In this document: positions 1 to 64,000 of the stretch, one piece after another
Layout of the letters: each line of letters opens with the position of its first letter
How positions within the stretch are numbered: the first letter of the stretch is position 1
Origin: Ruminococcaceae bacterium AM07-15
GTDB lineage: Bacteria; Bacillota; Clostridia; Oscillospirales; Butyricicoccaceae
Direction: 5' to 3'
NCBI GenBank assembly: GCA_003477405.1
Contig: QUDE01000004.1
Location: 158,176-222,175, forward strand
Length of the DNA: 64,000 nt
Translations under genes and position numbers: made by a program
Notes under the pieces: generated by a model
The model's database searches: none
What the model saw: only the letters and a program-made list of their open reading frames with translations
What the model was told of the DNA's origin: nothing

Positions 1-1556
<1,556 letters not shown>

Positions 1557-1572
<16 letters not shown>

Positions 1573-1742
1573 CTTTCATCTGGGAATGTCATTTCTTCAA
1601 TCTGTTCAGAAGGCAATAGTTTTTCTGTATGTTCCCATCTGTCTCCGTTGTAGGTAATAACCATTCGTCCCCTAATGGGAAAAGGTTCGTTGGGAATATT
1701 TATATCTGCGGCGTGTTTTTCATCAATAAATCTAATTTCCAC
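1557..1742 (-). pseudogene. N-terminal fragment of a SatA-like streptothricin acetyltransferase
   Basis: This 61-codon frame has a good ribosome site (AAGGAGT) and begins MEIRFIDEKHAADINIPNEP, continuing through GRMVITYNGDRW and EEMTFPDE. That pattern is typical of the first 55 residues of SatA/Sat4-like GNAT enzymes, which are about 170-180 residues long. The frame stops six residues after the EEMTFPDE segment, and its end overlaps the start of the following acetyltransferase gene in another frame. The acetyl-CoA binding part is gone, so it is best read as a remnant fused to the resistance segment. It may still supply promoter and ribosome-binding signals to the downstream genes. Family assignment is from pattern memory only. 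Confidence 0.6.
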
Positions 1743-1778
1743 TCCTTACACCTCACTAAATCAAATTTTTCCGTTCTC

Positions 1779-2579
1779 TTACTTTCTCCCTCGCTGCGGC
1801 TTTGGATTTTTCAGTAAATCCGATTTCTGTGCAATCTTTTTCAACCACTTCTTTTCTTCCTCTGACAGTTTCCCATAGTTCAGCTTGAGCCGCTTACAGA
1901 TAAATGCCATAGCCGCCTGCTCCGGGTCGCTGTCCTCTCTGGTGGTTTCCTCTGCGGTCTGCAAAAAATCTTCCAGTGGATTGTCCTCCGGGACACTGAA
2001 AAAATCGTCCTTGTGGGCTTCCCGCAGGTCGAAGGCTATCTTGTTTATGTCCTGCTGTATCACATAGCGGCAAAAGCTGTCGTCGTCAATGTGGGCGGCG
2101 ATAAGCTGTCGCAGCTGCGGGTCAGTCAAGCCGGGATTGTGTTGTTTCATAATCGTTGCACTCACGGCGTCCACAATGGCGTTTGCACTCTGTACCTGTT
2201 TTCCCGCCACGCCGTTCACATAGATTTCAAGGTCGGCCATGAGCCGGGGAAAATCCGGGTGGGTCGCCAGTTCACACAAAAGGGAATTGTCCACCAGCCC
2301 GCTTTTCAATAGTTCAATCATATCATCACTCAAATGCAGGTCTGCAAGATCGGCGTTTGGGTGATTTCTTGTTTGAGAACGGCCCAGCAGATAATCAACA
2401 GTCACTTCGTAAAACTTTGCCAACTCAATAAGGGCGTAATGGCTGATGTCCTTGAAGTTGTCCCCCTCATAACTCCCTAAAGCGGACTTGGAGAGGTGGG
2501 TTTTCTCCGCAAGCTGTTCCAGCGTCAGACCGCGTTCCACACGCAGGTCTTTCAATCGTTCTTGTATGGATAGTTCCAT
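1779..2579 (-). CDS. XRE-family transcriptional regulator of the mobilizable element
   Basis: A 266-residue regulator with an N-terminal XRE helix-turn-helix at about residues 3-60 (IQERLKDLRVERGLTLEQLA, then KSALGSYE) and a long C-terminal region without a recognised fold. The C-terminus ends in a basic tail. An upstream in-frame TTG/ATT extension is possible, but the ATG at 2579 has a strong AAGGGGGAG site and matches the first helix well. It lies at the edge of the recombinase/mobilization module and is divergent from it, so it probably controls element maintenance genes. This is a common companion of RepA_N/MobV cassettes in Clostridia elements. Its DNA target is not known. Confidence 0.85.
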   Translation of the reverse strand: MELSIQERLKDLRVERGLTLEQLAEKTHLSKSALGSYEGDNFKDISHYALIELAKFYEVTVDYLLGRSQTRNHPNADLADLHLSDDMIELLKSGLVDNSLLCELATHPDFPRLMADLEIYVNGVAGKQVQSANAIVDAVSATIMKQHNPGLTDPQLRQLIAAHIDDDSFCRYVIQQDINKIAFDLREAHKDDFFSVPEDNPLEDFLQTAEETTREDSDPEQAAMAFICKRLKLNYGKLSEEEKKWLKKIAQKSDLLKNPKPQRGRK

Positions 2580-2918
2580 GCGCTCCCCCTTGTCTGCAAA
2601 TATCATTTTTATTATACCACAATTCCGAAAGCGTGGAAATAGCCTGTTTTTTAGGCCAATTTCCTACCTTTCGGATATACGGGACGGGCGGTCATTTAGG
2701 TGTAGACTTAGGGTAGTTCATCGATGGACAGCACCTTGAAAACAGAATGACCGTCCGAAAAGGAATACCCCGGCTGGGGAAGCACCGCAAGGAGCCGGAC
2801 TTCGGGACATTTTGTCCCGAAGTTGCGGGGAGCGTGCCAACGCTGGAATACGCCGCAGGAATGGGGCAGGAAACCTTTTCGGGGAGAACGGCAACGGAAA
2901 GCAAAATGGAGGGAACGC
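2580..2918. promoter_or_regulatory. Divergent intergenic region with an 11-bp-arm hairpin
   Basis: This 339-base stretch separates the XRE regulator from the divergent cysteine-rich VLP gene, so it must hold both promoters. A perfect inverted repeat with arms ACTTCGGGACA and TGTCCCGAAGT and a 3-base loop lies at about 2799-2823. A leader-like sequence, CACCTTGAAAACAGAAT, near 2730 resembles ACCTTGAAAACTGAAT at about 5010 in front of the small gene at 5039. The hairpin could be an operator, an attenuator or part of a transfer or replication origin. Nothing here decides between these. Confidence 0.5.
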
Positions 2919-3332
2919 ATGAGAAATAACCTCTATAAAGACTTGCCGCCACTGGAGCGCAGGCCGGACGGTTCCCTTTACCGCATGACACCGGCGCAGA
3001 GGAAACAGGCGGCCAGCCGGATACGCCGGGAGTGCTGTTGTTGTGAGGACGGCAACTGCATTGTCCTTGACGATGGGGACACCTGCACCTGCCCGCAGAC
3101 GGTTTCTTTCTCGGTCTGCTGTAAGTGGTTCCGCTGGGCGGTCTTGCCGCTGGACGGAACGCTGGAAGCGGAGATTTTCCGGGATAAGGACTTGAAATGC
3201 TGTGCGGTTTGCGGCGGCGTGTTCGTCCCCAAATCCAACCGGGCTAAATACTGCCCGGACTGCGCCGCCAGAGTTCACAGGCGGCAGAAAACAGAAAGTG
3301 AACGGAAAAGGAGGTCTACTGTGGACAGTTAG
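2919..3332 (+). CDS. Cysteine-rich VLP protein
   Basis: A 137-residue protein of the family annotated as cysteine-rich VLP protein, a hallmark of Clostridia mobilizable elements; its function is unknown. The start chosen, MRNNLYKDLPPLERRPDG, has a GGAGGG site and is the conserved start of the family; longer in-frame readings upstream are not supported. A first cysteine cluster (ECCCCEDGNC then CTCPQ) lies at about residues 36-60. A second, zinc-ribbon-like pair (CCAVCGG and YCPDCA) is near the C-terminus, which suggests metal binding. It precedes the replication initiator and relaxase genes and probably works with them. Confidence 0.85.
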   Translation: MRNNLYKDLPPLERRPDGSLYRMTPAQRKQAASRIRRECCCCEDGNCIVLDDGDTCTCPQTVSFSVCCKWFRWAVLPLDGTLEAEIFRDKDLKCCAVCGGVFVPKSNRAKYCPDCAARVHRRQKTESERKRRSTVDS

Positions 3333-3442
3333 GAGCGGAAAAGCCTTGATTTATAAGGCTTCGCAGGCCCCAAACCGGGGCAGGTGGTATAAAGTATCGC
3401 CCGCCCCGGAAAACGGGCTTCTAACCGTCCACAAAACACGAT

Positions 3443-3838
3443 ATGACAAACACGATTTACATTCACCAGCCGGAACAGGCGTTCAGCTTCACCCGGCTCC
3501 CGAATTTTCTCTTTGAAGCCCCTACATTCAAGCCCCTGTCCAACGAGGCAAAGGTGTTGTACGCCTTTATCCTGCGCCGGACAGAGTTATCCCGCAAGAA
3601 TGGGTGGGCGGACGAGTACGGGCGGATTTACCTGTACTATCCCATCTGCGAGGTAGTTGACCTGCTCCGCTGTGGGCGGCAGAAAGCGGTAAATACCATG
3701 CGGGAACTGCAATATGCCGGACTGGTGGAGATCCAGAAGCAGGGCTGTGGAAAACCCAACCGCATTTTCCCAAAATCCTATGAAGCGGTTCCGAACACCG
3801 ACTTCAAGAAATCCCGTTCTGGTACGCCGGAGGACTGA
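3443..3838 (+). CDS. RepA_N-type replication initiator, short form
   Basis: A 131-residue protein matching the N-terminal winged-helix part of RepA_N replication initiators. Key segments are FSFTRLPNFLFEAPTFKPLS, EAKVLYAFILRRTELS and RQKAVNTMRELQYAGLVE. RepA_N proteins usually extend well beyond 200 residues. Here the frame stops after SRSGTPED, and the next 100 bases still contain repeated AAGTACGRAAACC blocks of the kind that encode the C-terminal linker, so the gene may be truncated or frameshifted. No good ribosome site is visible before the ATG. In mobilizable elements such proteins may allow replication of the excised circle. The family call is firm; functionality is not. Confidence 0.75.
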   Translation: MTNTIYIHQPEQAFSFTRLPNFLFEAPTFKPLSNEAKVLYAFILRRTELSRKNGWADEYGRIYLYYPICEVVDLLRCGRQKAVNTMRELQYAGLVEIQKQGCGKPNRIFPKSYEAVPNTDFKKSRSGTPED

Positions 3839-4021
3839 AAACCGTACCCTTGAAGTACGGAAACCGCCCCCCTAAAGTACGAAAACCGGACGGTATATAG
3901 AAATACAAAGATTAAAATGATTTATTTATATCCATTCCATTCCTATCGTATCAGAGATAATTCTGGCAGGATTTTCCCTGTGGAAAACCCAGGATAGGAA
4001 AGGAATGGGGAAAGGAGCAGA
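3839..4021. repeat. Long inverted repeat with nested hairpin before the relaxase gene
   Basis: Arms CCATTCCATTCCTATC (3932-3947) and GATAGGAAAGGAATGG (3993-4008) pair over 16 positions with one mismatch. Between them lies a second hairpin, TTTTCC-CTGT-GGAAAA (3972-3987). The right arm ends just before the AAAGGAG ribosome site of the relaxase gene. The structure could be part of the transfer origin or could control relaxase translation. No pMV158-like nick motif is seen here, unlike in the second element. Confidence 0.6.
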
Positions 4022-4966
4022 ATGGCACAACACGCAATTTTGCGGTTTGAGAAGCACAAGGGCAACCCGGCAAGGCCGCTGGAAGCCCATCACGAAAGGC
4101 AGAAAGAACAATACGCCAGTAACCCCGACATTGACACAAGCCGGAGCAAATACAATTTCCATATCGTCAAGCCGGAGGGACGCTATTACCACTTCATTCA
4201 GAGCCGTATCGAGCAGGCCGGATGCCGAACCCGCAAGGACAGCACACGGTTTGTCGATACGCTGATAACCGCCAGCCCGGAGTTTTTCAAGGGGAAATCT
4301 CCAAAGGAGATACAGGCGTTCTTCCAAAGGGCGGCAGATTTCCTCATTGGCCGGGTAGGACGGGAAAATATCGTGTCGGCGGTGGTACACATGGACGAGA
4401 AAACGCCCCACCTGCATTTGACCTTTGTTCCGCTGACAAAGGACAACCGCCTGTGTGCAAAGGAGATTATCGGCAACCGGGCAAACCTGACGAAGTGGCA
4501 GGACGATTTTCACGCCTATATGGTGGTGAAATATCCCGACTTGGAGCGTGGGGAGAGTGCCAGCAAGACAGGCCGGAAGCATATCCCCACCCGGCTTTTC
4601 AAACAGGCGGTTTCCCTCTCCAAACAGGCCAGAGCCATTGAAGCCGCCCTTGACGGCATTAACCCGCTGAACGCCGGAAAGAAAAAAGAGGAAGCCCTCT
4701 TCATGCTGAAAAAGTGGTTCCCGCAGATGGAGAACTTCTCCGGGCAGTTGAAAAAGTACAAGGTCACAATCAATGACCTGCTGGAAGAAAACAAAAAGCT
4801 GGAAGCAAGGGCAAAGGCCAGTGAGCAAGGCAAGATGAAAGACCGCATGGAACGGGCAACGCTGGAAAGCGAATTACACAATCTCCGCAATTTCGTTGAC
4901 CGTATCCCGCCGGAAGTGCTGGCGCAGGTGAAACGGCAACAGCGGCACACAGTAAAGGAAAGGTGA
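4022..4966 (+). CDS. MobV-family relaxase (Mob/Pre plasmid recombination protein)
   Basis: A 314-residue relaxase that would nick the element's transfer origin and lead the strand into a recipient with help from a conjugative machine supplied in trans. The N-terminus, MAQHAILRFEKHK, and the metal-binding three-histidine motif HMDEKTPHLHL at about residues 125-135 are diagnostic of MobV proteins. The C-terminal third is lysine/glutamate rich and predicted coiled coil, as usual. A GGAAAGGAG site precedes the ATG. No type IV secretion genes are visible, so the element is mobilizable rather than self-transmissible as far as the window shows. Confidence 0.9.
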   Translation: MAQHAILRFEKHKGNPARPLEAHHERQKEQYASNPDIDTSRSKYNFHIVKPEGRYYHFIQSRIEQAGCRTRKDSTRFVDTLITASPEFFKGKSPKEIQAFFQRAADFLIGRVGRENIVSAVVHMDEKTPHLHLTFVPLTKDNRLCAKEIIGNRANLTKWQDDFHAYMVVKYPDLERGESASKTGRKHIPTRLFKQAVSLSKQARAIEAALDGINPLNAGKKKEEALFMLKKWFPQMENFSGQLKKYKVTINDLLEENKKLEARAKASEQGKMKDRMERATLESELHNLRNFVDRIPPEVLAQVKRQQRHTVKER

Positions 4967-5038
4967 TAGATATAAGCAGAAATTTTCGCCGCCCCTGTGC
5001 GGCATTGTACCTTGAAAACTGAATATGGAGGACACTGG

Positions 5039-5233
5039 ATGGCAAAAAGCGAAAGCGATATTTTTACGCCCCGGACAGGGCAGGTCATACAAGCAGAGAA
5101 CGGCACGCAGTATTTTGTATGTGGGAACAACCGTATAAAAATCTCCGAACACTTCGCCGCAGGCGGGAAGCCCCTCGGTGATCTGATTGTAGATGTGGTG
5201 CGGCATACCGCAGAAAAAGCCGCTTCAACCTGA
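5039..5233 (+). CDS. Small conserved protein between relaxase and recombinase
   Basis: A 64-residue protein starting MAKSESDIFTPRTGQVIQA, with a TATGGAGG ribosome site. Similar short proteins occur at this position in related mobilizable elements, but no function is known. The segment NGTQYFVCGNNRIKISEHF and the C-terminal helix look like a compact single domain. A leader with an ACCTTGAAAACTGAAT block lies in front. A longer reading from 4997 lacks a ribosome site and was rejected. A role in controlling excision is a guess from position only. Confidence 0.65.
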   Translation: MAKSESDIFTPRTGQVIQAENGTQYFVCGNNRIKISEHFAAGGKPLGDLIVDVVRHTAEKAAST

Positions 5234-5253
5234 TAGCCCATCATTGATAACAC

Positions 5254-5334
5254 GCCCACGCTTATGATATAATTGCCATAGAGCAAAAGTATTGTAAGCG
5301 TGGGTTGTTTCTTTAAGAAGGAGGATTTTTAACG
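5254..5334 (+). promoter_or_regulatory. Recombinase leader with 10-bp inverted repeat and shared 19-bp motif
   Basis: The arms CCCACGCTTA (5254-5263) and TAAGCGTGGG (5295-5304) bracket a TATAAT-like hexamer (5267-5272). This suggests a promoter overlapped by a regulatory hairpin in front of the recombinase gene. The right arm is part of AAGTATTGTAAGCGTGGGT (5287-5305). That sequence recurs, inverted and with one mismatch, at 45895-45913, just inside the second mobile element. The recombinase start follows a strong AAGGAGG site. Confidence 0.55.
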
Positions 5335-6957
5335 GTGAAACAACCTTACAATACTACGATTTACAACACGGCGCTTTATATGAGATTGAGCCGGGACGAT
5401 GAAAACTATGGTGACAGCGTAAGCATTGAAACACAGCGGACAATCCTGCAACAGTACGCAAAGGAACAGGGACTTCATGTAGTCGGTGAGTATGTGGACG
5501 ATGGCTGGTCGGGGACGAACTTTGAACGCCCGGATTTTCAGCGCATGATGGACGATGTGGAAGCCGGAAAAGTAAACTGCATTGTCACGAAAGACCTTTC
5601 CCGTTTCGGGCGGGAACATGTGATGATGGACTACTATCTGGAATTTCTGTTCCCGGAAAAACGGGTGCGCTACATCGCCGTTGCGGAGAATGAGGACACA
5701 GAGAAAGGGCTTTCCGATTTTGTCCCGTTCAAAAACCTGTTCAATGAATGGTTTGCGAAAGATACAAGCCGCAAGGTAAAGGCCGCTTTCAAAGCAAAGT
5801 TTGCCACAGGACAGCGTATCGGCGCTTATGCTCCCATCGGGTACAGGAAACACCCGGAAATCAAAAACAAGCTGATAATCGACGAGGAAACCCGCTGGAT
5901 AGTGGAGAAGATTTTTGACCTCGCCATTCATGGCAGAGGGGCGGCCAGTATCACAAGAATACTGATTGCGGAAAAGGTTCCCACGCCGGGATTTATCAAC
6001 TTCCAGCGTGACGGGACTTTCGCAAACATCTATGCGGGTGCGCCAGAGGAAAAAAGCTACGCATGGACGATAGCGCAGGTCAAGAGCATTATGAAAGACG
6101 AAACCTATATCGGCCATACCATCCACTACCGGGAAACAAACATTTCCTTTAAGAACAAGCGGAGGATACGCAAGCCCCAAAGTGAATGGGTGCGGGTGGA
6201 GAACACGCAGGAGCCGATTATCAGCGAACAGGTTTTCCGGCAGGTACAGGAGCAGATAGCAAACCGCCGCAGAAAATGCAAGGACGGTACAACACAGATT
6301 TTTTCCGGATTGGTAAAATGTTCGGATTGCGGCTGGTCGTTGTCCTATGGGGAGAACAGGCAGAACAGCAAGCCTTACGGCCATTATCATTGTAGCAAGT
6401 ACGGACAGGGCACACGCCAATGCTCCATGCATTATATCCGCTATGATGTGCTTTACGCCTATGTCCTCTCCCGTCTGCAATACTGGTCGGGGCTGGTACA
6501 GCATGATGAAGAACGGCTTTTGAAGCGGCTGTTAAATGCCAATGACAAGGGACAGGCCGCCGCAAGAAAGAAGCAAGCCGCAGAGTTGAACAAAGCGGAG
6601 AAGCGGAAAGCCGAAGTCGATACCCTGTTTGCCCGGATGTATGAGGACTGGGCGGCGGGGCGTATCACAGAATACAACTTCTCTATGCTGTCCGGGAAGT
6701 ACCAGAGCGAACAGGCTGAACTGGACACAAAGATTGAACAGCTTCAATCCGCTATCGCCACTGAAAGCCAGAACGCCGCAGACGCAGAAAAATGGATTGC
6801 CTTGATGAAAGAGTGCGTCAATCCAACAGAACTGACCGCCGAACTTTTGAATACGCTGATTGAAAAAATCGTTGTCCATGAAGCGGTCAAAGGTGAGGAC
6901 GGAAGCCGGGAACAGGAGGTAGAAATCTTCTACCGCTTTATCGGCAAAATTGATTAA
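5335..6957 (+). CDS. Large serine recombinase (TnpX-like element integrase)
   Basis: A 540-residue large serine recombinase that would excise and integrate the element by strand exchange through a serine-DNA link. The resolvase domain spans about residues 10-165, with nucleophile Ser19 in YMRLSRDDE, the SIETQRTIL helix and DLSRFGREH. The recombinase domain follows. A zinc ribbon is at about residues 327-365 (CSDCGW, then CSKYG and CSMHYIRYD). A long charged coiled coil and a DUF4368-like C-terminus complete it. The start is GTG with an AAGGAGG site 8 bases ahead. It is the last gene before the element end, 27 bases from the junction near 6984, as expected for this class. Confidence 0.93.
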   Translation: MKQPYNTTIYNTALYMRLSRDDENYGDSVSIETQRTILQQYAKEQGLHVVGEYVDDGWSGTNFERPDFQRMMDDVEAGKVNCIVTKDLSRFGREHVMMDYYLEFLFPEKRVRYIAVAENEDTEKGLSDFVPFKNLFNEWFAKDTSRKVKAAFKAKFATGQRIGAYAPIGYRKHPEIKNKLIIDEETRWIVEKIFDLAIHGRGAASITRILIAEKVPTPGFINFQRDGTFANIYAGAPEEKSYAWTIAQVKSIMKDETYIGHTIHYRETNISFKNKRRIRKPQSEWVRVENTQEPIISEQVFRQVQEQIANRRRKCKDGTTQIFSGLVKCSDCGWSLSYGENRQNSKPYGHYHCSKYGQGTRQCSMHYIRYDVLYAYVLSRLQYWSGLVQHDEERLLKRLLNANDKGQAAARKKQAAELNKAEKRKAEVDTLFARMYEDWAAGRITEYNFSMLSGKYQSEQAELDTKIEQLQSAIATESQNAADAEKWIALMKECVNPTELTAELLNTLIEKIVVHEAVKGEDGSREQEVEIFYRFIGKID

Positions 6958-6984
6958 ATGACACCAATATTTTTAACTATGTGA

Positions 6985-7390
6985 TACCGGGTTGTCCGTT
7001 CCGGATGCGGATATGCTGATCTCCCTGTCGGAAGCGCTGGAAACACCGGTGAGCACATTGCTGGGGGAAACGGTGATGGAACCAGAGGCCGATGCCATCA
7101 AAGCCATCTCCGAAAAGCTGGAGATTATCAATTTGCAGCTTGCGCAGAGACAGACCATGAAAAGAAAAATTCTTCATTGGCTGTTGATTTCACTCTGTGT
7201 GGTTATCGTGGCGGTTTCTGTGGTTCTCCTCACAGCCAGCAGCCCTTATTTGGGATGGGATTATGGGGACCCGGAAATTGCTGTTGCAGGAGCGGCTTTT
7301 CACGGGTTTGAGTGGCTCTTTGTCAGGGCGGCCCCCATTATTCTGATTGCGGCAATTGTTGGCGTTTTTCTGACAAGGAAAAAAGTATAA
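6985..7390 (+). pseudogene. 3' part of an XRE-family regulator gene cut by element 1
   Basis: The frame reads TGLSVPDADMLISLSEALE, the typical end of an XRE helix-turn-helix domain, and is followed by a linker and two predicted membrane segments (about LLISLCVVIVAVSVVLL and APIILIAAIVGVFL). The first 35-40 codons of the DNA-binding domain, including its start, are absent. They are expected at the far left end of the element. A TTG at 6992 could initiate a 132-residue protein without a complete DNA-binding domain, but no ribosome site supports it. Intact relatives are membrane-anchored regulators of about 170-200 residues. The gene is very probably inactivated by insertion. Confidence 0.8.
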
Positions 7391-7458
7391 AGTATAAAAT
7401 GCTTTATTAGAATGTCACCGGACAAATGTGAGCAGGGAAAGTCGGGCAAAGACTTTAA

Positions 7459-7496
7459 AAGACCCCTCTTTGCTATTTCTAGCAAAGAGGGGTCTT
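7459..7496. terminator. Bidirectional terminator
   Basis: A perfect hairpin with 16-base arms (AAGACCCCTCTTTGCT and its complement) and a 6-base loop lies between the broken regulator gene and the convergent diguanylate cyclase gene. It is flanked by A-rich and T-containing sequence and can serve both. Confidence 0.85.
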
Positions 7497-7532
7497 GGTT
7501 TGTAGAAAAGCTGTGTGCAGCATTTCGTCTGA

Positions 7533-8930
7533 TTATATCTGATAACTCATGGCAAAACCGCATTTGCCGCTGTTTTTCACTTGATACAGCGCCTGATCCG
7601 CTTGTTTGAACACTTCGGTGTACTTGGCGCCTTTTTCGCAGCGGCAACCGCCGATGCTGATGGTCAGGCCACTGAGGGGATACTGCTGGGCCAGTGCCGA
7701 TACCTGGCGGAGAACCTCCTGAGCTTTGTCGTTCAGAATGTTATCGGAAAGGGGTTCATCTACATAGATGACGAATTCATCGCCGCCGAACCGGCCAATG
7801 CAGTCGGTTTTCCGGAAACAGGCCTGCAACACTTTTGCCACCTGGATGATGACCAGATCTCCACGATCGTGGCCATAGCTGTCATTGAGTTTTTTGAAAT
7901 TGTCCAGATCGGCCACCAGCAGTGTGCCGCCGGAGCGCTTCAGCCGCCTGCGTATCTGCTTCATCAGATAGAATTTGTTCAAAAGGCCGGTCAGGGCATC
8001 GTGGTGAAGGTGTTGTCTGTTGCGAAGGTGCCGAAGGAGGAATACCGTGGTGATGACCATGTTCAGCACATTCAGGCCAAGGCCAATGTCCATGAGGAGC
8101 ATATGGTTCTGCGAGAGCAAGTTTTCCCTGGGAATGGCAACAACCACGCTCCACCCACTGCTCATCTGACACACATAAAGATTGTAGTCTTCTTTGACAG
8201 AACCTGCATAATGAGAGATTTTATTGGAGAGATGACTGAGGATATCTTTCCGGAATGTGCCCAGCTCTGCGTATCCAACAGAATAGGCCAGTGTTTGGTT
8301 GGGATCATAAACCAGCAGCCCATAGCCATCGGCCAGCTGGGAAAAACCCATCCAGTTTTCGCTGGTGAGATATACATCCATCGCGATCACATTTTCAGGA
8401 TCGGAGAGGGCAAGAGACATGGTGAACACATTCTGGCCGGTGATGGCGTCCTGATACAGATCGGAAAACACAATGGTCCCCGGCTCCGCTTCCACTGCAT
8501 CGGTATACCAGAGTGTGGATGCAAAATCGTAATCGTCGTCGCCTTCCCATGGGGTGGCCGCAACGATACGGCCGTTCAAAACGGCATAGAGATCCAGAAC
8601 ATTATCGCCAAACCGATCGGAAATCTTTTCACAATAGGATTTCATCCATTGCTGGATCTCATCCTCAGGAGTCTGTTGATCCACCATTTCGTCCAGATAT
8701 TTGCCGGCCAGCTCCACGGAAAAGGCGTATCCATTCATCCGGGTTTCGATTTTTTCCGTTTGGGCCTGGGCCAGATAGCTGCCATCTTTGATGGAGTTTT
8801 CAATGAAGAGGCTTCTGGATTCCAAAATGAAATAGCCGAATATTACCTCAAGCACCAAAAAGATGCCAATATAAAAAAACACGCCTAACCTTTTCTTCCA
8901 TCCGGCATAGGCCTCCATCGTTTGCGTCAC
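7533..8930 (-). CDS. Membrane diguanylate cyclase with Cache-like sensor
   Basis: A 465-residue enzyme that makes the second messenger c-di-GMP from two GTP. A membrane helix at about residues 14-36 is followed by an extracytoplasmic region of some 245 residues with Cache-like features (LWYTDAVEAEPGTIVFSDLY), a second helix near 288-306 and a GGDEF domain. The active-site motif RFGGDEF is intact at about residue 380. An RxxD inhibitory site (RKTD) sits five residues before it, so feedback inhibition by c-di-GMP is likely. The Cache-type sensor suggests control by a small external ligand. The GAGAGGTGA site supports the ATG at 8930. The gene is monocistronic between two terminators. Confidence 0.92.
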   Translation of the reverse strand: MTQTMEAYAGWKKRLGVFFYIGIFLVLEVIFGYFILESRSLFIENSIKDGSYLAQAQTEKIETRMNGYAFSVELAGKYLDEMVDQQTPEDEIQQWMKSYCEKISDRFGDNVLDLYAVLNGRIVAATPWEGDDDYDFASTLWYTDAVEAEPGTIVFSDLYQDAITGQNVFTMSLALSDPENVIAMDVYLTSENWMGFSQLADGYGLLVYDPNQTLAYSVGYAELGTFRKDILSHLSNKISHYAGSVKEDYNLYVCQMSSGWSVVVAIPRENLLSQNHMLLMDIGLGLNVLNMVITTVFLLRHLRNRQHLHHDALTGLLNKFYLMKQIRRRLKRSGGTLLVADLDNFKKLNDSYGHDRGDLVIIQVAKVLQACFRKTDCIGRFGGDEFVIYVDEPLSDNILNDKAQEVLRQVSALAQQYPLSGLTISIGGCRCEKGAKYTEVFKQADQALYQVKNSGKCGFAMSYQI

Positions 8931-9235
8931 CTCTCATCAATAAAACTGGGTAGGATACAATGTGGATCGCTGAAAAGTACACAGTAGGACAGTGGTATTG
9001 GTTGGACAAGAAGAACGAGTTGTCGGGCTTGTGTTTTATCAAGAGATTTCTTGATAATAGTTTCCTTTATTTCGCAGATTTTGTCAAGGGAAAGTTTGGG
9101 TGATTTGAAGAAAATATTTGGAATATATGCGCTGGGAAATTTCTGCCCCGTCAGCGTTTTGAGAGGGAGGGAAGATGCTCATTTTAAGGGCCTTTTGATA
9201 GTATAAGGCCCCCGGCTTTTGCCGGGGGCCTATGC
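8931..9235. promoter_or_regulatory. Intergenic region with small dyad and terminator hairpin
   Basis: This stretch of about 305 bases contains the cyclase promoter region. It also has an 8-bp-arm inverted repeat (TTATCAAG at 9035-9042 and CTTGATAA at 9049-9056) that could be an operator. A strong hairpin of 11-base arms (AGGCCCCCGGC, 9206-9231), just past the stop of the MerR gene, acts as its terminator. No coding sequence is apparent. Confidence 0.6.
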
Positions 9236-9994
9236 TTATTTTGCCCAATAAGCCACGGCATCCCGCAGGAAGCGGGCGCAGCCAGGAAGATGTTTGTCGT
9301 AGTAGGCGGTAAAGCGGGCATCCATCACATACAGCTCTGCGATCCCCCGGTGTTTGGCAGGGTCATACCGGTTGCCGGTGATGGTGAGCCACCGGCGGTG
9401 GAGAGTACAGATTTTCTTCCCCTCCTGGCTTTCCGGCTGGAGGCCGGCCTGGACAGCGGCCTCCAGTCGGTCCTGGATCTCCTGACCCAGGTTAGTCCAC
9501 TCCCTGTATTGTTCCAGGGTCAGATTCATCACGGTGGCGTTGACTTCATTCACTTCTTTGTCGCCGTACTTGCTGCGGATCTCCTGGCCGTAAACTTCTT
9601 CGTTATGGGCGATGGTCTGTTTTTTGAAGGCTTCAAACTTTTTCTCGTCCTGCATAAATTCCTTCCTCTCTTCTGCCCGGATGGTGTCTTTCACCGATTG
9701 GATCAGCTGTTCCAGATGTTCCCGTTTGGCTTCCAGTGCAGCCAGATGGCGTTCCAGAGCGGCCAGACGGTCAAAGGAGGGATCGTCCAGACATTCTTTG
9801 ATCCGGGCCAGCTCCACCCCGAGAGCCCGGTAATAGAGAATATCCTGCAGCCGGTCCACTTCGGCCCGGCCATAATAGCGGTAGCCGCTTTCGGCGACCC
9901 GGCTGGGTTTCAGCAGCCCGATCTGGTCGTACCAGCGCAGAGTGCGGGTGGTCACCCCGGACAGGCGCGACAGTTCCTGAATGGAATACTCCAT
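9236..9994 (-). CDS. MerR-family regulator with TipAS-type antibiotic-binding domain
   Basis: A 252-residue MerR regulator. The winged-helix DNA-binding domain covers about residues 1-70 (YSIQELSRLSGVTTRTLRWY, then YRYYGRAEVDRLQ). A coiled-coil linker and a TipAS-like domain of about 130 residues follow. TipAS domains bind thiopeptide-type antibiotics and similar ligands, so the protein probably senses drugs and activates its own gene. The ATG at 9994 follows AGGGAGGG by six bases. A longer reading from 10045 would begin inside the promoter and was rejected. No obvious target gene is adjacent apart from itself. Confidence 0.9.
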   Translation of the reverse strand: MEYSIQELSRLSGVTTRTLRWYDQIGLLKPSRVAESGYRYYGRAEVDRLQDILYYRALGVELARIKECLDDPSFDRLAALERHLAALEAKREHLEQLIQSVKDTIRAEERKEFMQDEKKFEAFKKQTIAHNEEVYGQEIRSKYGDKEVNEVNATVMNLTLEQYREWTNLGQEIQDRLEAAVQAGLQPESQEGKKICTLHRRWLTITGNRYDPAKHRGIAELYVMDARFTAYYDKHLPGCARFLRDAVAYWAK

Positions 9995-10014
9995 GAACAT
10001 CCCTCCCTGTGAAT

Positions 10015-10045
10015 AGGATAGCAGTTGACGGAGCGTCAGAGTCAA
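10015..10045 (-). promoter_or_regulatory. MerR-type promoter with 19-bp spacer and operator dyad
   Basis: Read on the minus strand, TTGACT (10045-10040) and TATCCT (10020-10015) are separated by exactly 19 bases. This over-long spacing is the hallmark of MerR-activated promoters. Inside the spacer lies the dyad TGACG-CTC-CGTCA. It drives the MerR/TipAS gene starting at 9994 and indicates autoregulation by DNA distortion. The geometry is read directly; binding is inferred. Confidence 0.8.
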
Positions 10046-10187
10046 GAGGAAATTTTATATCCGGCGGATTGTTTGCTGCAAATGGTGCCTGATCAAATGA
10101 TTGGGCACCATTTATTTTACCATTTTTCTCCCACAGAACGCAAAAATTGCAAGCCCTGTTGTGGAATGCAATTTTTCTGCAAAGTCC

Positions 10188-10208
10188 TTGACTGCACGCG
10201 GCGTGCAG
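10188..10208 (+). promoter_or_regulatory. Palindromic operator before the second MerR gene
   Basis: A perfect palindrome, CTGCACGC-G-GCGTGCAG (10192-10208), overlaps the end of a TTGACT hexamer (10188-10193), 19 bases before the MerR-like gene at 10227. It is a likely autoregulatory binding site. No convincing -10 element was found at a fixed distance. Confidence 0.65.
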
Positions 10209-10226
10209 TTTTACGGTGAGGAGGAA

Positions 10227-10559
10227 ATGAAGATGGAAAAAACATTGCGCCAGGTATGCACTGAACTGAAAGTTTCCCGACGGGCTGTCCAAGGCTATGA
10301 AAAGGCAGGATTGGTAGCGGCTTCTGGAAAAAATAAATATGGACATTTGCTTTATGGAGAACCGGAACGAGAGCGGATTCGCTTGGTCCGGTTTTATCAG
10401 CAGCTGGGATTTCAGCTGAAGGAGATCAAGGAGCTTCTGGAGGCTGACGGCCCTATCAGAAAAGCAACTCTCCAGGCCAAAGTAGCAGAGCTGGAAAAGG
10501 AGGATATTCATCTGAGGGAACTGATCCGGCAGGCAAAAGAATACATCGCTGCGCTGTAA
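10227..10559 (+). CDS. Small MerR-family regulator without effector domain
   Basis: A 110-residue protein with a MerR winged helix (VCTELKVSRRAVQGYEKAGL, then HLLYGEPERERIRLVRFYQQ) and a short C-terminal dimerisation helix, but no ligand-binding domain. Such proteins usually dimerise and either repress or respond through helix cysteines; no cysteine pair is seen here. The ATG at 10227 has a GAGGAGGA site. It stands directly upstream of the lipoprotein gene at 10615 on the same strand and may control it together with itself through the palindrome in its promoter. Confidence 0.85.
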   Translation: MKMEKTLRQVCTELKVSRRAVQGYEKAGLVAASGKNKYGHLLYGEPERERIRLVRFYQQLGFQLKEIKELLEADGPIRKATLQAKVAELEKEDIHLRELIRQAKEYIAAL

Positions 10560-10614
10560 CAGTCTGTGGGCTTTCAGAAAATTGCGTTCCATTCAATACA
10601 AAGGAGGACATATT

Positions 10615-12003
10615 ATGAAAACGAAATTGTTGTCTTTACTGCTGATGTTGGTCATGCTGGCCAGTCTGGCTGCCTGCGGAGGACCGGATCAGGCGGGACA
10701 GGGAGGGGCGGAAGGCTCACCCAAAGAGGAGAAGTTGCAAAAAAGCAGTGAAACCCTGGAGCCTTTCCACAAGGAGGCCACATTGGCAGAGACCGTGATG
10801 ATGGATGAAGGGGGCGTGAAGGTCACAGCCACCGGTCTGACTTTTACAGAGAGTTCTGCCGATCTGGCAATCACCATTGAAAACAACAGCGGCAAAGATC
10901 TGTCGTTCACCAGCGGTTCTTTGGGATATAGCTGCAACTCCGTCAATGGATATATGGTCAGTGACGGCTATTTGAACTGCGATGTTTTAAATGGAACCGT
11001 TGCCAACGATGTCATCAGCTTCAGCTATGATACCCTGATGATTTATGGCATCAACGAAATTGCAGATATGGAAATCGGTTTTGATATAAAAGATGCCGAT
11101 TATAACAGCATTTATTTCAACTCTCCGCCAATATACACTTCTGCGTTTCAGGGGCATGACTATGAAACAGATCATTATCAGCAGACCATCACAAGCCAGG
11201 CAGCCATGAACACTTATAACTACGAAATGATTCACTTTTCTCAAGAACCCCTCTATGCACAGCAAGGAGTGGAGCTGCTTTCCAGCGGCGTAATGGTCAA
11301 TCGGGATGGGGAGAGGGCCCTGCTGTTGGAAATGGAGAATACCGGGGATAAAACGGTCTACATTGCCACATCCGATATCGGGATCAACGGTCTGACGGCG
11401 ACCACTTCCCTTTGGTCCAGCAGTGCTGTCGCACCTGGCAAACGCTGCATTGTGGATGTGCAGCTGGATAAGGTGCTGGAACCTTCCTGGTGGAGTGTGT
11501 ACGGCATCGATGAAATAGGGGAGATCTCTCTTTCCATCGGGTTGATGGATGAACAATGGATGAATGTTGCAGAGAAAATGCCTGTGGAGATAGCCATCCC
11601 TGGCGTGAAGGCTTCTTTTGATGATGAAGGCACAGAAGTCTACAACGAAAATGGTTTGCGTATGGTCGCCAAAACGGTACTGCAGGATGACTCTGATTAC
11701 AGTTCTGACTGCCATGTGCTGCTTTTGCTGGAAAATAACAGCGGAAAGATTATAGATATCCAGGATGTTCCAGGCTCTCTTGCGGTCAATGGTATGATGA
11801 GCGATTATTCCTTCTCTTTCTGTGAACTGGAAGATGGGGAAAGCGCAGTGCTTTCCATTACCCTGCCGGAAGTTGCTCTGGAAATGAACCAGATCACATC
11901 ACCCCAGGAGATCAAGGAAATAAACATCGGGTTTGAGATCCGGAATGACCGGGAAATGATCGATGAACCCACAGTCACAATGGCTTTTGAGGAAGAAAAA
12001 TAA
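10615..12003 (+). CDS. Surface lipoprotein of unknown function
   Basis: A 462-residue secreted lipoprotein. The signal peptide MKTKLLSLLLMLVMLASL ends in the lipobox LAAC, so the mature protein is anchored by a lipid on Cys21. The rest is acidic and shows two or three repeats of a module containing ENNSGK (about residues 82, 368) or ENTGDK (about 242), which suggests repeated Ig-like beta domains. An AAAGGAGG site fixes the start; the longer reading from 10582 was rejected. It follows a small MerR gene and ends at a strong terminator. No enzymatic motif is visible; binding or envelope sensing is a guess. Confidence 0.85.
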   Translation: MKTKLLSLLLMLVMLASLAACGGPDQAGQGGAEGSPKEEKLQKSSETLEPFHKEATLAETVMMDEGGVKVTATGLTFTESSADLAITIENNSGKDLSFTSGSLGYSCNSVNGYMVSDGYLNCDVLNGTVANDVISFSYDTLMIYGINEIADMEIGFDIKDADYNSIYFNSPPIYTSAFQGHDYETDHYQQTITSQAAMNTYNYEMIHFSQEPLYAQQGVELLSSGVMVNRDGERALLLEMENTGDKTVYIATSDIGINGLTATTSLWSSSAVAPGKRCIVDVQLDKVLEPSWWSVYGIDEIGEISLSIGLMDEQWMNVAEKMPVEIAIPGVKASFDDEGTEVYNENGLRMVAKTVLQDDSDYSSDCHVLLLLENNSGKIIDIQDVPGSLAVNGMMSDYSFSFCELEDGESAVLSITLPEVALEMNQITSPQEIKEINIGFEIRNDREMIDEPTVTMAFEEEK

Positions 12004-12048
12004 AAAACTTGATGGGAAAGCATCGGATACCTTGTGGAGTTTTCAGAC

Positions 12049-12076
12049 AAAAAACCGCCTTTTCAGGCGGTTTTTT
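12049..12076 (+). terminator. Rho-independent terminator after the lipoprotein gene
   Basis: Arms AAAAAACCGCCT and AGGCGGTTTTTT with a TTTC loop and a T-rich tail, 45 bases past the stop codon. Confidence 0.92.
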
Positions 12077-12216
12077 GTTTGATCCGCGGCGGGAGAGAGG
12101 GAAGAAGATGAAGAATCCATGGGAGATCTGTTGAGGAAATCTGGTCATTCTGTTATGATGGATGCAAAACACCGGGCAGCGATGGGAAGAGCCTGCACCG
12201 GGACAGGAGGTGCAGG

Positions 12217-12789
12217 ATGCGGATTCTTTTGCTGGGTAACAGTTTCACTACGGCCAACGGGATGCCCCGGATGCTGGCCGGGATTACCGGGGCAGAAGTG
12301 GTCTGCCACACCCGGGGCGGGGCCCGGCTGGTAGAGCATCTGAATGAAAGCACCAGACTGGGCGCCCGAACCCAAAAAGCTTTACAGGAGGAAACCTGGG
12401 ATTATGTGGTGCTCCAGGAGATGAGCCACGGCCCCTTTACGGCAACCGAGCGCTTCTTTTCCAGCGTAGAGCGCCTTTGCAGCCAGATACGGCAGCATGG
12501 GGCTGTGCCGGTGCTGTATGCCACCTGGGCCTATGAAAAAGGCGGCAGCAAACTGGCGGGCAAAGGCTGGGATTATGAAGAAATGGCCAGGGCAATGTCC
12601 GCAGCGTACGGCAAGGCGGCCCGGGACAATGGAGCCCTCCTGGCCAATGTAGGACAGCGGTTTTATCAGCGGAGCCAGAGGGAACAACTCTATGCCGCCG
12701 ACGGCGTACATCCCAACGAGCAGGGTTCCCGTCTTGCGGCGGAGACCATCGGCCAGGTGATATTGGAACACAAGGAGAATATGAAATGA
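12217..12789 (+). CDS. SGNH/GDSL-type hydrolase
   Basis: A 190-residue cytoplasmic esterase-like hydrolase. The block I motif GNSFT places the catalytic serine at residue 9, and the block V motif DGVHPNEQG supplies the Asp and His near residue 165. No signal peptide is present. An ACAGGAGG site precedes the ATG. The stop overlaps the start of the deformylase gene by four bases, so the two are translationally coupled. The natural ester substrate is unknown; acylated sugars or small acyl compounds are typical for the family. Confidence 0.85.
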   Translation: MRILLLGNSFTTANGMPRMLAGITGAEVVCHTRGGARLVEHLNESTRLGARTQKALQEETWDYVVLQEMSHGPFTATERFFSSVERLCSQIRQHGAVPVLYATWAYEKGGSKLAGKGWDYEEMARAMSAAYGKAARDNGALLANVGQRFYQRSQREQLYAADGVHPNEQGSRLAAETIGQVILEHKENMK

Positions 12790-13196
12790 TTCGGGAAATC
12801 TGCAAAGACGAAGTATTTTTGGCTCAAAAGGCAGAGCTGGCCACCATAGAGGATCTGTCCGTTGCCGACGATCTGCTGGATACACTGAAACACCATCGGG
12901 AAGGCTGCGTGGGAATGGCGGCCAATATGATCGGCGTCAACAAAAGGATCATTGCCTTTGATGATGAGGGTACATACATGGTGATGTTCAACCCGGAAAT
13001 CGTGAAGAAATCCGGGCCTTATGACACACAGGAAGGGTGTCTGTCCCTGGTGGGTCTTCGTCCGGCCCACCGGTTTCAGTCCATCAAGGTGCGTTGGCAG
13101 AATGAAAAATTCCAGGAGCGTCTCCGCACCTTTACCGGCTGGACGGCCCAGATCATTCAGCATGAGATCGACCATTGTGAAGGGATTATCATATGA
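12786..13196 (+). CDS. def: Peptide deformylase-like protein
   Basis: A 136-residue protein of the peptide deformylase family, which removes the formyl group from nascent proteins. Motif II EGCLSL and motif III QHEIDHCEG carry the cysteine and two histidines that bind the metal and the catalytic glutamate. Motif I reads GCVGMAANMIG, with Met where the standard enzyme has a catalytic Gln. The protein belongs to a short divergent branch common in Clostridia, and its activity may be weaker or specialised. It is coupled to the upstream hydrolase gene by an ATGA overlap. Confidence 0.85.
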   Translation: MIREICKDEVFLAQKAELATIEDLSVADDLLDTLKHHREGCVGMAANMIGVNKRIIAFDDEGTYMVMFNPEIVKKSGPYDTQEGCLSLVGLRPAHRFQSIKVRWQNEKFQERLRTFTGWTAQIIQHEIDHCEGIII

Positions 13197-13238
13197 ATCA
13201 AAACCCCGTGACCCTTTGTTTTGCAGGGAGGTGAGCGG

Positions 13239-13745
13239 ATGGAACTGGGACTGACTTTCCCTTTGCAGCGATTTTTGAAAATGAAACCGCCTCTTTACGG
13301 CACCGAACCGGACAGGCGGTTTTGTTGGGATGTGCATAACATTCACCTTCGGGGGCGGGAATGTATGCTGGCCGTTCATTCTCATAGCCGGTATGCCTTT
13401 GTGCGCTGGGATGTGAGCCCTTTTCAGTGGAAGGACATTGCCGGGTTATTTCAGGAGGGGCTGACAGACAGCCTGTATGGGGCCGGATTTTCGCCGGAGG
13501 TAGTGGACAGGTATCTTCGGAAGGCTGGGGATATTGATTTGACCCGCACCCATGGCCGGCGGGAGGTGGCCTTTCTCAACCGGGCCTGGGAGGATGTGCT
13601 GGCGCTGGATCTGTGTTTGGACACCTCCCGGCAGGCTCAGCCGTTGCTGGATCAGACCGTCAACACCCGCCCCAGCCGATGTGCAGGGGCAGAGGGATTG
13701 GGCCTGCCCTTGGAGCGGATGGAAGAGATACTATATAATATATAA
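13239..13745 (+). CDS. DUF6933-like protein
   Basis: A 168-residue protein, MELGLTFPLQRFLKMKPPLYG, resembling the DUF6933 family; no biochemical function is known. It has conserved features such as the N-terminal TFPLQRFLKM, the CMLAVHSHSRYAFV strand pair and an NRAWEDVLALD helix. The ATG follows a GGGAGGTG site. It lies 42 bases after the deformylase gene on the same strand and probably belongs to the same transcript. No signal peptide or membrane helix is seen. The family name is recalled from pattern and is only moderately certain. Confidence 0.65.
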   Translation: MELGLTFPLQRFLKMKPPLYGTEPDRRFCWDVHNIHLRGRECMLAVHSHSRYAFVRWDVSPFQWKDIAGLFQEGLTDSLYGAGFSPEVVDRYLRKAGDIDLTRTHGRREVAFLNRAWEDVLALDLCLDTSRQAQPLLDQTVNTRPSRCAGAEGLGLPLERMEEILYNI

Positions 13746-13765
13746 AAGGAATGAAAAATTGAAAA

Positions 13766-14197
13766 ATGGAACAGCACAACGGGCAACAGAAACCAAAAGT
13801 GGCCTTTCTTTGTGTCCACAACTCCTGCCGCAGCCAGATGGCCGAGGCCCTGGGGAAAAAGCTGGCGTCCGATGTGTTCGAAAGCTATTCCGCCGGCACA
13901 GAGCCTGCTGCCCGGATCAATGCCCAGGCGGTGCGCCTGATGCAGCAGGTGTACGGCATTCAGATGGAGGAAAGCCAGTACAATAAGCCCCTTTCCCAGC
14001 TGCCGCCGGTGGATATTGTGGTCACCATGGGCTGCAATGTGCAGTGTCCCACGCTGCCCTGCTCTCATCGGGAGGACTGGGGGCTGGAGGACCCCAGCGG
14101 GAAGGAGGACAGCGCCTTTTTTCAGGTGATGGATCAGATCGAGGAAAAGGTGCTGGATCTGAAACGCCGCATCCAGCGGGGAAAGCTGGGCCAATAA
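13766..14197 (+). CDS. arsC: Thioredoxin-type arsenate reductase / low-molecular-weight phosphatase
   Basis: A 143-residue cytoplasmic enzyme of the LMW tyrosine phosphatase/ArsC fold, which reduces arsenate to arsenite. The CX5R loop CVHNSCRSQMAE puts the nucleophile at Cys16. The segment MGCNVQCPTLPC followed by DWGLEDPSGK supplies the redox cysteines and the Asp of the family. Its length and motif order fit ArsC of the thioredoxin-coupled class. No arsR, efflux pump or acr3 gene is adjacent, so a stand-alone housekeeping or low-level resistance role is likely. It ends at a strong bidirectional terminator. Confidence 0.88.
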   Translation: MEQHNGQQKPKVAFLCVHNSCRSQMAEALGKKLASDVFESYSAGTEPAARINAQAVRLMQQVYGIQMEESQYNKPLSQLPPVDIVVTMGCNVQCPTLPCSHREDWGLEDPSGKEDSAFFQVMDQIEEKVLDLKRRIQRGKLGQ

Positions 14198-14203
14198 AAA
14201 GAG

Positions 14204-14243
14204 AACGCCCTGGGTGGCCTGTAGGAAAGGAACCCAGGGCGTT
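14204..14243. terminator. Bidirectional terminator between arsC and DUF2200 gene
   Basis: Twelve-base arms AACGCCCTGGGT (14204-14215) and ACCCAGGGCGTT (14232-14243) lie between convergent genes, with an A-run on the left and TTGTTTC on the right. Confidence 0.85.
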
Positions 14244-14246
14244 GTT

Positions 14247-14618
14247 TCATTGTTCAGGGGATGGAGTGGGGCTGCGCAGGATTTTTTCCAAGGATTTGCC
14301 GCGGGCCAGTTCGTCCACCAGCTTGTCCAGGTACCGGATCTCCCGCATCAGGGGATCTTCGATCTCTTCCACCTGCAGACCGCAAATTTTGCCGGTAATC
14401 AGGAAGCGGTTCGGGTTCATGGCCGGGGCCTTGCGGAAGAAATCCCCATAGCAGAGGTCCGACTGTTCCATCTGAGCGATCTCTTCCGGGCTGTATCCGG
14501 TGAGCCAGCTGGTCACCTGATCCACTTCCTCCCGGGTGCGGCCTTTCTTCTGGGCCTTGGTGACCAAGAGGGGATAGAGCTTGGAAAAAAGCATTTGCGT
14601 CACATCGGTGCGGGGCAT
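14247..14618 (-). CDS. DUF2200 family protein
   Basis: A 123-residue protein with the DUF2200 pattern: MLFSKLYPLLVTKAQKKGRT, EEVDQVTSWLTGY and NPNRFLITGKICGLQVEEIE. The role of the family is unknown. The AAGGAGG site six bases ahead fixes the ATG at 14618 over a longer in-frame reading from 14693. It is basic and helical with no membrane segment. It stands alone, convergent with arsC. Confidence 0.8.
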   Translation of the reverse strand: MPRTDVTQMLFSKLYPLLVTKAQKKGRTREEVDQVTSWLTGYSPEEIAQMEQSDLCYGDFFRKAPAMNPNRFLITGKICGLQVEEIEDPLMREIRYLDKLVDELARGKSLEKILRSPTPSPEQ

Positions 14619-14737
14619 GGGGGACACCTCCTTGCTTGATGGCTTCATCATACCACGGAAGAGAGGCCGGAACAAGGGGATTCCCTGATGCAAGGATTTT
14701 TGGTAAAATAGCGGCAGGAAACAAAGGGGGGAAGCCC

Positions 14738-15508
14738 ATGAAAATATGGAAAAAAGGACTGCTGATTCTGACGGCAGCGGCTTTGGTGGCCGGAGTGTTC
14801 CTGGTGCGGCATTGGTTTGTTTCCTGGCCGCTGCGGTTTCAGGGGGAATTGGATCGGTTTTTCGGAGAGGGGGCGTGGCAGTGCGTTTCCCAGGAGGAAA
14901 AGGAAAGCCGGATGTATTCGGTGATCGACCGCTCCAATCCCACCTATACTACAGAACGGCCAGGGGAGTTCCGGGAGTGGAATATCGCCTTTCAAACGGC
15001 CCAGGGAGAAAAAATGGTGTGGACCATCAGCGACCACACCATGCGCATCAACCACAGCAAGCATTCTTTGCTGAGCCGGGAGCGGTATTCGGCCCGGCAG
15101 GCCCTGACATTGGAGCTGATGCAGCTGTCCTTTGCTCTGGCCGGGGAGGAAGTGGGGCAGCAGGTGTTGGGTCAGGTGCTGCCGGAGGAGGAGCTTTCCT
15201 GCCTGGAGGTGGATATTTCCTACCATGGGGGCAATCCGCCACCGGACTTTTATGACGATCTGGCCGGAGAAGAGTGGTTCACTTCCCAAAAGGCCACGGC
15301 CGCCTGCTATCTGGAAAGCGATCTGTATGATTTTTATATCAGCGTTCGGGCCCATGACTACCGGGTGGAAAAACTGGAGGAGGGCCAGCGCCAGCATCTT
15401 CTGGGTTCCCTGGAAGAACTGTGCCAGGCCTTGGAGAAGGAATACGGCGACAACGCCAAGTACGACATTTATCTGGGCGAAGGCGTCACAGCGGAAAAAG
15501 GAGTGTAG
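14738..15508 (+). CDS. Membrane-anchored extracytoplasmic protein, unknown
   Basis: A 256-residue protein with one N-terminal hydrophobic helix (about residues 7-22, LLILTAAALVAGVFLV) without a clear cleavage site, so probably an anchored protein facing outside. The remainder is acidic and soluble. It contains a WNIAFQTAQGEKMVWTISDH strand pattern and a C-terminal helix, HLLGSLEELCQALEKEYG. I do not recognise a family. A GGGGGGAAG site supports the ATG at 14738. It is monocistronic, divergent from the DUF2200 gene and followed by a terminator. Confidence 0.75.
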   Translation: MKIWKKGLLILTAAALVAGVFLVRHWFVSWPLRFQGELDRFFGEGAWQCVSQEEKESRMYSVIDRSNPTYTTERPGEFREWNIAFQTAQGEKMVWTISDHTMRINHSKHSLLSRERYSARQALTLELMQLSFALAGEEVGQQVLGQVLPEEELSCLEVDISYHGGNPPPDFYDDLAGEEWFTSQKATAACYLESDLYDFYISVRAHDYRVEKLEEGQRQHLLGSLEELCQALEKEYGDNAKYDIYLGEGVTAEKGV

Positions 15509-15521
15509 TTTTGTTTGCAGC

Positions 15522-15553
15522 AGAAAGCCCCGGTCATCTGACCGGGGCTTTCT
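15522..15553. terminator. Bidirectional terminator
   Basis: Fifteen-base arms starting AGAAAGCCCCGGTCA with a two-base loop lie between the anchored protein gene and the convergent amino-acid transporter operon. Confidence 0.9.
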
Positions 15554-15555
15554 GT

Positions 15556-16329
15556 TTAGGCTTTGACGGGTTCTTCGTTTGTTTGGATGGTTTTGCCGGA
15601 GAGGATGCGGGCCAGGAATTTTTTGGTGCGCTCTTCCTTGGTGTGGTTGAACACCTCATCAGGAGTGCCTTCTTCCACCACCACGCCTCCATCCATAAAG
15701 ATCACCTTGTCGGCGATGTCCTGGGCAAAGCTGAGCTCGTGGGTGACCACCAGCATGGTGATGCCCCGTTTGGCTACATTCTTCATCATTTCCAGTGTTT
15801 CGCCGATGAGCTCCGGGTCCAGAGCCGAGGTGGGCTCGTCGAAGAGGATGATGTCCGGCTCCATGGCGATGGCCCGGGCGATTCCCACCCGCTGCTGCTG
15901 GCCGCCGGAAAGCTGGGAGGGATAATAATCGTGCTTGTCCGACAGCTTGACCCAGGCCAGGGCTTCTTCTGCCTTTTTCCGGGCCTCTGCCTTGGGCATT
16001 TTCTTCACCACGATAAGCCCGTGCATCACATTCTGAATGGCGGTCTTGTTGGCAAACAGGTTGTAGTTCTGGAACACGAAGCCTACCTTTTTCCGGATCT
16101 CCCGGATCTCACGCTTTTTGGCGGAAGAAAAATCCACTTGGGTGTCGCCCACCACCAGCTGGCCCTGGTCGGCGTGCTCCAGGAAGTTGATGCACCGCAA
16201 AAGGGTGGTCTTGCCCGATCCGCTGGGGCCCAGGATGACCACCACCTGATGGGCATCCACCTTGATGGAAGCCCCCTTCAGCACTTCCAGATCGTCAAAT
16301 TTCTTATGAATATTCTTGATCTCTAACAT
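15556..16329 (-). CDS. Polar amino-acid ABC transporter, ATP-binding protein
   Basis: A 257-residue ABC ATPase of the GlnQ/TcyN type that powers amino-acid import. It has Walker [10 protein letters not shown] at about residues 34-42, the Q-loop FVFQNYNLF, signature LSGGQQQR, Walker [13 protein letters not shown] and the H-loop VTHELSFA. It is the last gene of a five-gene operon and starts 16 bases after the amidohydrolase gene. The C-terminal 20 residues are an extra tail. The transported amino acid cannot be read from this subunit. Confidence 0.93.
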
Positions 16330-16345
16330 AATCGTTTCCCCTTGC

Positions 16346-17533
16346 TTATACCGGCAGGCCGTGGTCCATCAGGGACCGCACATATCCCACCGTCACTTGG
16401 ACACCCATGTCCAGGGCATCCTCATCGATGTCAAAACGCTCGTTGTGGTGTTCGGCGCCGCAGCCCTTTTCCAGGTTTTGAATACCCAGCAGAGCCAGCA
16501 CACCAGGGTAAGCCCGGCAATAGGTGGAAAAGCTCTCTGAGGCATACCACAGGGGAAACTCCTGGGGAACGGCGACATCGCCGTACAGATCCCGGGCCAC
16601 TTGCCGGGCCCGCTGGGCGTGGGGAGCACTGTTGATCACTGGAATCCCCACATGATCCATCACCCGGCCGAAGGACACCTGACAGCCGTGAATGGCGGCT
16701 ATGTGCTGGGCGGTATTTTTCACCAGATCCATGGCCTTCTGGCCTTCTTCCAGGTCGAAAAACCGCATGCTGCCCCGGATACGGGCGGTCTCAGGAAAGA
16801 CATTGAAGGTTTCGCCGCCCTGGATGCTGGTAATACCGAAGGTCACCGTCTTTTCCACATTCAGCTGGTTGACAAAGACGCCGGGCAGGGTGGAGACGAT
16901 ATCCGCGGCGGCAAACACCGGGTTGCGGGACAGATCGGGCCGGGAGCCGTGGCCCCCTTTGCCCTGGACGGTGATGTCCATTCCGCCGAAGCCGGCCATG
17001 CAGGCCCCATCCCGGATGCCGATCTGACCCGAGGGCAGGGGAGAGTACACATGAATGGCCCACACGGTATCCACCTTCCGATGGCCCAGGGCCTCCACCA
17101 TTTGCCGGGAACTGGTGCCTACTTCTTCTCCTGCTTCAAAACAGAAATACAGGGTGCCGTTCAGCGCATCTTTTTGACTTAAAAGCACTTCCATGCTTCC
17201 CAAAAGCATGGCGGTATGGGCATCGTGGCCGCAGGCATGACAGGTGCCTTCCTGCTGGGATACACAGGTGCGGGGACCTTTCAGGTTCTCTGGGTTTTCC
17301 TGCACCGGCAGGGCGTCCATGTCGGCCCGCAGGGCGATGTGAGGCCCTTCCCGGCCAGTGTCCAGAGTGGCCAGAATGGCTGTTTCGGTGACCATTTCAT
17401 AGGGAAGGCCCCATTTTTTGATGTGTTCCAGGATGTAGTCCCGGGTTTTGTATTCCTGACCACCCAGTTCGGCCAGGCGGTGGATCGTCCGCCGGTGGGC
17501 GATCACAGTGTCTTTGATTTGGTTTGTTGTCAT
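16346..17533 (-). CDS. M20-family amidohydrolase within the transporter operon
   Basis: A 395-residue metal-dependent amidohydrolase of the peptidase M20D group (N-acyl-amino-acid or hippurate hydrolase type), which frees amino acids from acyl groups. Metal-site motifs [24 protein letters not shown] and the late [13 protein letters not shown] are all present, and the central dimerisation domain is intact. It lies between the permease genes and the ATPase gene of the same operon. The likely order of events is uptake of an N-acylated amino acid followed by deacylation inside the cell. B. subtilis has a comparable cystine/S-(2-succino)cysteine operon. A GAAAGGGCG site precedes the ATG. Confidence 0.9.
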
Positions 17534-17558
17534 GGTTTCGCCCTTTCTTTTTGGTGTA

Positions 17559-18263
17559 TCAGGCTGTTGTGCGCTTGTGGCTCCGGTTCAGATAGGCCTC
17601 CAGCGTGCGCCCGGCCTTTTCGATCAGAGCACCCAGGCACCAGAAGATCAGGGCCGCCGCCACATAAGCTTCCAGGAAGCAATAAGAATCGGTGGCGGCG
17701 TCGGTGGCGCCTTTGAGGATGTCGCTGACGCCCATCACATTCACCAAAGCGGTGGTTTTCATCAAAGACAGGGTGGAGTTTGTCAGCATGGGCACCGTCA
17801 CCCGGAACAGCTGGGGCAGGATGATGTCCCGGAAGGTCTGGAAAGCGGTCATACCTACGGCATAGCCCGCTTCAAACTGTCCCTTGGGAATGGCCAGAAG
17901 GCCGCTGCGCATCACTTCGGACAAACCGGGCAGGGCCACGATGATCAGAGCGATGATGGCAATGTAGATCAGGTTCACATCCCGGATGGTGATATCCAGA
18001 TGGAGTAAGGCGATGATGTCGTTGAAGGTATAGGTATAGGCCATCACGCAGATGAGAAGGATCAGGTTTGCGGGGAAGGCCTTGGTGAGGGCCAGCAGCA
18101 CATCCAGAATGGGAGCCAGCACCGGCACCCGATAGATCCGGGCCAGCGCAATGAACAGCCCGATCACCAGACAGATCAGAAGGGTGGAGAAACACATGAT
18201 CAGATTCTGGGGGATCTTCTGCACCGCGGCTTCCAGACACATCCAAAAGTATTTTGCCTGCAT
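17559..18263 (-). CDS. Amino-acid ABC transporter permease 2
   Basis: A 234-residue HisM-type inner-membrane permease with about five membrane helices. The EAA loop reads AGYAVGMTAFQTFRDIILPQ at about residues 140-160, the contact site for the ATPase. The ATG at 18263 was chosen because it lies one base after the stop of the first permease gene; the longer in-frame reading would overlap that gene. Two dissimilar permeases in tandem are typical of the cystine and glutamine uptake families, where they form a heterodimer. Confidence 0.88.
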   Translation of the reverse strand: MQAKYFWMCLEAAVQKIPQNLIMCFSTLLICLVIGLFIALARIYRVPVLAPILDVLLALTKAFPANLILLICVMAYTYTFNDIIALLHLDITIRDVNLIYIAIIALIIVALPGLSEVMRSGLLAIPKGQFEAGYAVGMTAFQTFRDIILPQLFRVTVPMLTNSTLSLMKTTALVNVMGVSDILKGATDAATDSYCFLEAYVAAALIFWCLGALIEKAGRTLEAYLNRSHKRTTA

Positions 18264-18264
18264 C

Positions 18265-18969
18265 TCAGGCACCTGCCTTTCTCTGGATTCCGTAGCGGTG
18301 GCCAAAGGCCAGCTTCCGGTTGATAAAGCGGAAGAGCACCTCCAGCGCCAGGCTGATGACGGCAAACACCATGGCGCAGCAAATATAGCCTTCCAGCAGA
18401 TGGCCGCCCATGGTGGCCAGGTTCCGGGCCTTGCCGATCATATCCACCACATTCACCATATAGGCCAGGGCGGTGGCCTGGAACAGGCCGATGAACATAT
18501 TGCCCAGCATGGGCAGGGAGATTTTCAGGGCCTGGGGCACGATGATGCCCCGCATGGTCTGAAAGCTGCTCATGCCCACCGAAAAACCGGCCTCCATCTG
18601 GCCAGCCGGAACGGCCAGAATGGAAGCACGGATGGTTTCGGACAGGAAGGCAGATATGTTGATGCTGTAAGCGATGTAGACGAACACCTCCGGCCGCCAC
18701 TCATAGGCATCGATGCCGAATTTCTGCAGCAGTACCGGCAGGCCGAAATAGACGATGAACATCTGGGGGATCACCGGCGTGCACCGCACATAGGACACAT
18801 ACAGCTTGAGCAGCCAATCGATGGCCCGGATGTTTTTCAGCCGGAGCAGGGCAATGCCGAATCCTAAGGCAAAACTCACCACAAAAGGAATGAAAACCAG
18901 CTGCAGTGTCACCGGAAATTTGTCGATGATCTTGGGAAAATACTCAATGACATAGCTCCATGAAAACAT
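18265..18969 (-). CDS. Amino-acid ABC transporter permease 1
   Basis: A 234-residue permease partner of the HisQ/HisM family with five predicted helices and the EAA-type loop AGFSVGMSSFQTMRGIIVPQ. It begins MFSWSYVIEYFPKIIDKFP, a common start for cystine-type permeases (TcyL/TcyM-like). It follows the substrate-binding protein gene by 51 bases and is coupled to the next permease. It should form the membrane channel with its neighbour. Confidence 0.9.
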   Translation of the reverse strand: MFSWSYVIEYFPKIIDKFPVTLQLVFIPFVVSFALGFGIALLRLKNIRAIDWLLKLYVSYVRCTPVIPQMFIVYFGLPVLLQKFGIDAYEWRPEVFVYIAYSINISAFLSETIRASILAVPAGQMEAGFSVGMSSFQTMRGIIVPQALKISLPMLGNMFIGLFQATALAYMVNVVDMIGKARNLATMGGHLLEGYICCAMVFAVISLALEVLFRFINRKLAFGHRYGIQRKAGA

Positions 18970-19020
18970 ATCTTTTCCCTACTTACTCAGTTTTTGTTTT
19001 GCTATCGGTGGGACGGAGAA

Positions 19021-19875
19021 TTACTGGGGATTGACGGAATAATCCTCGCCAAACCACTCCACGCACAGCTCAGCGATCTTGCCCTCTTCCCGCAGAGCCT
19101 TGATGGCGGCGTCAAAGTCGGCCTGGAGATCGGTGTTGCCCTTTTTCAGCAGAGCATAGGTGCCGCAGTCCTCTTCGTCCTCCAACAGGGGAACATCGCT
19201 CATTTCCAGATCGGCATCGGGATAGGCATCCAGATATTTGGTTTTCAGGTCAAAATAGGTGTGGGTATAGCCGTCATAGAGGCCGTTTTCGATACCGGCG
19301 ATCGTGGCTTCCAGGCTGGGGTAGGTCTCCTGGAGGACGATGGGGTTGTCGGGATGCTCTTCGTTATAGGCCACCAGAGCCTTGCCGATGTTGTCGGTGG
19401 GGGCGTTGGCCATGTTCTTGCCGGCCAGGCTGTCCAGATCGCTGATATCGGTGCGGCCGACCTTGTAGATGACCCGGTAGCTGCCGAAATACATCAGGGA
19501 TTCTTCGGAAACGGTGTATTTCTCAGCCCGCTCATCGCTGTAGGCCATGTGGTGGGAAACCACATCATATTTGCCGCTTTCCAGGCCCACAAACAGGTTG
19601 TCCCAGCTGTCGCAGACCACTTCCACATCGTATTTGTCGCTCATTTTCTCAGCCACCAGCTGGAACAGGTCATATTCGTAGCCGTCGGGCTCTTCGTTCT
19701 CATTCAGATAGCAGAAGGGCTTGTAGGCATTGCCGATGGCGATGGTGATTTTCTGCTTGCCGCTGCCGCCATCGCTGTCCTTTTTGCCGCTGTTTGTTCC
19801 TTCGTCGCTGCTGCAGGCCGCCAGGCCCAGCAGCATCATGGTGGCCAGCAGCAGGGCCAATACTCTCTTTTTCAT
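19021..19875 (-). CDS. Amino-acid ABC transporter substrate-binding lipoprotein
   Basis: A 284-residue lipoprotein that captures the substrate outside the membrane. The signal peptide ends in the lipobox LAAC (Cys21), followed by a Ser/Gly/Lys-rich linker. The solute-binding family 3 fold starts at KITIAIGNAYKPFCY and includes DGYEYDLFQLVAEKM. The N-terminal lobe features match polar amino-acid and cystine binders. It is the first gene of the operon, so its promoter lies in the 405-base divergent region to the right. A hairpin with a T-rich tail about 200 bases upstream may form part of the leader. Confidence 0.92.
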   Translation of the reverse strand: MKKRVLALLLATMMLLGLAACSSDEGTNSGKKDSDGGSGKQKITIAIGNAYKPFCYLNENEEPDGYEYDLFQLVAEKMSDKYDVEVVCDSWDNLFVGLESGKYDVVSHHMAYSDERAEKYTVSEESLMYFGSYRVIYKVGRTDISDLDSLAGKNMANAPTDNIGKALVAYNEEHPDNPIVLQETYPSLEATIAGIENGLYDGYTHTYFDLKTKYLDAYPDADLEMSDVPLLEDEEDCGTYALLKKGNTDLQADFDAAIKALREEGKIAELCVEWFGEDYSVNPQ

Positions 19876-20280
19876 TCTGTTGCTCCTTTGTGCATAATTT
19901 TACGGCCATTTGTCCGCGATCCCCAGTATAACCTCCCTTTCGACAGAAAGCCAATCGTTTTTTGTAATAGAAATTTAACGATTTATTCACTTGTTTAATA
20001 ACTTAACGAATGGCAAGGAAGAAAAAGGGAAAAGTCCTTCCAGACTATGGAGAAATGGAAAATTTACGAAAACAAGCCAAAAGCCCTGGGGTTTCTGGCC
20101 CAGGGCGTTGCAAGCATCGGGAAGAAACGATGTCATTTTTTCTGGCGGCGCGGCAGTATGAGAAAAGGAGATGCCTTGTTCTCTGAAAAGAATATTTTTT
20201 CTCTTTTTAGTATTTTTATGTAGCGCAAAACAGTGGATCTGGTGTAGAATAGAGGAAAAAGCAACAAAGGAGGGGCTGTG
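19876..20280. promoter_or_regulatory. Divergent promoter region with internal terminator-like hairpin
   Basis: This region of about 405 bases separates the amino-acid operon from the divergent ABC-class ATPase gene. It holds a hairpin GCCCTGGG/CCCAGGGC (20083-20106) that, read on the minus strand, is followed by TTTTGGCTTGTTTT. It therefore looks like a terminator pointing toward the transporter operon, about 200 bases before the first gene. It could be an attenuator or the end of a small RNA. I searched by eye for T-box, SAM or lysine riboswitch signatures and saw none. Confidence 0.5.
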
Positions 20281-21978
20281 ATGGACAGCCAAAGGGAGCT
20301 GGAGCAGATCCTGCATAAGATCCACCGGCGGGGATATCCCGCCTACAAAGAGACCCGAGGGGAATACCGGTTTCCCTTTTATACCTTGTCTATCGACCAT
20401 GTGCAGGGGGACCCCTTTGCCTCTCCCTCCCGGCTCAGCCTGCACCTGACCGGGCAGCAGGCCGCCTTTCCCCGGGAGCTCTATGAGACGCCTTGCCGCC
20501 GTATCGCTTTGCAGGATGAGCTGATCCGCCGTTTTGCCGCCGGGGCCAGGAAAGAGAGCTTCCGGGTGAAGGGCTCAGGGCACAGCGGCCTGATTGCCAC
20601 AAGTCAGTGCACCCAGCAGGTGCTGGAGCGCACCGCCTGCCGCATCGATCCCCGCACCGGTGAGGTGCTTTTCCGGCTGGAGATGGGCTTTCCCGCCTTT
20701 GGCCGCACAGTGGATGGGGATGGCCTGCGCCGGATGCTTTTTGATCAGCTTCCCGCCCTGGTGAAAACCAGTCTGCTATATAATAAGGAGAAGGACGGGG
20801 CCTGTTTCACATCCCTGGCCCAGCTGGCCGACGACCGGCAGTATATCCGGGATCATCTGTCAGAGCAGGGGCTGTGTGCTTTTGTGGCAAACGGCAGCAT
20901 TTTGCCCAGGGCTTCGGGGGTGTCGGACCGGCCCATGGAAGGGGCGGTGCCCTTCCTCTCGCCGCCGGAGATGGAGGTGTCCTTTGCCCTGCCTCACCGG
21001 GGCGAGATCCGGGGCATGGGCATTAAAAAAGGGGTGACCCTCATTGTGGGCGGGGGATATCACGGCAAATCCACTTTGCTGCGGGCCCTGGAGGATGGGG
21101 TCTATGACCACATCGCCGGAGACGGGCGGGAGTTTGTCATCACCGACCCTTCCGCCGTGAAAATCCGGGCCGAGGACGGGCGCAGCGTGTGGCACACCGA
21201 CATTTCCCTGTTTATCAGGGATCTGCCCACAGGGCGGGATACCCGCTGTTTTACCACTCAGGACGCCAGCGGCAGTACTTCCCAGGCGGCCAATGTGGCA
21301 GAGGCCATGGAGGCCGGAGCCAGGGTGCTGCTGATGGACGAGGACACCAGCGCCACCAATTTCCTCTATCGGGATGAGCTGATGCAGCGGGTGGTCAGCC
21401 CCGGCCAGGAGCCCATCATTCCCTTCCTCCAGCGGGTGAGGGAGCTGTATGAAAAGTGGGGCGTTTCCACCATTCTGGCGGCGGGAAGTTCGGGGAGCTT
21501 TTTCCATGTGGCCCATCAGGTGGTGCAGATGGACCGGTATATGCCCCTGGACATCACGGCTCGGGCCAAGGAGGAAGCGGCTCAGTTTCCCCTGGGACTT
21601 GCTCCGGCGCCGGAGGGAAAAGCGCCGGAAAGCCGCCGGTCTCCCCGGCCTTTTGCACCTTTCCGAGGAGATCGGGTAAAGGTGCGCGCCATGGGCCGGG
21701 AGGCCGTGAGCGTGGGCAAGGAGGAGATCGACCTGCGTCAGGTGGAGCAGGTGGCAGACAGTGAGCAATGCGCCGCGTTGGGCTATGCCCTTCTCTATGC
21801 CCACCGGCAGCTGCTGGATGGCCGGTGCAGTTTGCAGGAGGCCGCCCGGCAGGTGGAAAAGATCATGGAAGAACGGGGCCTGGAAGGATTGTGCCAGGGA
21901 AGTGTGCCTTTTCTGGCCCGGCCCCGGCTGGCCGAAGTGCTGGCCTGCCTCAATCGTCTGCGGGGCATGGATCGATAA
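20281..21978 (+). CDS. Predicted ATPase of the ABC class
   Basis: A 565-residue cytoplasmic ATPase of the family described as predicted ATPase of the ABC class (COG3044-like). It has Walker A GGGYHGKSTLL near residue 256, a signature-like region TQDASGSTSQAANV, Walker B LLMDEDTSATNFL, and a D-loop/H-loop region ending in ILAAGSSGSFFHVAHQV. Family members are widespread and their substrate is unknown; RNA or DNA binding has been suggested. A GTG three bases earlier is possible, but ATG after AAAGGAGGGG is preferred. The acetyltransferase gene follows 17 bases later on the same strand. Confidence 0.88.
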   Translation: MDSQRELEQILHKIHRRGYPAYKETRGEYRFPFYTLSIDHVQGDPFASPSRLSLHLTGQQAAFPRELYETPCRRIALQDELIRRFAAGARKESFRVKGSGHSGLIATSQCTQQVLERTACRIDPRTGEVLFRLEMGFPAFGRTVDGDGLRRMLFDQLPALVKTSLLYNKEKDGACFTSLAQLADDRQYIRDHLSEQGLCAFVANGSILPRASGVSDRPMEGAVPFLSPPEMEVSFALPHRGEIRGMGIKKGVTLIVGGGYHGKSTLLRALEDGVYDHIAGDGREFVITDPSAVKIRAEDGRSVWHTDISLFIRDLPTGRDTRCFTTQDASGSTSQAANVAEAMEAGARVLLMDEDTSATNFLYRDELMQRVVSPGQEPIIPFLQRVRELYEKWGVSTILAAGSSGSFFHVAHQVVQMDRYMPLDITARAKEEAAQFPLGLAPAPEGKAPESRRSPRPFAPFRGDRVKVRAMGREAVSVGKEEIDLRQVEQVADSEQCAALGYALLYAHRQLLDGRCSLQEAARQVEKIMEERGLEGLCQGSVPFLARPRLAEVLACLNRLRGMDR

Positions 21979-21995
21979 CGGAAGGAGCGAAAAAG

Positions 21996-22589
21996 ATGGA
22001 AATTTCAGATATTCTGCAAATGGATCAAGGCTATGTGGGGCAGAACAGGAACATTCCGCCCCGGCTGAAAAAACGGGCCCAGAGCCTGTGCTGGCGGTAT
22101 AACCAGTCCCCACCGGGAGCAGAGGGAGAGCGGCGGATCATTCTGGAGCAGCTGCTGGGCACCTGCCATCCCCTGACCTTTATCGAGCCCTGGTTCCGCT
22201 GTGACTATGGCTTCAATATCCACACCCACGGTCTGGCCGTGATCAATTACAATTGCGTCATACTGGACACTTCCCCGGTGCACATCGGGGCCAACGCCTT
22301 TATTGCCCCCGGGGTGTGCCTGGCCTGTGCGGGCCATGCCCTGGACCCGGAGCAGCGCCGGGAGGGAATTTCTACCTCCAAGCCCATCACCCTGGAGGAC
22401 GATGTGTGGATCGGAGCCAATGCGGTGATCTGCGGCGGCGTCACCATCGGCCGGGGCTCGGTAATCGGCGCGGGAAGCGTGGTCTGCCGGGATATCCCGC
22501 CGGGAGTGGTAGCGGTGGGGTCGCCTTGCCGGGTGCTGCGTCCGGTGACGCCGGAGGACCGGATCGCATTGGAAAATCTGGCTTTTTAA
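21996..22589 (+). CDS. Maltose/galactoside O-acetyltransferase-type sugar acetyltransferase
   Basis: A 197-residue left-handed beta-helix acetyltransferase of the Maa/LacA group, which acetylates sugars from acetyl-CoA. The hexapeptide repeats run from about residue 85 to 180 (CVILDTSPVHIGANAFIAPG, VWIGANAVICGGVTIG, SVIGAGSVV). The catalytic histidine is expected in CAGHALDPEQR. The ATG has a GGAAGGAG site. It shares a transcript with the upstream ATPase gene, though no functional link is known. Confidence 0.9.
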   Translation: MEISDILQMDQGYVGQNRNIPPRLKKRAQSLCWRYNQSPPGAEGERRIILEQLLGTCHPLTFIEPWFRCDYGFNIHTHGLAVINYNCVILDTSPVHIGANAFIAPGVCLACAGHALDPEQRREGISTSKPITLEDDVWIGANAVICGGVTIGRGSVIGAGSVVCRDIPPGVVAVGSPCRVLRPVTPEDRIALENLAF

Positions 22590-22609
22590 GGCCCTGTGAG
22601 GATTTTCTG

Positions 22610-22648
22610 CTCCCTTTTTTCATATACTGAAAAGGGAGTGATGTGCAG
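22610..22648 (+). promoter_or_regulatory. Hairpin covering the tspO ribosome site
   Basis: Arms CTCCCTTTT and AAAAGGGAG pair across a loop of about 12 bases. The right arm contains the AGGGAG ribosome site of tspO, 10 bases before its GTG start. The hairpin could limit translation or be the end of the upstream transcript. Confidence 0.45.
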
Positions 22649-23130
22649 TGCAGGAAAAATGGAGAAAATGGGCGCCTTATGTTGGGTTTGTGCTGTTGGC
22701 GCTGGCGGTGGGCGGTCTTTCCGGATGGCTCACCCGGGATGGGGTGGAGCTCTATAACCAGACGGCGCAAAAACCGCCCCTGTCCCCGCCGGGCTGGGTG
22801 TTCCCGGTGGTGTGGAGCGTGCTCTATGTGCTCATGGGCCTGGGAGCCGCCCGGGTCTATCTGGCCCCGCCCTCGGAGGCCAGACGCCGTGGGCTGGGGG
22901 TGTTCCTTTTGCAGCTGGGCTTCAACTTTTTCTGGAGCATCCTCTTTTTCGGCCTGGGCCGCTATGGGCTGGCCCTGTTGTGGCTGCTTGTGATGCTGGG
23001 GCTGATTGTGGCCATGATCCGCTTGTTTTCCCAGGTGGATATCAAGGCGGCCCGGCTTCAGATCCCCTATCTTTTGTGGGTGCTCTTTGCCGCCTATCTC
23101 AATGCTGGAGTCTTTTTCCTCAATTCCTGA
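22648..23130 (+). CDS. tspO: TspO/MBR family membrane protein
   Basis: A 160-residue protein with five membrane helices of the TspO/peripheral benzodiazepine receptor family, which binds tetrapyrroles and takes part in stress responses. Characteristic segments are YNQTAQKPPLSPPGWVFPVV, WSVLYVLMGLGAARVYL, LQLGFNFFWSILFF and PYLLWVLFAAYLNAGVFFLN. The length is normal for the family. The start is GTG, with a ribosome site lying inside a hairpin. It stands alone and ends at a terminator. Confidence 0.93.
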   Translation: MQEKWRKWAPYVGFVLLALAVGGLSGWLTRDGVELYNQTAQKPPLSPPGWVFPVVWSVLYVLMGLGAARVYLAPPSEARRRGLGVFLLQLGFNFFWSILFFGLGRYGLALLWLLVMLGLIVAMIRLFSQVDIKAARLQIPYLLWVLFAAYLNAGVFFLNS

Positions 23131-23190
23131 CGGGCCTTGCCCTTTGGGAAACGGTGTATTATACTGAGGAAAAAGGCCGATACAATGAAA

Positions 23191-23220
23191 AAAACGGCCC
23201 TTTGAGGGCCGTTTTTTCTG
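23191..23220 (+). terminator. Terminator after tspO
   Basis: Arms AAAACGGCCCT and AGGGCCGTTTT with a TTG loop and a run of six Ts, 60 bases past the tspO stop codon. Confidence 0.9.
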
Positions 23221-23251
23221 CGCAGGGAGCAAGGGAAGGAGTTTTGGGAGT

Positions 23252-23989
23252 ATGATCCTCTATTTTACAGGCACCGGCAACAGCCGGAAATGTGCCGGTT
23301 GGCTGGGGGCCAAGCTGGGAGAGGAATGGGTGGACATCGTCCCCACCATGAAAAAAGGAGAGTATGGGGCCTTTCAGTCGGAAACCCCATGGGTTTTCGT
23401 TTGTCCCACCTACGGCTGGCAGGCGCCCCGGGTGTTTGTGGATTTTCTCCGCCGCAGCCGGTTTGAGGGAAGCCGGCAGGCCTATTTTGTCCTGACCTGC
23501 GGCGGGGAGATCGGCAATGCAGGGGAGAGCCTGCGGACGCTTTGCCAGGAAAAGGGCTGGGAGTATCAAGGCGCGGCCGGAGTGGTAATGCCCGACAATT
23601 ACCTGGTGCTCTTTTCGCCTCCTTCCCAGGAAGAGGGAGACAAGATGCTGGAGCGTGCCAAATCCCAGACGGACAAGCTGGCGGCGCTGATCCGAAAAGG
23701 GGAAGGGCTGGCGGAAAAACGCTCCACCTTTTTTGACCGGCTGAAAAGCGGGGCTATCAATCAGGGAATGTACCGGTTTTTCATCAAGGACAAGGCCTTT
23801 CGCACCCATGGCTGCGTCAGCTGCGGCCTGTGTCAGCGCCTGTGCCCCATGGGAAACATCCGCATGGTGGAGGGAAAACCCCAGTGGCAGGGAAACTGCA
23901 TTCACTGCATGGCCTGCATTGCCCATTGCCCGGCGGAAGCCATTGAATATGGCCGGCGCACCCAGGGGAAGAACCGCTGGCACTGCTAA
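23252..23989 (+). CDS. EFR1-family flavodoxin-ferredoxin protein
   Basis: A 245-residue electron-transfer protein of the EFR1 ferredoxin family found in anaerobes. The N-terminal half is a flavodoxin-like domain beginning ILYFTGTGNSRKCA, with the flavin-binding TGTGNS loop. The C-terminal 50 residues carry two 4Fe-4S clusters: CVSCGLCQRLCP and CIHCMACIAHCP. It probably passes electrons between flavin and iron-sulfur partners in the cytoplasm. It is transcribed alone, between the tspO terminator and a repeat region. Confidence 0.92.
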   Translation: MILYFTGTGNSRKCAGWLGAKLGEEWVDIVPTMKKGEYGAFQSETPWVFVCPTYGWQAPRVFVDFLRRSRFEGSRQAYFVLTCGGEIGNAGESLRTLCQEKGWEYQGAAGVVMPDNYLVLFSPPSQEEGDKMLERAKSQTDKLAALIRKGEGLAEKRSTFFDRLKSGAINQGMYRFFIKDKAFRTHGCVSCGLCQRLCPMGNIRMVEGKPQWQGNCIHCMACIAHCPAEAIEYGRRTQGKNRWHC

Positions 23990-24008
23990 GAGGCTCATAG
24001 AAAGTGAA

Positions 24009-24235
24009 AAGCCGCCTTGTAAGGCGGCTTCAGACTGTCGAGAGACCTATGTAATGAAAAAGGTCTTTTGTTCTACCCCTATGAATTCGCAAAAAGCCGC
24101 GACCTGTGCGTGGCTTTTTGCACCGATCAAGGGGCAAGTGTGCGCCGAAGGCGTGCATGCAGCCCCTTGCAAAGACTCGAAAAAGTGGCTTTTGCCACTT
24201 TTTCGACACGCTCAAGCCGCCTTGTAAGGCGGCTT
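24009..24235. repeat. Dispersed intergenic repeat, copy A, bracketed by duplicated terminator hairpins
   Basis: The core runs from TGTCGA (24036) to TCGACA (24203-24208), about 173 bases. It contains the hairpin CGAAAAAGTGGC/GCCACTTTTTCG and a second hairpin GCAAAAAGCC/GGCTTTTTGC around the sequence ACGCACAGGTCG. The same core occurs in the opposite orientation at 39349-39582. Outside the core, identical 22-base terminator hairpins (arms AAGCCGCCTT/AAGGCGGCTT) lie at 24009-24030 and 24214-24235 in direct orientation. The right one ends the convergent gene at 24241. Copies of a local terminator on each side suggest insertion with target duplication or recombination between terminators. Confidence 0.85.
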
Positions 24236-24240
24236 TTTTG

Positions 24241-24738
24241 TTAGTTCAGGGCGGGCTGCTCGTCCAGATTGGTGAGTCCCAGTTCCCGCACAATGATCTG
24301 GGCGGTTTTCAAGGCGCACAGACCGGTGAGCCAGACGCATTGCTGGGCGTGTTCCTCCGGGCTCAGGGTGAACTGGCGGGTGAGAACCCGGCAGCAAAGA
24401 GTATTTTTGCCGTTGGCCTCTTTGAACCAGTCGTACAGCTCCCGGGTCAGCTGGAGGCATTTCACCGACTGGGGGTCCTCCGGCCCACGGGGTTCGGTGC
24501 GGCCGAAAAACAGCCCCAGAGCCATTGTGCCGCCGTTGAAAGCGCCGCACATACACCCGGCTTGTCCGGCGCCCACCGCCATGCCGGAGGCCATGGCGAT
24601 GACCTGCCGGGGCACATCCAGCTCAAAATTGTCCCGGATGGCACAGATCAGGGCTTCGCAGCAATAAAAGCCTTTGCGGAAGTTTTCTTCGGCGTCCTGC
24701 TGTACTTTTTTGGGGCTGATTTCTTTTTTGATATGCAT
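24241..24738 (-). CDS. C-GCAxxG-C-C family protein
   Basis: A 165-residue protein of the redox-associated C-GCAxxG-C-C family. The defining motif is present as GCMCGAFNGG preceded by CCEALICAI and followed by CLQLTRELYDWF and CCRVLTRQF. Such proteins are thought to bind a metal or cluster through conserved cysteines, but the reaction is unknown. The ATG at 24738 is preferred to the TTG just before it. The next gene upstream on this strand ends 30 bases away, so an operon of exonuclease, TIGR04076 protein and this gene is possible. Confidence 0.85.
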   Translation of the reverse strand: MHIKKEISPKKVQQDAEENFRKGFYCCEALICAIRDNFELDVPRQVIAMASGMAVGAGQAGCMCGAFNGGTMALGLFFGRTEPRGPEDPQSVKCLQLTRELYDWFKEANGKNTLCCRVLTRQFTLSPEEHAQQCVWLTGLCALKTAQIIVRELGLTNLDEQPALN

Positions 24739-24768
24739 CAAGAACCATCCTTTCAGAAAATAAGGGAT

Positions 24769-25335
24769 TCAGGCCCAGCGGCCACGGGGAAGGGTGCGGC
24801 GCCTTTCCAGGTCATAAAGCCGCAGAAAGGGTGCGGGATCTGCGCCGGAACGCACATGGCGGAGGAAGATCTCTCCGCAGGCCTGGCTGTCGGAAGCGGC
24901 TTCATGGTGGCGCAGAGGAATGGAAAAATAATCGGCCAGGGTGTTCAGCCGGTGATTGGGGAGCTGGGGCAGAAGCTGGCGGCTCATGCGGCAGGTGCAC
25001 AGATAGGGCACCAGCGGCCCCCAGGAGATGCCGTAGTCTGCAAGGCATTTGGACAAAACCCCCAGGTCAAAGGGAGCGTTGTGGGCCAGCAAAGTGCGGC
25101 CGGAAAGCAGCTCTTCCAGCTCCTCCCACAGCTGGGGAAAGGTGGGGGAGCTTTTCACCATGGCCGGGGTGATGCCGGTGAGGGAAATGTTGAAAGGGTC
25201 AAAATGGGTTTCTGGATTGACCAGAAAAGAGAAATTTTCAGTGATTCCGGTTTCATCCAGCAGAGTGACGCCCACGGCGCTCATGCGCCGGTTCTGGCTG
25301 TTGGGGGTCTCCACATCGAAGGCGGCATATTTCAT
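24769..25335 (-). CDS. DEDDh 3'-5' exonuclease (DnaQ-like)
   Basis: A 188-residue exonuclease of the DNA polymerase III epsilon family. ExoI is seen as FDVETPN with Asp7 and Glu9, ExoII as LLAHNAPFDLGVL with an Asp near residue 90, and ExoIII as HHEAASDSQACGEIF with the catalytic His and Asp. It is a single domain, with no helicase or polymerase fusion, so it probably trims or repairs DNA or RNA. Its start overlaps the stop of the TIGR04076 gene by four bases. Confidence 0.9.
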   Translation of the reverse strand: MKYAAFDVETPNSQNRRMSAVGVTLLDETGITENFSFLVNPETHFDPFNISLTGITPAMVKSSPTFPQLWEELEELLSGRTLLAHNAPFDLGVLSKCLADYGISWGPLVPYLCTCRMSRQLLPQLPNHRLNTLADYFSIPLRHHEAASDSQACGEIFLRHVRSGADPAPFLRLYDLERRRTLPRGRWA

Positions 25336-25643
25336 ACCTGTTCCTCCAGGGCTTCCACAAGGAAGGTCACCGGCCGGAAGCCGTCGTTGCAGGAGAGCAT
25401 GGCCGAGCGGGGATTCTGCATCCAGCCGTCGTAAAAGTTCTCCGCCCCATGGCTCAGGGCCAGCACAAAGGGGGACAGGCTGTCCCAGGCGCTTTGGCAG
25501 AAACCCTCCGGCTTTTCCCAGCCATTTGCAATGTACACCTGTCCCACTTCCATATCACAGGCGTGTTCCAGCGGGTTTTCGTACTGGGCCATCAGGTCGG
25601 GGTAGCAGGTTTGTTTCATCACGGTGATCCGGCATTTGCGCAT
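25332..25643 (-). CDS. TIGR04076 family protein
   Basis: A 103-residue protein with the TIGR04076 pattern: MRKCRITVMKQTCYPDL, CDMEVGQVYI, EGFCQSAWDSLSPFVLAL and GWMQNPRSAMLSCNDGFRPV. The function is unknown; conserved cysteines suggest a redox or metal role, and the family is often near anaerobic metabolism genes. The ATG at 25643 has a GGAGGGA site; the longer reading from 25682 was rejected. It is translationally coupled to the exonuclease gene. Confidence 0.85.
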   Translation of the reverse strand: MRKCRITVMKQTCYPDLMAQYENPLEHACDMEVGQVYIANGWEKPEGFCQSAWDSLSPFVLALSHGAENFYDGWMQNPRSAMLSCNDGFRPVTFLVEALEEQV

Positions 25644-25756
25644 GAAAATCCCTCCTTGCAAAGTAAAGCCAGTGTACCACAAAAAGAGGCGGGGAGCAAA
25701 TGTTGACGGGGCTTTTTCCCGGTGTTACAATGGCGGAAAAGAAAGGAAGTGGAAGG

Positions 25757-26182
25757 GTGGAAAAGCCGGAAGGATATTTCACCGATCTATTCCAGCTGTT
25801 CTCTGGAAAAGAGCGGGAGCTGGAGCTTTATCACCAGGCGTTTGACAAAATGGAACAGGCTTTTCCCCAGGCCCGGGTGAAGGTGGGGAAAAGCCAGGTG
25901 AGCTTTTATGGGAAGCATCTCTTCGCCGCCTTTTCCCCGCCGGTGCGGCGGAAAAAGGATTGGCCGGAGCACTTTCTCCTGGTGACCTTTGGCCTGGGAG
26001 AGCCTTTGGCCTCTCCCCGTGTGGCCGTGGTGGTGGAGCCCTATCCCGGCCGCTTTACCCACCATGTGCTGGTGGAGCGGGAGGAAGAGCTGGACGAGGA
26101 GCTGTTTTCCTTTTTGGCTATGGCCTGGGAGTTTGGGGAAAACAAGGGGCGAGGAAGCAAGGCTCCTCATGGGAGAAAATGA
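25757..26182 (+). CDS. DUF5655-like protein
   Basis: A 141-residue protein resembling DUF5655, with YFTDLFQLFSGKERELELYH, ARVKVGKSQVSFYGKHLFAA, FLLVTFGLGEPLASPRV and EPYPGRFTHHVLVEREEELD. The function is unknown; the fold may bind nucleic acid or a small ligand. The start is taken as GTG at 25757 after GGAAGTGGAAGG, though an ATG at 25730 in the same frame is possible. The last 65 bases overlap the convergent DNA glycosylase gene. Confidence 0.75.
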   Translation: MEKPEGYFTDLFQLFSGKERELELYHQAFDKMEQAFPQARVKVGKSQVSFYGKHLFAAFSPPVRRKKDWPEHFLLVTFGLGEPLASPRVAVVVEPYPGRFTHHVLVEREEELDEELFSFLAMAWEFGENKGRGSKAPHGRK

Positions 26183-26696
26183 CCCCCACCGCCTGGAGAT
26201 AGGAATAGAGAATGGTGGTGCCCACAAAGGACATTCCCCGCTTTTTCAGATCCCGGGACAGGGCATCGGATAAGGGGGAGGAGGTCAGGCCGCATTCCCG
26301 GATGGGAGCGCCCCCTGCAAAATCCCACAGGTAACGGTCAAAGCTGCCGAATTCCTTCTGAATGTCCAGAAATGCCTGGGCATTCCGGACAGCGGCCTGG
26401 ATCTTCCGCCGGTTGCGGATGATGCCTTTGTCCTGGCAAAGCTGCTCTATTTTCTCCGGGCCGTACTGGGCCACCTTCCGGGGATCAAAGCCATCAAAGA
26501 CCAAACGGAAATGTTCCCGTTTATTCAGTACACATTCCCAGGAAAGACCCGCCTGAAAGCCCTCCAGGATCAGCATTTCAAAGAGCTTTTGGTCGTCGTG
26601 CACCGGCACGCCCCACTCTTCATCGTGGTAGCGGATATACAGGGGATTCTGGGGATTTGCCCAGGGGCAGCGTGTTTTTCCATCGGACCAGATCAT
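26118..26696 (-). CDS. tag: DNA-3-methyladenine glycosylase I
   Basis: A 192-residue base-excision enzyme that removes 3-methyladenine from DNA. The family pattern is clear: CPWANPQNPLYIRYHDEEWG, ILEGFQAGLSWECVLNKRE, and the C-terminal helix-hairpin-helix region ending GMSFVGTTILYSYLQAVGVI. Zinc ligands are seen as the early Cys and His and the later HEEPC. The ATG at 26696 is preferred; an in-frame GTG nine bases upstream is also possible. It overlaps the convergent DUF5655 gene at its 3' end. Confidence 0.92.
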   Translation of the reverse strand: MIWSDGKTRCPWANPQNPLYIRYHDEEWGVPVHDDQKLFEMLILEGFQAGLSWECVLNKREHFRLVFDGFDPRKVAQYGPEKIEQLCQDKGIIRNRRKIQAAVRNAQAFLDIQKEFGSFDRYLWDFAGGAPIRECGLTSSPLSDALSRDLKKRGMSFVGTTILYSYLQAVGVIFSHEEPCFLAPCFPQTPRP

Positions 26697-26768
26697 CGTT
26701 TTCACCAGCTTTTTGGAAGTGTTTTTTTCAGAATATCATTTTTCCCTGTGTTTCACAAGGAGGACAGT

Positions 26769-27581
26769 ATGATTAAAGTGACAGACCTGACCCGGGACTA
26801 CGGAGAAAATCGGGGCGTGTTCGGCCTGAGTTTCCAGGTAAAGCCGGGGGAGCCATTCGGCCTTCTGGGCCCCAACGGGGCGGGAAAGACCACCCTGATC
26901 CGCCATCTGATGGGATTTCTCCGGCCCCAGAAGGGCCAGTGCACCATTTACGGCCTGGACTGCTGGAAAGACCGGAAGCAGGTGCAGCGCATGGTGGGGT
27001 ATATCCCCGGGGAGATGTCCCTGATGGAGGGGATGCGGGGAGAGGACTATCTGGATTTTCTCGACCGGTACCGGGGCTTTACCGGGGAAGGATACCGCCG
27101 GCTGCTGCTGGATCGGTTCCCGGTGGATCTGAACACCCCCATCCATAAGATGAGCAAGGGCACCAAGCAGAAACTGGGTATCGTCGCCGCCTTTTCCCAC
27201 AAGCCGGAGGTGCTCATTCTGGACGAGCCCACTTCCGGCCTGGACCCTCTGATGCAAAAGGAATTTGTGGATTTCATCGGGGAAGAGGGAGCCAAGGGCC
27301 GGGTGATTCTGCTTTCCAGCCATATCTTTGAGGAAGTGCAGCGCACTTGCCGCCGGGTGGGTATTCTGCGGCAAGGGAAGCTGTTGACCCAGGACACCGT
27401 CCGAGAGATGGAAGAAAAACACAGCCGTCGCTATGTGCTCCAGGTGGAAGAAGGGGATGCCCAGGCCTTTGCCCGGGACTTCGGAGGAACGGCTTTGGAA
27501 GATGGCCGGGTGGAAGTGAAAAAGACAGCCGACCTGGAAGAGATCTTCCTGAGCTACTACCGGAAGGGGGAAAACCAATGA
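26769..27581 (+). CDS. ABC transporter ATP-binding protein (exporter type)
   Basis: A 270-residue ATPase of the multidrug/antibiotic export class. It has Walker A GPNGAGKTTL at about residues 36-45, signature MSKGTKQKLG, Walker B VLILDEPTSGLD, the H-loop ILLSSHIFEE, and a C-terminal regulatory region. The ATG follows an ACAAGGAGG site. Its stop overlaps the start of the permease gene by four bases, making a two-gene exporter. The substrate is unknown. Confidence 0.92.
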   Translation: MIKVTDLTRDYGENRGVFGLSFQVKPGEPFGLLGPNGAGKTTLIRHLMGFLRPQKGQCTIYGLDCWKDRKQVQRMVGYIPGEMSLMEGMRGEDYLDFLDRYRGFTGEGYRRLLLDRFPVDLNTPIHKMSKGTKQKLGIVAAFSHKPEVLILDEPTSGLDPLMQKEFVDFIGEEGAKGRVILLSSHIFEEVQRTCRRVGILRQGKLLTQDTVREMEEKHSRRYVLQVEEGDAQAFARDFGGTALEDGRVEVKKTADLEEIFLSYYRKGENQ

Positions 27582-28366
27582 ACAAGGCGCTGTTCTGGCG
27601 GGAAATGCGGGGGTCTTTGGGACTGCTGGTGATTTTTGGAGGCGTGCTTACCTTGTATATCGTCATGATCGCCGGGCTGTATGACAAGGAGACCCAGCAG
27701 GCTCTTCAGCAATTTTACGATATGATGCCCCAGTTGATGGCGGCGGTGGGCATGAACGGAGAAGGGGACACCCTGCTTTCTTTTCTCTCCACTTATTTGT
27801 ACGGCATGCTGCTTCTGGCCTTTCCCATGGTCTATGCCATCCTGCGGGCCAGAGGGCTTGTGGCCCGGTATGTGGAAAAGGGCAGTATGTACGCCCTGTG
27901 TGCCGCCCCGGTGAGCCGCCTTTCTCTGGCGGGCACCCAGCTGGCGGTGCTCGTTTCCACCCAGTTCGGGCTGCTGCTTTACTGTACTGTTCTGGAAATT
28001 GTATCCTGCCAGGTGCTCTTTCCCGGGGATCTGGACATCAAAGGGCTTCTATGCCTCAATGGGGGGCTTTTGTGCCTCCATCTTTGCCTGGGGGCCTTCT
28101 GCTTTCTGGTCTCCTGCCTGGGGGAAGGGAGCCGGTGCACCGCGCTGATGGCCGGGGTTCCCACCTTGATGCTGGTGATGCAGATGCTGGCCAATCTGGG
28201 AGGAAAACTGGAAAAATTCCAGTATGTAACCCTGTTTTCCCTGTTTCAGCCGGAAAAGCTGATGGCAGGGGAAGGGCTGCTTCCTGCCGGAATGCTCCTT
28301 TTGCTGGCCGTTTTGTTTTCCGCCCTGGCCCTGTGGGGCTTCTGCCGCCGGGATCTGTATATATGA
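27578..28366 (+). CDS. ABC transporter permease, ABC-2 type
   Basis: A 262-residue membrane protein with six predicted helices, partner of the ATPase encoded immediately upstream. It starts MNKALFWREMRGSLGLLVIF, a common start of ABC-2 permeases of the exporter class, and ends in a short basic tail. No drug specificity can be read. It is coupled by ATGA overlap and followed by a terminator. Confidence 0.88.
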   Translation: MNKALFWREMRGSLGLLVIFGGVLTLYIVMIAGLYDKETQQALQQFYDMMPQLMAAVGMNGEGDTLLSFLSTYLYGMLLLAFPMVYAILRARGLVARYVEKGSMYALCAAPVSRLSLAGTQLAVLVSTQFGLLLYCTVLEIVSCQVLFPGDLDIKGLLCLNGGLLCLHLCLGAFCFLVSCLGEGSRCTALMAGVPTLMLVMQMLANLGGKLEKFQYVTLFSLFQPEKLMAGEGLLPAGMLLLLAVLFSALALWGFCRRDLYI

Positions 28367-28367
28367 A

Positions 28368-28394
28368 AAAAAGAGACCCACAGGGTCTCTTTTT
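28368..28394. terminator. Bidirectional terminator
   Basis: Arms AAAAAGAGACCC and GGGTCTCTTTTT with an ACA loop lie between the exporter operon and the convergent flavodoxin gene. Confidence 0.92.
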
Positions 28395-28398
28395 ACTA

Positions 28399-28923
28399 TT
28401 ATGCTTTTTGGAGAAAGTCCACAATGGGCTGCAAAGTTTCCCGGCGGGTAAAATCCAGGGTTTTGCCGTAGGTATGGAGGATTTGCCGGTCCTCTTCGGT
28501 CAGGTCCTTCTTTTTCAGAATGGCCTGGCGCAGTGCCCACATCATCAGCCGATGAAGGGGAGAAAGGCGGCTGTAATCCAGCCCGCCCCGCAGGAAAAAC
28601 AAGGGCGTATCCCGCCGGTTTTCCGGCAGGGCCTTTTCCACATTGTTCCGGATGTTTTGGCGGGTGACTTCCAAGTTGGGATCGGCTACGCCGCAGGTGA
28701 ACAGGACCCATTTTTGGGCCTTTGCGTGCCGGGTGAGAAAGGACAGGCCGCCCATGCCTCCGGCATAGAGACTGCCTCCCAGAACAATGGTGTCATAGGA
28801 GGCCAGGGATGCGGGGGAGAGCCCTTTGACATTCCACACAGGACAGCCCAGGCTTTCCCCCAGCCACTGAGCATAGCGCTGGGTGTGGCCATAGCGGGAG
28901 GCATAGAGCACCACTGGTTTCAT
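28399..28923 (-). CDS. Flavodoxin-domain protein
   Basis: A 174-residue flavoprotein with a flavodoxin/HemG-like fold. The FMN-binding start reads [20 protein letters not shown], followed by [17 protein letters not shown] and a VLFTCGVAD strand. It lacks membrane segments. HemG-like proteins oxidise protoporphyrinogen, but many Clostridia relatives have no known partner. Its ATG overlaps the stop of the YbjQ-like gene by four bases, so the two are coupled. Confidence 0.85.
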
Positions 28924-29240
28924 CGCAGCGTTACCGCCGTGCCGGAGACGCTGACCATCAGCATGCCGTTGTCGCTGCCCAGCACTTCGTAGTCCACATC
29001 CACGCCAACCACAGCGTCGGCTCCCAGAGCGCTGGCCCGCCGCTGCATCTCCGCCAGGGCTTCGCTCCGGGCATTCTGCAGCTCATCCTCATATCCGGAG
29101 CTGCGGCCGCCGAAAATGTTCCGCAGCCCTGCGCCGATGTCCCGGAAAATGTCCACGCCGGAGATCACTTCTCCAAACACGATGCCCTTATATTCTCCGA
29201 TGGTGCGTCCCTCCACGGTAGGGGTGGTGGTGATGATCAT
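28920..29240 (-). CDS. YbjQ/UPF0145 family protein
   Basis: A 106-residue protein of the heavy-metal-binding YbjQ family (UPF0145): [37 protein letters not shown] and [18 protein letters not shown]. The fold forms a homopentamer in known structures; the role is unclear. The AAGGAGGC site fixes the ATG at 29240 and excludes the long upstream extension. It heads a two-gene operon with the flavodoxin gene. Confidence 0.9.
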
Positions 29241-29436
29241 AAAAAAGCCTCCTTTGTTTTTTAAAATGTGGGGAAATTGTATCACAGCAGAAGGGGGAGA
29301 GGAAGGGGGTCGGGTAAACATTGTGCAAAATAGCCAAAAAATCTCCTTCAGAATCCCGCAGCCTGCCCCCTTGTGGCAGGGGAGTTTGTATTTTATACTG
29401 AATTTACAGTGAAAAAAGAGGAGGGTGTTTTTTCCT

Positions 29437-30939
29437 ATGGCAGACAAAATCATGGAACAGGCGCTGGAGATCCTGCGCCACCAGCGATATTATGACAGCA
29501 TCCAGGGCCTGATGGGCTGGGATCTGTGGGAAGGTCTTTCCAAAAAGGGCCAGCCTTACCGGGGGGAAGTCAGCGGCTATTTCACCCGCCAGGCTCTGGC
29601 CGAGCTGAAAAGTCCCGAGACCCGGAAAGTGGTGGACGCCCTGAAGGAGCGGAAGCCGGAAGATTTTGAGGACATCTATCTGAAAGGGGCCGCCCATGAG
29701 CTGTGTCAGCGGTATGACCAGGCGGTGCAGGTGCCCGAAGATCTCCAGGTGGAAGTGCGCAACTACACCGGTCAGGCCCAGATGGCCTGGCGGGATGCTT
29801 TGGATAAAAACAGCTTTGAATTTTATAAACCCACCATCAAGGGCCTGTTTGAGCTGAAAAAGCGGGTGGCGGAAGCCATCGACCCCAACCGTCCGGCCTT
29901 TGATGTGCTGTGCGGCACCGTGGACGAGGGCATCGACACCCAGCGGGTGCAGCAGCTGTTTGCCGGGCTGAAAAAGGGCATTGTGGAGATCATGGAACAG
30001 ATCGCGCCCCAGCATGAGAAGATCGATACCAGCGTGCTGGAGACCCCCTACACCCATCAGCAGCGCCGGGATGCGGCCTTTGAGATCAATCTGCTCACCG
30101 GCTTTGATCCCGACTGTGCCCATGACAGCCAGGTGCTCCACGGCATGTGCACCGGCGTCGGCCCCCGGGATAGCCGTATTGCCATCAGCTATAAAGGGGT
30201 ATGGGGCGGCATCTTCACCATGCTCCACGAAGGCGGCCATGCCCGCTATGGGTACAGCTCCAATGACCGGGCGGTGGAATGCGGCCTGTGGGGCGGCCTG
30301 AGCGGCGCCATGCACGAGGGCCAGGCCCGCTTCTATGAGAATATCATCGGCAAATCTCCCGAGTTCTGGCGTCTGGCCTACCCGGTGGCGGTGAAGCACT
30401 TCCCCTATCTGAAGGATGTGCCCATGGAGAAATTCTACATGGCCCAGATGAAGGTGCAGCCCTCCCTCCACCGGATCACCGCCGACGAGCTGACATACAG
30501 CCTCCATCCCATCATCCGTTTTGAGATGGAGAAGGATTATTTTGACGGCAAGACCAGCACCGATGATTTTGAGGAGATCTGGCGGGAGAAATACAAGGAG
30601 ACCTTCGGCCTTGTGCCCAAGGACGCCCGGGAAGGTGTCTTGCAGGACATCCACTGGGCCTCCGGCCACATCGGCTATTTCCAGAGCTATACCCTGGGCA
30701 ACCTGTATGGCGGACAGATGCTTCATGCCATGAAGAAGGCGCTGCCCAACTTTGATGAACTGGTGGAAAAGGGCGACTTTGCACCCATCAACCAGTGGCT
30801 CTATGACAATGTGCACCAGTTCGGCCGGGCCATGACCCCCACCGAGGTGCTGCTCCACGCCACCGGCGAAGAGCTGACCGAGACCTATTTCCTGGACTAT
30901 CTCCGGGATAAATACCTGAACAAGCTCCGCAACATCTAG
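29437..30939 (+). CDS. Carboxypeptidase Taq-type metallopeptidase (M32)
   Basis: A 500-residue zinc carboxypeptidase of family M32 that removes C-terminal residues from peptides. The zinc motif is [11 protein letters not shown] at about residues 263-273, with the third ligand in [14 protein letters not shown] some 27 residues further. Other family blocks ([61 protein letters not shown]) are intact, and the length matches. The first possible start is GTG at 29425, but it touches the AGGAGG, so the ATG at 29437 is used. It is monocistronic and ends at a terminator. Confidence 0.94.
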
Positions 30940-30997
30940 CGGCGGTCCGGTGTCCGGACCCATATCTTTGGCTTGGGAAGGGAAATGACAGAAACAG

Positions 30998-31024
30998 GCC
31001 CCCGGCGCAGTCTGCGCCGGGGGC
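30998..31024. terminator. Bidirectional terminator
   Basis: Thirteen-base arms GCCCCCGGCGCAG/CTGCGCCGGGGGC with a one-base gap are followed by TGCTTCTTTTT, between convergent genes. Confidence 0.9.
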
Positions 31025-31036
31025 TGCTTCTTTTTA

Positions 31037-33841
31037 TCAATCGCTGGAAGAGGCGAAGGAGGCTGCCACGGCCTGGGCGATGGCCTGGGCCGTCTGGTCG
31101 ATGTTTTGGGGGTCGGTGATGGTGCCGAACTCCTGGGGGTTGGTCAGGCATCCGTTTTCCAACAAAATGGCAGGGCAATGGGTCTGGCGGCACACATAGA
31201 GCAAACTGTCGCTTTGGGCCGGGTTGGCCGCCCGTCCGGCACTTTCCACGCTCTGGCAAATGCTCTGGGCCAGGGAGTGGGAAAGCTCCCCTTGGCAGTA
31301 GGCCGAAAAGCCTCCTTTGGCCGACAGATCCTCATCCGGCGCACCGCTGCCATAGTGGAAGGACAAAAACAGGTCGGGCATCTCCTGGAAAGACTGCTCA
31401 AATCGCTGCCGGGGGCTGAGGGTTTCGTCTTTTTCCCGGGTGTAGGACACCGTGGCTCCCATTTCCTCTAGCTTTTCCCCCACCGCCTGACATAGGGCCA
31501 GGTTCACATCCTTTTCTGCACAGCTTGGGTCACAGCCCACAGCACCTTCCTGGTTTCCGCCATGGCCGGCGTCCAGCAGAATATGTACCCCCGAAAGCCC
31601 CTCCTCTGGAGTGGGCTTTTTCCGCACATGGAGGGTGGCACCCTGGTCTGTTTTTTCAAAATAGAACCCCCAGGGGCTGGTATCCTTCAAGGTGAAGGAA
31701 TAGACCAGGCACCCGTCCTCCACCTGACACAGGGATTGGGCCACCTGTTCCCCGGAAAGGGAGGCCCCCCGGCTCACCCCCGGAAAGCGCACCTTCAGCA
31801 TCCCATCCTCCCATGTGCAGCAAGCCGCCAGAGGGCCCTTGCTTTGGAAGGACACCAGGGTCTCTTCTTTTTCCGAAGACACCGAGGCGGTGGTGATCTC
31901 CCGGTTTTCTTCTTCGGTAGAAAGGGAGATGTCGTTGAGCGAAAGATACCCCAGGCCGGGCACCTGGGCATAGCCCTGGGAGATGGCAGACACCGGCCCT
32001 GTCATCCCTTGCCGCAGAGTGCCGGTGGAGCCTTGGGAAGAGGCGGGGGACTGGTAGATGTCGCACAGATCGGTCTGTACCTGAAAGGACAGGGACAGTT
32101 GCTTTCCCGTCTGGTAAAATCCCCCTGGGGCCAGTGTGGCGGTGACGAAATTGCCCCGGCGGATCACATAAAGGGGGGAGCCGTACCGGGTCACCTGATC
32201 CTCCTTTCCCTGGGGCAAAGAAATGCTGGCCTGGTAATCCTCCCCTTGCCAGGAAAGGGGCTGGCTCTTTCCCAGAAACAATGCGGTAACGGCGGCACCC
32301 GGCCGGGCCGTCAGACGCAGGAGGGCTTGCTGTCCCGGCGAGACATAGGTATCTCCCAGGGGAGCCGCTTCCTCCCAACAGGAAGCGGCCAGGCCCCGCA
32401 GCAGACGGCAGGTGAGGGTATGGGGGCCGTTTTCCAGGGTGAAGGTGTTGAAACCCGGCTCTAGGGACAGCAGCACTCCAAAGCTGCCGTCCTTTCCACG
32501 GGAAAGCACCGGCTGGCCGTTGATGGTCAGGGGCTGGCTGGGATCGGAGATGCCGCAGAAATAATAAGAAGAACAGTCTGTGCGGGTCAGATCTTTTGGC
32601 TGGGACAGCTTCAGGGGACTTTCTTCTTCCGGTTTTTCCTCGGATGGTTCCGCATCGCTCACCGGGGCAGGTTCCGTCAGCACTTCTCCCAAAGCGGCGG
32701 TCATGGGGGAAAGGGAGCCCATGCGGAACAGAATCAGCCCCTGGCTTTTGCCGTTTTGCAATAGATCGATCTGGCCCAGGATCTCTTCATAACCCTGCCA
32801 GGGGGCGGCGGAGTCCCCGCCCATGGCTTTGTAGGCCGCCAGGGCGGGCACCAGCTGGCACTGGGTGCCCGACACCGTGTTTTCCCACCACTGGAGCAGA
32901 GCAGTGAAGTCCGAACCCTCCTGGCCCCGGTACCAATAGAGCTGGGGGGAGATGTAGTCCAGCAGCCCTTCCTGCACCCAAAGGCGGGTGTCGGCATAGT
33001 GGGCAAAATAGCTTTGGGTGCCGGCGGTGTCGCTGCCTCCCTCCAGTTGGGAGGCGTTGGCCCAGATGCCAAAGGGGGAAACTCCAAATTGAGCCTGGGG
33101 GTTTGTTTGTTCAATGGTATCGTGGAGCAGGGAGATCATCTGGGTCACATTGCTGCGGCGGAAATCATCCAGGGAGGCCCCTTGTCCATATTGAGCGTAG
33201 GAGGCGCTGTCTCCGAAATCCGTGCCGGGGTAAAAATAATCGTCCAGGTGGATACCGTCCACCGGATAGTTTTCCAGGATCTCCTGTACCCCATCGGCCA
33301 CCAGCTGACGCACCTGGGGCAGGGCCGGGTCAAAATACAGTTCTCCGTTATAGAAGATCACCAGAGAGGGGTCTTTCCGGGCCGGGTGGGTTTCCGCAAG
33401 GGTGCTGAGGCAGGCTTCCTTGGTGGCTCCCTGCACGCCCTGGGTCACCCGGTAAGGGTTGATCCAGGCGTGGACCTCCATGCCATATTCATGGGCCTGC
33501 TCTGTGAGATAGGCCAGGGGATCGAAGTCCTCCGATGGGGCCTGGCCCTGCTTGCCTGTCAGATAGCGGCTGTAAGGAAAGATGGAGGAGGGATACAGAG
33601 CATCGGCACAGGGCCGTACCTGAAAAAAGATGCTGTTCAGTCCGGCCTTCCGGGCGTTTTGCAAAATGGAGTCCAGCTCTCCCTTCATCTCCTCCGGAGA
33701 CAGGCCGGGGGAGGAGGGGAAGTCCAGGTTGGAAACGGTGGAGACGAACACCCCACGCAGGGAAAGCTCTGAGCCATGGCAGGGCAAACCGCAAAAAAGC
33801 AGCAGGCAAAGGGCGCAAAAGCAAAAACGGCGCAGAAGCAT
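31037..33841 (-). CDS. Secreted GHL10 glycoside-hydrolase-like / N-acetylmuramoyl-L-alanine amidase fusion
   Basis: A 934-residue exported cell-wall enzyme. A signal peptide (LLRRFCFCALCLLLFCGLP) leads into a GHL10/DUF187 domain at about residues 28-370 (RGVFVSTVSNLDFPSS, NSIFFQVRPCADALYPSS, VHAWINPYRV). A middle region of about 350 residues looks like beta-rich wall-binding or linker domains. The last 180 residues are an Amidase_3 domain: LLDAGHGGNQEGAVG supplies the first His, EKDVNLALC the first Glu, FLSFHYGSG the second His and ILLENGCLTN the catalytic Glu. The pairing suggests coordinated cutting of peptidoglycan glycan and stem peptides, perhaps during sporulation or growth. ATG follows a GGAGGAA site. 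Confidence 0.9.
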   Translation of the reverse strand: MLLRRFCFCALCLLLFCGLPCHGSELSLRGVFVSTVSNLDFPSSPGLSPEEMKGELDSILQNARKAGLNSIFFQVRPCADALYPSSIFPYSRYLTGKQGQAPSEDFDPLAYLTEQAHEYGMEVHAWINPYRVTQGVQGATKEACLSTLAETHPARKDPSLVIFYNGELYFDPALPQVRQLVADGVQEILENYPVDGIHLDDYFYPGTDFGDSASYAQYGQGASLDDFRRSNVTQMISLLHDTIEQTNPQAQFGVSPFGIWANASQLEGGSDTAGTQSYFAHYADTRLWVQEGLLDYISPQLYWYRGQEGSDFTALLQWWENTVSGTQCQLVPALAAYKAMGGDSAAPWQGYEEILGQIDLLQNGKSQGLILFRMGSLSPMTAALGEVLTEPAPVSDAEPSEEKPEEESPLKLSQPKDLTRTDCSSYYFCGISDPSQPLTINGQPVLSRGKDGSFGVLLSLEPGFNTFTLENGPHTLTCRLLRGLAASCWEEAAPLGDTYVSPGQQALLRLTARPGAAVTALFLGKSQPLSWQGEDYQASISLPQGKEDQVTRYGSPLYVIRRGNFVTATLAPGGFYQTGKQLSLSFQVQTDLCDIYQSPASSQGSTGTLRQGMTGPVSAISQGYAQVPGLGYLSLNDISLSTEEENREITTASVSSEKEETLVSFQSKGPLAACCTWEDGMLKVRFPGVSRGASLSGEQVAQSLCQVEDGCLVYSFTLKDTSPWGFYFEKTDQGATLHVRKKPTPEEGLSGVHILLDAGHGGNQEGAVGCDPSCAEKDVNLALCQAVGEKLEEMGATVSYTREKDETLSPRQRFEQSFQEMPDLFLSFHYGSGAPDEDLSAKGGFSAYCQGELSHSLAQSICQSVESAGRAANPAQSDSLLYVCRQTHCPAILLENGCLTNPQEFGTITDPQNIDQTAQAIAQAVAASFASSSD

Positions 33842-33965
33842 CAAACATTCCTCCTTTTTGTTCTTCCGGTGGCACCAAAAAAATTTTCCGGTGTGCTCCT
33901 ATCCATCCTATGGGCCTTTGTGCTAAAATAGTACAAGCCGAAAGAGATATATGGGAGGTTTTTGC

Positions 33966-34814
33966 ATGGGAGAACATTTGCGCCTGGCGGCGCTTCACGA
34001 TATTTCCGGTTTTGGACGGGGGTCCATGACCACGGCCATTGCCGTTTCTTCGGCGGCTGGGGTACAGTGCTGTCCGGTGGTGGGGTCGGTGCTTTCGGCC
34101 CACACCGCCTATCCCCAGGTGACGGTGCGGGATCTCACTGAGGATCTGCCGGGGTACATTGACAGCTGGCAGCGGATTGGCTGCGATTTTGACGCATTGT
34201 ACAGCGGCTATATGAGCCATGTGAGCCAGGGAGAGCAGATGCTGCGGCTGCTGGAAAAAAGCGCCCGGCCCGGCTGTCTGTTTTTGGTGGACCCGGTGAT
34301 GGGGGACAACGGCAAAGCCTATGCCGGTTCCTTCGGGGCGGAGTTTGCCCGGCAGATGCGGGACTATTGCGCCCATGCCCACATCGTCACCCCCAACCTG
34401 ACCGAGGCCGCCATGCTGCTGGGCAAGGAACCGGATGCCTGGAAGCGGGAGGAGCATCCGGTGGAGCGGTATCTGGAAGGGCTTTTGGAAATGGGCTGTC
34501 AGGCGGCGGTGATCACCGGGGTGGAAACCGGAGAAGGCCGCATCGGCGCCCGGTACCTCACCCGGGATGGCCAGCAGGGATTGGCCGACTGTCCCCGGGT
34601 GGACGCCTATTTCCCGGGCACCGGGGATCTGTTTGCTTCGGTGCTGCTGGTGACCTTGCTGCGCCGGGGAAGGGACCGGCTGGAAGAGGGAGTGCAGATG
34701 GCGGTGGACTTTGTCTACCGGTGTGTGGAGCACACCCACAAGGCGGGCACACCCCCTCTCAACGGTGTGCTGCTGGAGGAGATGCTTCCCATTTTGTGGG
34801 AGAAACTCCGGTAG
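33966..34814 (+). CDS. Pyridoxamine/pyridoxal kinase
   Basis: A 282-residue kinase of the PdxY/PdxK-like ribokinase fold that makes pyridoxal 5'-phosphate from vitamin B6 forms. It shows LAALHDISGFGRGSMTTAI at the start, FLVDPVMGDNGKAY for ATP/metal contact, IVTPNLTEAAMLLG, and the anion-hole GTGDLFASVL with the catalytic Asp. ATG with a GGGAGG site at 33966 is chosen over an upstream in-frame ATG. It stands alone before a strong terminator and the tRNA cluster. Confidence 0.9.
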   Translation: MGEHLRLAALHDISGFGRGSMTTAIAVSSAAGVQCCPVVGSVLSAHTAYPQVTVRDLTEDLPGYIDSWQRIGCDFDALYSGYMSHVSQGEQMLRLLEKSARPGCLFLVDPVMGDNGKAYAGSFGAEFARQMRDYCAHAHIVTPNLTEAAMLLGKEPDAWKREEHPVERYLEGLLEMGCQAAVITGVETGEGRIGARYLTRDGQQGLADCPRVDAYFPGTGDLFASVLLVTLLRRGRDRLEEGVQMAVDFVYRCVEHTHKAGTPPLNGVLLEEMLPILWEKLR

Positions 34815-34820
34815 GGAAAA

Positions 34821-34864
34821 AAACTCCCGGCGGAGGGGATTTCTCCGCCGGGAAAAGTTTTTTC
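34821..34864 (+). terminator. Terminator after the pyridoxamine kinase gene
   Basis: Arms TCCCGGCGGAG and CTCCGCCGGGA are followed by AAAAGTTTTTTC. Confidence 0.9.
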
Positions 34865-34895
34865 AAAAAAAAATAAAAAAATTTCAAAAAACCCC

Positions 34896-34924
34896 TTTAC
34901 AAATGGGGCAAAGGGCGTTATACT
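34896..34924 (+). promoter_or_regulatory. Sigma-70-type promoter of the tRNA cluster
   Basis: TTTACA (34896-34901) and TATACT (34919-34924) are separated by 17 bases, about 53 bases before tRNA-Trp. Spacing and sequence are near consensus. Confidence 0.85.
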
Positions 34925-34976
34925 ATGGGAGCGTCGTAACGGTGAAGGAAACCACGGTGAAGGCGCTGAGTGATAA

Positions 34977-35052
34977 AGGGGTATAGCTCAGCTGGTAGAG
35001 CAGTGGTCTCCAAAACCACGTGCCGAGGGTTCAAGTCCTTCTGCCCCTGCCA
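34977..35052 (+). tRNA. tRNA-Trp (CCA anticodon)
   Basis: A 76-base cloverleaf starting AGGGGTA and closing TGCCCCTG-CCA. The anticodon loop CTCCAAA, T-arm GGTTCAAGTCC and encoded CCA end are all visible. It is the first of three tRNAs in one transcript. Confidence 0.96.
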
Positions 35053-35055
35053 TAC

Positions 35056-35132
35056 GGCCGTGTAGTTCAGTTGGTTAGAACGCTAGCCTGTCACGCTAGA
35101 GGTCGACGGTTCGAGCCCGTTCACGGTCGCCA
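35056..35132 (+). tRNA. tRNA-Asp (GTC anticodon)
   Basis: A 77-base cloverleaf with acceptor GGCCGTG/CACGGTC, anticodon loop CTGTCAC, T-loop GGTTCGAGCCC and encoded CCA. It begins four bases after tRNA-Trp. Confidence 0.96.
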
Positions 35133-35137
35133 GATAT

Positions 35138-35213
35138 GCTGTTGTAGCTCAGTTGGCAGAGCACGTCATTGGTAATGACGAGGTCGGCAGTTCGAATCTG
35201 CTCAACAGCTCCA
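35138..35213 (+). tRNA. tRNA-Thr (GGT anticodon)
   Basis: A 76-base cloverleaf with acceptor GCTGTTG/CAACAGC, anticodon loop TTGGTAA, T-arm GGCAGTTCGAATCTGC and encoded CCA. It is the last tRNA before the terminator. Confidence 0.96.
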
Positions 35214-35214
35214 C

Positions 35215-35408
35215 AAGGGCCCAGATCAAAAGATCTGGGTCTTTTGCTGTTTTCCGAACGGCCGGCCTCTGCAAAACCATAGGTTTTGCGTTTTAAAATG
35301 AGAAACGGGTACGCCTTCCGGGAAGGCGCACCCGGCAGTTCGAATCTGCTGGGCAGCGTTGCAAAGGCCCAGATCAAAAGATCTGGGCCTTTTGCTGTTT
35401 TCCGAAAC
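35215..35408 (+). repeat. Duplicated tRNA terminator with an intervening tRNA-tail remnant
   Basis: The terminator after tRNA-Thr (CCCAGATC-AAAA-GATCTGGG, then TCTTTTGCTGTTTTCCGAA) starts near 35217 and recurs almost unchanged near 35363. In front of the second copy lies GGCAGTTCGAATCTGCT (35334-35350), identical to the T-arm of tRNA-Thr, but no full tRNA fits there. Between the copies are two perfect palindromes, GCAAAACC-ATA-GGTTTTGC near 35271 and CGCCTTCC-G-GGAAGGCG near 35313. The arrangement looks like a decayed tRNA copy or the scar of a lost insertion. Confidence 0.8.
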
Positions 35409-35421
35409 AATTCATCTGCCC

Positions 35422-35455
35422 AAAGCCGCTCATTTCAAACAAAAAGAGCGGCTTT
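35422..35455 (+). terminator. Additional terminator-like hairpin downstream of the tRNA region
   Basis: Arms AAAGCCGCTC and GAGCGGCTTT with a 14-base loop are followed by GTTTG. The remaining bases up to 35619 contain only the start region of the next gene. Confidence 0.7.
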
Positions 35456-35619
35456 GTTTGCCGGGGTGCGACAATAACGCACGCTTATTTGCAAGAAATG
35501 CGCTGGCTGGGGCTTCCGGCCTATGCTATGATATCCATAGGCCCCTAATATGCTCATGGTGTGCATTTATTCTACGAGTAAATATTCTGCTTGTACTTTG
35601 AAAAGCAGGAGGTTTTTTT

Positions 35620-37212
35620 ATGTCCAAAATACGCCAGTATTCCTTTTCGATATCCTGTTTTCTGATTGTTTTGGTTGTGGCGGGCTTTTGTGCTGCGCTC
35701 TTTCTGGCTCTGCGTTCTCCTGTGCCGCCTCAGCCTGAATTGTATCAGCAACTGGTGGAAATCGAGCCGGAGGGCCCCGCAGAAGACGGGGCCGGTGTTA
35801 TCTATCAGAAAGTATTGTCCGATGAGCGCTGGAGCCAGCCGGTCTGCGCCATTGTGGCCAAACGGAATGCCTACTCTGTGTATCTGGACGGTGAGCTTTT
35901 GCACGAATATACCCCCGGTTCTTTTGACCACGGCGGGCTGGTGCATTGGATCTCTCTGCCTGACACCGATCTGGAAGGGCGTGTCCTCACTGTATCGTCC
36001 TCTTCACAGGAACTGACGGTCCAGGTGGGAAATTACAGCGATCTGATCCTGCATTACCGCAACACAAACGCGGCGACCCTGCTCTTTTCGGGGCTGTTTC
36101 TGGTGCTGGGTATCCTGATCGGCCTGCTGTCTCTGGGGGCCAGGGCCGCCATTGGAGCCCAGCGCCTTCGGACCTTGCGGTACCTCAGCGGGCTGGTGCT
36201 CCATGTGAGCCTGTGGATCTCCATGGATGCGGCTGTGCTCCAGATGGTCCATGTCAGCGGTGCAATCATGTATGTATTGGCCATGTATGCTTTTATGGCC
36301 ATGCCTCTTTTTATGATCCAGTTCTACCGCAGCATGATGAAAGAAGACAGCCGACTGCTGCGCCTGCTTTACCGGCTCCATCTGTTGGATCTTTGTATCT
36401 GCGGCCTGCTGCAGGTTCTGGGCGTGGCCCAGCTTCATGAAATGCTGCCTCTGACCCATGTGCTGATGGTTTTGACACTCCTGTCTCTGCTGCGCATCAT
36501 GGTGGCCTGGCTCCATTCGGAACTCCGCTGGGAGGCCGGGATGATGCTGGGCGGTTTTGCCGCCGTTGGCTGCTGCTGCGCCGCAGGATTCCTGGATTAT
36601 TACTTGTGGGGGAGACATTCCTATCTCATCTATTTCAGCGTGGGTATCCTGCTGCTGGTGGTGTCCCTGCTGGCCGTCTCCATTGGCTATGTGTACCAGG
36701 AGATGGTGAAATCCTCCCAGATGCGCTATTATCGGAAAATGGCCAACACCGATCTGATGACCCAGCTTGGCAGCCGTACAGCCTTTGAGGAACGGGTCCG
36801 GCAGTCTCCCGTCCTCACCGGCTCCTGCGCCTGTGTTGTTCTGGACATCAACAATCTGAAACAGATCAACGATACCATGGGCCATTCGGCCGGTGACGAG
36901 CTGATCTGCACGGCCGCCCAGTGTATTTTGTCGGTTTTCGATTCCCTGGGCCGCTGTTACCGCATGGGCGGCGATGAATTTGTGGTGCTGCTGCAAGATA
37001 TCGCCCAGCCTGAGGTGGACAAAGCCCTGGGAGAATTGGAACGGAGCATCGGCCGCAGGAATCTGACACGATCCTTCCCTCTGTCGGTGGCCGTGGGGTA
37101 TGCCATGGGCCAGGATGCCCCCATTGAGCAGATGTTCCGCCAGGCCGATGCCAATATGTATCAGAATAAGACCCGGATGAAATGCGAAACTGTGACAATG
37201 GACAGAGCGTAA
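35620..37212 (+). CDS. Membrane diguanylate cyclase with 7TM-type sensor
   Basis: A 530-residue c-di-GMP synthase. A first helix near residues 10-30 is followed by an extracytoplasmic domain of about 110 residues (YSVYLDGELLHEYTPGSF), then seven or so helices between about 150 and 360, as in 7TMR-DISM sensors. The C-terminal GGDEF domain carries YRMGGDEF at about residue 447. An RxxD inhibitory site before it is absent, unlike the cyclase at 7533. The AGGAGG site supports the ATG. It is monocistronic and follows the tRNA cluster. Confidence 0.9.
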   Translation: MSKIRQYSFSISCFLIVLVVAGFCAALFLALRSPVPPQPELYQQLVEIEPEGPAEDGAGVIYQKVLSDERWSQPVCAIVAKRNAYSVYLDGELLHEYTPGSFDHGGLVHWISLPDTDLEGRVLTVSSSSQELTVQVGNYSDLILHYRNTNAATLLFSGLFLVLGILIGLLSLGARAAIGAQRLRTLRYLSGLVLHVSLWISMDAAVLQMVHVSGAIMYVLAMYAFMAMPLFMIQFYRSMMKEDSRLLRLLYRLHLLDLCICGLLQVLGVAQLHEMLPLTHVLMVLTLLSLLRIMVAWLHSELRWEAGMMLGGFAAVGCCCAAGFLDYYLWGRHSYLIYFSVGILLLVVSLLAVSIGYVYQEMVKSSQMRYYRKMANTDLMTQLGSRTAFEERVRQSPVLTGSCACVVLDINNLKQINDTMGHSAGDELICTAAQCILSVFDSLGRCYRMGGDEFVVLLQDIAQPEVDKALGELERSIGRRNLTRSFPLSVAVGYAMGQDAPIEQMFRQADANMYQNKTRMKCETVTMDRA

Positions 37213-37338
37213 GAGACGGGGCCATTTGCGTAAATTCCGGGTGTTGTGTTTAAGAAAGGTTCCTTCTGTGAAGAATAAAGGATAACAGGAAGCGGCCAGC
37301 TACCGTCTTCCATATCATCGGGAACAGGGAGGAACAAG

Positions 37339-38772
37339 ATGGAATCCATTTGGTCTCAAAGCTGCACCATTCCCCAGCGTCAGCCCCTGACGGGGGATCT
37401 GGAAGTGGAAGCCGCCGTGATCGGCGGAGGTATGGCGGGGATTCTCACCGCCTTTTTGCTGCAGGAGGCGGGATGTCAGGTGGCAGTGGTGGAGGCCGGG
37501 CGCATCGCCAGCGGCCAGAGCCGCAATACCACCGCAAAGATCACCGCCCAGCATGGAATGATCTACCAGAAGCTGCTCCGGACCCTGGGCGCGGAGGAAG
37601 CCAGACAATACGCCAGGGCCAATCAGGAGGCTGTCCAGGCATACAAAGCCCTCATCCGGGAAAAGCAGATCCCCTGCGACCTGGAAGAGCGCTGCGCTTA
37701 TGTGTATGGCAGCGATGCCCAAGCCCTCCAGGAAGAGGCCCAGGCCGCCGCCAGCCTGGGCCTGCCTGCGGAGTATGCACACCATGTGCCCATCCCGGTA
37801 CCGGCGGCCGGGGCTGTGCGTTTTACAGGTCAGGCCCAGTTCCATCCCCTCAAATTTCTCCGCCATCTTTCCCAGGGCCTGACCGTCTATGAACACACTC
37901 CGGTGCAGCAAGTGGAAGAGGACCGGCTCATGACACCCAGGGGATGTATCAAAGCCAGGCACATCGTCTTTGCCTGCCATTTTCCTTTCCTCAATGTGCC
38001 GGGGCTGTATTTTGCCAGGCTTCATCAGGAGCGCTCCTATGTGCTGGCCCTGGAAGGCGCTCCCCAGGTGGAGGGGATGTATATCAGCGGGGAAGCGGGA
38101 GGCTGGTCCTTCCGCAACTGGGGGGATCTCCTTTTGCTGGGGGGCGAAAATCACCGCACAGGGGAAAGCGGCAAGGGTGGCCGGTATGAGCGGCTGCGGC
38201 AAAAGGCCGCAGAATGGTTCCCGGGCAGCCGGGAGGTGGCCTGTTGGTCGGCCCAGGACTGCATCACGCCGGACGGCATACCTTATATCGGCCGGTATGC
38301 CGCCAGCCGCCCCAACTGGTATGTGGCCACCGGTTTTCAGAAATGGGGCATGACCACTTCCATGGTTTCCGCCACCATTCTCCGGGATATGATCGGCGGC
38401 AAAGAGAGTCCCTATGCCAGGGTGTTTGCCCCGGACCGGCTGGAAACGGCCGCCATCCCCGGGATGGCGGCCGATGGAGGCAAGGCGGTAAAAGGCCTGG
38501 CCAAACGCTTTTTCCAGATGACCACCCAGGCGGCCGAGGAAATCCCACCGGGAGAAGGTGGGATCGTCCTGTGGGAAGGGGAGAAGGTGGGGGTCTACAA
38601 GGACAAAGATGGTTCTGTGCACAAGGTAGACATCCGCTGTCCCCATCTGGGATGCCAGCTGGAGTGGAACCCGGATGAGCAAAGCTGGGATTGCCCCTGT
38701 CATGGTTCCCGGTTTGACCGGTATGGGCGGCTGATTTCCGGACCGGCCCAGGAGGACATTGCCCTGGACTGA
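37339..38772 (+). CDS. FAD-dependent oxidoreductase with C-terminal Rieske domain
   Basis: A 477-residue cytoplasmic oxidoreductase. The DAO-type FAD domain opens with the dinucleotide fold VEAAVIGGGMAGILTAFLLQ at about residues 21-40 and continues to about residue 360. The last 90 residues form a Rieske 2Fe-2S domain with CPHLGC and CPCHGSRFD, giving the two Cys-His pairs. The architecture matches the YhfW-like family common in Firmicutes; its substrate is not established. A GGGAGGAAC site lies before the ATG. Confidence 0.9.
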   Translation: MESIWSQSCTIPQRQPLTGDLEVEAAVIGGGMAGILTAFLLQEAGCQVAVVEAGRIASGQSRNTTAKITAQHGMIYQKLLRTLGAEEARQYARANQEAVQAYKALIREKQIPCDLEERCAYVYGSDAQALQEEAQAAASLGLPAEYAHHVPIPVPAAGAVRFTGQAQFHPLKFLRHLSQGLTVYEHTPVQQVEEDRLMTPRGCIKARHIVFACHFPFLNVPGLYFARLHQERSYVLALEGAPQVEGMYISGEAGGWSFRNWGDLLLLGGENHRTGESGKGGRYERLRQKAAEWFPGSREVACWSAQDCITPDGIPYIGRYAASRPNWYVATGFQKWGMTTSMVSATILRDMIGGKESPYARVFAPDRLETAAIPGMAADGGKAVKGLAKRFFQMTTQAAEEIPPGEGGIVLWEGEKVGVYKDKDGSVHKVDIRCPHLGCQLEWNPDEQSWDCPCHGSRFDRYGRLISGPAQEDIALD

Positions 38773-38788
38773 TCCCGGCCGCCCAGCA

Positions 38789-39232
38789 TCAATGATCCCG
38801 GGCGGCGTCGGCTTTGGTGGGATGGACGGTGCCCCGGGGATGATGGGGCGGCGCATAAATGGAGGACAGCTTCAGAGGACAGGGGCCCGCATTGAGGATG
38901 TTGTGCCAAAGGCCGGCCGGTATGAAAATGCCGCAGCCTGGGGTCAGATACCGGCGCACGCTCAGATTTTCCGGCCGGTCTCCCAGGCAGACCAGAGCCC
39001 GTCCCTGCTCCACACGGACGAATTGGTCGGTGTCCGGGTGTGTTTCCAGTCCCACTTCGCTTTGCGGGGGGATGTGCATCAGGGTCATTTGCAAAGAGTC
39101 CCCCGTCCAGAAGGTAGTACGGAAATTCCGGTTTTGTCCGGCCGCCGCTGTGATGTTGGCGGCAAAGGCTCCTGGCCCGTGATCTGCACTGCATGGGCCG
39201 CTGCGGACTGGGTGAAAGTGGTGAGGATTCAT
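38789..39232 (-). CDS. Cupin-domain protein
   Basis: A 147-residue single-domain cupin. The metal-binding motif 1 is seen as GLETHPDTDQFVRVEQG and motif 2 as GIFIPAGLWHNILNAG, so two or three histidines and a glutamate/aspartate can bind a metal. The substrate cannot be assigned; relatives include sugar isomerases and small-molecule binders. It is convergent with the Rieske oxidoreductase gene with only 16 bases between stop codons. Confidence 0.88.
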   Translation of the reverse strand: MNPHHFHPVRSGPCSADHGPGAFAANITAAAGQNRNFRTTFWTGDSLQMTLMHIPPQSEVGLETHPDTDQFVRVEQGRALVCLGDRPENLSVRRYLTPGCGIFIPAGLWHNILNAGPCPLKLSSIYAPPHHPRGTVHPTKADAARDH

Positions 39233-39311
39233 AGAATCGGCTCCTTTTTTGTGATGGATATCCCATTCTATGTGTCTTTCACCGGAAAGTGCATGGCCCG
39301 ATCAAGCAAAT

Positions 39312-39619
39312 AGCCCCCAGACGGCATACGCCGCCTGGGGGCTGTGTGTGTCGAAAAAGTGGCTTAGGCCACTTTTTCGAGTTTTTGCAAGGGGCTGGCG
39401 GCGAGTCGCCGCTCCCATTTTTCTTTGCTCCGTTAGGTTGTATACGCCCGGGCAAAGAATGTTTGCTTGCGGGGTCACCCCGCCCTTGAGAGGTGCAAAA
39501 AGCCACGCACAGGTCGCGGCTTTTTGCAAATTGATTAAGGGTAGGGCGAATGGTTTCTTTTCGCTATAGTGGTTTTTCGACAGTCTGAGCCCCCAGACGG
39601 CATACGCCGCCTGGGGGCT
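39312..39619. repeat. Dispersed intergenic repeat, copy B, bracketed by duplicated terminator hairpins
   Basis: The core (39349-39582, about 234 bases) begins TGTCGAAAAA and ends TTTTTCGACA, a perfect 10-base terminal inverted repeat. Inside are AAGTGGC/GCCACTT, the conserved TTTGCAAGGGGCTG, and GTGCAAAAAGCCACGCACAG followed by the matching half of the hairpin. It is the inverse of copy A, with a longer variable centre. Direct copies of one 32-base hairpin, AGCCCCCAG...CCTGGGGGCT, flank it at 39312-39343 and 39588-39619; the right one is the terminator of the lyase gene at 39644. No coding sequence is seen in the 411 bases between genes. Confidence 0.85.
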
Positions 39620-39643
39620 ATTTGTATTGGGGAGAAGAAAGAA

Positions 39644-40804
39644 TCAGCCGATGTTTTTGACGATCCGGCTGACGGCCTCCTTGATGTTTTCAGGAGAGGT
39701 GGCCAGGTTCAGACGGATGAAGGAGCCGAAACGCTCGCCGCCGAACCATTCGCCGTAATCCACGGCCAGACGGCATTTGTTCTGGATCAGCTCCTGGGTT
39801 TCATTGGGCTTGACATAGGCCCCCAGGTCGACCCACTGGAGATAGGTGCCTTCCAGGGGAGAGACCACCGCTTCCGGCAGCTTTTCGGCCAGGGTTTCTT
39901 CCACATGCTGGGCGTTTTTGTGGATGATGTCAATGACGCTTTCCAGCCAGGGGCGTCCGCCGCCGAAGGCCGCAGCCACCGCCACATAGCCGAAGGCGTT
40001 GCCGCCCCGGATGCGCAGGGTGGCAAGGAAATCGTCGTACTCCTGACGGAGCTTTTCGTCCGGGAGGATGACGAAGGAATTTTTGCACCCGGCCAGGTTG
40101 AAGGTCTTGGAGCCGGCGGTGAGCACCACCATCATATCGGTGTAGCCGGGGATGTTGAGAATTTCGGTGTGTTCATAGCCGGGCATGATCAGGTCGTGAT
40201 GGATCTCGTCGGCCACCACGAACACCTGGTGCTTGCGGCAGATGGCCAGCAGCTGCTCCAGCTCTTCCTTTTTCCACACCCGGCCCACCGGATTGTGGGG
40301 AGAGGAGAGAATGAAGAGCTTGACCTTGTTGTCCACGATCTTCTTTTCAAAATCGGCGTAGTCGATGTGGTAAACCTTGTCTTTCCGCACAAGATCGCAG
40401 GAGATCAGCTGGCGGCCGTTGTCCCGGATGGCGTCCAGGAAGGGATAGTAGACCGGCGTGAGCACGATGATGCCGTCGCCGGGCTTGGTTTTCATGTTCA
40501 CATACCAGTTGATGGGGGAGACCACACCAGGGGAAAACCGAAGCCACTGTTTTTCAATGTGGCAGTGATGGTATTTTTCTTCCCAATCGATGAAGTTCTG
40601 ATAATAGGCGTCGGGCACTTTGTAGTAGCCGTAAATGCCGAAATCGGCATACTCCCGGGCGGCTTTCCGCACGCATTCGGGGACCATGAAATCCATGTCG
40701 GCCACCCACAGGGCCATCAGGTCATTGTCGCCAAAACGGGCATCCATGCTGTCCCATTTGTTGCAGTCGGTGCCGACCCGATCCACATATTTGATCTCTT
40801 CCAT
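39644..40804 (-). CDS. MalY/PatB-family pyridoxal-phosphate C-S lyase or aminotransferase
   Basis: A 386-residue fold-type I PLP enzyme of the MalY/PatB group, which usually cleaves cystathionine or similar thioethers to give homocysteine or cysteine-derived thiols, pyruvate and ammonia. The cofactor lysine is in SKTFNLAGCKNSFV near residue 235, and VADEIHHDL supplies the Asp for the pyridine nitrogen. ATG at 40804 lies eight bases after AGGAG; the ATG two codons upstream is too close to it. Aminotransferase activity is possible in this family. Confidence 0.9.
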   Translation of the reverse strand: MEEIKYVDRVGTDCNKWDSMDARFGDNDLMALWVADMDFMVPECVRKAAREYADFGIYGYYKVPDAYYQNFIDWEEKYHHCHIEKQWLRFSPGVVSPINWYVNMKTKPGDGIIVLTPVYYPFLDAIRDNGRQLISCDLVRKDKVYHIDYADFEKKIVDNKVKLFILSSPHNPVGRVWKKEELEQLLAICRKHQVFVVADEIHHDLIMPGYEHTEILNIPGYTDMMVVLTAGSKTFNLAGCKNSFVILPDEKLRQEYDDFLATLRIRGGNAFGYVAVAAAFGGGRPWLESVIDIIHKNAQHVEETLAEKLPEAVVSPLEGTYLQWVDLGAYVKPNETQELIQNKCRLAVDYGEWFGGERFGSFIRLNLATSPENIKEAVSRIVKNIG

Positions 40805-40948
40805 TCCCATCGCTCCTTTATTTCATAAGATAGTATCTTTATCATATCACTCCCCCCTTTTCTGTGCAAGGTGGCGTTGTGGGATTCGCCGGGTTGACGG
40901 AGGGAAGGGGCGGGGATATACTGGGAGAAATGAGGGAGGGATGGGTAC

Positions 40949-41396
40949 ATGGAAATGCTGCTGGGGCTGCTGGTGATGGCCGTGCTCACGGGGCTGGATA
41001 TCTGCAAGGCCCTGTGGGGCTTCGAGCTCAACTCCTGTTGCACTTAGTTTGACAATTCACTCCCACAAACGGTGCATGGAGCTGGGGGAGCAGACTCCTC
41101 CGCCGCCGGAAGTGTTCTGCCAAAGCGTGGGCTCCCAGATGAAGAACTGTTTCAGCGCACCCTTTCCGTTGAATTTGTGCTGGCTGCTGGTGCGCTTTTT
41201 TGAAAAAAACAACGACGGGCTGGTGGCGCTGGAGGCCATGGAGTGGGGAGAGCGGTTTCAGCAGGCCCGATCCCCTTCCCGCCGGGGCTTGTCCCATGGG
41301 GATATGATCGATTTGAACCGGCAGAATATTCCCGGTTTTGATGTGCGGGAATTTTATGTGGAGCTGGCGAAAGATCTGAAAGCCCGGGGCTTTTAA
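40949..41396 (+). pseudogene. Lipase gene remnant with internal deletion
   Basis: The first 32 codons from 40949 (MEMLLGLLVMAVLTGLDICK) look like the hydrophobic start of a lipase and stop at 41045. From about 41049 a new frame reads PPEVFCQSVGSQMKNCFSAP, LNLCWLLVRFFEKNNDGLVA, RRGLSHGDMIDLNRQNIPGF and VREFYVELAKDLKARGF. That is the C-terminal third of the esterase/lipase family common in Oscillospirales. The middle, with the catalytic serine elbow, is missing. A 115-codon open frame survives but should not encode an active enzyme. The aligned pieces are read directly; the family is from memory. Confidence 0.65.
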
Positions 41397-41436
41397 GGGG
41401 CGGTCAGGTGTCTGCATATTTCCGATTGAAACAAAG

Positions 41437-41472
41437 AATCCCCGGCGCAGGACTGCGCCGGGGATTGCTTTT
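41437..41472. terminator. Terminator between lipase remnant and spore protein gene
   Basis: Fourteen-base arms AATCCCCGGCGCAG/CTGCGCCGGGGATT with a two-base loop are followed by GCTTTTTC. Confidence 0.92.
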
Positions 41473-41513
41473 TCACTCAGGTCTGGAAACCGTGTACGAA
41501 TCCAGGTTCTGGA

Positions 41514-41765
41514 TTAGTACTGCTGGGGGTTCTGGCTGGTGGGAACCTGGGTGTTCATCACAGAGGAGGGGTTGCTGGCCAGGGTGTTTTCGGCGTGCAT
41601 GATCATCTTCTTGACCATCTGGCCGCCCACGCTGCCGGCCTGGCGGGAAGTCAGATCACCGTTGTAGCCCTGCTTCAGGTTGACGCCCACTTCCTTGGCG
41701 GCTTCCATCTTGAAGTTATACAGAGCGTCCTTGGCGGCGGAATTCATGTTGGAATTGCTAGACAT
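41514..41765 (-). CDS. Alpha/beta-type small acid-soluble spore protein
   Basis: An 83-residue spore DNA-binding protein that coats and protects DNA in dormant spores. It has the two family blocks: AKDALYNFKMEAAKEVGV, with the germination protease site region, and YNGDLTSRQAGSVGGQMVKK. The N-terminus is Asn/Ser rich and the C-terminus ends NPQQY. The AAAGGAGAG site fixes the ATG at 41765. Expression late in sporulation under a forespore sigma factor is expected from the family; I could not read a convincing promoter. This gene shows that the host is a spore former. Confidence 0.93.
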   Translation of the reverse strand: MSSNSNMNSAAKDALYNFKMEAAKEVGVNLKQGYNGDLTSRQAGSVGGQMVKKMIMHAENTLASNPSSVMNTQVPTSQNPQQY

Positions 41766-41904
41766 AATCAAACTCTCCTTTTTTATTTCAAAATGTTTTT
41801 TTCGCTTGGGGTTACAGCCATAGTTTGCGAGGAAGAGCAAAAAATATGAAAAGAAAAAAATACCATCTGGCCGCTGAGGGACAGGAAATTTTCTCCGGGC
41901 GTAC

Positions 41905-41934
41905 TTGCAGGATATGGGCACAAGGTGATATAAT
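41905..41934 (+). promoter_or_regulatory. Probable promoter of the GGDEF-EAL/PilZ operon
   Basis: TTGCAG (41905-41910) and TATAAT (41929-41934) are separated by 18 bases, 62 bases before the start codon. Confidence 0.65.
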
Positions 41935-41995
41935 TTTTTGAAAGGAAAAGAAATGGCGAGCCCATGAGCGCCGGGGTGAAAAGAGAGGGGATACC

Positions 41996-44900
41996 ATGAA
42001 TTTTTTGCTGGAATTTTTTGAAGAGCTGGATGAATTGGTCTATATCTCCGATCCGGAGACTTATGAGATCATCTATATGAACCGGCTTTTGCGGGAATCC
42101 TTAGGCTATACCCACGAAAAGGAATATCTGGGCAAGAAATGCCATCAGGTTCTTCAGGGCATCGAATCCCCCTGCTCTTTTTGCACCAATGCCGCCCTGG
42201 AGCCTGGCCAGGTGCTCTCCTGGACCCATAAAAACCCGGTTCTGAACAAACGCTATCTGATCAAAGACAGCATGTTTGAACACGAAGGAAGAAAATACCG
42301 CATCGAAATCGCCATTGATATCGATGGGGAAGTGGTGTGCAAAACGCCTTATTATTATGCCCGCAGCGACAGCATTCTCAGCGAGTGCCTCCAGCAGGTT
42401 TTTACCACCACAGATCCGGAACAATCCTTGGAAAAGGTGCTGGCCTATATCGGTAAGACCTTCTCCTGTGACCGGGTTTATGTGTTTGAGCTCAATGGCT
42501 CTGCGGTCAGCAACACCTATGAATGGTGTGCCGAGGGCGTCAGCCATCAGAAGGATATCCTGCAGAATATGCCTGTGCAAAGCGTGCAGTGGATGTTTGA
42601 TCTGATGGAAGAAGACCAGATCGTCACCATTTCCGATCTGGAGAGCATCCGTGTCCCCCATCCGGCGGCCTATGCCATTTTGAAGCCCCAGGATATTCAT
42701 AGCCTGGTGCAGGGCCCTATCTGGGATGAAGGGAAAGTGGTGGGGTTTCTGGGAGTGGACAATCCCAATGAGGAAACCGTCTCCCTCATTCCCCCATTGT
42801 TCAAAGTGCTGGGTTATTTTGTCACAACATTTCTTCGGCGCCGGGAACTGCTGCGCAAACTCAATGCCCTCAGCTTCCAGGATAGCCTCACCGGCGCTTA
42901 TAACCGCAACGCCATGTTTGAGCACAGCGCCAGCCTGGGGAAAAAGGGCCATGTGGGTGTGGTCTATTGCGATATCACCGGCTTGAAGCAGACCAACGAC
43001 ACCATGGGCCACAACGCCGGGGATGAGCTGATCCGCTATTGCTATCAGTTGATTGCCGGTGTGCTGGAAACCCCTTGGGTGTATCGCAGCGGCGGCGATG
43101 AATTTGTGGCTGTGGTGGAGGATGTATCCGAAGAGGAATTCCAGAGCCAGGTGGACCGGCTGCGCCAGGCAGCCAAAGAAGGACACCGGCCTGTGGCCAT
43201 AGGCCATGCCTATTGTGCGGAGGGGATCTGCAATCTGGAAGAGCTGATCCTGCGGTCCGATGAGGACATGTATGAAAACAAACGGGAATATTATAAAGAA
43301 AACGGCCGTCACGCCGTCACTTCCCGCCACGATTTTCAGAGAGAAGAGAGCCGCCAGAGCCTTTCCACCATCTGTTCGGCCCTGGGCACATCCGACAGCC
43401 GGTTTTATCAGTTCCTGCGCACCACTTATCACGATATGGAGTTTTTGTTCCGCTCCATTTCCCAACAGAACACCGCCAGCTATTTTTATTTCGGCGATAT
43501 GCAGAAAGATCTGTTTTATGTTTCCGACAATATGCGGGATGAGTTCGGCTTTGAGAGCAATGTGGTGCCCGGTCTGCTTCAGGTGTGGGCCGACTATATC
43601 CCCCGGGAAAAGGCCCGGGAGATCTATTTCAAGGAGCTGGAGTCCATTCTGCGGGAAAAGCGGGAGATCCACGACCTGCGCTATCAGGTGCGGCGAAAGG
43701 ATGGAAGCTATATCTGGATCCGCTGCTACGGCATTCTGAAATGGAACGAAGACAAGACCCGGCCTTTGTTTTTCTCCGGCCGGATCACCCACCAGGACAC
43801 CGCCTTTGTGGTGGACCCGGTGACCAATTTCCCCCGGGAATCGGCCTTTTTCAGCCGCCTGGACCGGGCCAAGGCCGAAGAGGAGAAGCTGCGCACCATC
43901 GGTTTTGCCTTTAACCACATTGCCGAGATCAACAGCACCAGGGGCCGCAGTTTCAGCGATCATCTGATCAGCACCATCACCGGGGAGCTGAACCATCGCC
44001 TGTCCGACCGGGTGGCATTTTACCGCCTGGAAGGGATGCGCTGCGCCGCCGTCATCGATCCCCAGTGCCAGGACAGTCCCTGGCAGCTGGCCGGAGAGAT
44101 CCGCCAGGTGATCACCGAAGGCTATCGGCTGATGGGCATTTCGGTGCGCACGCCCAGTTCCTTTGCACTGATGGATTATCCTCAAGGCTCCTTGATGCCT
44201 GCTGATTTTCTGGAACAGCTGGTCTCCCTCATCCGGGTGGCCAAACAGGATACTTCCCATATGCTGGTGGAATATTCCGATGCCAGCATCCAGAAAATGC
44301 GCCATATGTCCAACATGGCCCTGGCCCTCAGCCGGGATGTGCTGCAGGGAATGGTGAATTTCCGGATCGTGGTGCAGCCGGTGGTATCGGCCCAGACCGG
44401 GGAGGCCATCGGCGGCGAAGTGCTGCTGCGATGGAATTTTGAAGGGAAAGATGTGTCCCCTGCCATTTTCGTGCCCATGCTGGAAAAGGAAAAGATGATC
44501 CATCTGGTGGGACGCTGGGTCTTTGAGCAGGCGGTATGCACCTGCATGCGCCTGGTGGCCTATCGGCCGGATTTCTATCTCACTTTTAATGTGAGCCTTC
44601 ATCAGATGGAGGACGATACCTTCCTGGACTTCATGCGGGACACCCTGGAAAAATACCAGGTGAGCGGGGAACATCTGGTGGCCGAAATGACCGAAAGCTC
44701 CATGGATGAGCAGCCGGAAAAGCTGTATCATTTTGTGGAGGCCTGTGAGAAAATGGGCATCCGCATGGCGCTGGACGATTTTGGAAGCGGCTATTCCTCG
44801 CTGCGGATGCTGCTCCAGTATCCCTCGGCCATCATCAAGCTGGATCGGTCCCTGCTGGGGGAAATGACCGAGTCGGAGAAAAAAAGCGACTTCATCTCCA

Positions 44901-45112
44901 GTATTGTGTACGCCTGCCATCGTTTTGGCAAAAAGGTGTGCATGGAAGGAGTGGAGACCGAAGAACAGAACGGCCTGATCCAGGAGGCCGGATGCGATAT
45001 GATTCAGGGCTATTATTATCATCGGCCCATGGAAGTGGACTCCCTTTACGGCCTTTTGGCCCAGGAGCAAAAAAATCAGGAGAAATCGGCGCCTGAGCCA
45101 GTGGAAATGTAG
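41996..45112 (+). CDS. PAS-GAF-GGDEF-PAS-EAL protein (c-di-GMP turnover)
   Basis: A 1038-residue cytoplasmic signalling protein. In order it has a PAS domain (about 1-110, with a CxxC pair in SPCSFCTNA), a GAF domain (125-290), a GGDEF domain with intact SGGDEF near residue 366, a second PAS (470-600), a degenerate cyclase-like region (610-760) where the motif is replaced, and an EAL domain (780-1030). The EAL signature reads EVLLRW, with the catalytic DDFGSGYSSLRML and IKLDRSLL present, so phosphodiesterase activity is plausible. It may both make and degrade c-di-GMP, depending on its sensors. The PilZ gene follows 23 bases later. Confidence 0.92.
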   Translation: MNFLLEFFEELDELVYISDPETYEIIYMNRLLRESLGYTHEKEYLGKKCHQVLQGIESPCSFCTNAALEPGQVLSWTHKNPVLNKRYLIKDSMFEHEGRKYRIEIAIDIDGEVVCKTPYYYARSDSILSECLQQVFTTTDPEQSLEKVLAYIGKTFSCDRVYVFELNGSAVSNTYEWCAEGVSHQKDILQNMPVQSVQWMFDLMEEDQIVTISDLESIRVPHPAAYAILKPQDIHSLVQGPIWDEGKVVGFLGVDNPNEETVSLIPPLFKVLGYFVTTFLRRRELLRKLNALSFQDSLTGAYNRNAMFEHSASLGKKGHVGVVYCDITGLKQTNDTMGHNAGDELIRYCYQLIAGVLETPWVYRSGGDEFVAVVEDVSEEEFQSQVDRLRQAAKEGHRPVAIGHAYCAEGICNLEELILRSDEDMYENKREYYKENGRHAVTSRHDFQREESRQSLSTICSALGTSDSRFYQFLRTTYHDMEFLFRSISQQNTASYFYFGDMQKDLFYVSDNMRDEFGFESNVVPGLLQVWADYIPREKAREIYFKELESILREKREIHDLRYQVRRKDGSYIWIRCYGILKWNEDKTRPLFFSGRITHQDTAFVVDPVTNFPRESAFFSRLDRAKAEEEKLRTIGFAFNHIAEINSTRGRSFSDHLISTITGELNHRLSDRVAFYRLEGMRCAAVIDPQCQDSPWQLAGEIRQVITEGYRLMGISVRTPSSFALMDYPQGSLMPADFLEQLVSLIRVAKQDTSHMLVEYSDASIQKMRHMSNMALALSRDVLQGMVNFRIVVQPVVSAQTGEAIGGEVLLRWNFEGKDVSPAIFVPMLEKEKMIHLVGRWVFEQAVCTCMRLVAYRPDFYLTFNVSLHQMEDDTFLDFMRDTLEKYQVSGEHLVAEMTESSMDEQPEKLYHFVEACEKMGIRMALDDFGSGYSSLRMLLQYPSAIIKLDRSLLGEMTESEKKSDFISSIVYACHRFGKKVCMEGVETEEQNGLIQEAGCDMIQGYYYHRPMEVDSLYGLLAQEQKNQEKSAPEPVEM

Positions 45113-45135
45113 GCCGGAGGAAAGGAGATCAATCC

Positions 45136-45804
45136 ATGTTTGATGCAGAACCGGGGCTAAAAAAAGGCTCCTTGCTCAAGGAGGTCACCGGGAAACGATG
45201 CACTGTATTTTCCCATCACAATCAATTTTTGTTTTTGGGGAAGCTCAGTTCCCACGGCGATCACCAGGACCAACTGGTGTTGGAACGGTATGATGGGGAT
45301 GAGATGGAAGGGTTTCTGGTGGCTTCCACACCGCTCAAGCTCCATGTCCCTCTGAACAATGATACCCTGGGAGTGGTGGAGGGCCAGGTGAGCCAGTGGA
45401 GCCGGGAATTTCTGGTGCTGGATGTGTTCACAGCCGTGAAGAAAAACGAAAGCCGGGCCTATTTCCGCCAGAATGTGGGCCAGGCCGGGTCGGTGGAATG
45501 GGTCAACGGTCAGAAAGCCGGCCATCGGTGTACCGTGGTGGACATCAGCGCCACCGGTGTGGCCATCACCTGCCGCCAGGATTATGAGGTGGGGGATCTG
45601 CTGGAGTTTTCCCACCAGCGTTTCCGCCCCGGCGGGCCGGAGCATCAGCTGAAGTGCCGGGTGGCCCGGAAGGGCCCCACCCAGGAGGATCTGCGCTTTT
45701 ACGGATGCCAGTGGGTGGAGTTGTCCCCCAAGGCCGAGGAGAAATTGTTTCAGGAAGTGTTTGCCATACAGGCGGCAGAGCTTCAGAAAAAGCGGGGACG
45801 CTAG
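45136..45804 (+). CDS. PilZ-domain c-di-GMP receptor
   Basis: A 222-residue protein with an N-terminal YcgR-like domain (about 1-95) and a C-terminal PilZ domain. The c-di-GMP binding motifs are RAYFRQNV (RxxxR, near residue 106) and DISATGVAI (DxSxxG, near residue 136). It probably relays the level set by the upstream GGDEF-EAL protein to an output such as motility or adhesion. A GGAAAGGAG site precedes the ATG. The gene after it is interrupted by the second mobile element. Confidence 0.92.
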   Translation: MFDAEPGLKKGSLLKEVTGKRCTVFSHHNQFLFLGKLSSHGDHQDQLVLERYDGDEMEGFLVASTPLKLHVPLNNDTLGVVEGQVSQWSREFLVLDVFTAVKKNESRAYFRQNVGQAGSVEWVNGQKAGHRCTVVDISATGVAITCRQDYEVGDLLEFSHQRFRPGGPEHQLKCRVARKGPTQEDLRFYGCQWVELSPKAEEKLFQEVFAIQAAELQKKRGR

Positions 45805-45842
45805 ATCGAGGAGAACCCAGGGAACGGGAAGGGGAGGCCCTT

Positions 45843-45866
45843 ATGTCGGACAAGGAAAAAGAAGTT
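45843..45866 (+). pseudogene. 5' end of a gene interrupted by element 2
   Basis: A strong GGGGAGG site is followed by ATG TCG GAC AAG GAA AAA GAA GTT (MSDKEKEV). After eight codons the sequence becomes the element end TCACATAGTTAA and reaches a stop at once. The gene lies 38 bases after the PilZ gene and was likely in the same operon. Its remainder should sit at the other end of the element, outside the window. Its identity cannot be read. Confidence 0.7.
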
Positions 45867-45943
45867 TCACATAGTTAAGGATACCACATCACAAACCCAC
45901 GCTTACATTACTTCCAGAACATCAAATTTTGGAGGTACACCTC

Positions 45944-46183
45944 ATGAAAAGACTGATTTGCTGTGAATTTAACATCGATACTGCCTGTGTAGAACTTTAC
46001 TTCACTGATGAGAGCAAGATTTCTATTGACTGCACTGCCGTTGAGAATGAAGTGGCCGATAACCGCTTTCAGAGATCGGAATTGGATTGGTTGATTTATA
46101 ATGACCCGATCGCTTATGCAGATCTTGTTCTCAATGGCGATCCCAAAAGATACCTCAAATCCGTAACGGAATACAAACAATAA
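45944..46183 (+). CDS. DUF6061-like small protein
   Basis: A 79-residue protein, MKRLICCEFNIDTACVELYF, with ISIDCTAVENEVADNRFQRS and SELDWLIYNDPIAYADLVLN. It matches the DUF6061 type found near the ends of Clostridia conjugative and mobilizable elements. No function is known. A GGAGG site nine bases ahead supports the ATG; a longer reading from 45929 was rejected. It is followed by a hairpin terminator. Confidence 0.8.
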   Translation: MKRLICCEFNIDTACVELYFTDESKISIDCTAVENEVADNRFQRSELDWLIYNDPIAYADLVLNGDPKRYLKSVTEYKQ

Positions 46184-46201
46184 AAAATCATAGGGTACAG
46201 G

Positions 46202-46238
46202 AGCACCAGTGCAACCACTTATCGTATGCACTGGTGCT
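46202..46238 (+). terminator. Hairpin after the DUF6061-like gene
   Basis: Arms AGCACCAGTGCA and TGCACTGGTGCT (12 bases each) with a 13-base loop are followed by TTACATTTG. Confidence 0.75.
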
Positions 46239-46377
46239 TTACATTTGTAAAATGATCGCGTGATTTCAAAGGTAAAAGTAATGCGTTCGCATAATATTTC
46301 TCGCTTTTCGCAGCAAGATATGCTATAATGAAATTGTAATTTCGCCACAATGTAGTTTAGAAGATGAGGTGCAAAAA

Positions 46378-46605
46378 ATGGCAGTGTCCTATAAGAAGCT
46401 ATTCAAGATTCTCATTGATCGGGATATGAAGAAAAAAGAGTTCCGCGATTTTGTCGGCATCAGCTACTCTACAATGAGCAAACTTGAAAAGGGCGAGAAC
46501 ACAACTGTTGAAGTGCTGGAAAAAATATGCCTCAAACTCGGATGCGGAATTGAAGATATTATGGAAATACTCCCAGACACCACTATTTCAAAAGGCGCAG
46601 AGTAA
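46378..46605 (+). CDS. Small XRE-family regulator
   Basis: A 75-residue single-domain helix-turn-helix protein: KKLFKILIDRDMKKKEFRDF, GISYSTMSKLEKGENTTVEV and LEKICLKLGCGIEDIMEIL. This is the short XRE type often found before defence operons, where it may repress the genes that follow. A TATAAT hexamer lies at 46324-46329 and GAGGTG before the ATG. The helicase gene starts 135 bases downstream on the same strand. Confidence 0.88.
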   Translation: MAVSYKKLFKILIDRDMKKKEFRDFVGISYSTMSKLEKGENTTVEVLEKICLKLGCGIEDIMEILPDTTISKGAE

Positions 46606-46740
46606 CTTTCAGAAAAAGGGTATCCACAAAATAGAAGTAGGGTTTAAAGCTGTTCCCTTCCTGAATATCATCAGTATAAGTTATCCGCTTCTTCTGAGTG
46701 GAATGTGATAATATGTGATGGAAAATCATGAGGTGTTACC

Positions 46741-49700
46741 GTGCAAATATTGGACAACATTAATAATACCATTAAAGATGATTTGCGGAAGGAAGTCAAA
46801 AAAGGAAGCAAAATATCGATTGCTGCTGCTTGCTTTTCCATCTATGCTTATCAAGAATTGAAGAAACAGCTTGAGGGCGTAGAAGAGCTACATTTTATTT
46901 TTACATCGCCTACTTTCATTACCGAGAAAACCCCAAAATCCAAAAGAGAGTTTTATATTCCCCGTTTATCTCGAGAGCGCAGCCTATATGGGACTGAGTT
47001 TGAGGTAAAACTGCGCAATGAACTTACTCAAAAAGCCATAGCTAAAGAATGTGCAGAATGGATTAGAAAAAAGGTTGTTTTCAAATCCAATATTACTCAA
47101 GAACAAATGATGGGGTTTATAACTGTGGATGAAAGCACTTATATGCCAATCAATGGATTCACCACAGTTGATTTGGGCTGTGAGCGCGGAAATAATGCTT
47201 ATTATCCTGTACAAAAAACCGAGAGTTTTGAAAATGCAAACTACTTTCTGAAACTCTTTGACGATCTGTGGCACGATGACAAAAAACTTCAAGAAGTAAC
47301 AGATATTGTAATTGAAAGTATCAGTACTGCCTATAAAGAAAATTCGCCAGATTTCATTTACTTTTTTACTCTCTACAATATTTTTAATGAGTTCTTGGAG
47401 GACATTTCTGACGATGAGCTGCCCAATGAGGCAACCGGATTCAAGGACAGTAAAATTTGGGGAATGCTTTATAACTTCCAGCGAGATGCTGTTCTTGCAA
47501 TTATTAGTAAGCTCGAAAAATTCAACGGCTGTATTCTTGCAGACAGCGTGGGCTTGGGTAAAACCTTCACCGCGCTGGCCGTTATCAAATACTATGAGAA
47601 CCGCAACAAATCCGTCCTGGTCCTCTGTCCCAAAAAACTATCAGAGAACTGGAATACATATAAAGGCAACTATATCAACAATCCCATTGCCTCTGACCGA
47701 CTGCGCTACGATGTCCTTTACCACACAGACTTGTCCCGTGAACACGGCACTTCCAACGGGATTGAACTTGACCGCCTAAACTGGGGCAACTACGACCTTG
47801 TGGTCATTGATGAGAGCCACAATTTCCGTAACGGCGGCGAGATCACCGGTGAGGATGCCAAGGAAAACCGTTATCTAAAACTGCTCAACAGAGTGATCCG
47901 TGCTGGAGTTCGGACAAAAGTGTTGATGCTCTCCGCAACGCCGGTCAACAACAAATTTATCGACCTGAAAAACCAACTTGCCCTTGCCTATGAGGGAGAC
48001 GCTGCACAGATCAACGAAAAGCTTGACACCACCAAGAGCATTGACGAAATCTTCCGTCAGGCGCAAACCGCCTTCAATGCGTGGAGCAAGCTCCCCGCTG
48101 ATCATCGCACCACGGACGCTCTGCTGAAAACACTGGACTTTGACTTCTTTGAGCTGCTGGACAGCGTAACGATTGCCCGTTCCAGAAAGCACATTGAAAA
48201 ATATTATGATACCGCTGATATCGGCAATTTCCCAAGCCGGTTGCCGCCCATCTCGCTCCGGCCATGCCTGACCGACCTTGACGGGGCAATCAACTACAAT
48301 GAAATCTATAATCTGCTGATGTCCCTGAGCCTGGCCATCTACACACCGTCCAGCTACATCATGCCGTCCAAGATGGCAAAGTACATTGACCTCACCCACA
48401 ACAAGGGAACGAGCCTGACACAAAAAGGCCGTGAGGAAGGCATCCGGCGGCTCATGAGCATCAATTTGCTCAAGCGCCTGGAAAGCTCGGTGTACTCCTT
48501 CCGGCTGACGCTGGATCGCATCAAGGAGCTAATCAATGGTACCATCCAGACCATCAAGAGCTACCGGTCTGGCGGCTGTATGCTTGACCTGACCGATATG
48601 TCCAATGTGCAGGACTTCGACTATGACGATCAGAACACCGACTTCTTCTCTGTCGGCAAGAAAGTCAAAATCGACCTTGCGGATATGGACTATGTATCGT
48701 GGCAGCGGGAACTTGAAAAGGATGCCGACAATCTGGAACTGCTCTCCCTGATGATCACAGACATCACGCCGGAGCATGACACCAAGCTGCAAACTCTCTT
48801 TGATACCATCCGCTCCAAGCAGAAGCATCCCATCAATCCGGGCAACCGTAAGCTGATCATCTTCACCGCATTCTCCGATACGGCAGACTACCTGTACGCC
48901 AATGTCAGTACATTTGCGAAAAAAGAGTTCGGCCTTGAGACGGCGGAGATCACCGGCTCGGTGGATGGCCGTACAACTATACCCCGCCTGAGAGCGGATT
49001 TGAATACGGTTCTGACCTGTTTTTCCCCTCTCTCAAAAGGCAGAGCCGTCCTCATGCCGGGAAGCACAGATGAACTGGACATTTTGATTGCCACCGACTG
49101 TATTTCCGAAGGCCAGAACTTGCAAGACTGCGATTATCTCATCAACTACGACATTCACTGGAACCCAGTGCGCATCATCCAGCGTTTCGGACGAATTGAC
49201 CGTATCGGCAGTAAGAACAGCCGGATTCAACTTGTGAACTTCTGGCCGGATATGGACTTGGATGAATATATCAACCTAAAGAGCCGCGTAGAGACCCGCA
49301 TGAAAATATCGGTCATGACTTCTACCGGCGACGATGACTTAATCAATCCGGAGGAAAAAGGTGATCTGGAATACCGAAAAGCACAGCTCAAGCGGTTACA
49401 AGAAGAGGTCGTGGACATTGAAGAAATGTCCAGCGGCATTTCCATCATGGACTTGGGACTGAACGAGTTCCGGTTGGATTTGCTGGAATATATGAAGCAG
49501 CACAATGATGTAGAAAAGGCTCCCAACGGAATGCACGCCGTCGTGCCCAAAGGCGATGGTGCGCCCGCCGGTGTTATTTTCGTCCTGCGAAACATCAACG
49601 ACAGCGTGAATAAAGACAACCGGAACCGCATTCATCCGTTCTACATGGTCTACATCAGCGAGGATGGTGAGATTGTCTGCGACTACCTCAACCCGAAAAA

Positions 49701-49965
49701 GATGCTGGACACCATCCGGCTGCTCTGCAAGGGCAAGGACGAGCCTTGCGTGGAGCTGTGCAGGTGTTTCAATAAAGAAACCGAAGATGGCCGTAGGATG
49801 GGCGCAGTATCAGAGCTTCTGAGCGATGCCATCAACTCCATCATCGATGTAAAAGAAGAGAACGACATTGACAGCCTGTTCAAGAGCGGCGGCACGACGG
49901 CCTTGATGTCCGCTGTTTCCGGGCTGGATGACTTTGAGCTGATCTGCTTCCTTGTCGTGAAGTAA
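46741..49965 (+). CDS. SNF2-type helicase with N-terminal PLD-like domain
   Basis: A 1074-residue DNA translocase/helicase of superfamily 2. Residues 1-190 resemble a phospholipase D-like domain, but no HxK catalytic motif is seen. The SNF2 core has Walker A SVGLGKTFTAL near residue 268, DESHNFRN near 357, MLSATPVNN and the C-terminal IATDCISEGQNLQDCD and QRFGRIDRIG near 815. Annotation of relatives as PLD-domain anti-phage proteins and genetic linkage to restriction genes point to DNA defence. The start is GTG at 46741. The DUF4391 gene follows 12 bases later. Confidence 0.9.
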   Translation: MQILDNINNTIKDDLRKEVKKGSKISIAAACFSIYAYQELKKQLEGVEELHFIFTSPTFITEKTPKSKREFYIPRLSRERSLYGTEFEVKLRNELTQKAIAKECAEWIRKKVVFKSNITQEQMMGFITVDESTYMPINGFTTVDLGCERGNNAYYPVQKTESFENANYFLKLFDDLWHDDKKLQEVTDIVIESISTAYKENSPDFIYFFTLYNIFNEFLEDISDDELPNEATGFKDSKIWGMLYNFQRDAVLAIISKLEKFNGCILADSVGLGKTFTALAVIKYYENRNKSVLVLCPKKLSENWNTYKGNYINNPIASDRLRYDVLYHTDLSREHGTSNGIELDRLNWGNYDLVVIDESHNFRNGGEITGEDAKENRYLKLLNRVIRAGVRTKVLMLSATPVNNKFIDLKNQLALAYEGDAAQINEKLDTTKSIDEIFRQAQTAFNAWSKLPADHRTTDALLKTLDFDFFELLDSVTIARSRKHIEKYYDTADIGNFPSRLPPISLRPCLTDLDGAINYNEIYNLLMSLSLAIYTPSSYIMPSKMAKYIDLTHNKGTSLTQKGREEGIRRLMSINLLKRLESSVYSFRLTLDRIKELINGTIQTIKSYRSGGCMLDLTDMSNVQDFDYDDQNTDFFSVGKKVKIDLADMDYVSWQRELEKDADNLELLSLMITDITPEHDTKLQTLFDTIRSKQKHPINPGNRKLIIFTAFSDTADYLYANVSTFAKKEFGLETAEITGSVDGRTTIPRLRADLNTVLTCFSPLSKGRAVLMPGSTDELDILIATDCISEGQNLQDCDYLINYDIHWNPVRIIQRFGRIDRIGSKNSRIQLVNFWPDMDLDEYINLKSRVETRMKISVMTSTGDDDLINPEEKGDLEYRKAQLKRLQEEVVDIEEMSSGISIMDLGLNEFRLDLLEYMKQHNDVEKAPNGMHAVVPKGDGAPAGVIFVLRNINDSVNKDNRNRIHPFYMVYISEDGEIVCDYLNPKKMLDTIRLLCKGKDEPCVELCRCFNKETEDGRRMGAVSELLSDAINSIIDVKEENDIDSLFKSGGTTALMSAVSGLDDFELICFLVVK

Positions 49966-49977
49966 GGAGGGGTTGCC

Positions 49978-50628
49978 ATGCTGGGTCTACCTGAAAGAAC
50001 AGAATTTAATAAACGCATCCCAAAGCAGAAGTTCTATGAGAACATGGATGTCTCTCCTGCTCTCAAGCGGGTGTTTGTGGAACAGATCCGCATTATCTAC
50101 TGGCGCAACAAGCTGGCAGCGACCACCATGAACATTGCCGCTGGGGAGGAAGTCACGGAGATCGAAGTGTTTGAGGTCAGGGTGCAGGAGCCGCAGTTTG
50201 ACGAGGCCGTCCTGCGGCAGATTGACAAAGAGATTCCCTATCACATTCTCTTTCTGCTCACCTGTGACAGAAAAGAACAAGCGTGGATTGGCTACAAGGA
50301 GGCCGCTGCTTCCGGCAGCAACGCCTTCAAAGTCAGCCGGTATTATCACACCGACTGGGTACCGGAGGGAAGCCTCAACTTCTCCATCGACGGTCTGAAC
50401 ATGGATGCCGTCTATGCCGGATTGGTACGCCAGATTGCAGGAGACGCACTTCAAGCGGATGCCGGTGAAAGTTTGCAGACTTCTGTGGAACGGGACGAAA
50501 AGCGACGGCAGTTGGAAAAGCGGATTGCCGTCCTGGAAACGAAAATGCGGAAGGAAAAGCAGTTAAACCGGCGGATGGAAATGAATATGGAATTGAAGAG
50601 ATTGAGAATGGAGTGCAAAAGGATTTAA
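49978..50628 (+). CDS. DUF4391 protein of the defence operon
   Basis: A 216-residue protein of the DUF4391 family: GLPERTEFNKRIPKQKFYEN, RVFVEQIRIIYWRNKLAATT, EIEVFEVRVQ and CDRKEQAWIGYKEA. The C-terminal 60 residues form a charged coiled coil. DUF4391 proteins regularly accompany this type of helicase and are expected to form a complex with it; activity is unknown. AAGGAGG supports the ATG. Its stop shares one base with the next start (TAATG), so translation is coupled. Confidence 0.88.
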   Translation: MLGLPERTEFNKRIPKQKFYENMDVSPALKRVFVEQIRIIYWRNKLAATTMNIAAGEEVTEIEVFEVRVQEPQFDEAVLRQIDKEIPYHILFLLTCDRKEQAWIGYKEAAASGSNAFKVSRYYHTDWVPEGSLNFSIDGLNMDAVYAGLVRQIAGDALQADAGESLQTSVERDEKRRQLEKRIAVLETKMRKEKQLNRRMEMNMELKRLRMECKRI

Positions 50629-52286
50629 TGAAGATAAAAAAGATAGAACTGAGTAATTTCAAGCGGTTTACACATTTGAGCGTGGAAGCTATACCTGAAA
50701 CAGTGAGATTAGTAGTTTTAGTTGGTCCAAATGGCTCAGGGAAAACATCGTTTATGGAAGCAATGAACCATTACTATAAATGTGCAGGATATAATGATGC
50801 AGGAGATTATCATTATCTAAGCAAAACAGGTAATGTTGAAGAGTTTAACTACTCTGAATGGAGAAGCAGAGCACTAAGACTTGTCAACATTGATTTCTAT
50901 GAAGCAACATTCTCTAACACGCTTGGAAACCATGATGATATTAAGGGACGTTTCTATTTTCGAAGTGCTTATAGGAACGAACCGGATTTCCAAATAGAAT
51001 CCATGCAAAAGCAGAAAGATCCTACTAAATCGTTCAGGCTTTCTTCTCTGATCCAAAATGACCAAACTGTTTCCACCAACTATCAGAGGCTTATTGCCAA
51101 TACTATTGCAGAAGTTTTTGACAATGCAAACGATACAAAAGCTGTTGCTACGTTGCGTAACGAACTAATCGGAAGAATCCAAGCAGCTCTTAAACGTGTA
51201 TTTGAGGATTTGGAACTCTCATCGGTTGGTGATCCGCTGCAAAATGGTAACTTCTATTTTACCAAAGGAGCCACTAAAAATTTTAGCTATCGAAACCTTT
51301 CGGCAGGAGAAAAATCCGCCTTTGATTTGATACTGGATATGGTTGTTCAGTCTAAATATTATCCTGATGCTATTTACTGTATTGATGAGCCGGAAACGCA
51401 TATGCACACCAAATTGCAAAGTAGAGTGCTACGAGAACTGTATTTGCTCATTCCGGGTCAGTCGCAGCTTTGGCTTTCAACACATTCAATTGGAATGCTT
51501 CAAGAGGCAGAGGAAATCGAAAAGGAGCATCCAGGAACAGTTGCCTTCTTGGATTTCGGCGGAAGAGACTTTGACACAGATCAAGTAATTCGCCCAGCTA
51601 AGATTGGGAAGGCCGTTATGGATAAGTTTTACGAACTCGCTTTTGGCGATTTTGCAAAACTGATGCTACCTAAAACAATCGTGTTCTGCGAAGGTGACCC
51701 AAATGGAAAAACACGCAAGGATTTTGACAAGATAATTTACAGTACTATTTTTTCAGATACACATCCAGAGGCATTCTTTATTTCGGGCGGATCGTGTAAC
51801 GATATAGAGAATATTGAGAAGACGCATGGAGAAATAATCGGTACAATACTCCAAAATTCTCAAGTTATAAAAATTGTTGATCGGGATGATCGTAGTTCGC
51901 AAGAAGTTGACGATCTTGCCAAAGCCGGCATAAAGGTTTTGAAGAGGCGCAATCTTGAATCCTATGTGCTTGATGATGCTGTGATCAAAAAATTGTGTGA
52001 TAAAGTTGGGAAACCGGAAGAATATGATGCCTGCATACAAGAAAAGCAGAAAGCACTTGCGGACTCTGTTTCCAGAGGCAATGCACCGGATGATTTCAAA
52101 AAAGCGAGTAGCGGAATATACCTCTCTCTTAAACGCCGCCTTTCTCTAATACAATGCGGGAATAACCCCGACCCATTTATGCGAGATACGCTTGCCCCTT
52201 TGATTACGCCGGATATGGATGTATATAAGGATTTAGAAATAGAAATATTTGGAGACGATAGCAATGGAGGAAATACTAATGGATAA
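50628..52286 (+). CDS. AAA/SMC-like ATPase with OLD-type TOPRIM/DUF4435-like C-terminus
   Basis: A 552-residue ATPase. The RecF/SMC-type domain starts MKIKKIELSNFKRFTHLSVE with Walker A GPNGSGKTS near residue 33, signature LSAGEKSAF near 224, and Walker B CIDEPETHMH near 251. From about residue 350 the segment TIVFCEGDPNGKTRKDFDKI, then FFISGGSCNDIEN and KIVDRDDR, resembles TOPRIM/DUF4435 domains of OLD-family nucleases. Such proteins sense DNA ends or damaged DNA in defence systems. It is embedded between DUF4391 and the methyltransferase gene and overlaps the latter by eight bases. Base composition is lower in GC than its neighbours, hinting at a separately acquired module. Confidence 0.85.
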   Translation: MKIKKIELSNFKRFTHLSVEAIPETVRLVVLVGPNGSGKTSFMEAMNHYYKCAGYNDAGDYHYLSKTGNVEEFNYSEWRSRALRLVNIDFYEATFSNTLGNHDDIKGRFYFRSAYRNEPDFQIESMQKQKDPTKSFRLSSLIQNDQTVSTNYQRLIANTIAEVFDNANDTKAVATLRNELIGRIQAALKRVFEDLELSSVGDPLQNGNFYFTKGATKNFSYRNLSAGEKSAFDLILDMVVQSKYYPDAIYCIDEPETHMHTKLQSRVLRELYLLIPGQSQLWLSTHSIGMLQEAEEIEKEHPGTVAFLDFGGRDFDTDQVIRPAKIGKAVMDKFYELAFGDFAKLMLPKTIVFCEGDPNGKTRKDFDKIIYSTIFSDTHPEAFFISGGSCNDIENIEKTHGEIIGTILQNSQVIKIVDRDDRSSQEVDDLAKAGIKVLKRRNLESYVLDDAVIKKLCDKVGKPEEYDACIQEKQKALADSVSRGNAPDDFKKASSGIYLSLKRRLSLIQCGNNPDPFMRDTLAPLITPDMDVYKDLEIEIFGDDSNGGNTNG

Positions 52287-54312
52287 ACTACGCATGGAAA
52301 CGCCTGATTTAACGGCGCAAAATATTGAGAAGATCGGCGCACTGTTCCCCAACTGTGTTACAGAAACGGTGGACGAGAACGGCAAGCCGAAAAAAGCCAT
52401 CAATTTTGATCTACTGCGGCAAATGCTCTCTTCTGATGTGGTAGAGGGCGACGAAGCCTATGAGTTTACATGGGTAGGCAAGAAGGCTGCCATTGTGGAG
52501 GCCAACAAGCCCATTCGCAAGACGCTGCGCCCCTGCCCGGAAGAAAGCAAGGACTGGGATACTACCGAAAATCTCTACATCGAGGGCGACAATCTGGAAG
52601 TCCTCAAGCTGTTGCAGGAGAGTTATCTGGGCAAGGTCAAGATGATCTACATTGACCCGCCCTACAACACCGGCAATGACTTCATTTATGCAGACAATTT
52701 CATGCGCTCTCAGGAAGAAGAGAATGAACAGATGGGAATGTATGATGAGGGTGAAAACCGTCTGTTTAAGAATACCGATACCAACGGACGGTTTCATTCT
52801 GATTGGTGTTCTATGATTTACTCAAGATTACTGCTCACACGCGGGTTGCTCACGGAAGACGGAGTAATCTTTATCAGCATCGACGAAAATGAAGTGAATA
52901 CGCTCAAAGCTATGTGTGATGAGGTCTTTGGTGCGGCGAACTTTATTGCAGAGCTGATTTGGTCTGCTGGACGGAAGAATGATTCAAAGTACATTTCCGT
53001 ATCGCACGAATATATCCTTTGCTATTTTAAAAATATGCAGTACATTAAAGATCACAAGATTGTGTGGAGAGAAAAGAAGCAAGGGTTGACGGACATCTAC
53101 GCCGAGTATGATGCATTGAAGAAAAAATATGGTAGCGATTGTGTTTCCATCGAAAAAGAGCTTAAAGTATGGTATAGAGCTCTTCCAGACGGTCATCCGG
53201 CTAAAGACCACAAACATTACAACAAGGTTGATAGCCATGGTATCTTCTTTGCTTCTGATATTTCTTGGCCTGGTGGTGGAGGACCAAAATACGAGGTCAT
53301 GCACCCTGTTACAAAGAAGGTAGTCAAAACCCCTTCTCGTGGCTGGCTCACCAACAAAGAGACAATGGAACAATGGATTAAGGAAGGGCGTGTAAATTTC
53401 GGAGACGATGAAAATGCTGTTCCTACAATAAAATCTTATCTTACTGAACATGAGTATGGTGTTCCTTATAGCGTGTTTTATCAAGATGGACGTGCTGCAT
53501 CAAAGCGACTTGCAACATTGATGGGCGATAAGGTTTTCGAGAACCCAAAAGATGAAGAGGTTCTAAAGAGGTTGATAGAATTTTGCGGAACTGACGATGA
53601 TGATATAGTCCTCGATTATTTCTCCGGTTCTGGTACAACTGCACATGCACTTTTTCTTGCCAATGTTGAGCAGAATAAACATAGGAAGTTTATTCTTGTT
53701 CAATTACCGGAACCGATTGATCCGCAAAAGTCAGGGTCAGAAAAAGCAAAAAAGGTGGCTCAAAACGCAATAGCCCTTTTGGATTCCATTCGCGCACCAT
53801 ACACCATCTGCGAAATAGGGAAAGAACGTATTCGCCGTGCTGGTGAGAAAATTAAGGCTGACAGCCCGCTAACGACAGCAGGTTTGGATGTGGGATTCCG
53901 CGTCCTAAAGCTGGCTGACAGCAATATGAAAGATGTCTATTATGCGGCAGATGAACTTGACCAGCAAACCCTTGCAGATATGGTTTCCAATATTAAAGAA
54001 GATCGCACCGCTCTTGACCTGTTCTTCGGCTGTTTGCTGGATTGGGGTCTGCCCCTTTCCATGCCTTACCACAGTGAGGAAATTGGCGACTGCACCGTCC
54101 ATACCTATAACGATGGAGACCTGATCGCTTGCTTTGATAAAAACATCCCGGAAAGTGTGGTCAAGGAAATTGCCAAGCGTAAGCCGCTCCGTGCCGTGTT
54201 CCGCGACGCCGGTTTTGCTGACAGCCCTGCGAAAATCAATGTCTTTGAAATTTTCAAGCTCTATATGCCGGAAGATGCGGATGATATAACCAAGCGTGTG
54301 AAGGTGTTGTAA
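52279..54312 (+). CDS. mod: Type III-like adenine-specific DNA methyltransferase
   Basis: A 677-residue beta-class DNA methyltransferase that protects host DNA by N6-adenine methylation and provides sequence recognition. The catalytic motif DPPYNTG is near residue 127 and the AdoMet motif DYFSGSGTTAHAL near 449, in the order typical of Mod subunits. The region between about 230 and 400 is lower in GC and probably contains the target recognition domain. ATG at 52279 has a GGAGG site eight bases ahead; two in-frame ATGs upstream are less likely. The next gene begins at the stop codon. Confidence 0.92.
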   Translation: MDKLRMETPDLTAQNIEKIGALFPNCVTETVDENGKPKKAINFDLLRQMLSSDVVEGDEAYEFTWVGKKAAIVEANKPIRKTLRPCPEESKDWDTTENLYIEGDNLEVLKLLQESYLGKVKMIYIDPPYNTGNDFIYADNFMRSQEEENEQMGMYDEGENRLFKNTDTNGRFHSDWCSMIYSRLLLTRGLLTEDGVIFISIDENEVNTLKAMCDEVFGAANFIAELIWSAGRKNDSKYISVSHEYILCYFKNMQYIKDHKIVWREKKQGLTDIYAEYDALKKKYGSDCVSIEKELKVWYRALPDGHPAKDHKHYNKVDSHGIFFASDISWPGGGGPKYEVMHPVTKKVVKTPSRGWLTNKETMEQWIKEGRVNFGDDENAVPTIKSYLTEHEYGVPYSVFYQDGRAASKRLATLMGDKVFENPKDEEVLKRLIEFCGTDDDDIVLDYFSGSGTTAHALFLANVEQNKHRKFILVQLPEPIDPQKSGSEKAKKVAQNAIALLDSIRAPYTICEIGKERIRRAGEKIKADSPLTTAGLDVGFRVLKLADSNMKDVYYAADELDQQTLADMVSNIKEDRTALDLFFGCLLDWGLPLSMPYHSEEIGDCTVHTYNDGDLIACFDKNIPESVVKEIAKRKPLRAVFRDAGFADSPAKINVFEIFKLYMPEDADDITKRVKVL

Positions 54313-54875
54313 TGCAGGCGGAATTTCTTATTTTTCAGGCTAAATCATTCTATAATGCGTATCTTAATCTTGAAAGAATTGATATGCAATCTGGCGATTT
54401 CTTATTCACAGCTCCAATGCTTGTGAATGGGGCTTTTTCTATTGAACTGAGCTTAAAAGCAATTTTGACCCGAAATGGTATCAGCTATAAAAAAGAACAC
54501 AATCTGTTGATTCTTTTTAGAATGCTGCCTGAAGAATTTCAGTGTGAAGTCATCGGTTATTTATTAGAAAAGGCACCCGAGTACAAAGACATGGAGAAGT
54601 TCACAAAAGAATTTGTTCTTGTTTCAAATGCATTCGTTGATTGCAGATATGCTTTTGAAGGAGTTGTTCCATCCTTTGACTTTCGTTTTCTTGCTGCCTT
54701 GGCAAATGCTTCCATCAGAAGTTTACTTGCGCACTATGATGTCAAGCTTGTTGCAATGGAAGAGAAACCGATGACAGATGAGGAACTGGACAAAGTAATG
54801 GAAGATAACCGTCAACAATTTATTGAAAAGAATATCAGCTATATTGCAAAAAAGGAAAAGGGATCTCTGTCATGA
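54312..54875 (+). CDS. HEPN-like protein between mod and res
   Basis: A 187-residue helical protein with HEPN-domain character: FLIFQAKSFYNAYLNLERID, GAFSIELSLKAILTRNGISY and KEHNLLILFRMLPEEFQCEV. HEPN proteins often act as RNases or as partners of toxins in defence. The canonical Rx4-6H catalytic motif is not clear here, so it may be structural or regulatory. It is coupled on both sides: its ATG overlaps the mod stop and its stop overlaps the res ATG. Its place inside a restriction operon is unusual. Confidence 0.7.
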   Translation: MQAEFLIFQAKSFYNAYLNLERIDMQSGDFLFTAPMLVNGAFSIELSLKAILTRNGISYKKEHNLLILFRMLPEEFQCEVIGYLLEKAPEYKDMEKFTKEFVLVSNAFVDCRYAFEGVVPSFDFRFLAALANASIRSLLAHYDVKLVAMEEKPMTDEELDKVMEDNRQQFIEKNISYIAKKEKGSLS

Positions 54876-57800
54876 AACTTCAATTCAAACATCAGAAGTT
54901 CCAAGCAGATGCAGCAAAAGCAGTTGTGGATGTCTTTGTCGGTCAGCCATACCTCACGCCAACCTATATGATGGACAGAGGTTCTGGTACATACCAGATT
55001 GGCATGGAAGAGGAACACGACTTTACCGGTTGGCGTAATGAGCGCATTGTCCCGGAACTGTCTGATACACTGATCTTGGAACATCTGAACAAAATACAAA
55101 GAGCCAATCAGATTGCGCCTTCTCCCAAATTGGAAGGTCGGTATAATCTGACAATCGAAATGGAAACCGGTGTGGGTAAAACTTATACCTATATCAAGAC
55201 CATGTTCGAGCTGAACAAACACTACGGATGGAGTAAATTCATTGTGGTGGTTCCCTCTATTGCGATCCGGGAAGGTGTGTATAAGTCTTTTCAGGTGACG
55301 CAGGACCACTTTGCTGAGGAATACGGAAAGAAAATCCGCTTCTTCATTTATAACTCGGCTCAACTCACCGAAATTGACCGGTTTGCCTCCGATAGCTCCA
55401 TCAATGTGATGATTATCAATTCACAGGCATTCAATGCAAAGGGCAAGGATGCCAGACGCATTTATATGAAGCTGGATGAGTTCCGTTCCCGTCGACCCAT
55501 TGATATCATTGCAAAAACCAATCCGATTCTCATCATAGACGAACCGCAGTCTGTGGAAGGTAAGCAGACAAAGGAGCGTCTGAAAGAGTTTAACCCCCTT
55601 CTTACCCTGCGCTACTCCGCTACCCACAAGACGGACAGCATTTACAACATGGTTTACCGGCTGGACGCAATGGAAGCATACAACAAGCGTCTGGTCAAGA
55701 AGATTGCTGTCAAGGGCATCACGGAGTCCGGCAGCACGGCAACTGACGGCTATGTGTACCTTGAAAGCATCAACCTGTCGAAAGCTGATCCTACTGCTAC
55801 TATTCAATTTGACTTTAAGGGTGCTACGAGCATTCGCAAAAAGACAATGACGGTGGGGATTGGATTCAACCTCTATGATAATTCCAACGGCATGGAGGAA
55901 TACAAAGACGGTTTTGTGGTCAAGTTCATCGACGGACGGGACAACCACATCGAGTTCCTGAATGGCATCAAAATCTATGCTGGTGATGTGATCGGCAGTG
56001 TTAGTGAAGAACAGCTTCGCCGGATTCAAATCCGTGAAACCATTCTCTCCCACATTGAGCGGGAGCGCCAGCTATTCCATAAAGGCATTAAGGTGCTGAG
56101 TTTGTTCTTTATTGATGAGGTTGCCAAATACAAACAGTATGACGCAGCAGGACAAGCCTACAATGGCATCTATGCGGATATGTTTGAGGAAGAATATGCG
56201 GATATTGTGGGGAATTTGCAGCTTTCCATTGGAGATGAGGCATACATAGCCTACCTTAACGCTATCGAGGCAAAGGATACCCATGCAGGATACTTTTCCG
56301 TCGATAAAAAGGGCAAGATGACCGACAGTAAGCTCTCCGACAAGAAGGAAAAGACTTCCGACGATATTGATGCTTACGACTTGATTATGAAAAACAAGGA
56401 ATTGTTGCTTGACCGCAATCCAAAGCGTTCGCCGGTGCGTTTTATTTTTTCCCACTCTGCACTGCGGGAAGGCTGGGATAACCCCAATGTATTCCAGATT
56501 TGTACCCTGAAACAGAGCAGCAGCGATGTTCGCAAGCGTCAGGAGGTAGGCCGTGGCCTCCGTCTGTGTGTCAATCAGGACGGCGAGCGTATGGATGCTA
56601 ATGTGCTGGGCAACGATGTCCACAATATCAATGTATTGACGGTCATTGCCAGCGAAAGTTATGATTCCTTTGCTAAGGGCCTCCAAAGCGAGCTGGCCGA
56701 GGCTGTTGCAAACCGGCCTGAAAAGGTCACTGCCGATCTTTTCAAAGACAAGGTCATCACTGATGCACGAGGCAACGAACAGGTCATCGATAGTGAGATG
56801 GCACAAGCTATTTACTTTGACATGGTGGTCAACGGCTATGTGGACAAGAAGGGCGCGTTGACAGATAAATACTATGCTGACAAGGCCAACGGAGAAATCA
56901 AGGTGGCCGAGGAAGTAGCCGACTGCGCAGATGCTGTCATCAGGATCGTGGACTCTGTTTACGACAGCCGTTCCATGCAGCCTGAGAACGCCCGCGATAA
57001 GAATGTCGAACTGCAAGTTGACCCAGAAAAACTGGCTATGCCTGAGTTCAAGGCATTGTGGCAGCGCATCAGCCCGAAATCTGTTTATGTAGTGGACTTT
57101 GATACAGATGAGCTTGTATACAATGCGATTACTTCTCTTAACAGAAATCTTCATGTGCCGGAGATCTACTTCAAAGTTGAGACTGGCGCAATGGATGAAA
57201 TAAAATCAAAAGAAGAACTCGCAAGCGGAAATGCTTTCGTGAAAAAGCAGTCTGCAACCTATGACAGCGGCAAACGAATCCATGCCAGCAGCAGTGTGAA
57301 ATATGATCTTATCGGAAAGCTTGTGGAAGAAACAGGCTTGACCAGAAAAGCCGTAGTTGCTATTCTGACTGGCATTGAAAAGGTAACTTTTAACCAGTTC
57401 AAAGACAATCCCGAAGAGTTTATTATTCGTGCTGCCGCCCTGATTAACGACGAGAAGGCAACTGCAATTATCCAGCATATCACCTATAATGTACTGGATG
57501 AGCGGTACACCACCGACATCTTCACCGAGCCGACCATCAAAGGTAAGCTGGATGTCAACGCCAGAAAAGCAACCCGCAGCCTGTTCGACCATATTGTTTA
57601 TGATTCCACTAACGAGCGTGATTTCTCAAGTGAGCTGGATGCCAATAGCGATATAGCTGTTTATGTAAAATTGCCGGACAGTTTTTACATCTCTACGCCG
57701 GTGGGACACTATAATCCTGACTGGGCGATTGCATTCTATGAAGGAACTGTAAAACACATCTATTTTGTGGCTGAAACAAAAGGTTCTATGCGATCCATGC

Positions 57801-57928
57801 AGTTGCGATTGATTGAAGAATCCAAAATTCACTGCGCCCGAGAACATTTCAAAGCCATTAGTGATAACAATGTGGTTTACGATGTTGTAGACAGCTATCA
57901 GACATTGCTTGAGAAAGTTATGCGATGA
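54872..57928 (+). CDS. res: Type III-like restriction enzyme subunit (DEAD/DEAH helicase-nuclease)
   Basis: A 1018-residue restriction subunit. The helicase core has Walker A METGVGKTYTYIK near residue 96, the box IIDEPQSVEG near 223, SAT in LRYSATHKT, and late motifs including FQICTLKQSSSDVRKRQEVG and GRGLRL. The nuclease is near the C-terminus, with NPDWAIAFYEG and FVAETKG (residues about 950-970), a PD-(D/E)xK pattern. It should cut DNA recognised by the Mod subunit when sites are unmethylated. It is the last gene of the operon. No obvious terminator follows before the convergent gene at 57954. Confidence 0.93.
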   Translation: MKLQFKHQKFQADAAKAVVDVFVGQPYLTPTYMMDRGSGTYQIGMEEEHDFTGWRNERIVPELSDTLILEHLNKIQRANQIAPSPKLEGRYNLTIEMETGVGKTYTYIKTMFELNKHYGWSKFIVVVPSIAIREGVYKSFQVTQDHFAEEYGKKIRFFIYNSAQLTEIDRFASDSSINVMIINSQAFNAKGKDARRIYMKLDEFRSRRPIDIIAKTNPILIIDEPQSVEGKQTKERLKEFNPLLTLRYSATHKTDSIYNMVYRLDAMEAYNKRLVKKIAVKGITESGSTATDGYVYLESINLSKADPTATIQFDFKGATSIRKKTMTVGIGFNLYDNSNGMEEYKDGFVVKFIDGRDNHIEFLNGIKIYAGDVIGSVSEEQLRRIQIRETILSHIERERQLFHKGIKVLSLFFIDEVAKYKQYDAAGQAYNGIYADMFEEEYADIVGNLQLSIGDEAYIAYLNAIEAKDTHAGYFSVDKKGKMTDSKLSDKKEKTSDDIDAYDLIMKNKELLLDRNPKRSPVRFIFSHSALREGWDNPNVFQICTLKQSSSDVRKRQEVGRGLRLCVNQDGERMDANVLGNDVHNINVLTVIASESYDSFAKGLQSELAEAVANRPEKVTADLFKDKVITDARGNEQVIDSEMAQAIYFDMVVNGYVDKKGALTDKYYADKANGEIKVAEEVADCADAVIRIVDSVYDSRSMQPENARDKNVELQVDPEKLAMPEFKALWQRISPKSVYVVDFDTDELVYNAITSLNRNLHVPEIYFKVETGAMDEIKSKEELASGNAFVKKQSATYDSGKRIHASSSVKYDLIGKLVEETGLTRKAVVAILTGIEKVTFNQFKDNPEEFIIRAAALINDEKATAIIQHITYNVLDERYTTDIFTEPTIKGKLDVNARKATRSLFDHIVYDSTNERDFSSELDANSDIAVYVKLPDSFYISTPVGHYNPDWAIAFYEGTVKHIYFVAETKGSMRSMQLRLIEESKIHCAREHFKAISDNNVVYDVVDSYQTLLEKVMR

Positions 57929-57953
57929 AAGATTGACATAAAAACATTGCATA

Positions 57954-59144
57954 TCAGCAAGAAACAGCTAATATGCTTTCCTTTGTTTGATAATCACCAT
58001 CTTTCATAACAAGAGCAACTACTTTTGTGGCGAATACTTTGCTGATCGTCGTATCCCACTCTGCCAAGCGGATAATCTCCGCTGTTCCAGCCTCAAAATC
58101 AAACGAAATCTCACCCCATTCGCCGTCGTTGTCCACCTGATACAGGTAGACAGCGGCGGCGATTTTCTTTTTGTGTTTGGTCTGGGATTTGCGTTTCAGG
58201 CGAATCATGTGAAGCACTCCGGCTTCTGTCAGCAAACAGGCTAAATGCTCCACGGCTTTGCGGTAGGCCCGTTCTGCACCACTGGCCGTGCTGCCCTCAA
58301 AGAGGACTGCCAGTTCTTCAAAGGTCAACCGGGTGCTGGTGGGACTGACCCGTCCACAGGTCATACAGATGGCGTTTCTCTTTTCCAAGAGGGTCTGTTC
58401 CCGGTAATTCAGCTTTTCAAATGCCTCCCGGACAGCTTTAGCCTGGATGCCGTCCCATAGAATCTCCGTATAATCCCAGTGGTTATCCCGGCTGACATCC
58501 TCGCCGGTTTCTTCGCTGTCCTCATCCTGAATGGTCTGATAAAATGGAACACGGCTTCGATTTTGCTTGGCCAATGTCAAAAACTTTGCTGCGGTTTCCT
58601 CGGTACAACCGTTTTTCTTGGCATATTTCTGGATTGCCGCCTGTTCAGACTGACCGGATTGATTATAGAGCCAAGCAATCCCACGCACAGCTTTGTACTC
58701 ATCCACATTTTCAAAGGAACCGGCCTTCTCCTGCATCCGGCAGGTCAAAAGAGCATTCCCGATAAAATGATGGGCATAGGTCAGAAAATCTGCCCCTTGT
58801 GAGGGATCATATCCCCGGAGACAGTCCAACATGGCAAGCACACATCCCATTTTGTAGTCCAAAAAGCGTTCCGGGTTATAGAGATCCAGCCCCTCCCGCA
58901 GCAGGAAACGGCGAACACGACCATTAAGCCGATTTTCATAGCAGTGCAGGAAAAAGGAGAACCAGCGCAATTCACGGCTCCGCACAGCCTCAATGATGTA
59001 GTCGTTCATATTTTCCAGAACAGGCGGTTCCGAGTCAAGTTGAAAGATACATTCTACTTCCCGCATGGTCAAGCCCTTAGATTCCGTTAGAAAGCAGTAT
59101 TTGGCACAGTAGCCAGGTAGTTCCCATGACCACGCTGTATCCAT
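57954..59144 (-). CDS. Sigma-70-like protein of the element
   Basis: A 396-residue protein with a sigma-factor-like layout. About residues 85-140 resemble region 2 (LDYKMGCVLAMLDCLRGYDP, then QGADFLTYAHHFIGNALL). Residues about 245-310 resemble region 4 (FEKLNYREQTLLEKRNAICM, LTFEELAVLFEGSTASGAER). The last 80 residues form an extra beta-rich domain. Such proteins occur on Clostridia conjugative elements, but whether they bind RNA polymerase is not shown. ATG has a GGTGAGGG site, and it lies 32 bases after the DUF6076-like gene in one operon. Confidence 0.75.
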   Translation of the reverse strand: MDTAWSWELPGYCAKYCFLTESKGLTMREVECIFQLDSEPPVLENMNDYIIEAVRSRELRWFSFFLHCYENRLNGRVRRFLLREGLDLYNPERFLDYKMGCVLAMLDCLRGYDPSQGADFLTYAHHFIGNALLTCRMQEKAGSFENVDEYKAVRGIAWLYNQSGQSEQAAIQKYAKKNGCTEETAAKFLTLAKQNRSRVPFYQTIQDEDSEETGEDVSRDNHWDYTEILWDGIQAKAVREAFEKLNYREQTLLEKRNAICMTCGRVSPTSTRLTFEELAVLFEGSTASGAERAYRKAVEHLACLLTEAGVLHMIRLKRKSQTKHKKKIAAAVYLYQVDNDGEWGEISFDFEAGTAEIIRLAEWDTTISKVFATKVVALVMKDGDYQTKESILAVSC

Positions 59145-59176
59145 TTTCCCTCACCGCCTTTCTGGTGTTTCGTTGC

Positions 59177-60292
59177 TTAGTTTTTTTGTACTGCTTTCAG
59201 CAGTGCATCTTGGGTCATTTCCTGCTCATAGACAGTGCTGGCATAACGCTGATCTGAAAGCGCACGGAGCATCTTATCTTTTGCCAGCTTTTTCATAGCC
59301 GCTGCCGTTTCTTCATCCAGCTTTCCACGGCGGGTGCTTTGCAAAACGGTGTTCATACGGCGGGTATAAATCGCCTTAATGGGATGATCGCCTGCAAGCT
59401 CCCGCTGCTCCCGGCCTCTTAGATTGCCGATTTGCCGACATGTCCGTCCCCGCTGATCTCCCGGGGCCAGTCCGCCGCAGTATTTGGTGTGCCGTGCGTC
59501 AATGGTGAGAAACCATCTACCACAGATGGGGCATTTCTTGGGTGCATGGCCCACACAAAGCCCCTCAAACAAATCAGAACGGAACATTCCCACAAAGGAG
59601 ACATAGTGCATCCGCTTGACCAACTGCGGCTCCGTCTTGCCGGGCCGAATAGTGGCTACATACTGCACTGAAGCATTGGTCAGGGTCATCCAAGCCGGGT
59701 TATCCAGCGACAGAGTCGGCTCACCTTTGAAGAACTGTCCAAACATTGTCGCATAACCGTCCGGGGTACGGTCATAGCCTGGCTCATTCAACCGTTCTGC
59801 AAATTTCGTCAAGGCTTCTTTGTATTGCCCCAGAGAATAGCTCAAATGCCCCAGCACTTGTGCTATTCGGACGAGCATTGTTGCCTTGCAATGCTGACCA
59901 GTCAAAGCACAGATCAGCTGCTCCTGTTGGGTGAGCTGCAAATAGGCTTTGGCGTCCTCCATGTATTCTTCGGAAAAGATGGCTGCAAGTTTTTGCTCAA
60001 AATAGCTTTGATTCAGTCGGGAGAAGGGTGGTGTGACCTGCAAAAAGGAGATGATCTCGCCAGCGGCCTGCTGTACCTGCGGCAGCAGCTCCATATCCAC
60101 GGAACCGGTGTTCATCCCCTGAAGCAGCTGGTTCAGCACATTGCAGGGAGTATCCAGCTTTTCAATGGTGCTGTCTGGGATGTTCAGCACCTCGCAGCCA
60201 ATGGTTCCCGTGGGTATGGTACTTCCCTCATAGGTCACGGTGTCCTGCCAGAAATCCAGCGATAAAACCGCATGGTTGATGATCTGATCCAT
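59177..60292 (-). CDS. DUF6076-like protein with zinc-ribbon
   Basis: A 371-residue protein resembling DUF6076. The N-terminal two thirds are helical without known motifs. A zinc-binding region near residues 245-285 contains KKCPICGRWFL, HTKYCGG and GRTCRQIG, similar to CGNR/SWIM-type zinc fingers. The C-terminal 90 residues are basic and helical (REQRELAGDHPIKAIYTRRM). ATG at 60292 has a GGAGGGA site; the reading from 60352 was rejected. It heads the two-gene antisense operon with the sigma-like gene. Function is unknown. Confidence 0.75.
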   Translation of the reverse strand: MDQIINHAVLSLDFWQDTVTYEGSTIPTGTIGCEVLNIPDSTIEKLDTPCNVLNQLLQGMNTGSVDMELLPQVQQAAGEIISFLQVTPPFSRLNQSYFEQKLAAIFSEEYMEDAKAYLQLTQQEQLICALTGQHCKATMLVRIAQVLGHLSYSLGQYKEALTKFAERLNEPGYDRTPDGYATMFGQFFKGEPTLSLDNPAWMTLTNASVQYVATIRPGKTEPQLVKRMHYVSFVGMFRSDLFEGLCVGHAPKKCPICGRWFLTIDARHTKYCGGLAPGDQRGRTCRQIGNLRGREQRELAGDHPIKAIYTRRMNTVLQSTRRGKLDEETAAAMKKLAKDKMLRALSDQRYASTVYEQEMTQDALLKAVQKN

Positions 60293-60464
60293 CTTCTCCC
60301 TCCTGTCATGTTTTTCTATTTTCATAATAGCACACAACAAAGACCTTGTCATGTTTTTTGAAAACAGCTTGTCATGCCATTAGCCTGTTTTTTTCGATTT
60401 CCCCATAACCTATACAAAGGGGTGAGAAAACCGCCCCATCAAAAAGGAAATGGAGGGAATCTGT

Positions 60465-61076
60465 ATGAATCTGTTTGAAGTGGTGAAAGCCAGTATCAAC
60501 ACACAGGAAGCAGCACAGATGTATGGAATCGATGTCAACCACCATGGCATGGCGCTGTGTCCGTTCCACAATGACCGTCATCCAAGCCTGTATGTGTCGG
60601 ATGACCACTACCACTGTTTCGCCTGTGGGGAACACGGGGATGTGATCGACCTGACCACCAAACTGCTTGACCTTCGGCTGTATGATGCGGCCCGAAAACT
60701 GGCATCGGACTTTCACCTTGCGCCGGACAAGCCCTTGCCGGAAGCCATTCGCCGGAAAATCAAACACAAAACCAAAGCACAGCAGCTTCGTGAGAACGAG
60801 CGGCTGTGCTTTTCTGTTTTGAACGAGTATCGGCGGCTACTCCTGGATTGGGAAAAACGGTATGCACCGCAAGTGCCGGAAGATGTACTGGACGAGCGGT
60901 TTGTAGAAGCCTGCCACCGATTACCCTGGGCAGAGTATCAGCTGGACATCCTGCTGCAAGGCGATTCTTATGAACGAGGCGAAGTCGTGAGCGAACTAAC
61001 AGCAGACGGATACATCCGCAAATTGCAGGCCCACCTGAGAGAGGAGCGATACCATGAACAACCCTGTTTGGATTGA
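60465..61076 (+). CDS. CHC2 zinc-finger DNA primase-like protein
   Basis: A 203-residue protein with an N-terminal CHC2 zinc finger of DNA primases: CPFHNDRHPSLYVSDDHYHC, then FACGEHGDVIDL, at about residues 31-60. The catalytic TOPRIM part of DnaG is absent; the remaining region is helical and probably acts with the following D5-like ATPase. Together they would start replication of the excised element. The GGAGGGA site supports the ATG at 60465. Its 3' end overlaps the next gene by 23 bases. Confidence 0.9.
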   Translation: MNLFEVVKASINTQEAAQMYGIDVNHHGMALCPFHNDRHPSLYVSDDHYHCFACGEHGDVIDLTTKLLDLRLYDAARKLASDFHLAPDKPLPEAIRRKIKHKTKAQQLRENERLCFSVLNEYRRLLLDWEKRYAPQVPEDVLDERFVEACHRLPWAEYQLDILLQGDSYERGEVVSELTADGYIRKLQAHLREERYHEQPCLD

Positions 61077-62349
61077 TGATAAAGGGAAAATCATCGAGCC
61101 GGAATATTGCCGGGATTTCCTGTCCCGGCATCCAATGCGCTGCATCAATGATCGCTTTTATACTGTGGATGGCCCGTTGCCGGATGAGAGCAAATTGAAG
61201 CGGACAATTTATGAGGAAATCTCGCCCTGGCTTCATGCCAAGGTCGCACAGACGGTGGAGCAGGTGATTAAGGCGTTGAAGCTGGCTGCATACACAGACC
61301 CTCTTCCCCTGCAATGTGACCGCATCCATGTGGCGAACGGCACTTATTTTCTGGACGGTACATTCACAGAGGAAAAAGAGTATTGCAGCAACCGTCTGTC
61401 GGTATCCTATCGGGCAGATGCTCCTTCACCGGAACACTGGCTGTGCTTCCTTTCGGAACTGTTGGAGCCGGAGGATATTCCCGCCTTACAGGAGTATCTG
61501 GGCTACTGCCTGATTCCATCCACCAAAGGACAGAAAATGCTCATGCTGATCGGCAAGGGCGGCGAGGGCAAAAGCCGGATCGGTGTGGTGATGAACGCCA
61601 TTTTCGGGCTCAACATGAACACCACTTCCATCCAGAAGGTAGAAAACAACCGCTTCGCCAGAGCCGACCTGGAGGGCAAGCTTCTGATGGTGGACGATGA
61701 TCTGGACATGAATGCCTTGACCAAAACCAACTATGTAAAATCCATTGTGACAGCAGAACTGCGAATGGATTTGGAACGGAAGAAAGAACAGAGCTATCAG
61801 GGGCTGCTGTATGTGCGTTTTCTCTGCTTCGGCAACGGGGCATTGACTGCACTTCACGACCGCAGCGACGGTTTCTTTCGCCGCCAAATCATTCTGACCA
61901 CCAAGGACAAACCTTCGGATCGGTTCGATGACCCGTTTCTTGCTGAGAAATTGATTGCCGAAAAAGAGGGAATCTTCCTCTGGATGCTGGAGGGACTGCG
62001 GCGGCTGATCGCCAATCACTATCACTTTACCATTAGCCAGAGAGCCAGGGACAATATCTCTTCCGCAGTTCGGGATGCCAACAACATTCTGGACTTTCTT
62101 GATTCTGAGGGTTATGTGGCATTCAAGGCGGATTATGAAGCCAGTACCAAAAATCTGTATGCAGCCTATAAGCGGTGGTGTGAGGACAACGCAGAAAACC
62201 CACTATCCCCAAAGAGCTTCGCAAACCAGCTTAGCCAGAATGCTGAACGCTACCATTTGGAGCCGGTCAGCAATCTACACATCGGCGGCGGAAAACGGTG
62301 CCGGGGATATATGGGCATTTATATTCTGCTCTCGCCTATGGAGTTGTAA
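61054..62349 (+). CDS. Phage/plasmid primase-helicase of the P4/D5 type
   Basis: A 431-residue ATPase of the phage/plasmid primase family (P4 C-terminal/D5_N). The D5_N-like region is residues 60-150. The SF3 helicase core has Walker A LIGKGGEGKSRIG near residue 166, Walker B LLMVDDDLDM, and motif C-like FLCFGNGALTAL. A winged helix closes the C-terminus. It should unwind DNA at the element's origin. A GAGAGGAGCG site inside the primase gene precedes its ATG. Confidence 0.9.
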   Translation: MNNPVWIDDKGKIIEPEYCRDFLSRHPMRCINDRFYTVDGPLPDESKLKRTIYEEISPWLHAKVAQTVEQVIKALKLAAYTDPLPLQCDRIHVANGTYFLDGTFTEEKEYCSNRLSVSYRADAPSPEHWLCFLSELLEPEDIPALQEYLGYCLIPSTKGQKMLMLIGKGGEGKSRIGVVMNAIFGLNMNTTSIQKVENNRFARADLEGKLLMVDDDLDMNALTKTNYVKSIVTAELRMDLERKKEQSYQGLLYVRFLCFGNGALTALHDRSDGFFRRQIILTTKDKPSDRFDDPFLAEKLIAEKEGIFLWMLEGLRRLIANHYHFTISQRARDNISSAVRDANNILDFLDSEGYVAFKADYEASTKNLYAAYKRWCEDNAENPLSPKSFANQLSQNAERYHLEPVSNLHIGGGKRCRGYMGIYILLSPMEL

Positions 62350-62772
62350 TGAAACTTCAAAACCTTCTGTTCGTGCGTTCATGCGTTCCTAATCGGGTGC
62401 AGCCTGTGGAACGAAGGAACGCACGAACGCAAAAAATAGAAGTTCATTTTTTATTGTTCGGCTCAGAGGGCGCTCTAAAATCCGCACTTCCCAATCAATG
62501 GCTGTGCAAACAGTGAAAAACACTACCATAAGCAGAACACAAATCATCATTCGGTGATTTACAGAGTGGTGATGGTGGTATGCGGAAAGGTGGCTATTTT
62601 CACGGTTTCGCTTGTAAGCTCACCTAATCGTAAAGTCGATGGGGTGCTGTTGCGGGCAGTTCTTCATGGGCGCAATCCTGAGTGATCTTTTGAATGTTAT
62701 CCGTGTTTCTCGAGTCGTGCAGCGAATACGCTCCACGGTAAACTGACTTTACGAAAGAATGAGGTGTTTATT
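62350..62772. repeat. Intergenic region with 16-base inverted repeat of TGCGTTC units
   Basis: Just after the primase-helicase gene, TGCGTTCATGCGTTCC (62374-62389) and GGAACGCACGAACGCA (62416-62431) pair with one mismatch. Each arm is made of two heptamer-like TGCGTTC/GAACGCA units. The repeated units next to replication genes suggest an iteron-type origin or a protein-binding site. The rest of the region (to 62772) contains no gene that I can support. Confidence 0.55.
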
Positions 62773-62994
62773 ATGAAATCCAATTTGCGAAATGAAATCA
62801 AGTCGTACATCGTGCGTTCCGGCTACACGATGCAGGAAGTCGTTGACCGCCTTTCTGAGGATTACGGCTGGAGCGACAGCGTTTCCAACCTGTCCAACAA
62901 GCTCCAGCGGGAGTCTTTGCGGTATGTGGAGGCGGTACAGCTTGCTGACGCCCTTGGTTATGACCTGGTATGGCAGAAGCGGAGGGACAAATGA
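62773..62994 (+). CDS. Small DUF6471-like DNA-binding protein
   Basis: A 73-residue protein, MKSNLRNEIKSYIVRSGYTM, with QEVVDRLSEDYGW and NLSNKLQRESLRYVEAVQLA. It has the helix pattern of small repressor-type DNA-binding proteins (DUF6471-like) that are common directly upstream of mobilization genes in Clostridia elements. The ATG follows GAGGTG by seven bases; an in-frame GTG nine bases earlier is possible. It may repress the transfer operon. Confidence 0.75.
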   Translation: MKSNLRNEIKSYIVRSGYTMQEVVDRLSEDYGWSDSVSNLSNKLQRESLRYVEAVQLADALGYDLVWQKRRDK

Positions 62995-63028
62995 TAGCTA
63001 TCGTTCCTGCGGCCCGTCTCTCTCGTCC

Positions 63029-63300
63029 CCATAGCAACAAACGCAGTATTGCTATGGACAGGCGGCGAAAACATTCGATTTTTCGCTGCCGCCGGACAGC
63101 CGGTGTTTCACAAAACATCGGCTGTCCGGGCTGAACAACAGGAAACGATGCAGGCGGTTTCCGGGCAGTTCAGCAGCGGTCATCGCAATGACCGCAATTC
63201 CCCCGAGGGGAAGATTCCCCCACAGTGTGGGGGAAATGTCGCAAAGCGACAAAAGGGGAGCGGTCCGCAGGACCCCACGGCACTTTGCAGCCCTTCGGGA
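63029..63300. repeat. Hairpin-rich transfer region
   Basis: A series of hairpins precedes the relaxase gene: CCATAGCAA/TTGCTATGG (63029-63057), GGCGGCGAAAA paired with TTTTTCGCTGCC (63061-63090), CCGGACAGCCG/CGGCTGTCCGG (63092-63129), CCCCCACAGTGTGGGGG near 63216, and GTCGC-AAA-GCGAC near 63238. Such a row of dyads is expected at a transfer origin bound by accessory proteins. No gene fits in this stretch. Confidence 0.65.
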
Positions 63301-63303
63301 TGA

Positions 63304-63329
63304 AAGTGTCATAGTGGGTTATTACACTT
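63304..63329 (+). other. Predicted oriT nick region, pMV158/MobV type
   Basis: AAGTGT (63304-63309) and ACACTT (63324-63329) form a hairpin whose loop holds TAGTGGG-TTA. The MobV consensus known from pMV158 is TAGTGTG/TTA, so the nick is predicted between 63318 and 63319. It lies 64 bases before the start of the MobV relaxase gene. Confidence 0.7.
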
Positions 63330-63392
63330 CCCGCAGGAAGTGCATCCCCGTCTCTCAGCCGTCTGCCGCACAATGGAAAGGAGCTGATTTTT

Positions 63393-64000
63393 ATGGCCAG
63401 AAACGACGGAATCGACCGTACCTTTGCCCGTAACCAGGACTTGCCCACACTTGATGATGTGGCGAAAGTTCAGGAACATAACGAACGAGAAAAGGCCAGC
63501 TACTCCAACCAGGATATTGATACCGCCCAGACCCACCGGAATATCCACTTCAAAGCTCCCACCGACAGCTATGCCGCTATGTTCGATCAGATGATTGCCG
63601 ACGGCGTCATCTCCACCCGTGGCCTGAAAGCCGATGCGGTGAAATATGGGGAGCTGATTTTTGATGTGAACTCCGCTTACTTCCACAATCACGGCGGCTA
63701 CGAATATGCCAAGCAGTTCTACACCGACGCATACAAAGCAGCTGTGGAGATCGTGGGCGGTGAGCAGTACATCCTCTCTGCCGTCATGCACGCTGATGAA
63801 CGCAACCGGGCTATGTCGGAAGCTCTGGGGCAGGATGTGTACCACTACCACCTTCATGTGGTGTATGTCCCGGTGGTGGAAAAACAGATTCTCTGGTCGA
63901 AGCGGTGCAAGGATAAGTCCCTTGTGGGTACAGTCAAGGAAACGATCATGCAGGTCAGCCGGAGCAAAAAGTGGGAATCCAAGGTGGCTCTGGATGAGCA
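63393..64000 (+). CDS. MobV-family relaxase, partial
   Basis: The first 202 residues of a relaxase are present and the frame is open at the window end. It starts MARNDGIDRTFARNQDLPTL after AAAGGAG. The metal-binding motif is present in the MobV style: LSAVMHADERN followed by YHYHLHVVYVPVV, about residues 128-155. It would cut the nick region just upstream and pilot the strand in transfer. No type IV secretion gene is seen in the window. It differs strongly from the relaxase of element 1, so the two elements are not recent copies of each other. Confidence 0.88.
   Translation, partial: MARNDGIDRTFARNQDLPTLDDVAKVQEHNEREKASYSNQDIDTAQTHRNIHFKAPTDSYAAMFDQMIADGVISTRGLKADAVKYGELIFDVNSAYFHNHGGYEYAKQFYTDAYKAAVEIVGGEQYILSAVMHADERNRAMSEALGQDVYHYHLHVVYVPVVEKQILWSKRCKDKSLVGTVKETIMQVSRSKKWESKVALDE

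Follow-up and report, generated by a model that had tools for sequence, protein, structure and literature searches.

Two copies of a short repeat, hereafter A and B, lie in opposite orientation in the window (the whole 64,000-nucleotide stretch of DNA that was analysed), at the places where a first-pass annotation of the sequence had put them. As that annotation had also claimed, each copy sits between identical terminator hairpins that are specific to its site, and these form perfect direct repeats of 22 nt at A and 32 nt at B. The features are listed below, with the strand in brackets where one applies; An565 stands for Intestinimonas butyriciproducens An565.

24009..24030: terminator hairpin, left copy at A; a palindrome, repeated directly without mismatch over 22 nt
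24031..24213 (-): element A, 183 bp; takes up the whole space between the hairpins, with the same ends as the An565 copies
24031..24041 (-): right terminal repeat of A, plus-strand reading CAGACTGTCGA; agrees with the right end seen in other copies
24077..24173 (-): conserved two-hairpin core of A; covariance model R1, 112.3 bits, E 3.7e-29
24089..24121 (-): core hairpin 3 of A, with the conserved loop GCACAGGTC; inverted repeat I4, covariation
24128..24169 (-): core hairpin 2 of A, with a conserved internal loop; read from the sequence, covariation
24177..24206 (-): hairpin 1 of A, holding most of the left terminal repeat; inverted repeat I3, perfect over 13 bp
24199..24213 (-): left terminal repeat of A, GAGCGTGTCGAAAAA on the minus strand; common to the An565 copies
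24214..24235: terminator hairpin, right copy at A; identical to 24009-24030
39312..39343: terminator hairpin, left copy at B; direct repeat and palindrome
39344..39587 (+): element B, 244 bp; between the hairpins, with an orthologous counterpart in An565 (L029)
39344..39358 (+): left terminal repeat of B, GTGTGTGTCGAAAAA; from comparison with An565
39351..39380 (+): hairpin 1 of B; inverted repeat I4, perfect over 13 bp
39384..39539 (+): core of B, its hairpin 2 carrying a GC-rich block; R1, 73.1 bits, E 2.8e-18
39494..39528 (+): core hairpin 3 of B; inverted repeat I5
39573..39587 (+): right terminal repeat of B, TTTTTCGACAGTCTG; same end in the An565 copies
39588..39619: terminator hairpin, right copy at B; identical to 39312-39343

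The limits first drawn, 24036-24208 and 39349-39582, give the right places but too small an extent: each side needs 5 nt more, because other copies show the element filling the entire gap between the hairpins. The 10-base perfect terminal repeat noted for B is indeed present there; in A 6 bases are perfect. The two copies have in common the 20-mer GTGCAAAAAGCCACGCACAG, which occurs exactly twice in the window, against a chance expectation of 0.02 with up to three mismatches. A is one of the 34 sequences on which model R1 was trained and B lies outside that set. In B, a GC-rich block of about 90 nt, found also in the An565 copies L030 and L024 at 94% identity, stands in place of the usual apex of hairpin 2, and the flanking repeat, perfect over 32 nt, extends to 38 nt at 95%.

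A and B are members of a family of elements that are mostly ~180-270 bp in length and lack a long open reading frame. The nucleotide and covariance searches that the annotation had suggested gave many copies in several genomes. Thus GTGCAAAAAGCCACGCACAG has 26 exact matches in 25 genome stretches, all from An565, two of which (L013 and L021), both at contig ends, are apparently a single copy; BLAST of A and B against the fetched An565 loci gave 54 entries, reduced to about 51 places after merging one repeated entry, one fragment (L035) and that contig-end pair. In An565, 90-94 candidates were flagged, 13-40 of which were scored. Across genomes of the order R1 found the core in 41 of 394 (17 of 169 genera), An565 included, with at most ten candidates scored per genome, so that copy counts are lower bounds; some congeners, G524, G395 and G375 among them, are copy-poor, with 1-2 matches. 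In a sample of the phylum the core was found in 2 of 398 genomes, one of them from the same order.

The terminal inverted repeats read AGnnTGTC(G/A)AAAAA, and the left end in An565 reads AGCGTGTCGAAAAA. Matches to AGNCTGTCRAAAAA number 51 in genome G530, 67 in G422, 24 in G243 and 1 in G343, against 2, 3, 2 and 0, respectively, for the reversed control. Element length between the duplications is 175-273 bp (69 elements; span examined ~90-330 bp), and reading from an end to the next copy of its flanking hairpin, over 6 kb or as far as the stretch went, put most distances at 200-270 bp wherever a partner turned up, many ends having none within their stretch. The longest open run printed in the elements is 77 codons. 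Taken together, the elements are short, lack a transposase reading frame, carry terminal inverted repeats and, though not at every copy, have target-site duplications and empty sites, as miniature inverted-repeat transposable elements (MITEs) do. One 112-bp form without the core occurs at L276, and near position 4438 of L279, also in G530, lies another repeat of ~215 bp with a like terminal repeat and a different interior.

The duplication of the terminator was assessed by comparing the left-right match of each copy with the 99th percentile of mis-paired flanks. In the window, An565 and relatives, 39 of 59 copies with both flanks present exceed this control; the remaining 20, some of them visibly decayed, do not, in a set that includes a few false anchors. 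Most An565 copies of GTGCAAAAAGCCACGCACAG sit between site-specific hairpin pairs, and at L014 and L021, both under the cut, a diverged hairpin pair is nevertheless visible; the repeat with the highest score (L029:2021) does not form a plain hairpin. In other genomes, 27 of 61 loci with both flanks exceed the control, 18 of these being terminator duplications by eye and the other nine tandem copies or other repeats. The terminator pairs were seen at 5/5 loci in G530, 4/8 in G531, 4/8 in G422, 3/6 in G243, 1/8 in G343 and 1/1 in G314, and at none in G563, G415, G221, G359, G549 or G214. Chance similarity of flanks is discarded by these controls. Copies lacking flanking duplicates, named at the outset as speaking against the first reading, thus occur in part: 20 of the 59 copies do not exceed the control and 43 of the 61 loci show no terminator pair. 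Among loci fetched by the terminal repeat, a hairpin duplication scoring at least 50 was found at 21 of 30 in G530 and 3 of 10 in G243.

What is duplicated was described in 69 elements selected because they showed a duplication (of 94 with an alignment score of 34 or more, 25 whose orientation was unclear or reverse were dropped), of which 32 come from G530, 19 from An565, 7 from G243, 4 from G422, 2 each from G531 and the window, and one each from G164, G343 and G314. In this selected set the duplication is 17-43 nt long (median 31), and it coincides with a hairpin: the median offset between the two centres is 0, and is at most 2 nt in 50 of the 69, as measured with a palindrome finder that misses bulged stems and on repeats some of which take in flanking sequence. 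Duplications contain a median of 11 stem pairs versus 5 in control windows (95th percentile 8). No common sequence was seen across the duplicated targets. The two flanking copies are identical in 39 elements and different in 30. At L263 (G530) one flanking hairpin is the exact reverse complement of its partner and at L310 (G530) part of the hairpin is, by eye, reversed relative to its partner, so that one of each pair has been flipped. At L230 (G243) four positions separate the two copies, and two pairs are compensated; there, and by eye at L017 and L021 in An565, the copies differ while each is well paired, as if perfected from its own arm.

Occupied and empty sites were also compared, as the annotation had suggested. 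For the G530 copy at L275:4538-4753 (locus 1), nine congeneric genomes were searched and seven fetched (G365, G508, G574, G395, G432, G422 and G524). All seven have a single terminator at the gene end, no element, and conserved sequence right after it, and the G530 sequence minus the element and one hairpin copy aligns through the congeners; farther downstream in G574 and G395 lies a shorter, different hairpin, which is no copy of the terminator. Since the element-free congeners have a single terminator, insertion of the element duplicates it, and no empty site holding two terminator copies, the finding that would have spoken against the first reading, was seen in the seven genomes at this one locus, which is the one clean empty-site test. 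At a second G530 locus, compared in six genomes, one hairpin was seen by eye in G524, G432 and G422. The site of copy A in An565, with one terminator, was rejected as a clean empty site because the next gene is also absent there. At the An565 copy near L029:1907-2067 the window has one terminator, the An565 repeat at that place not being a plain hairpin. With many copies in several genomes and empty sites with single terminators, the first-pass proposal of a mobile element that seeks and duplicates terminators is supported.

Blocks longer than 200 bp of the window align with one An565 contig at 85-94%. B is present at the same site in An565 (L029), where its left part is 100% and its right part 99% identical, and the blocks flanking B are 87-90% identical. 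Both hairpins around B show the same differences from one genome to the other, which suggests either concerted change of both or repeated insertion.

As to the neighbouring genes, the first reading held that both are left properly terminated. The density of T after the hairpin is 2.0 per 8 nt at the left copy and 4.7 at the right, and that of A before it 4.1 and 2.3, respectively; an outer-left A-tract and an outer-right T-tract are both present in 39 of 69 elements and at least one of them in 64. Since the T-tract is kept only on the outer side of each copy, the complete terminator for each strand lies at the far copy. Judging from these counts, a transcript should pass the hairpin with little T-tract, cross the element and end at the far, complete terminator; the claim is thus to be reworded, with one complete terminator kept per strand, beyond the element. 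With a gene caller based on codon-position composition, 63 of the 68 elements with gene calls on both sides lie at a gene 3' end, 26 of these 63 between convergent genes, and five lie between divergent genes; co-directional cases split 21 to 16, with no clear orientation bias. A longest-open-frame caller gave no gene-orientation pattern (19/18/16/15). Location at gene 3' ends is therefore supported but dependent on the gene calls, as the composition caller shows a pattern and the simple caller does not.

The interior of the element is a conserved folded core. The order along the element is hairpin 1, then hairpin 2, whose internal loop is conserved, then hairpin 3, with a loop near GCACATGTC, often more hairpins, and the right end. 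The left terminal repeat lies in hairpin 1, which in G530 and G422 type I also holds an almost complete inverse of that repeat. Alignment A1, of 34 cores, has 21 pairs, seven with changes on both sides. In 69 cores (68 distinct), aligned by fitting to the model, the share of paired cells is 94.2%, versus 40-45% with partners slid, and the covariation score is 0.725 versus 0.214 when shuffled; none of 500 shuffles reached this score, nor the numbers of cells paired and of cells changed. Changes on both sides occur in 18 of 21 pairs, a figure that 64 of 500 shuffles also reach. Rfam returned only tRNAs in the window, with no match to the element, and two weak matches at E of at most 1 in five loci, neither over the element; a known Rfam family was accordingly discarded for the window and these loci.

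The core is more widespread than the terminator habit, since several lineages carry it without terminator pairs and with other ends; different outer ends surround it in G359, G549 and G214. A tandem array with five core matches spaced ~160-180 bp apart lies at L245 (G359:C1:21500-25300), and at L249 (G549) a core copy adjoins a tRNA-Arg gene, the 3' 44 nt of which are repeated on its other side with one mismatch. Carriage by phage or plasmid was discarded: a G530 element has no match in phages or plasmids and an An565 element none in phages, and viral contigs held no exact core and no G422-type end. A 16-base element end matched 33 viral contigs, roughly the chance expectation.

These results allow us to propose, as the probable reading, that non-autonomous, MITE-like elements insert at the hairpins of intrinsic terminators, choosing the target by shape and leaving a copy of the stem-loop on each side. 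The target would be picked by the form of the hairpin and not by its sequence, and a transposase of the DDE type or similar, acting in trans, would bind the terminal repeats, and perhaps the folded core, and attack the two 5' feet of an extruded cruciform. The two strands of the element would then be joined at opposite feet of the hairpin, in which case gap repair would leave a full stem-loop on either side. The inverted hairpins, found in 2 of 69 pairs, might fit such handling of folded DNA, and selection against insertions elsewhere could account in part for the preference for terminators. Against this reading stand the many copies without a recognisable duplication, the occurrence of the core elsewhere with different ends, in tandem or at repeats that are not terminators, its conservation over an order, which is unusual for a MITE, and the negative searches, given below, for an autonomous element and for DUF772.

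In the stretches fetched, neither an autonomous element with the same ends nor the transposase with matching ends that the annotation had thought worth seeking elsewhere in the genome was found. Autonomous candidates in G530 (L276, L279 and L287) were rejected, being ordinary ends beside unrelated genes or another repeat. Eight frames of 329 aa in G001 (L132-L139), three pairs of them ~1.39 kb apart, have the same weak IS1182-like score of 78.8 bits (cut-off 270); no element was found in that genome.

A second reading, which we hold tentatively and as doubtful, makes the core the true mobile unit: a host or trans-acting recombinase would recognise the folded element and cut at the feet of the hairpin, so that any terminator could serve as target and be duplicated whole. 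The core is conserved across an order with differing outer ends, and terminator targeting would be one of several target habits.

The preferred reading of MITE-like elements inserting at terminators has a precedent in IS1272. Derivation from the IS1182/IS1272 family, as a MITE whose transposase targets inverted repeats, is unlikely. According to the IS1272 report (PMC5678879), some IS1182-family members target palindromes, and IS1272 itself inserts at inverted-repeat structures of 21-85 bp, recognised by structure whatever their sequence; the targets of our 69 elements are palindromic too. Of the IS1272 copies described there, the four very near genes all lie just downstream of them. The authors drew three hypothetical pathways, one of which would duplicate the stem-loop, and with the palindrome targeting of IS1182 members this gives the idea a precedent (PMC5678879). 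Yet IS1272 carries its transposase and is reported to replace the hairpin, with no duplication (PMC5678879), whereas the element here carries none and duplicates it. The search for an IS1182 parent was also negative: model NF033551 has no match in An565, and DUF772 (PF05598) is absent from seven of eight element-bearing genomes, including G530, which is a single contig, and appears in the eighth, G531, as a frame with a stop. DUF772 is a domain typical of IS1182-like transposases.

Integration by a Cas1-like enzyme is quite improbable. CRISPR adaptation duplicates a palindromic repeat as a unit, with one repeat per array and short spacers, and the duplication here of a whole palindrome of 17-43 nt, together with the tandem array of one lineage (L245), is reminiscent of it. 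In our case, however, every target differs, with no common sequence seen, and the inserts are ~200 bp long, of one family and bounded by terminal repeats.

We give even less credence to a SINE-like retroelement, the transcript of which would be copied back into DNA and integrated with a long duplication of the target. The strong covariation of the folded core and the varying length of the duplication, ~60 nt at L250, are in line with this notion, as is the excess of G-T/T-G over A-C/C-A cells (95 versus 18 over all 21 pairs); but the latter falls to 28 versus 17 without two columns and to 3 versus 3 in hairpin 3 without its end pair, and both the terminal inverted repeats and the lack of a clear orientation bias relative to transcription (21 against 16) argue against it. 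Finally, it is hardly credible that two terminators were there beforehand, or came from a tandem duplication on the spot, with the element just lying between them: tandem terminators do occur in bacteria, but all seven congeners fetched at locus 1 have one, and the duplications are site-specific and abut the element ends across copies.

If the preferred reading of insertion at terminators with duplication of the stem-loop is placed among known systems, several likenesses emerge. Group IIC introns are ribozyme retroelements that prefer sites beside terminator stem-loops and are not known to duplicate the hairpin; the present element is likewise adjacent to terminators, but it has no Rfam match and its hairpin is duplicated. 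REP/RAYT systems have a Y1 transposase and a GTAG-footed hairpin. Bacterial MITEs, as described in a review (PMC10969869), are also short, without a long open reading frame, with terminal inverted repeats and with many intergenic copies; here, by contrast, an entire terminator is duplicated and the length of the duplication varies, the interior is conserved across many genera, and no parent insertion sequence was found in the stretches fetched. The passages of that review on the SPRITE, BOX and RUP repeats of pneumococcus describe them as small and intergenic, with SPRITE terminator-like, and do not mention duplication of host terminators (PMC10969869). Our literature search, with subscription journals and ISfinder outside its scope, yielded no recognised account of terminator duplication by such an element. 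The first-pass statement that no described element behaves in this way is therefore to be qualified: no match was recognised, but the duplication of a stem-loop had already been drawn for IS1272 (PMC5678879).

If true, the proposed insertion would give target duplication defined by structure a natural example in many copies, where the IS1272 report draws it only as a hypothetical pathway (PMC5678879), and the 3' ends of neighbouring genes would gain a folded piece. It also suggests a route for mobile DNA into gene-dense genomes with little damage, because two copies of the target hairpin remain. Thanks to the number of copies, the empty site and the order-wide core, both enzyme and mechanism are open to direct tests.

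Of the words sampled from the window, 20% also occur in G001, which belongs to a different family from An565. Synteny of the window with the fetched An565 contig stretch stops near 41866. The segment from 41900 to 64000 encodes a GGDEF/EAL protein, a PilZ protein, a P4-type primase and a restriction-modification-like set (SNF2/ResIII helicase, DUF4391, AAA ATPase, N6/N4 methylase, HEPN, and ResIII with RE_endonuc), and is perhaps an island.
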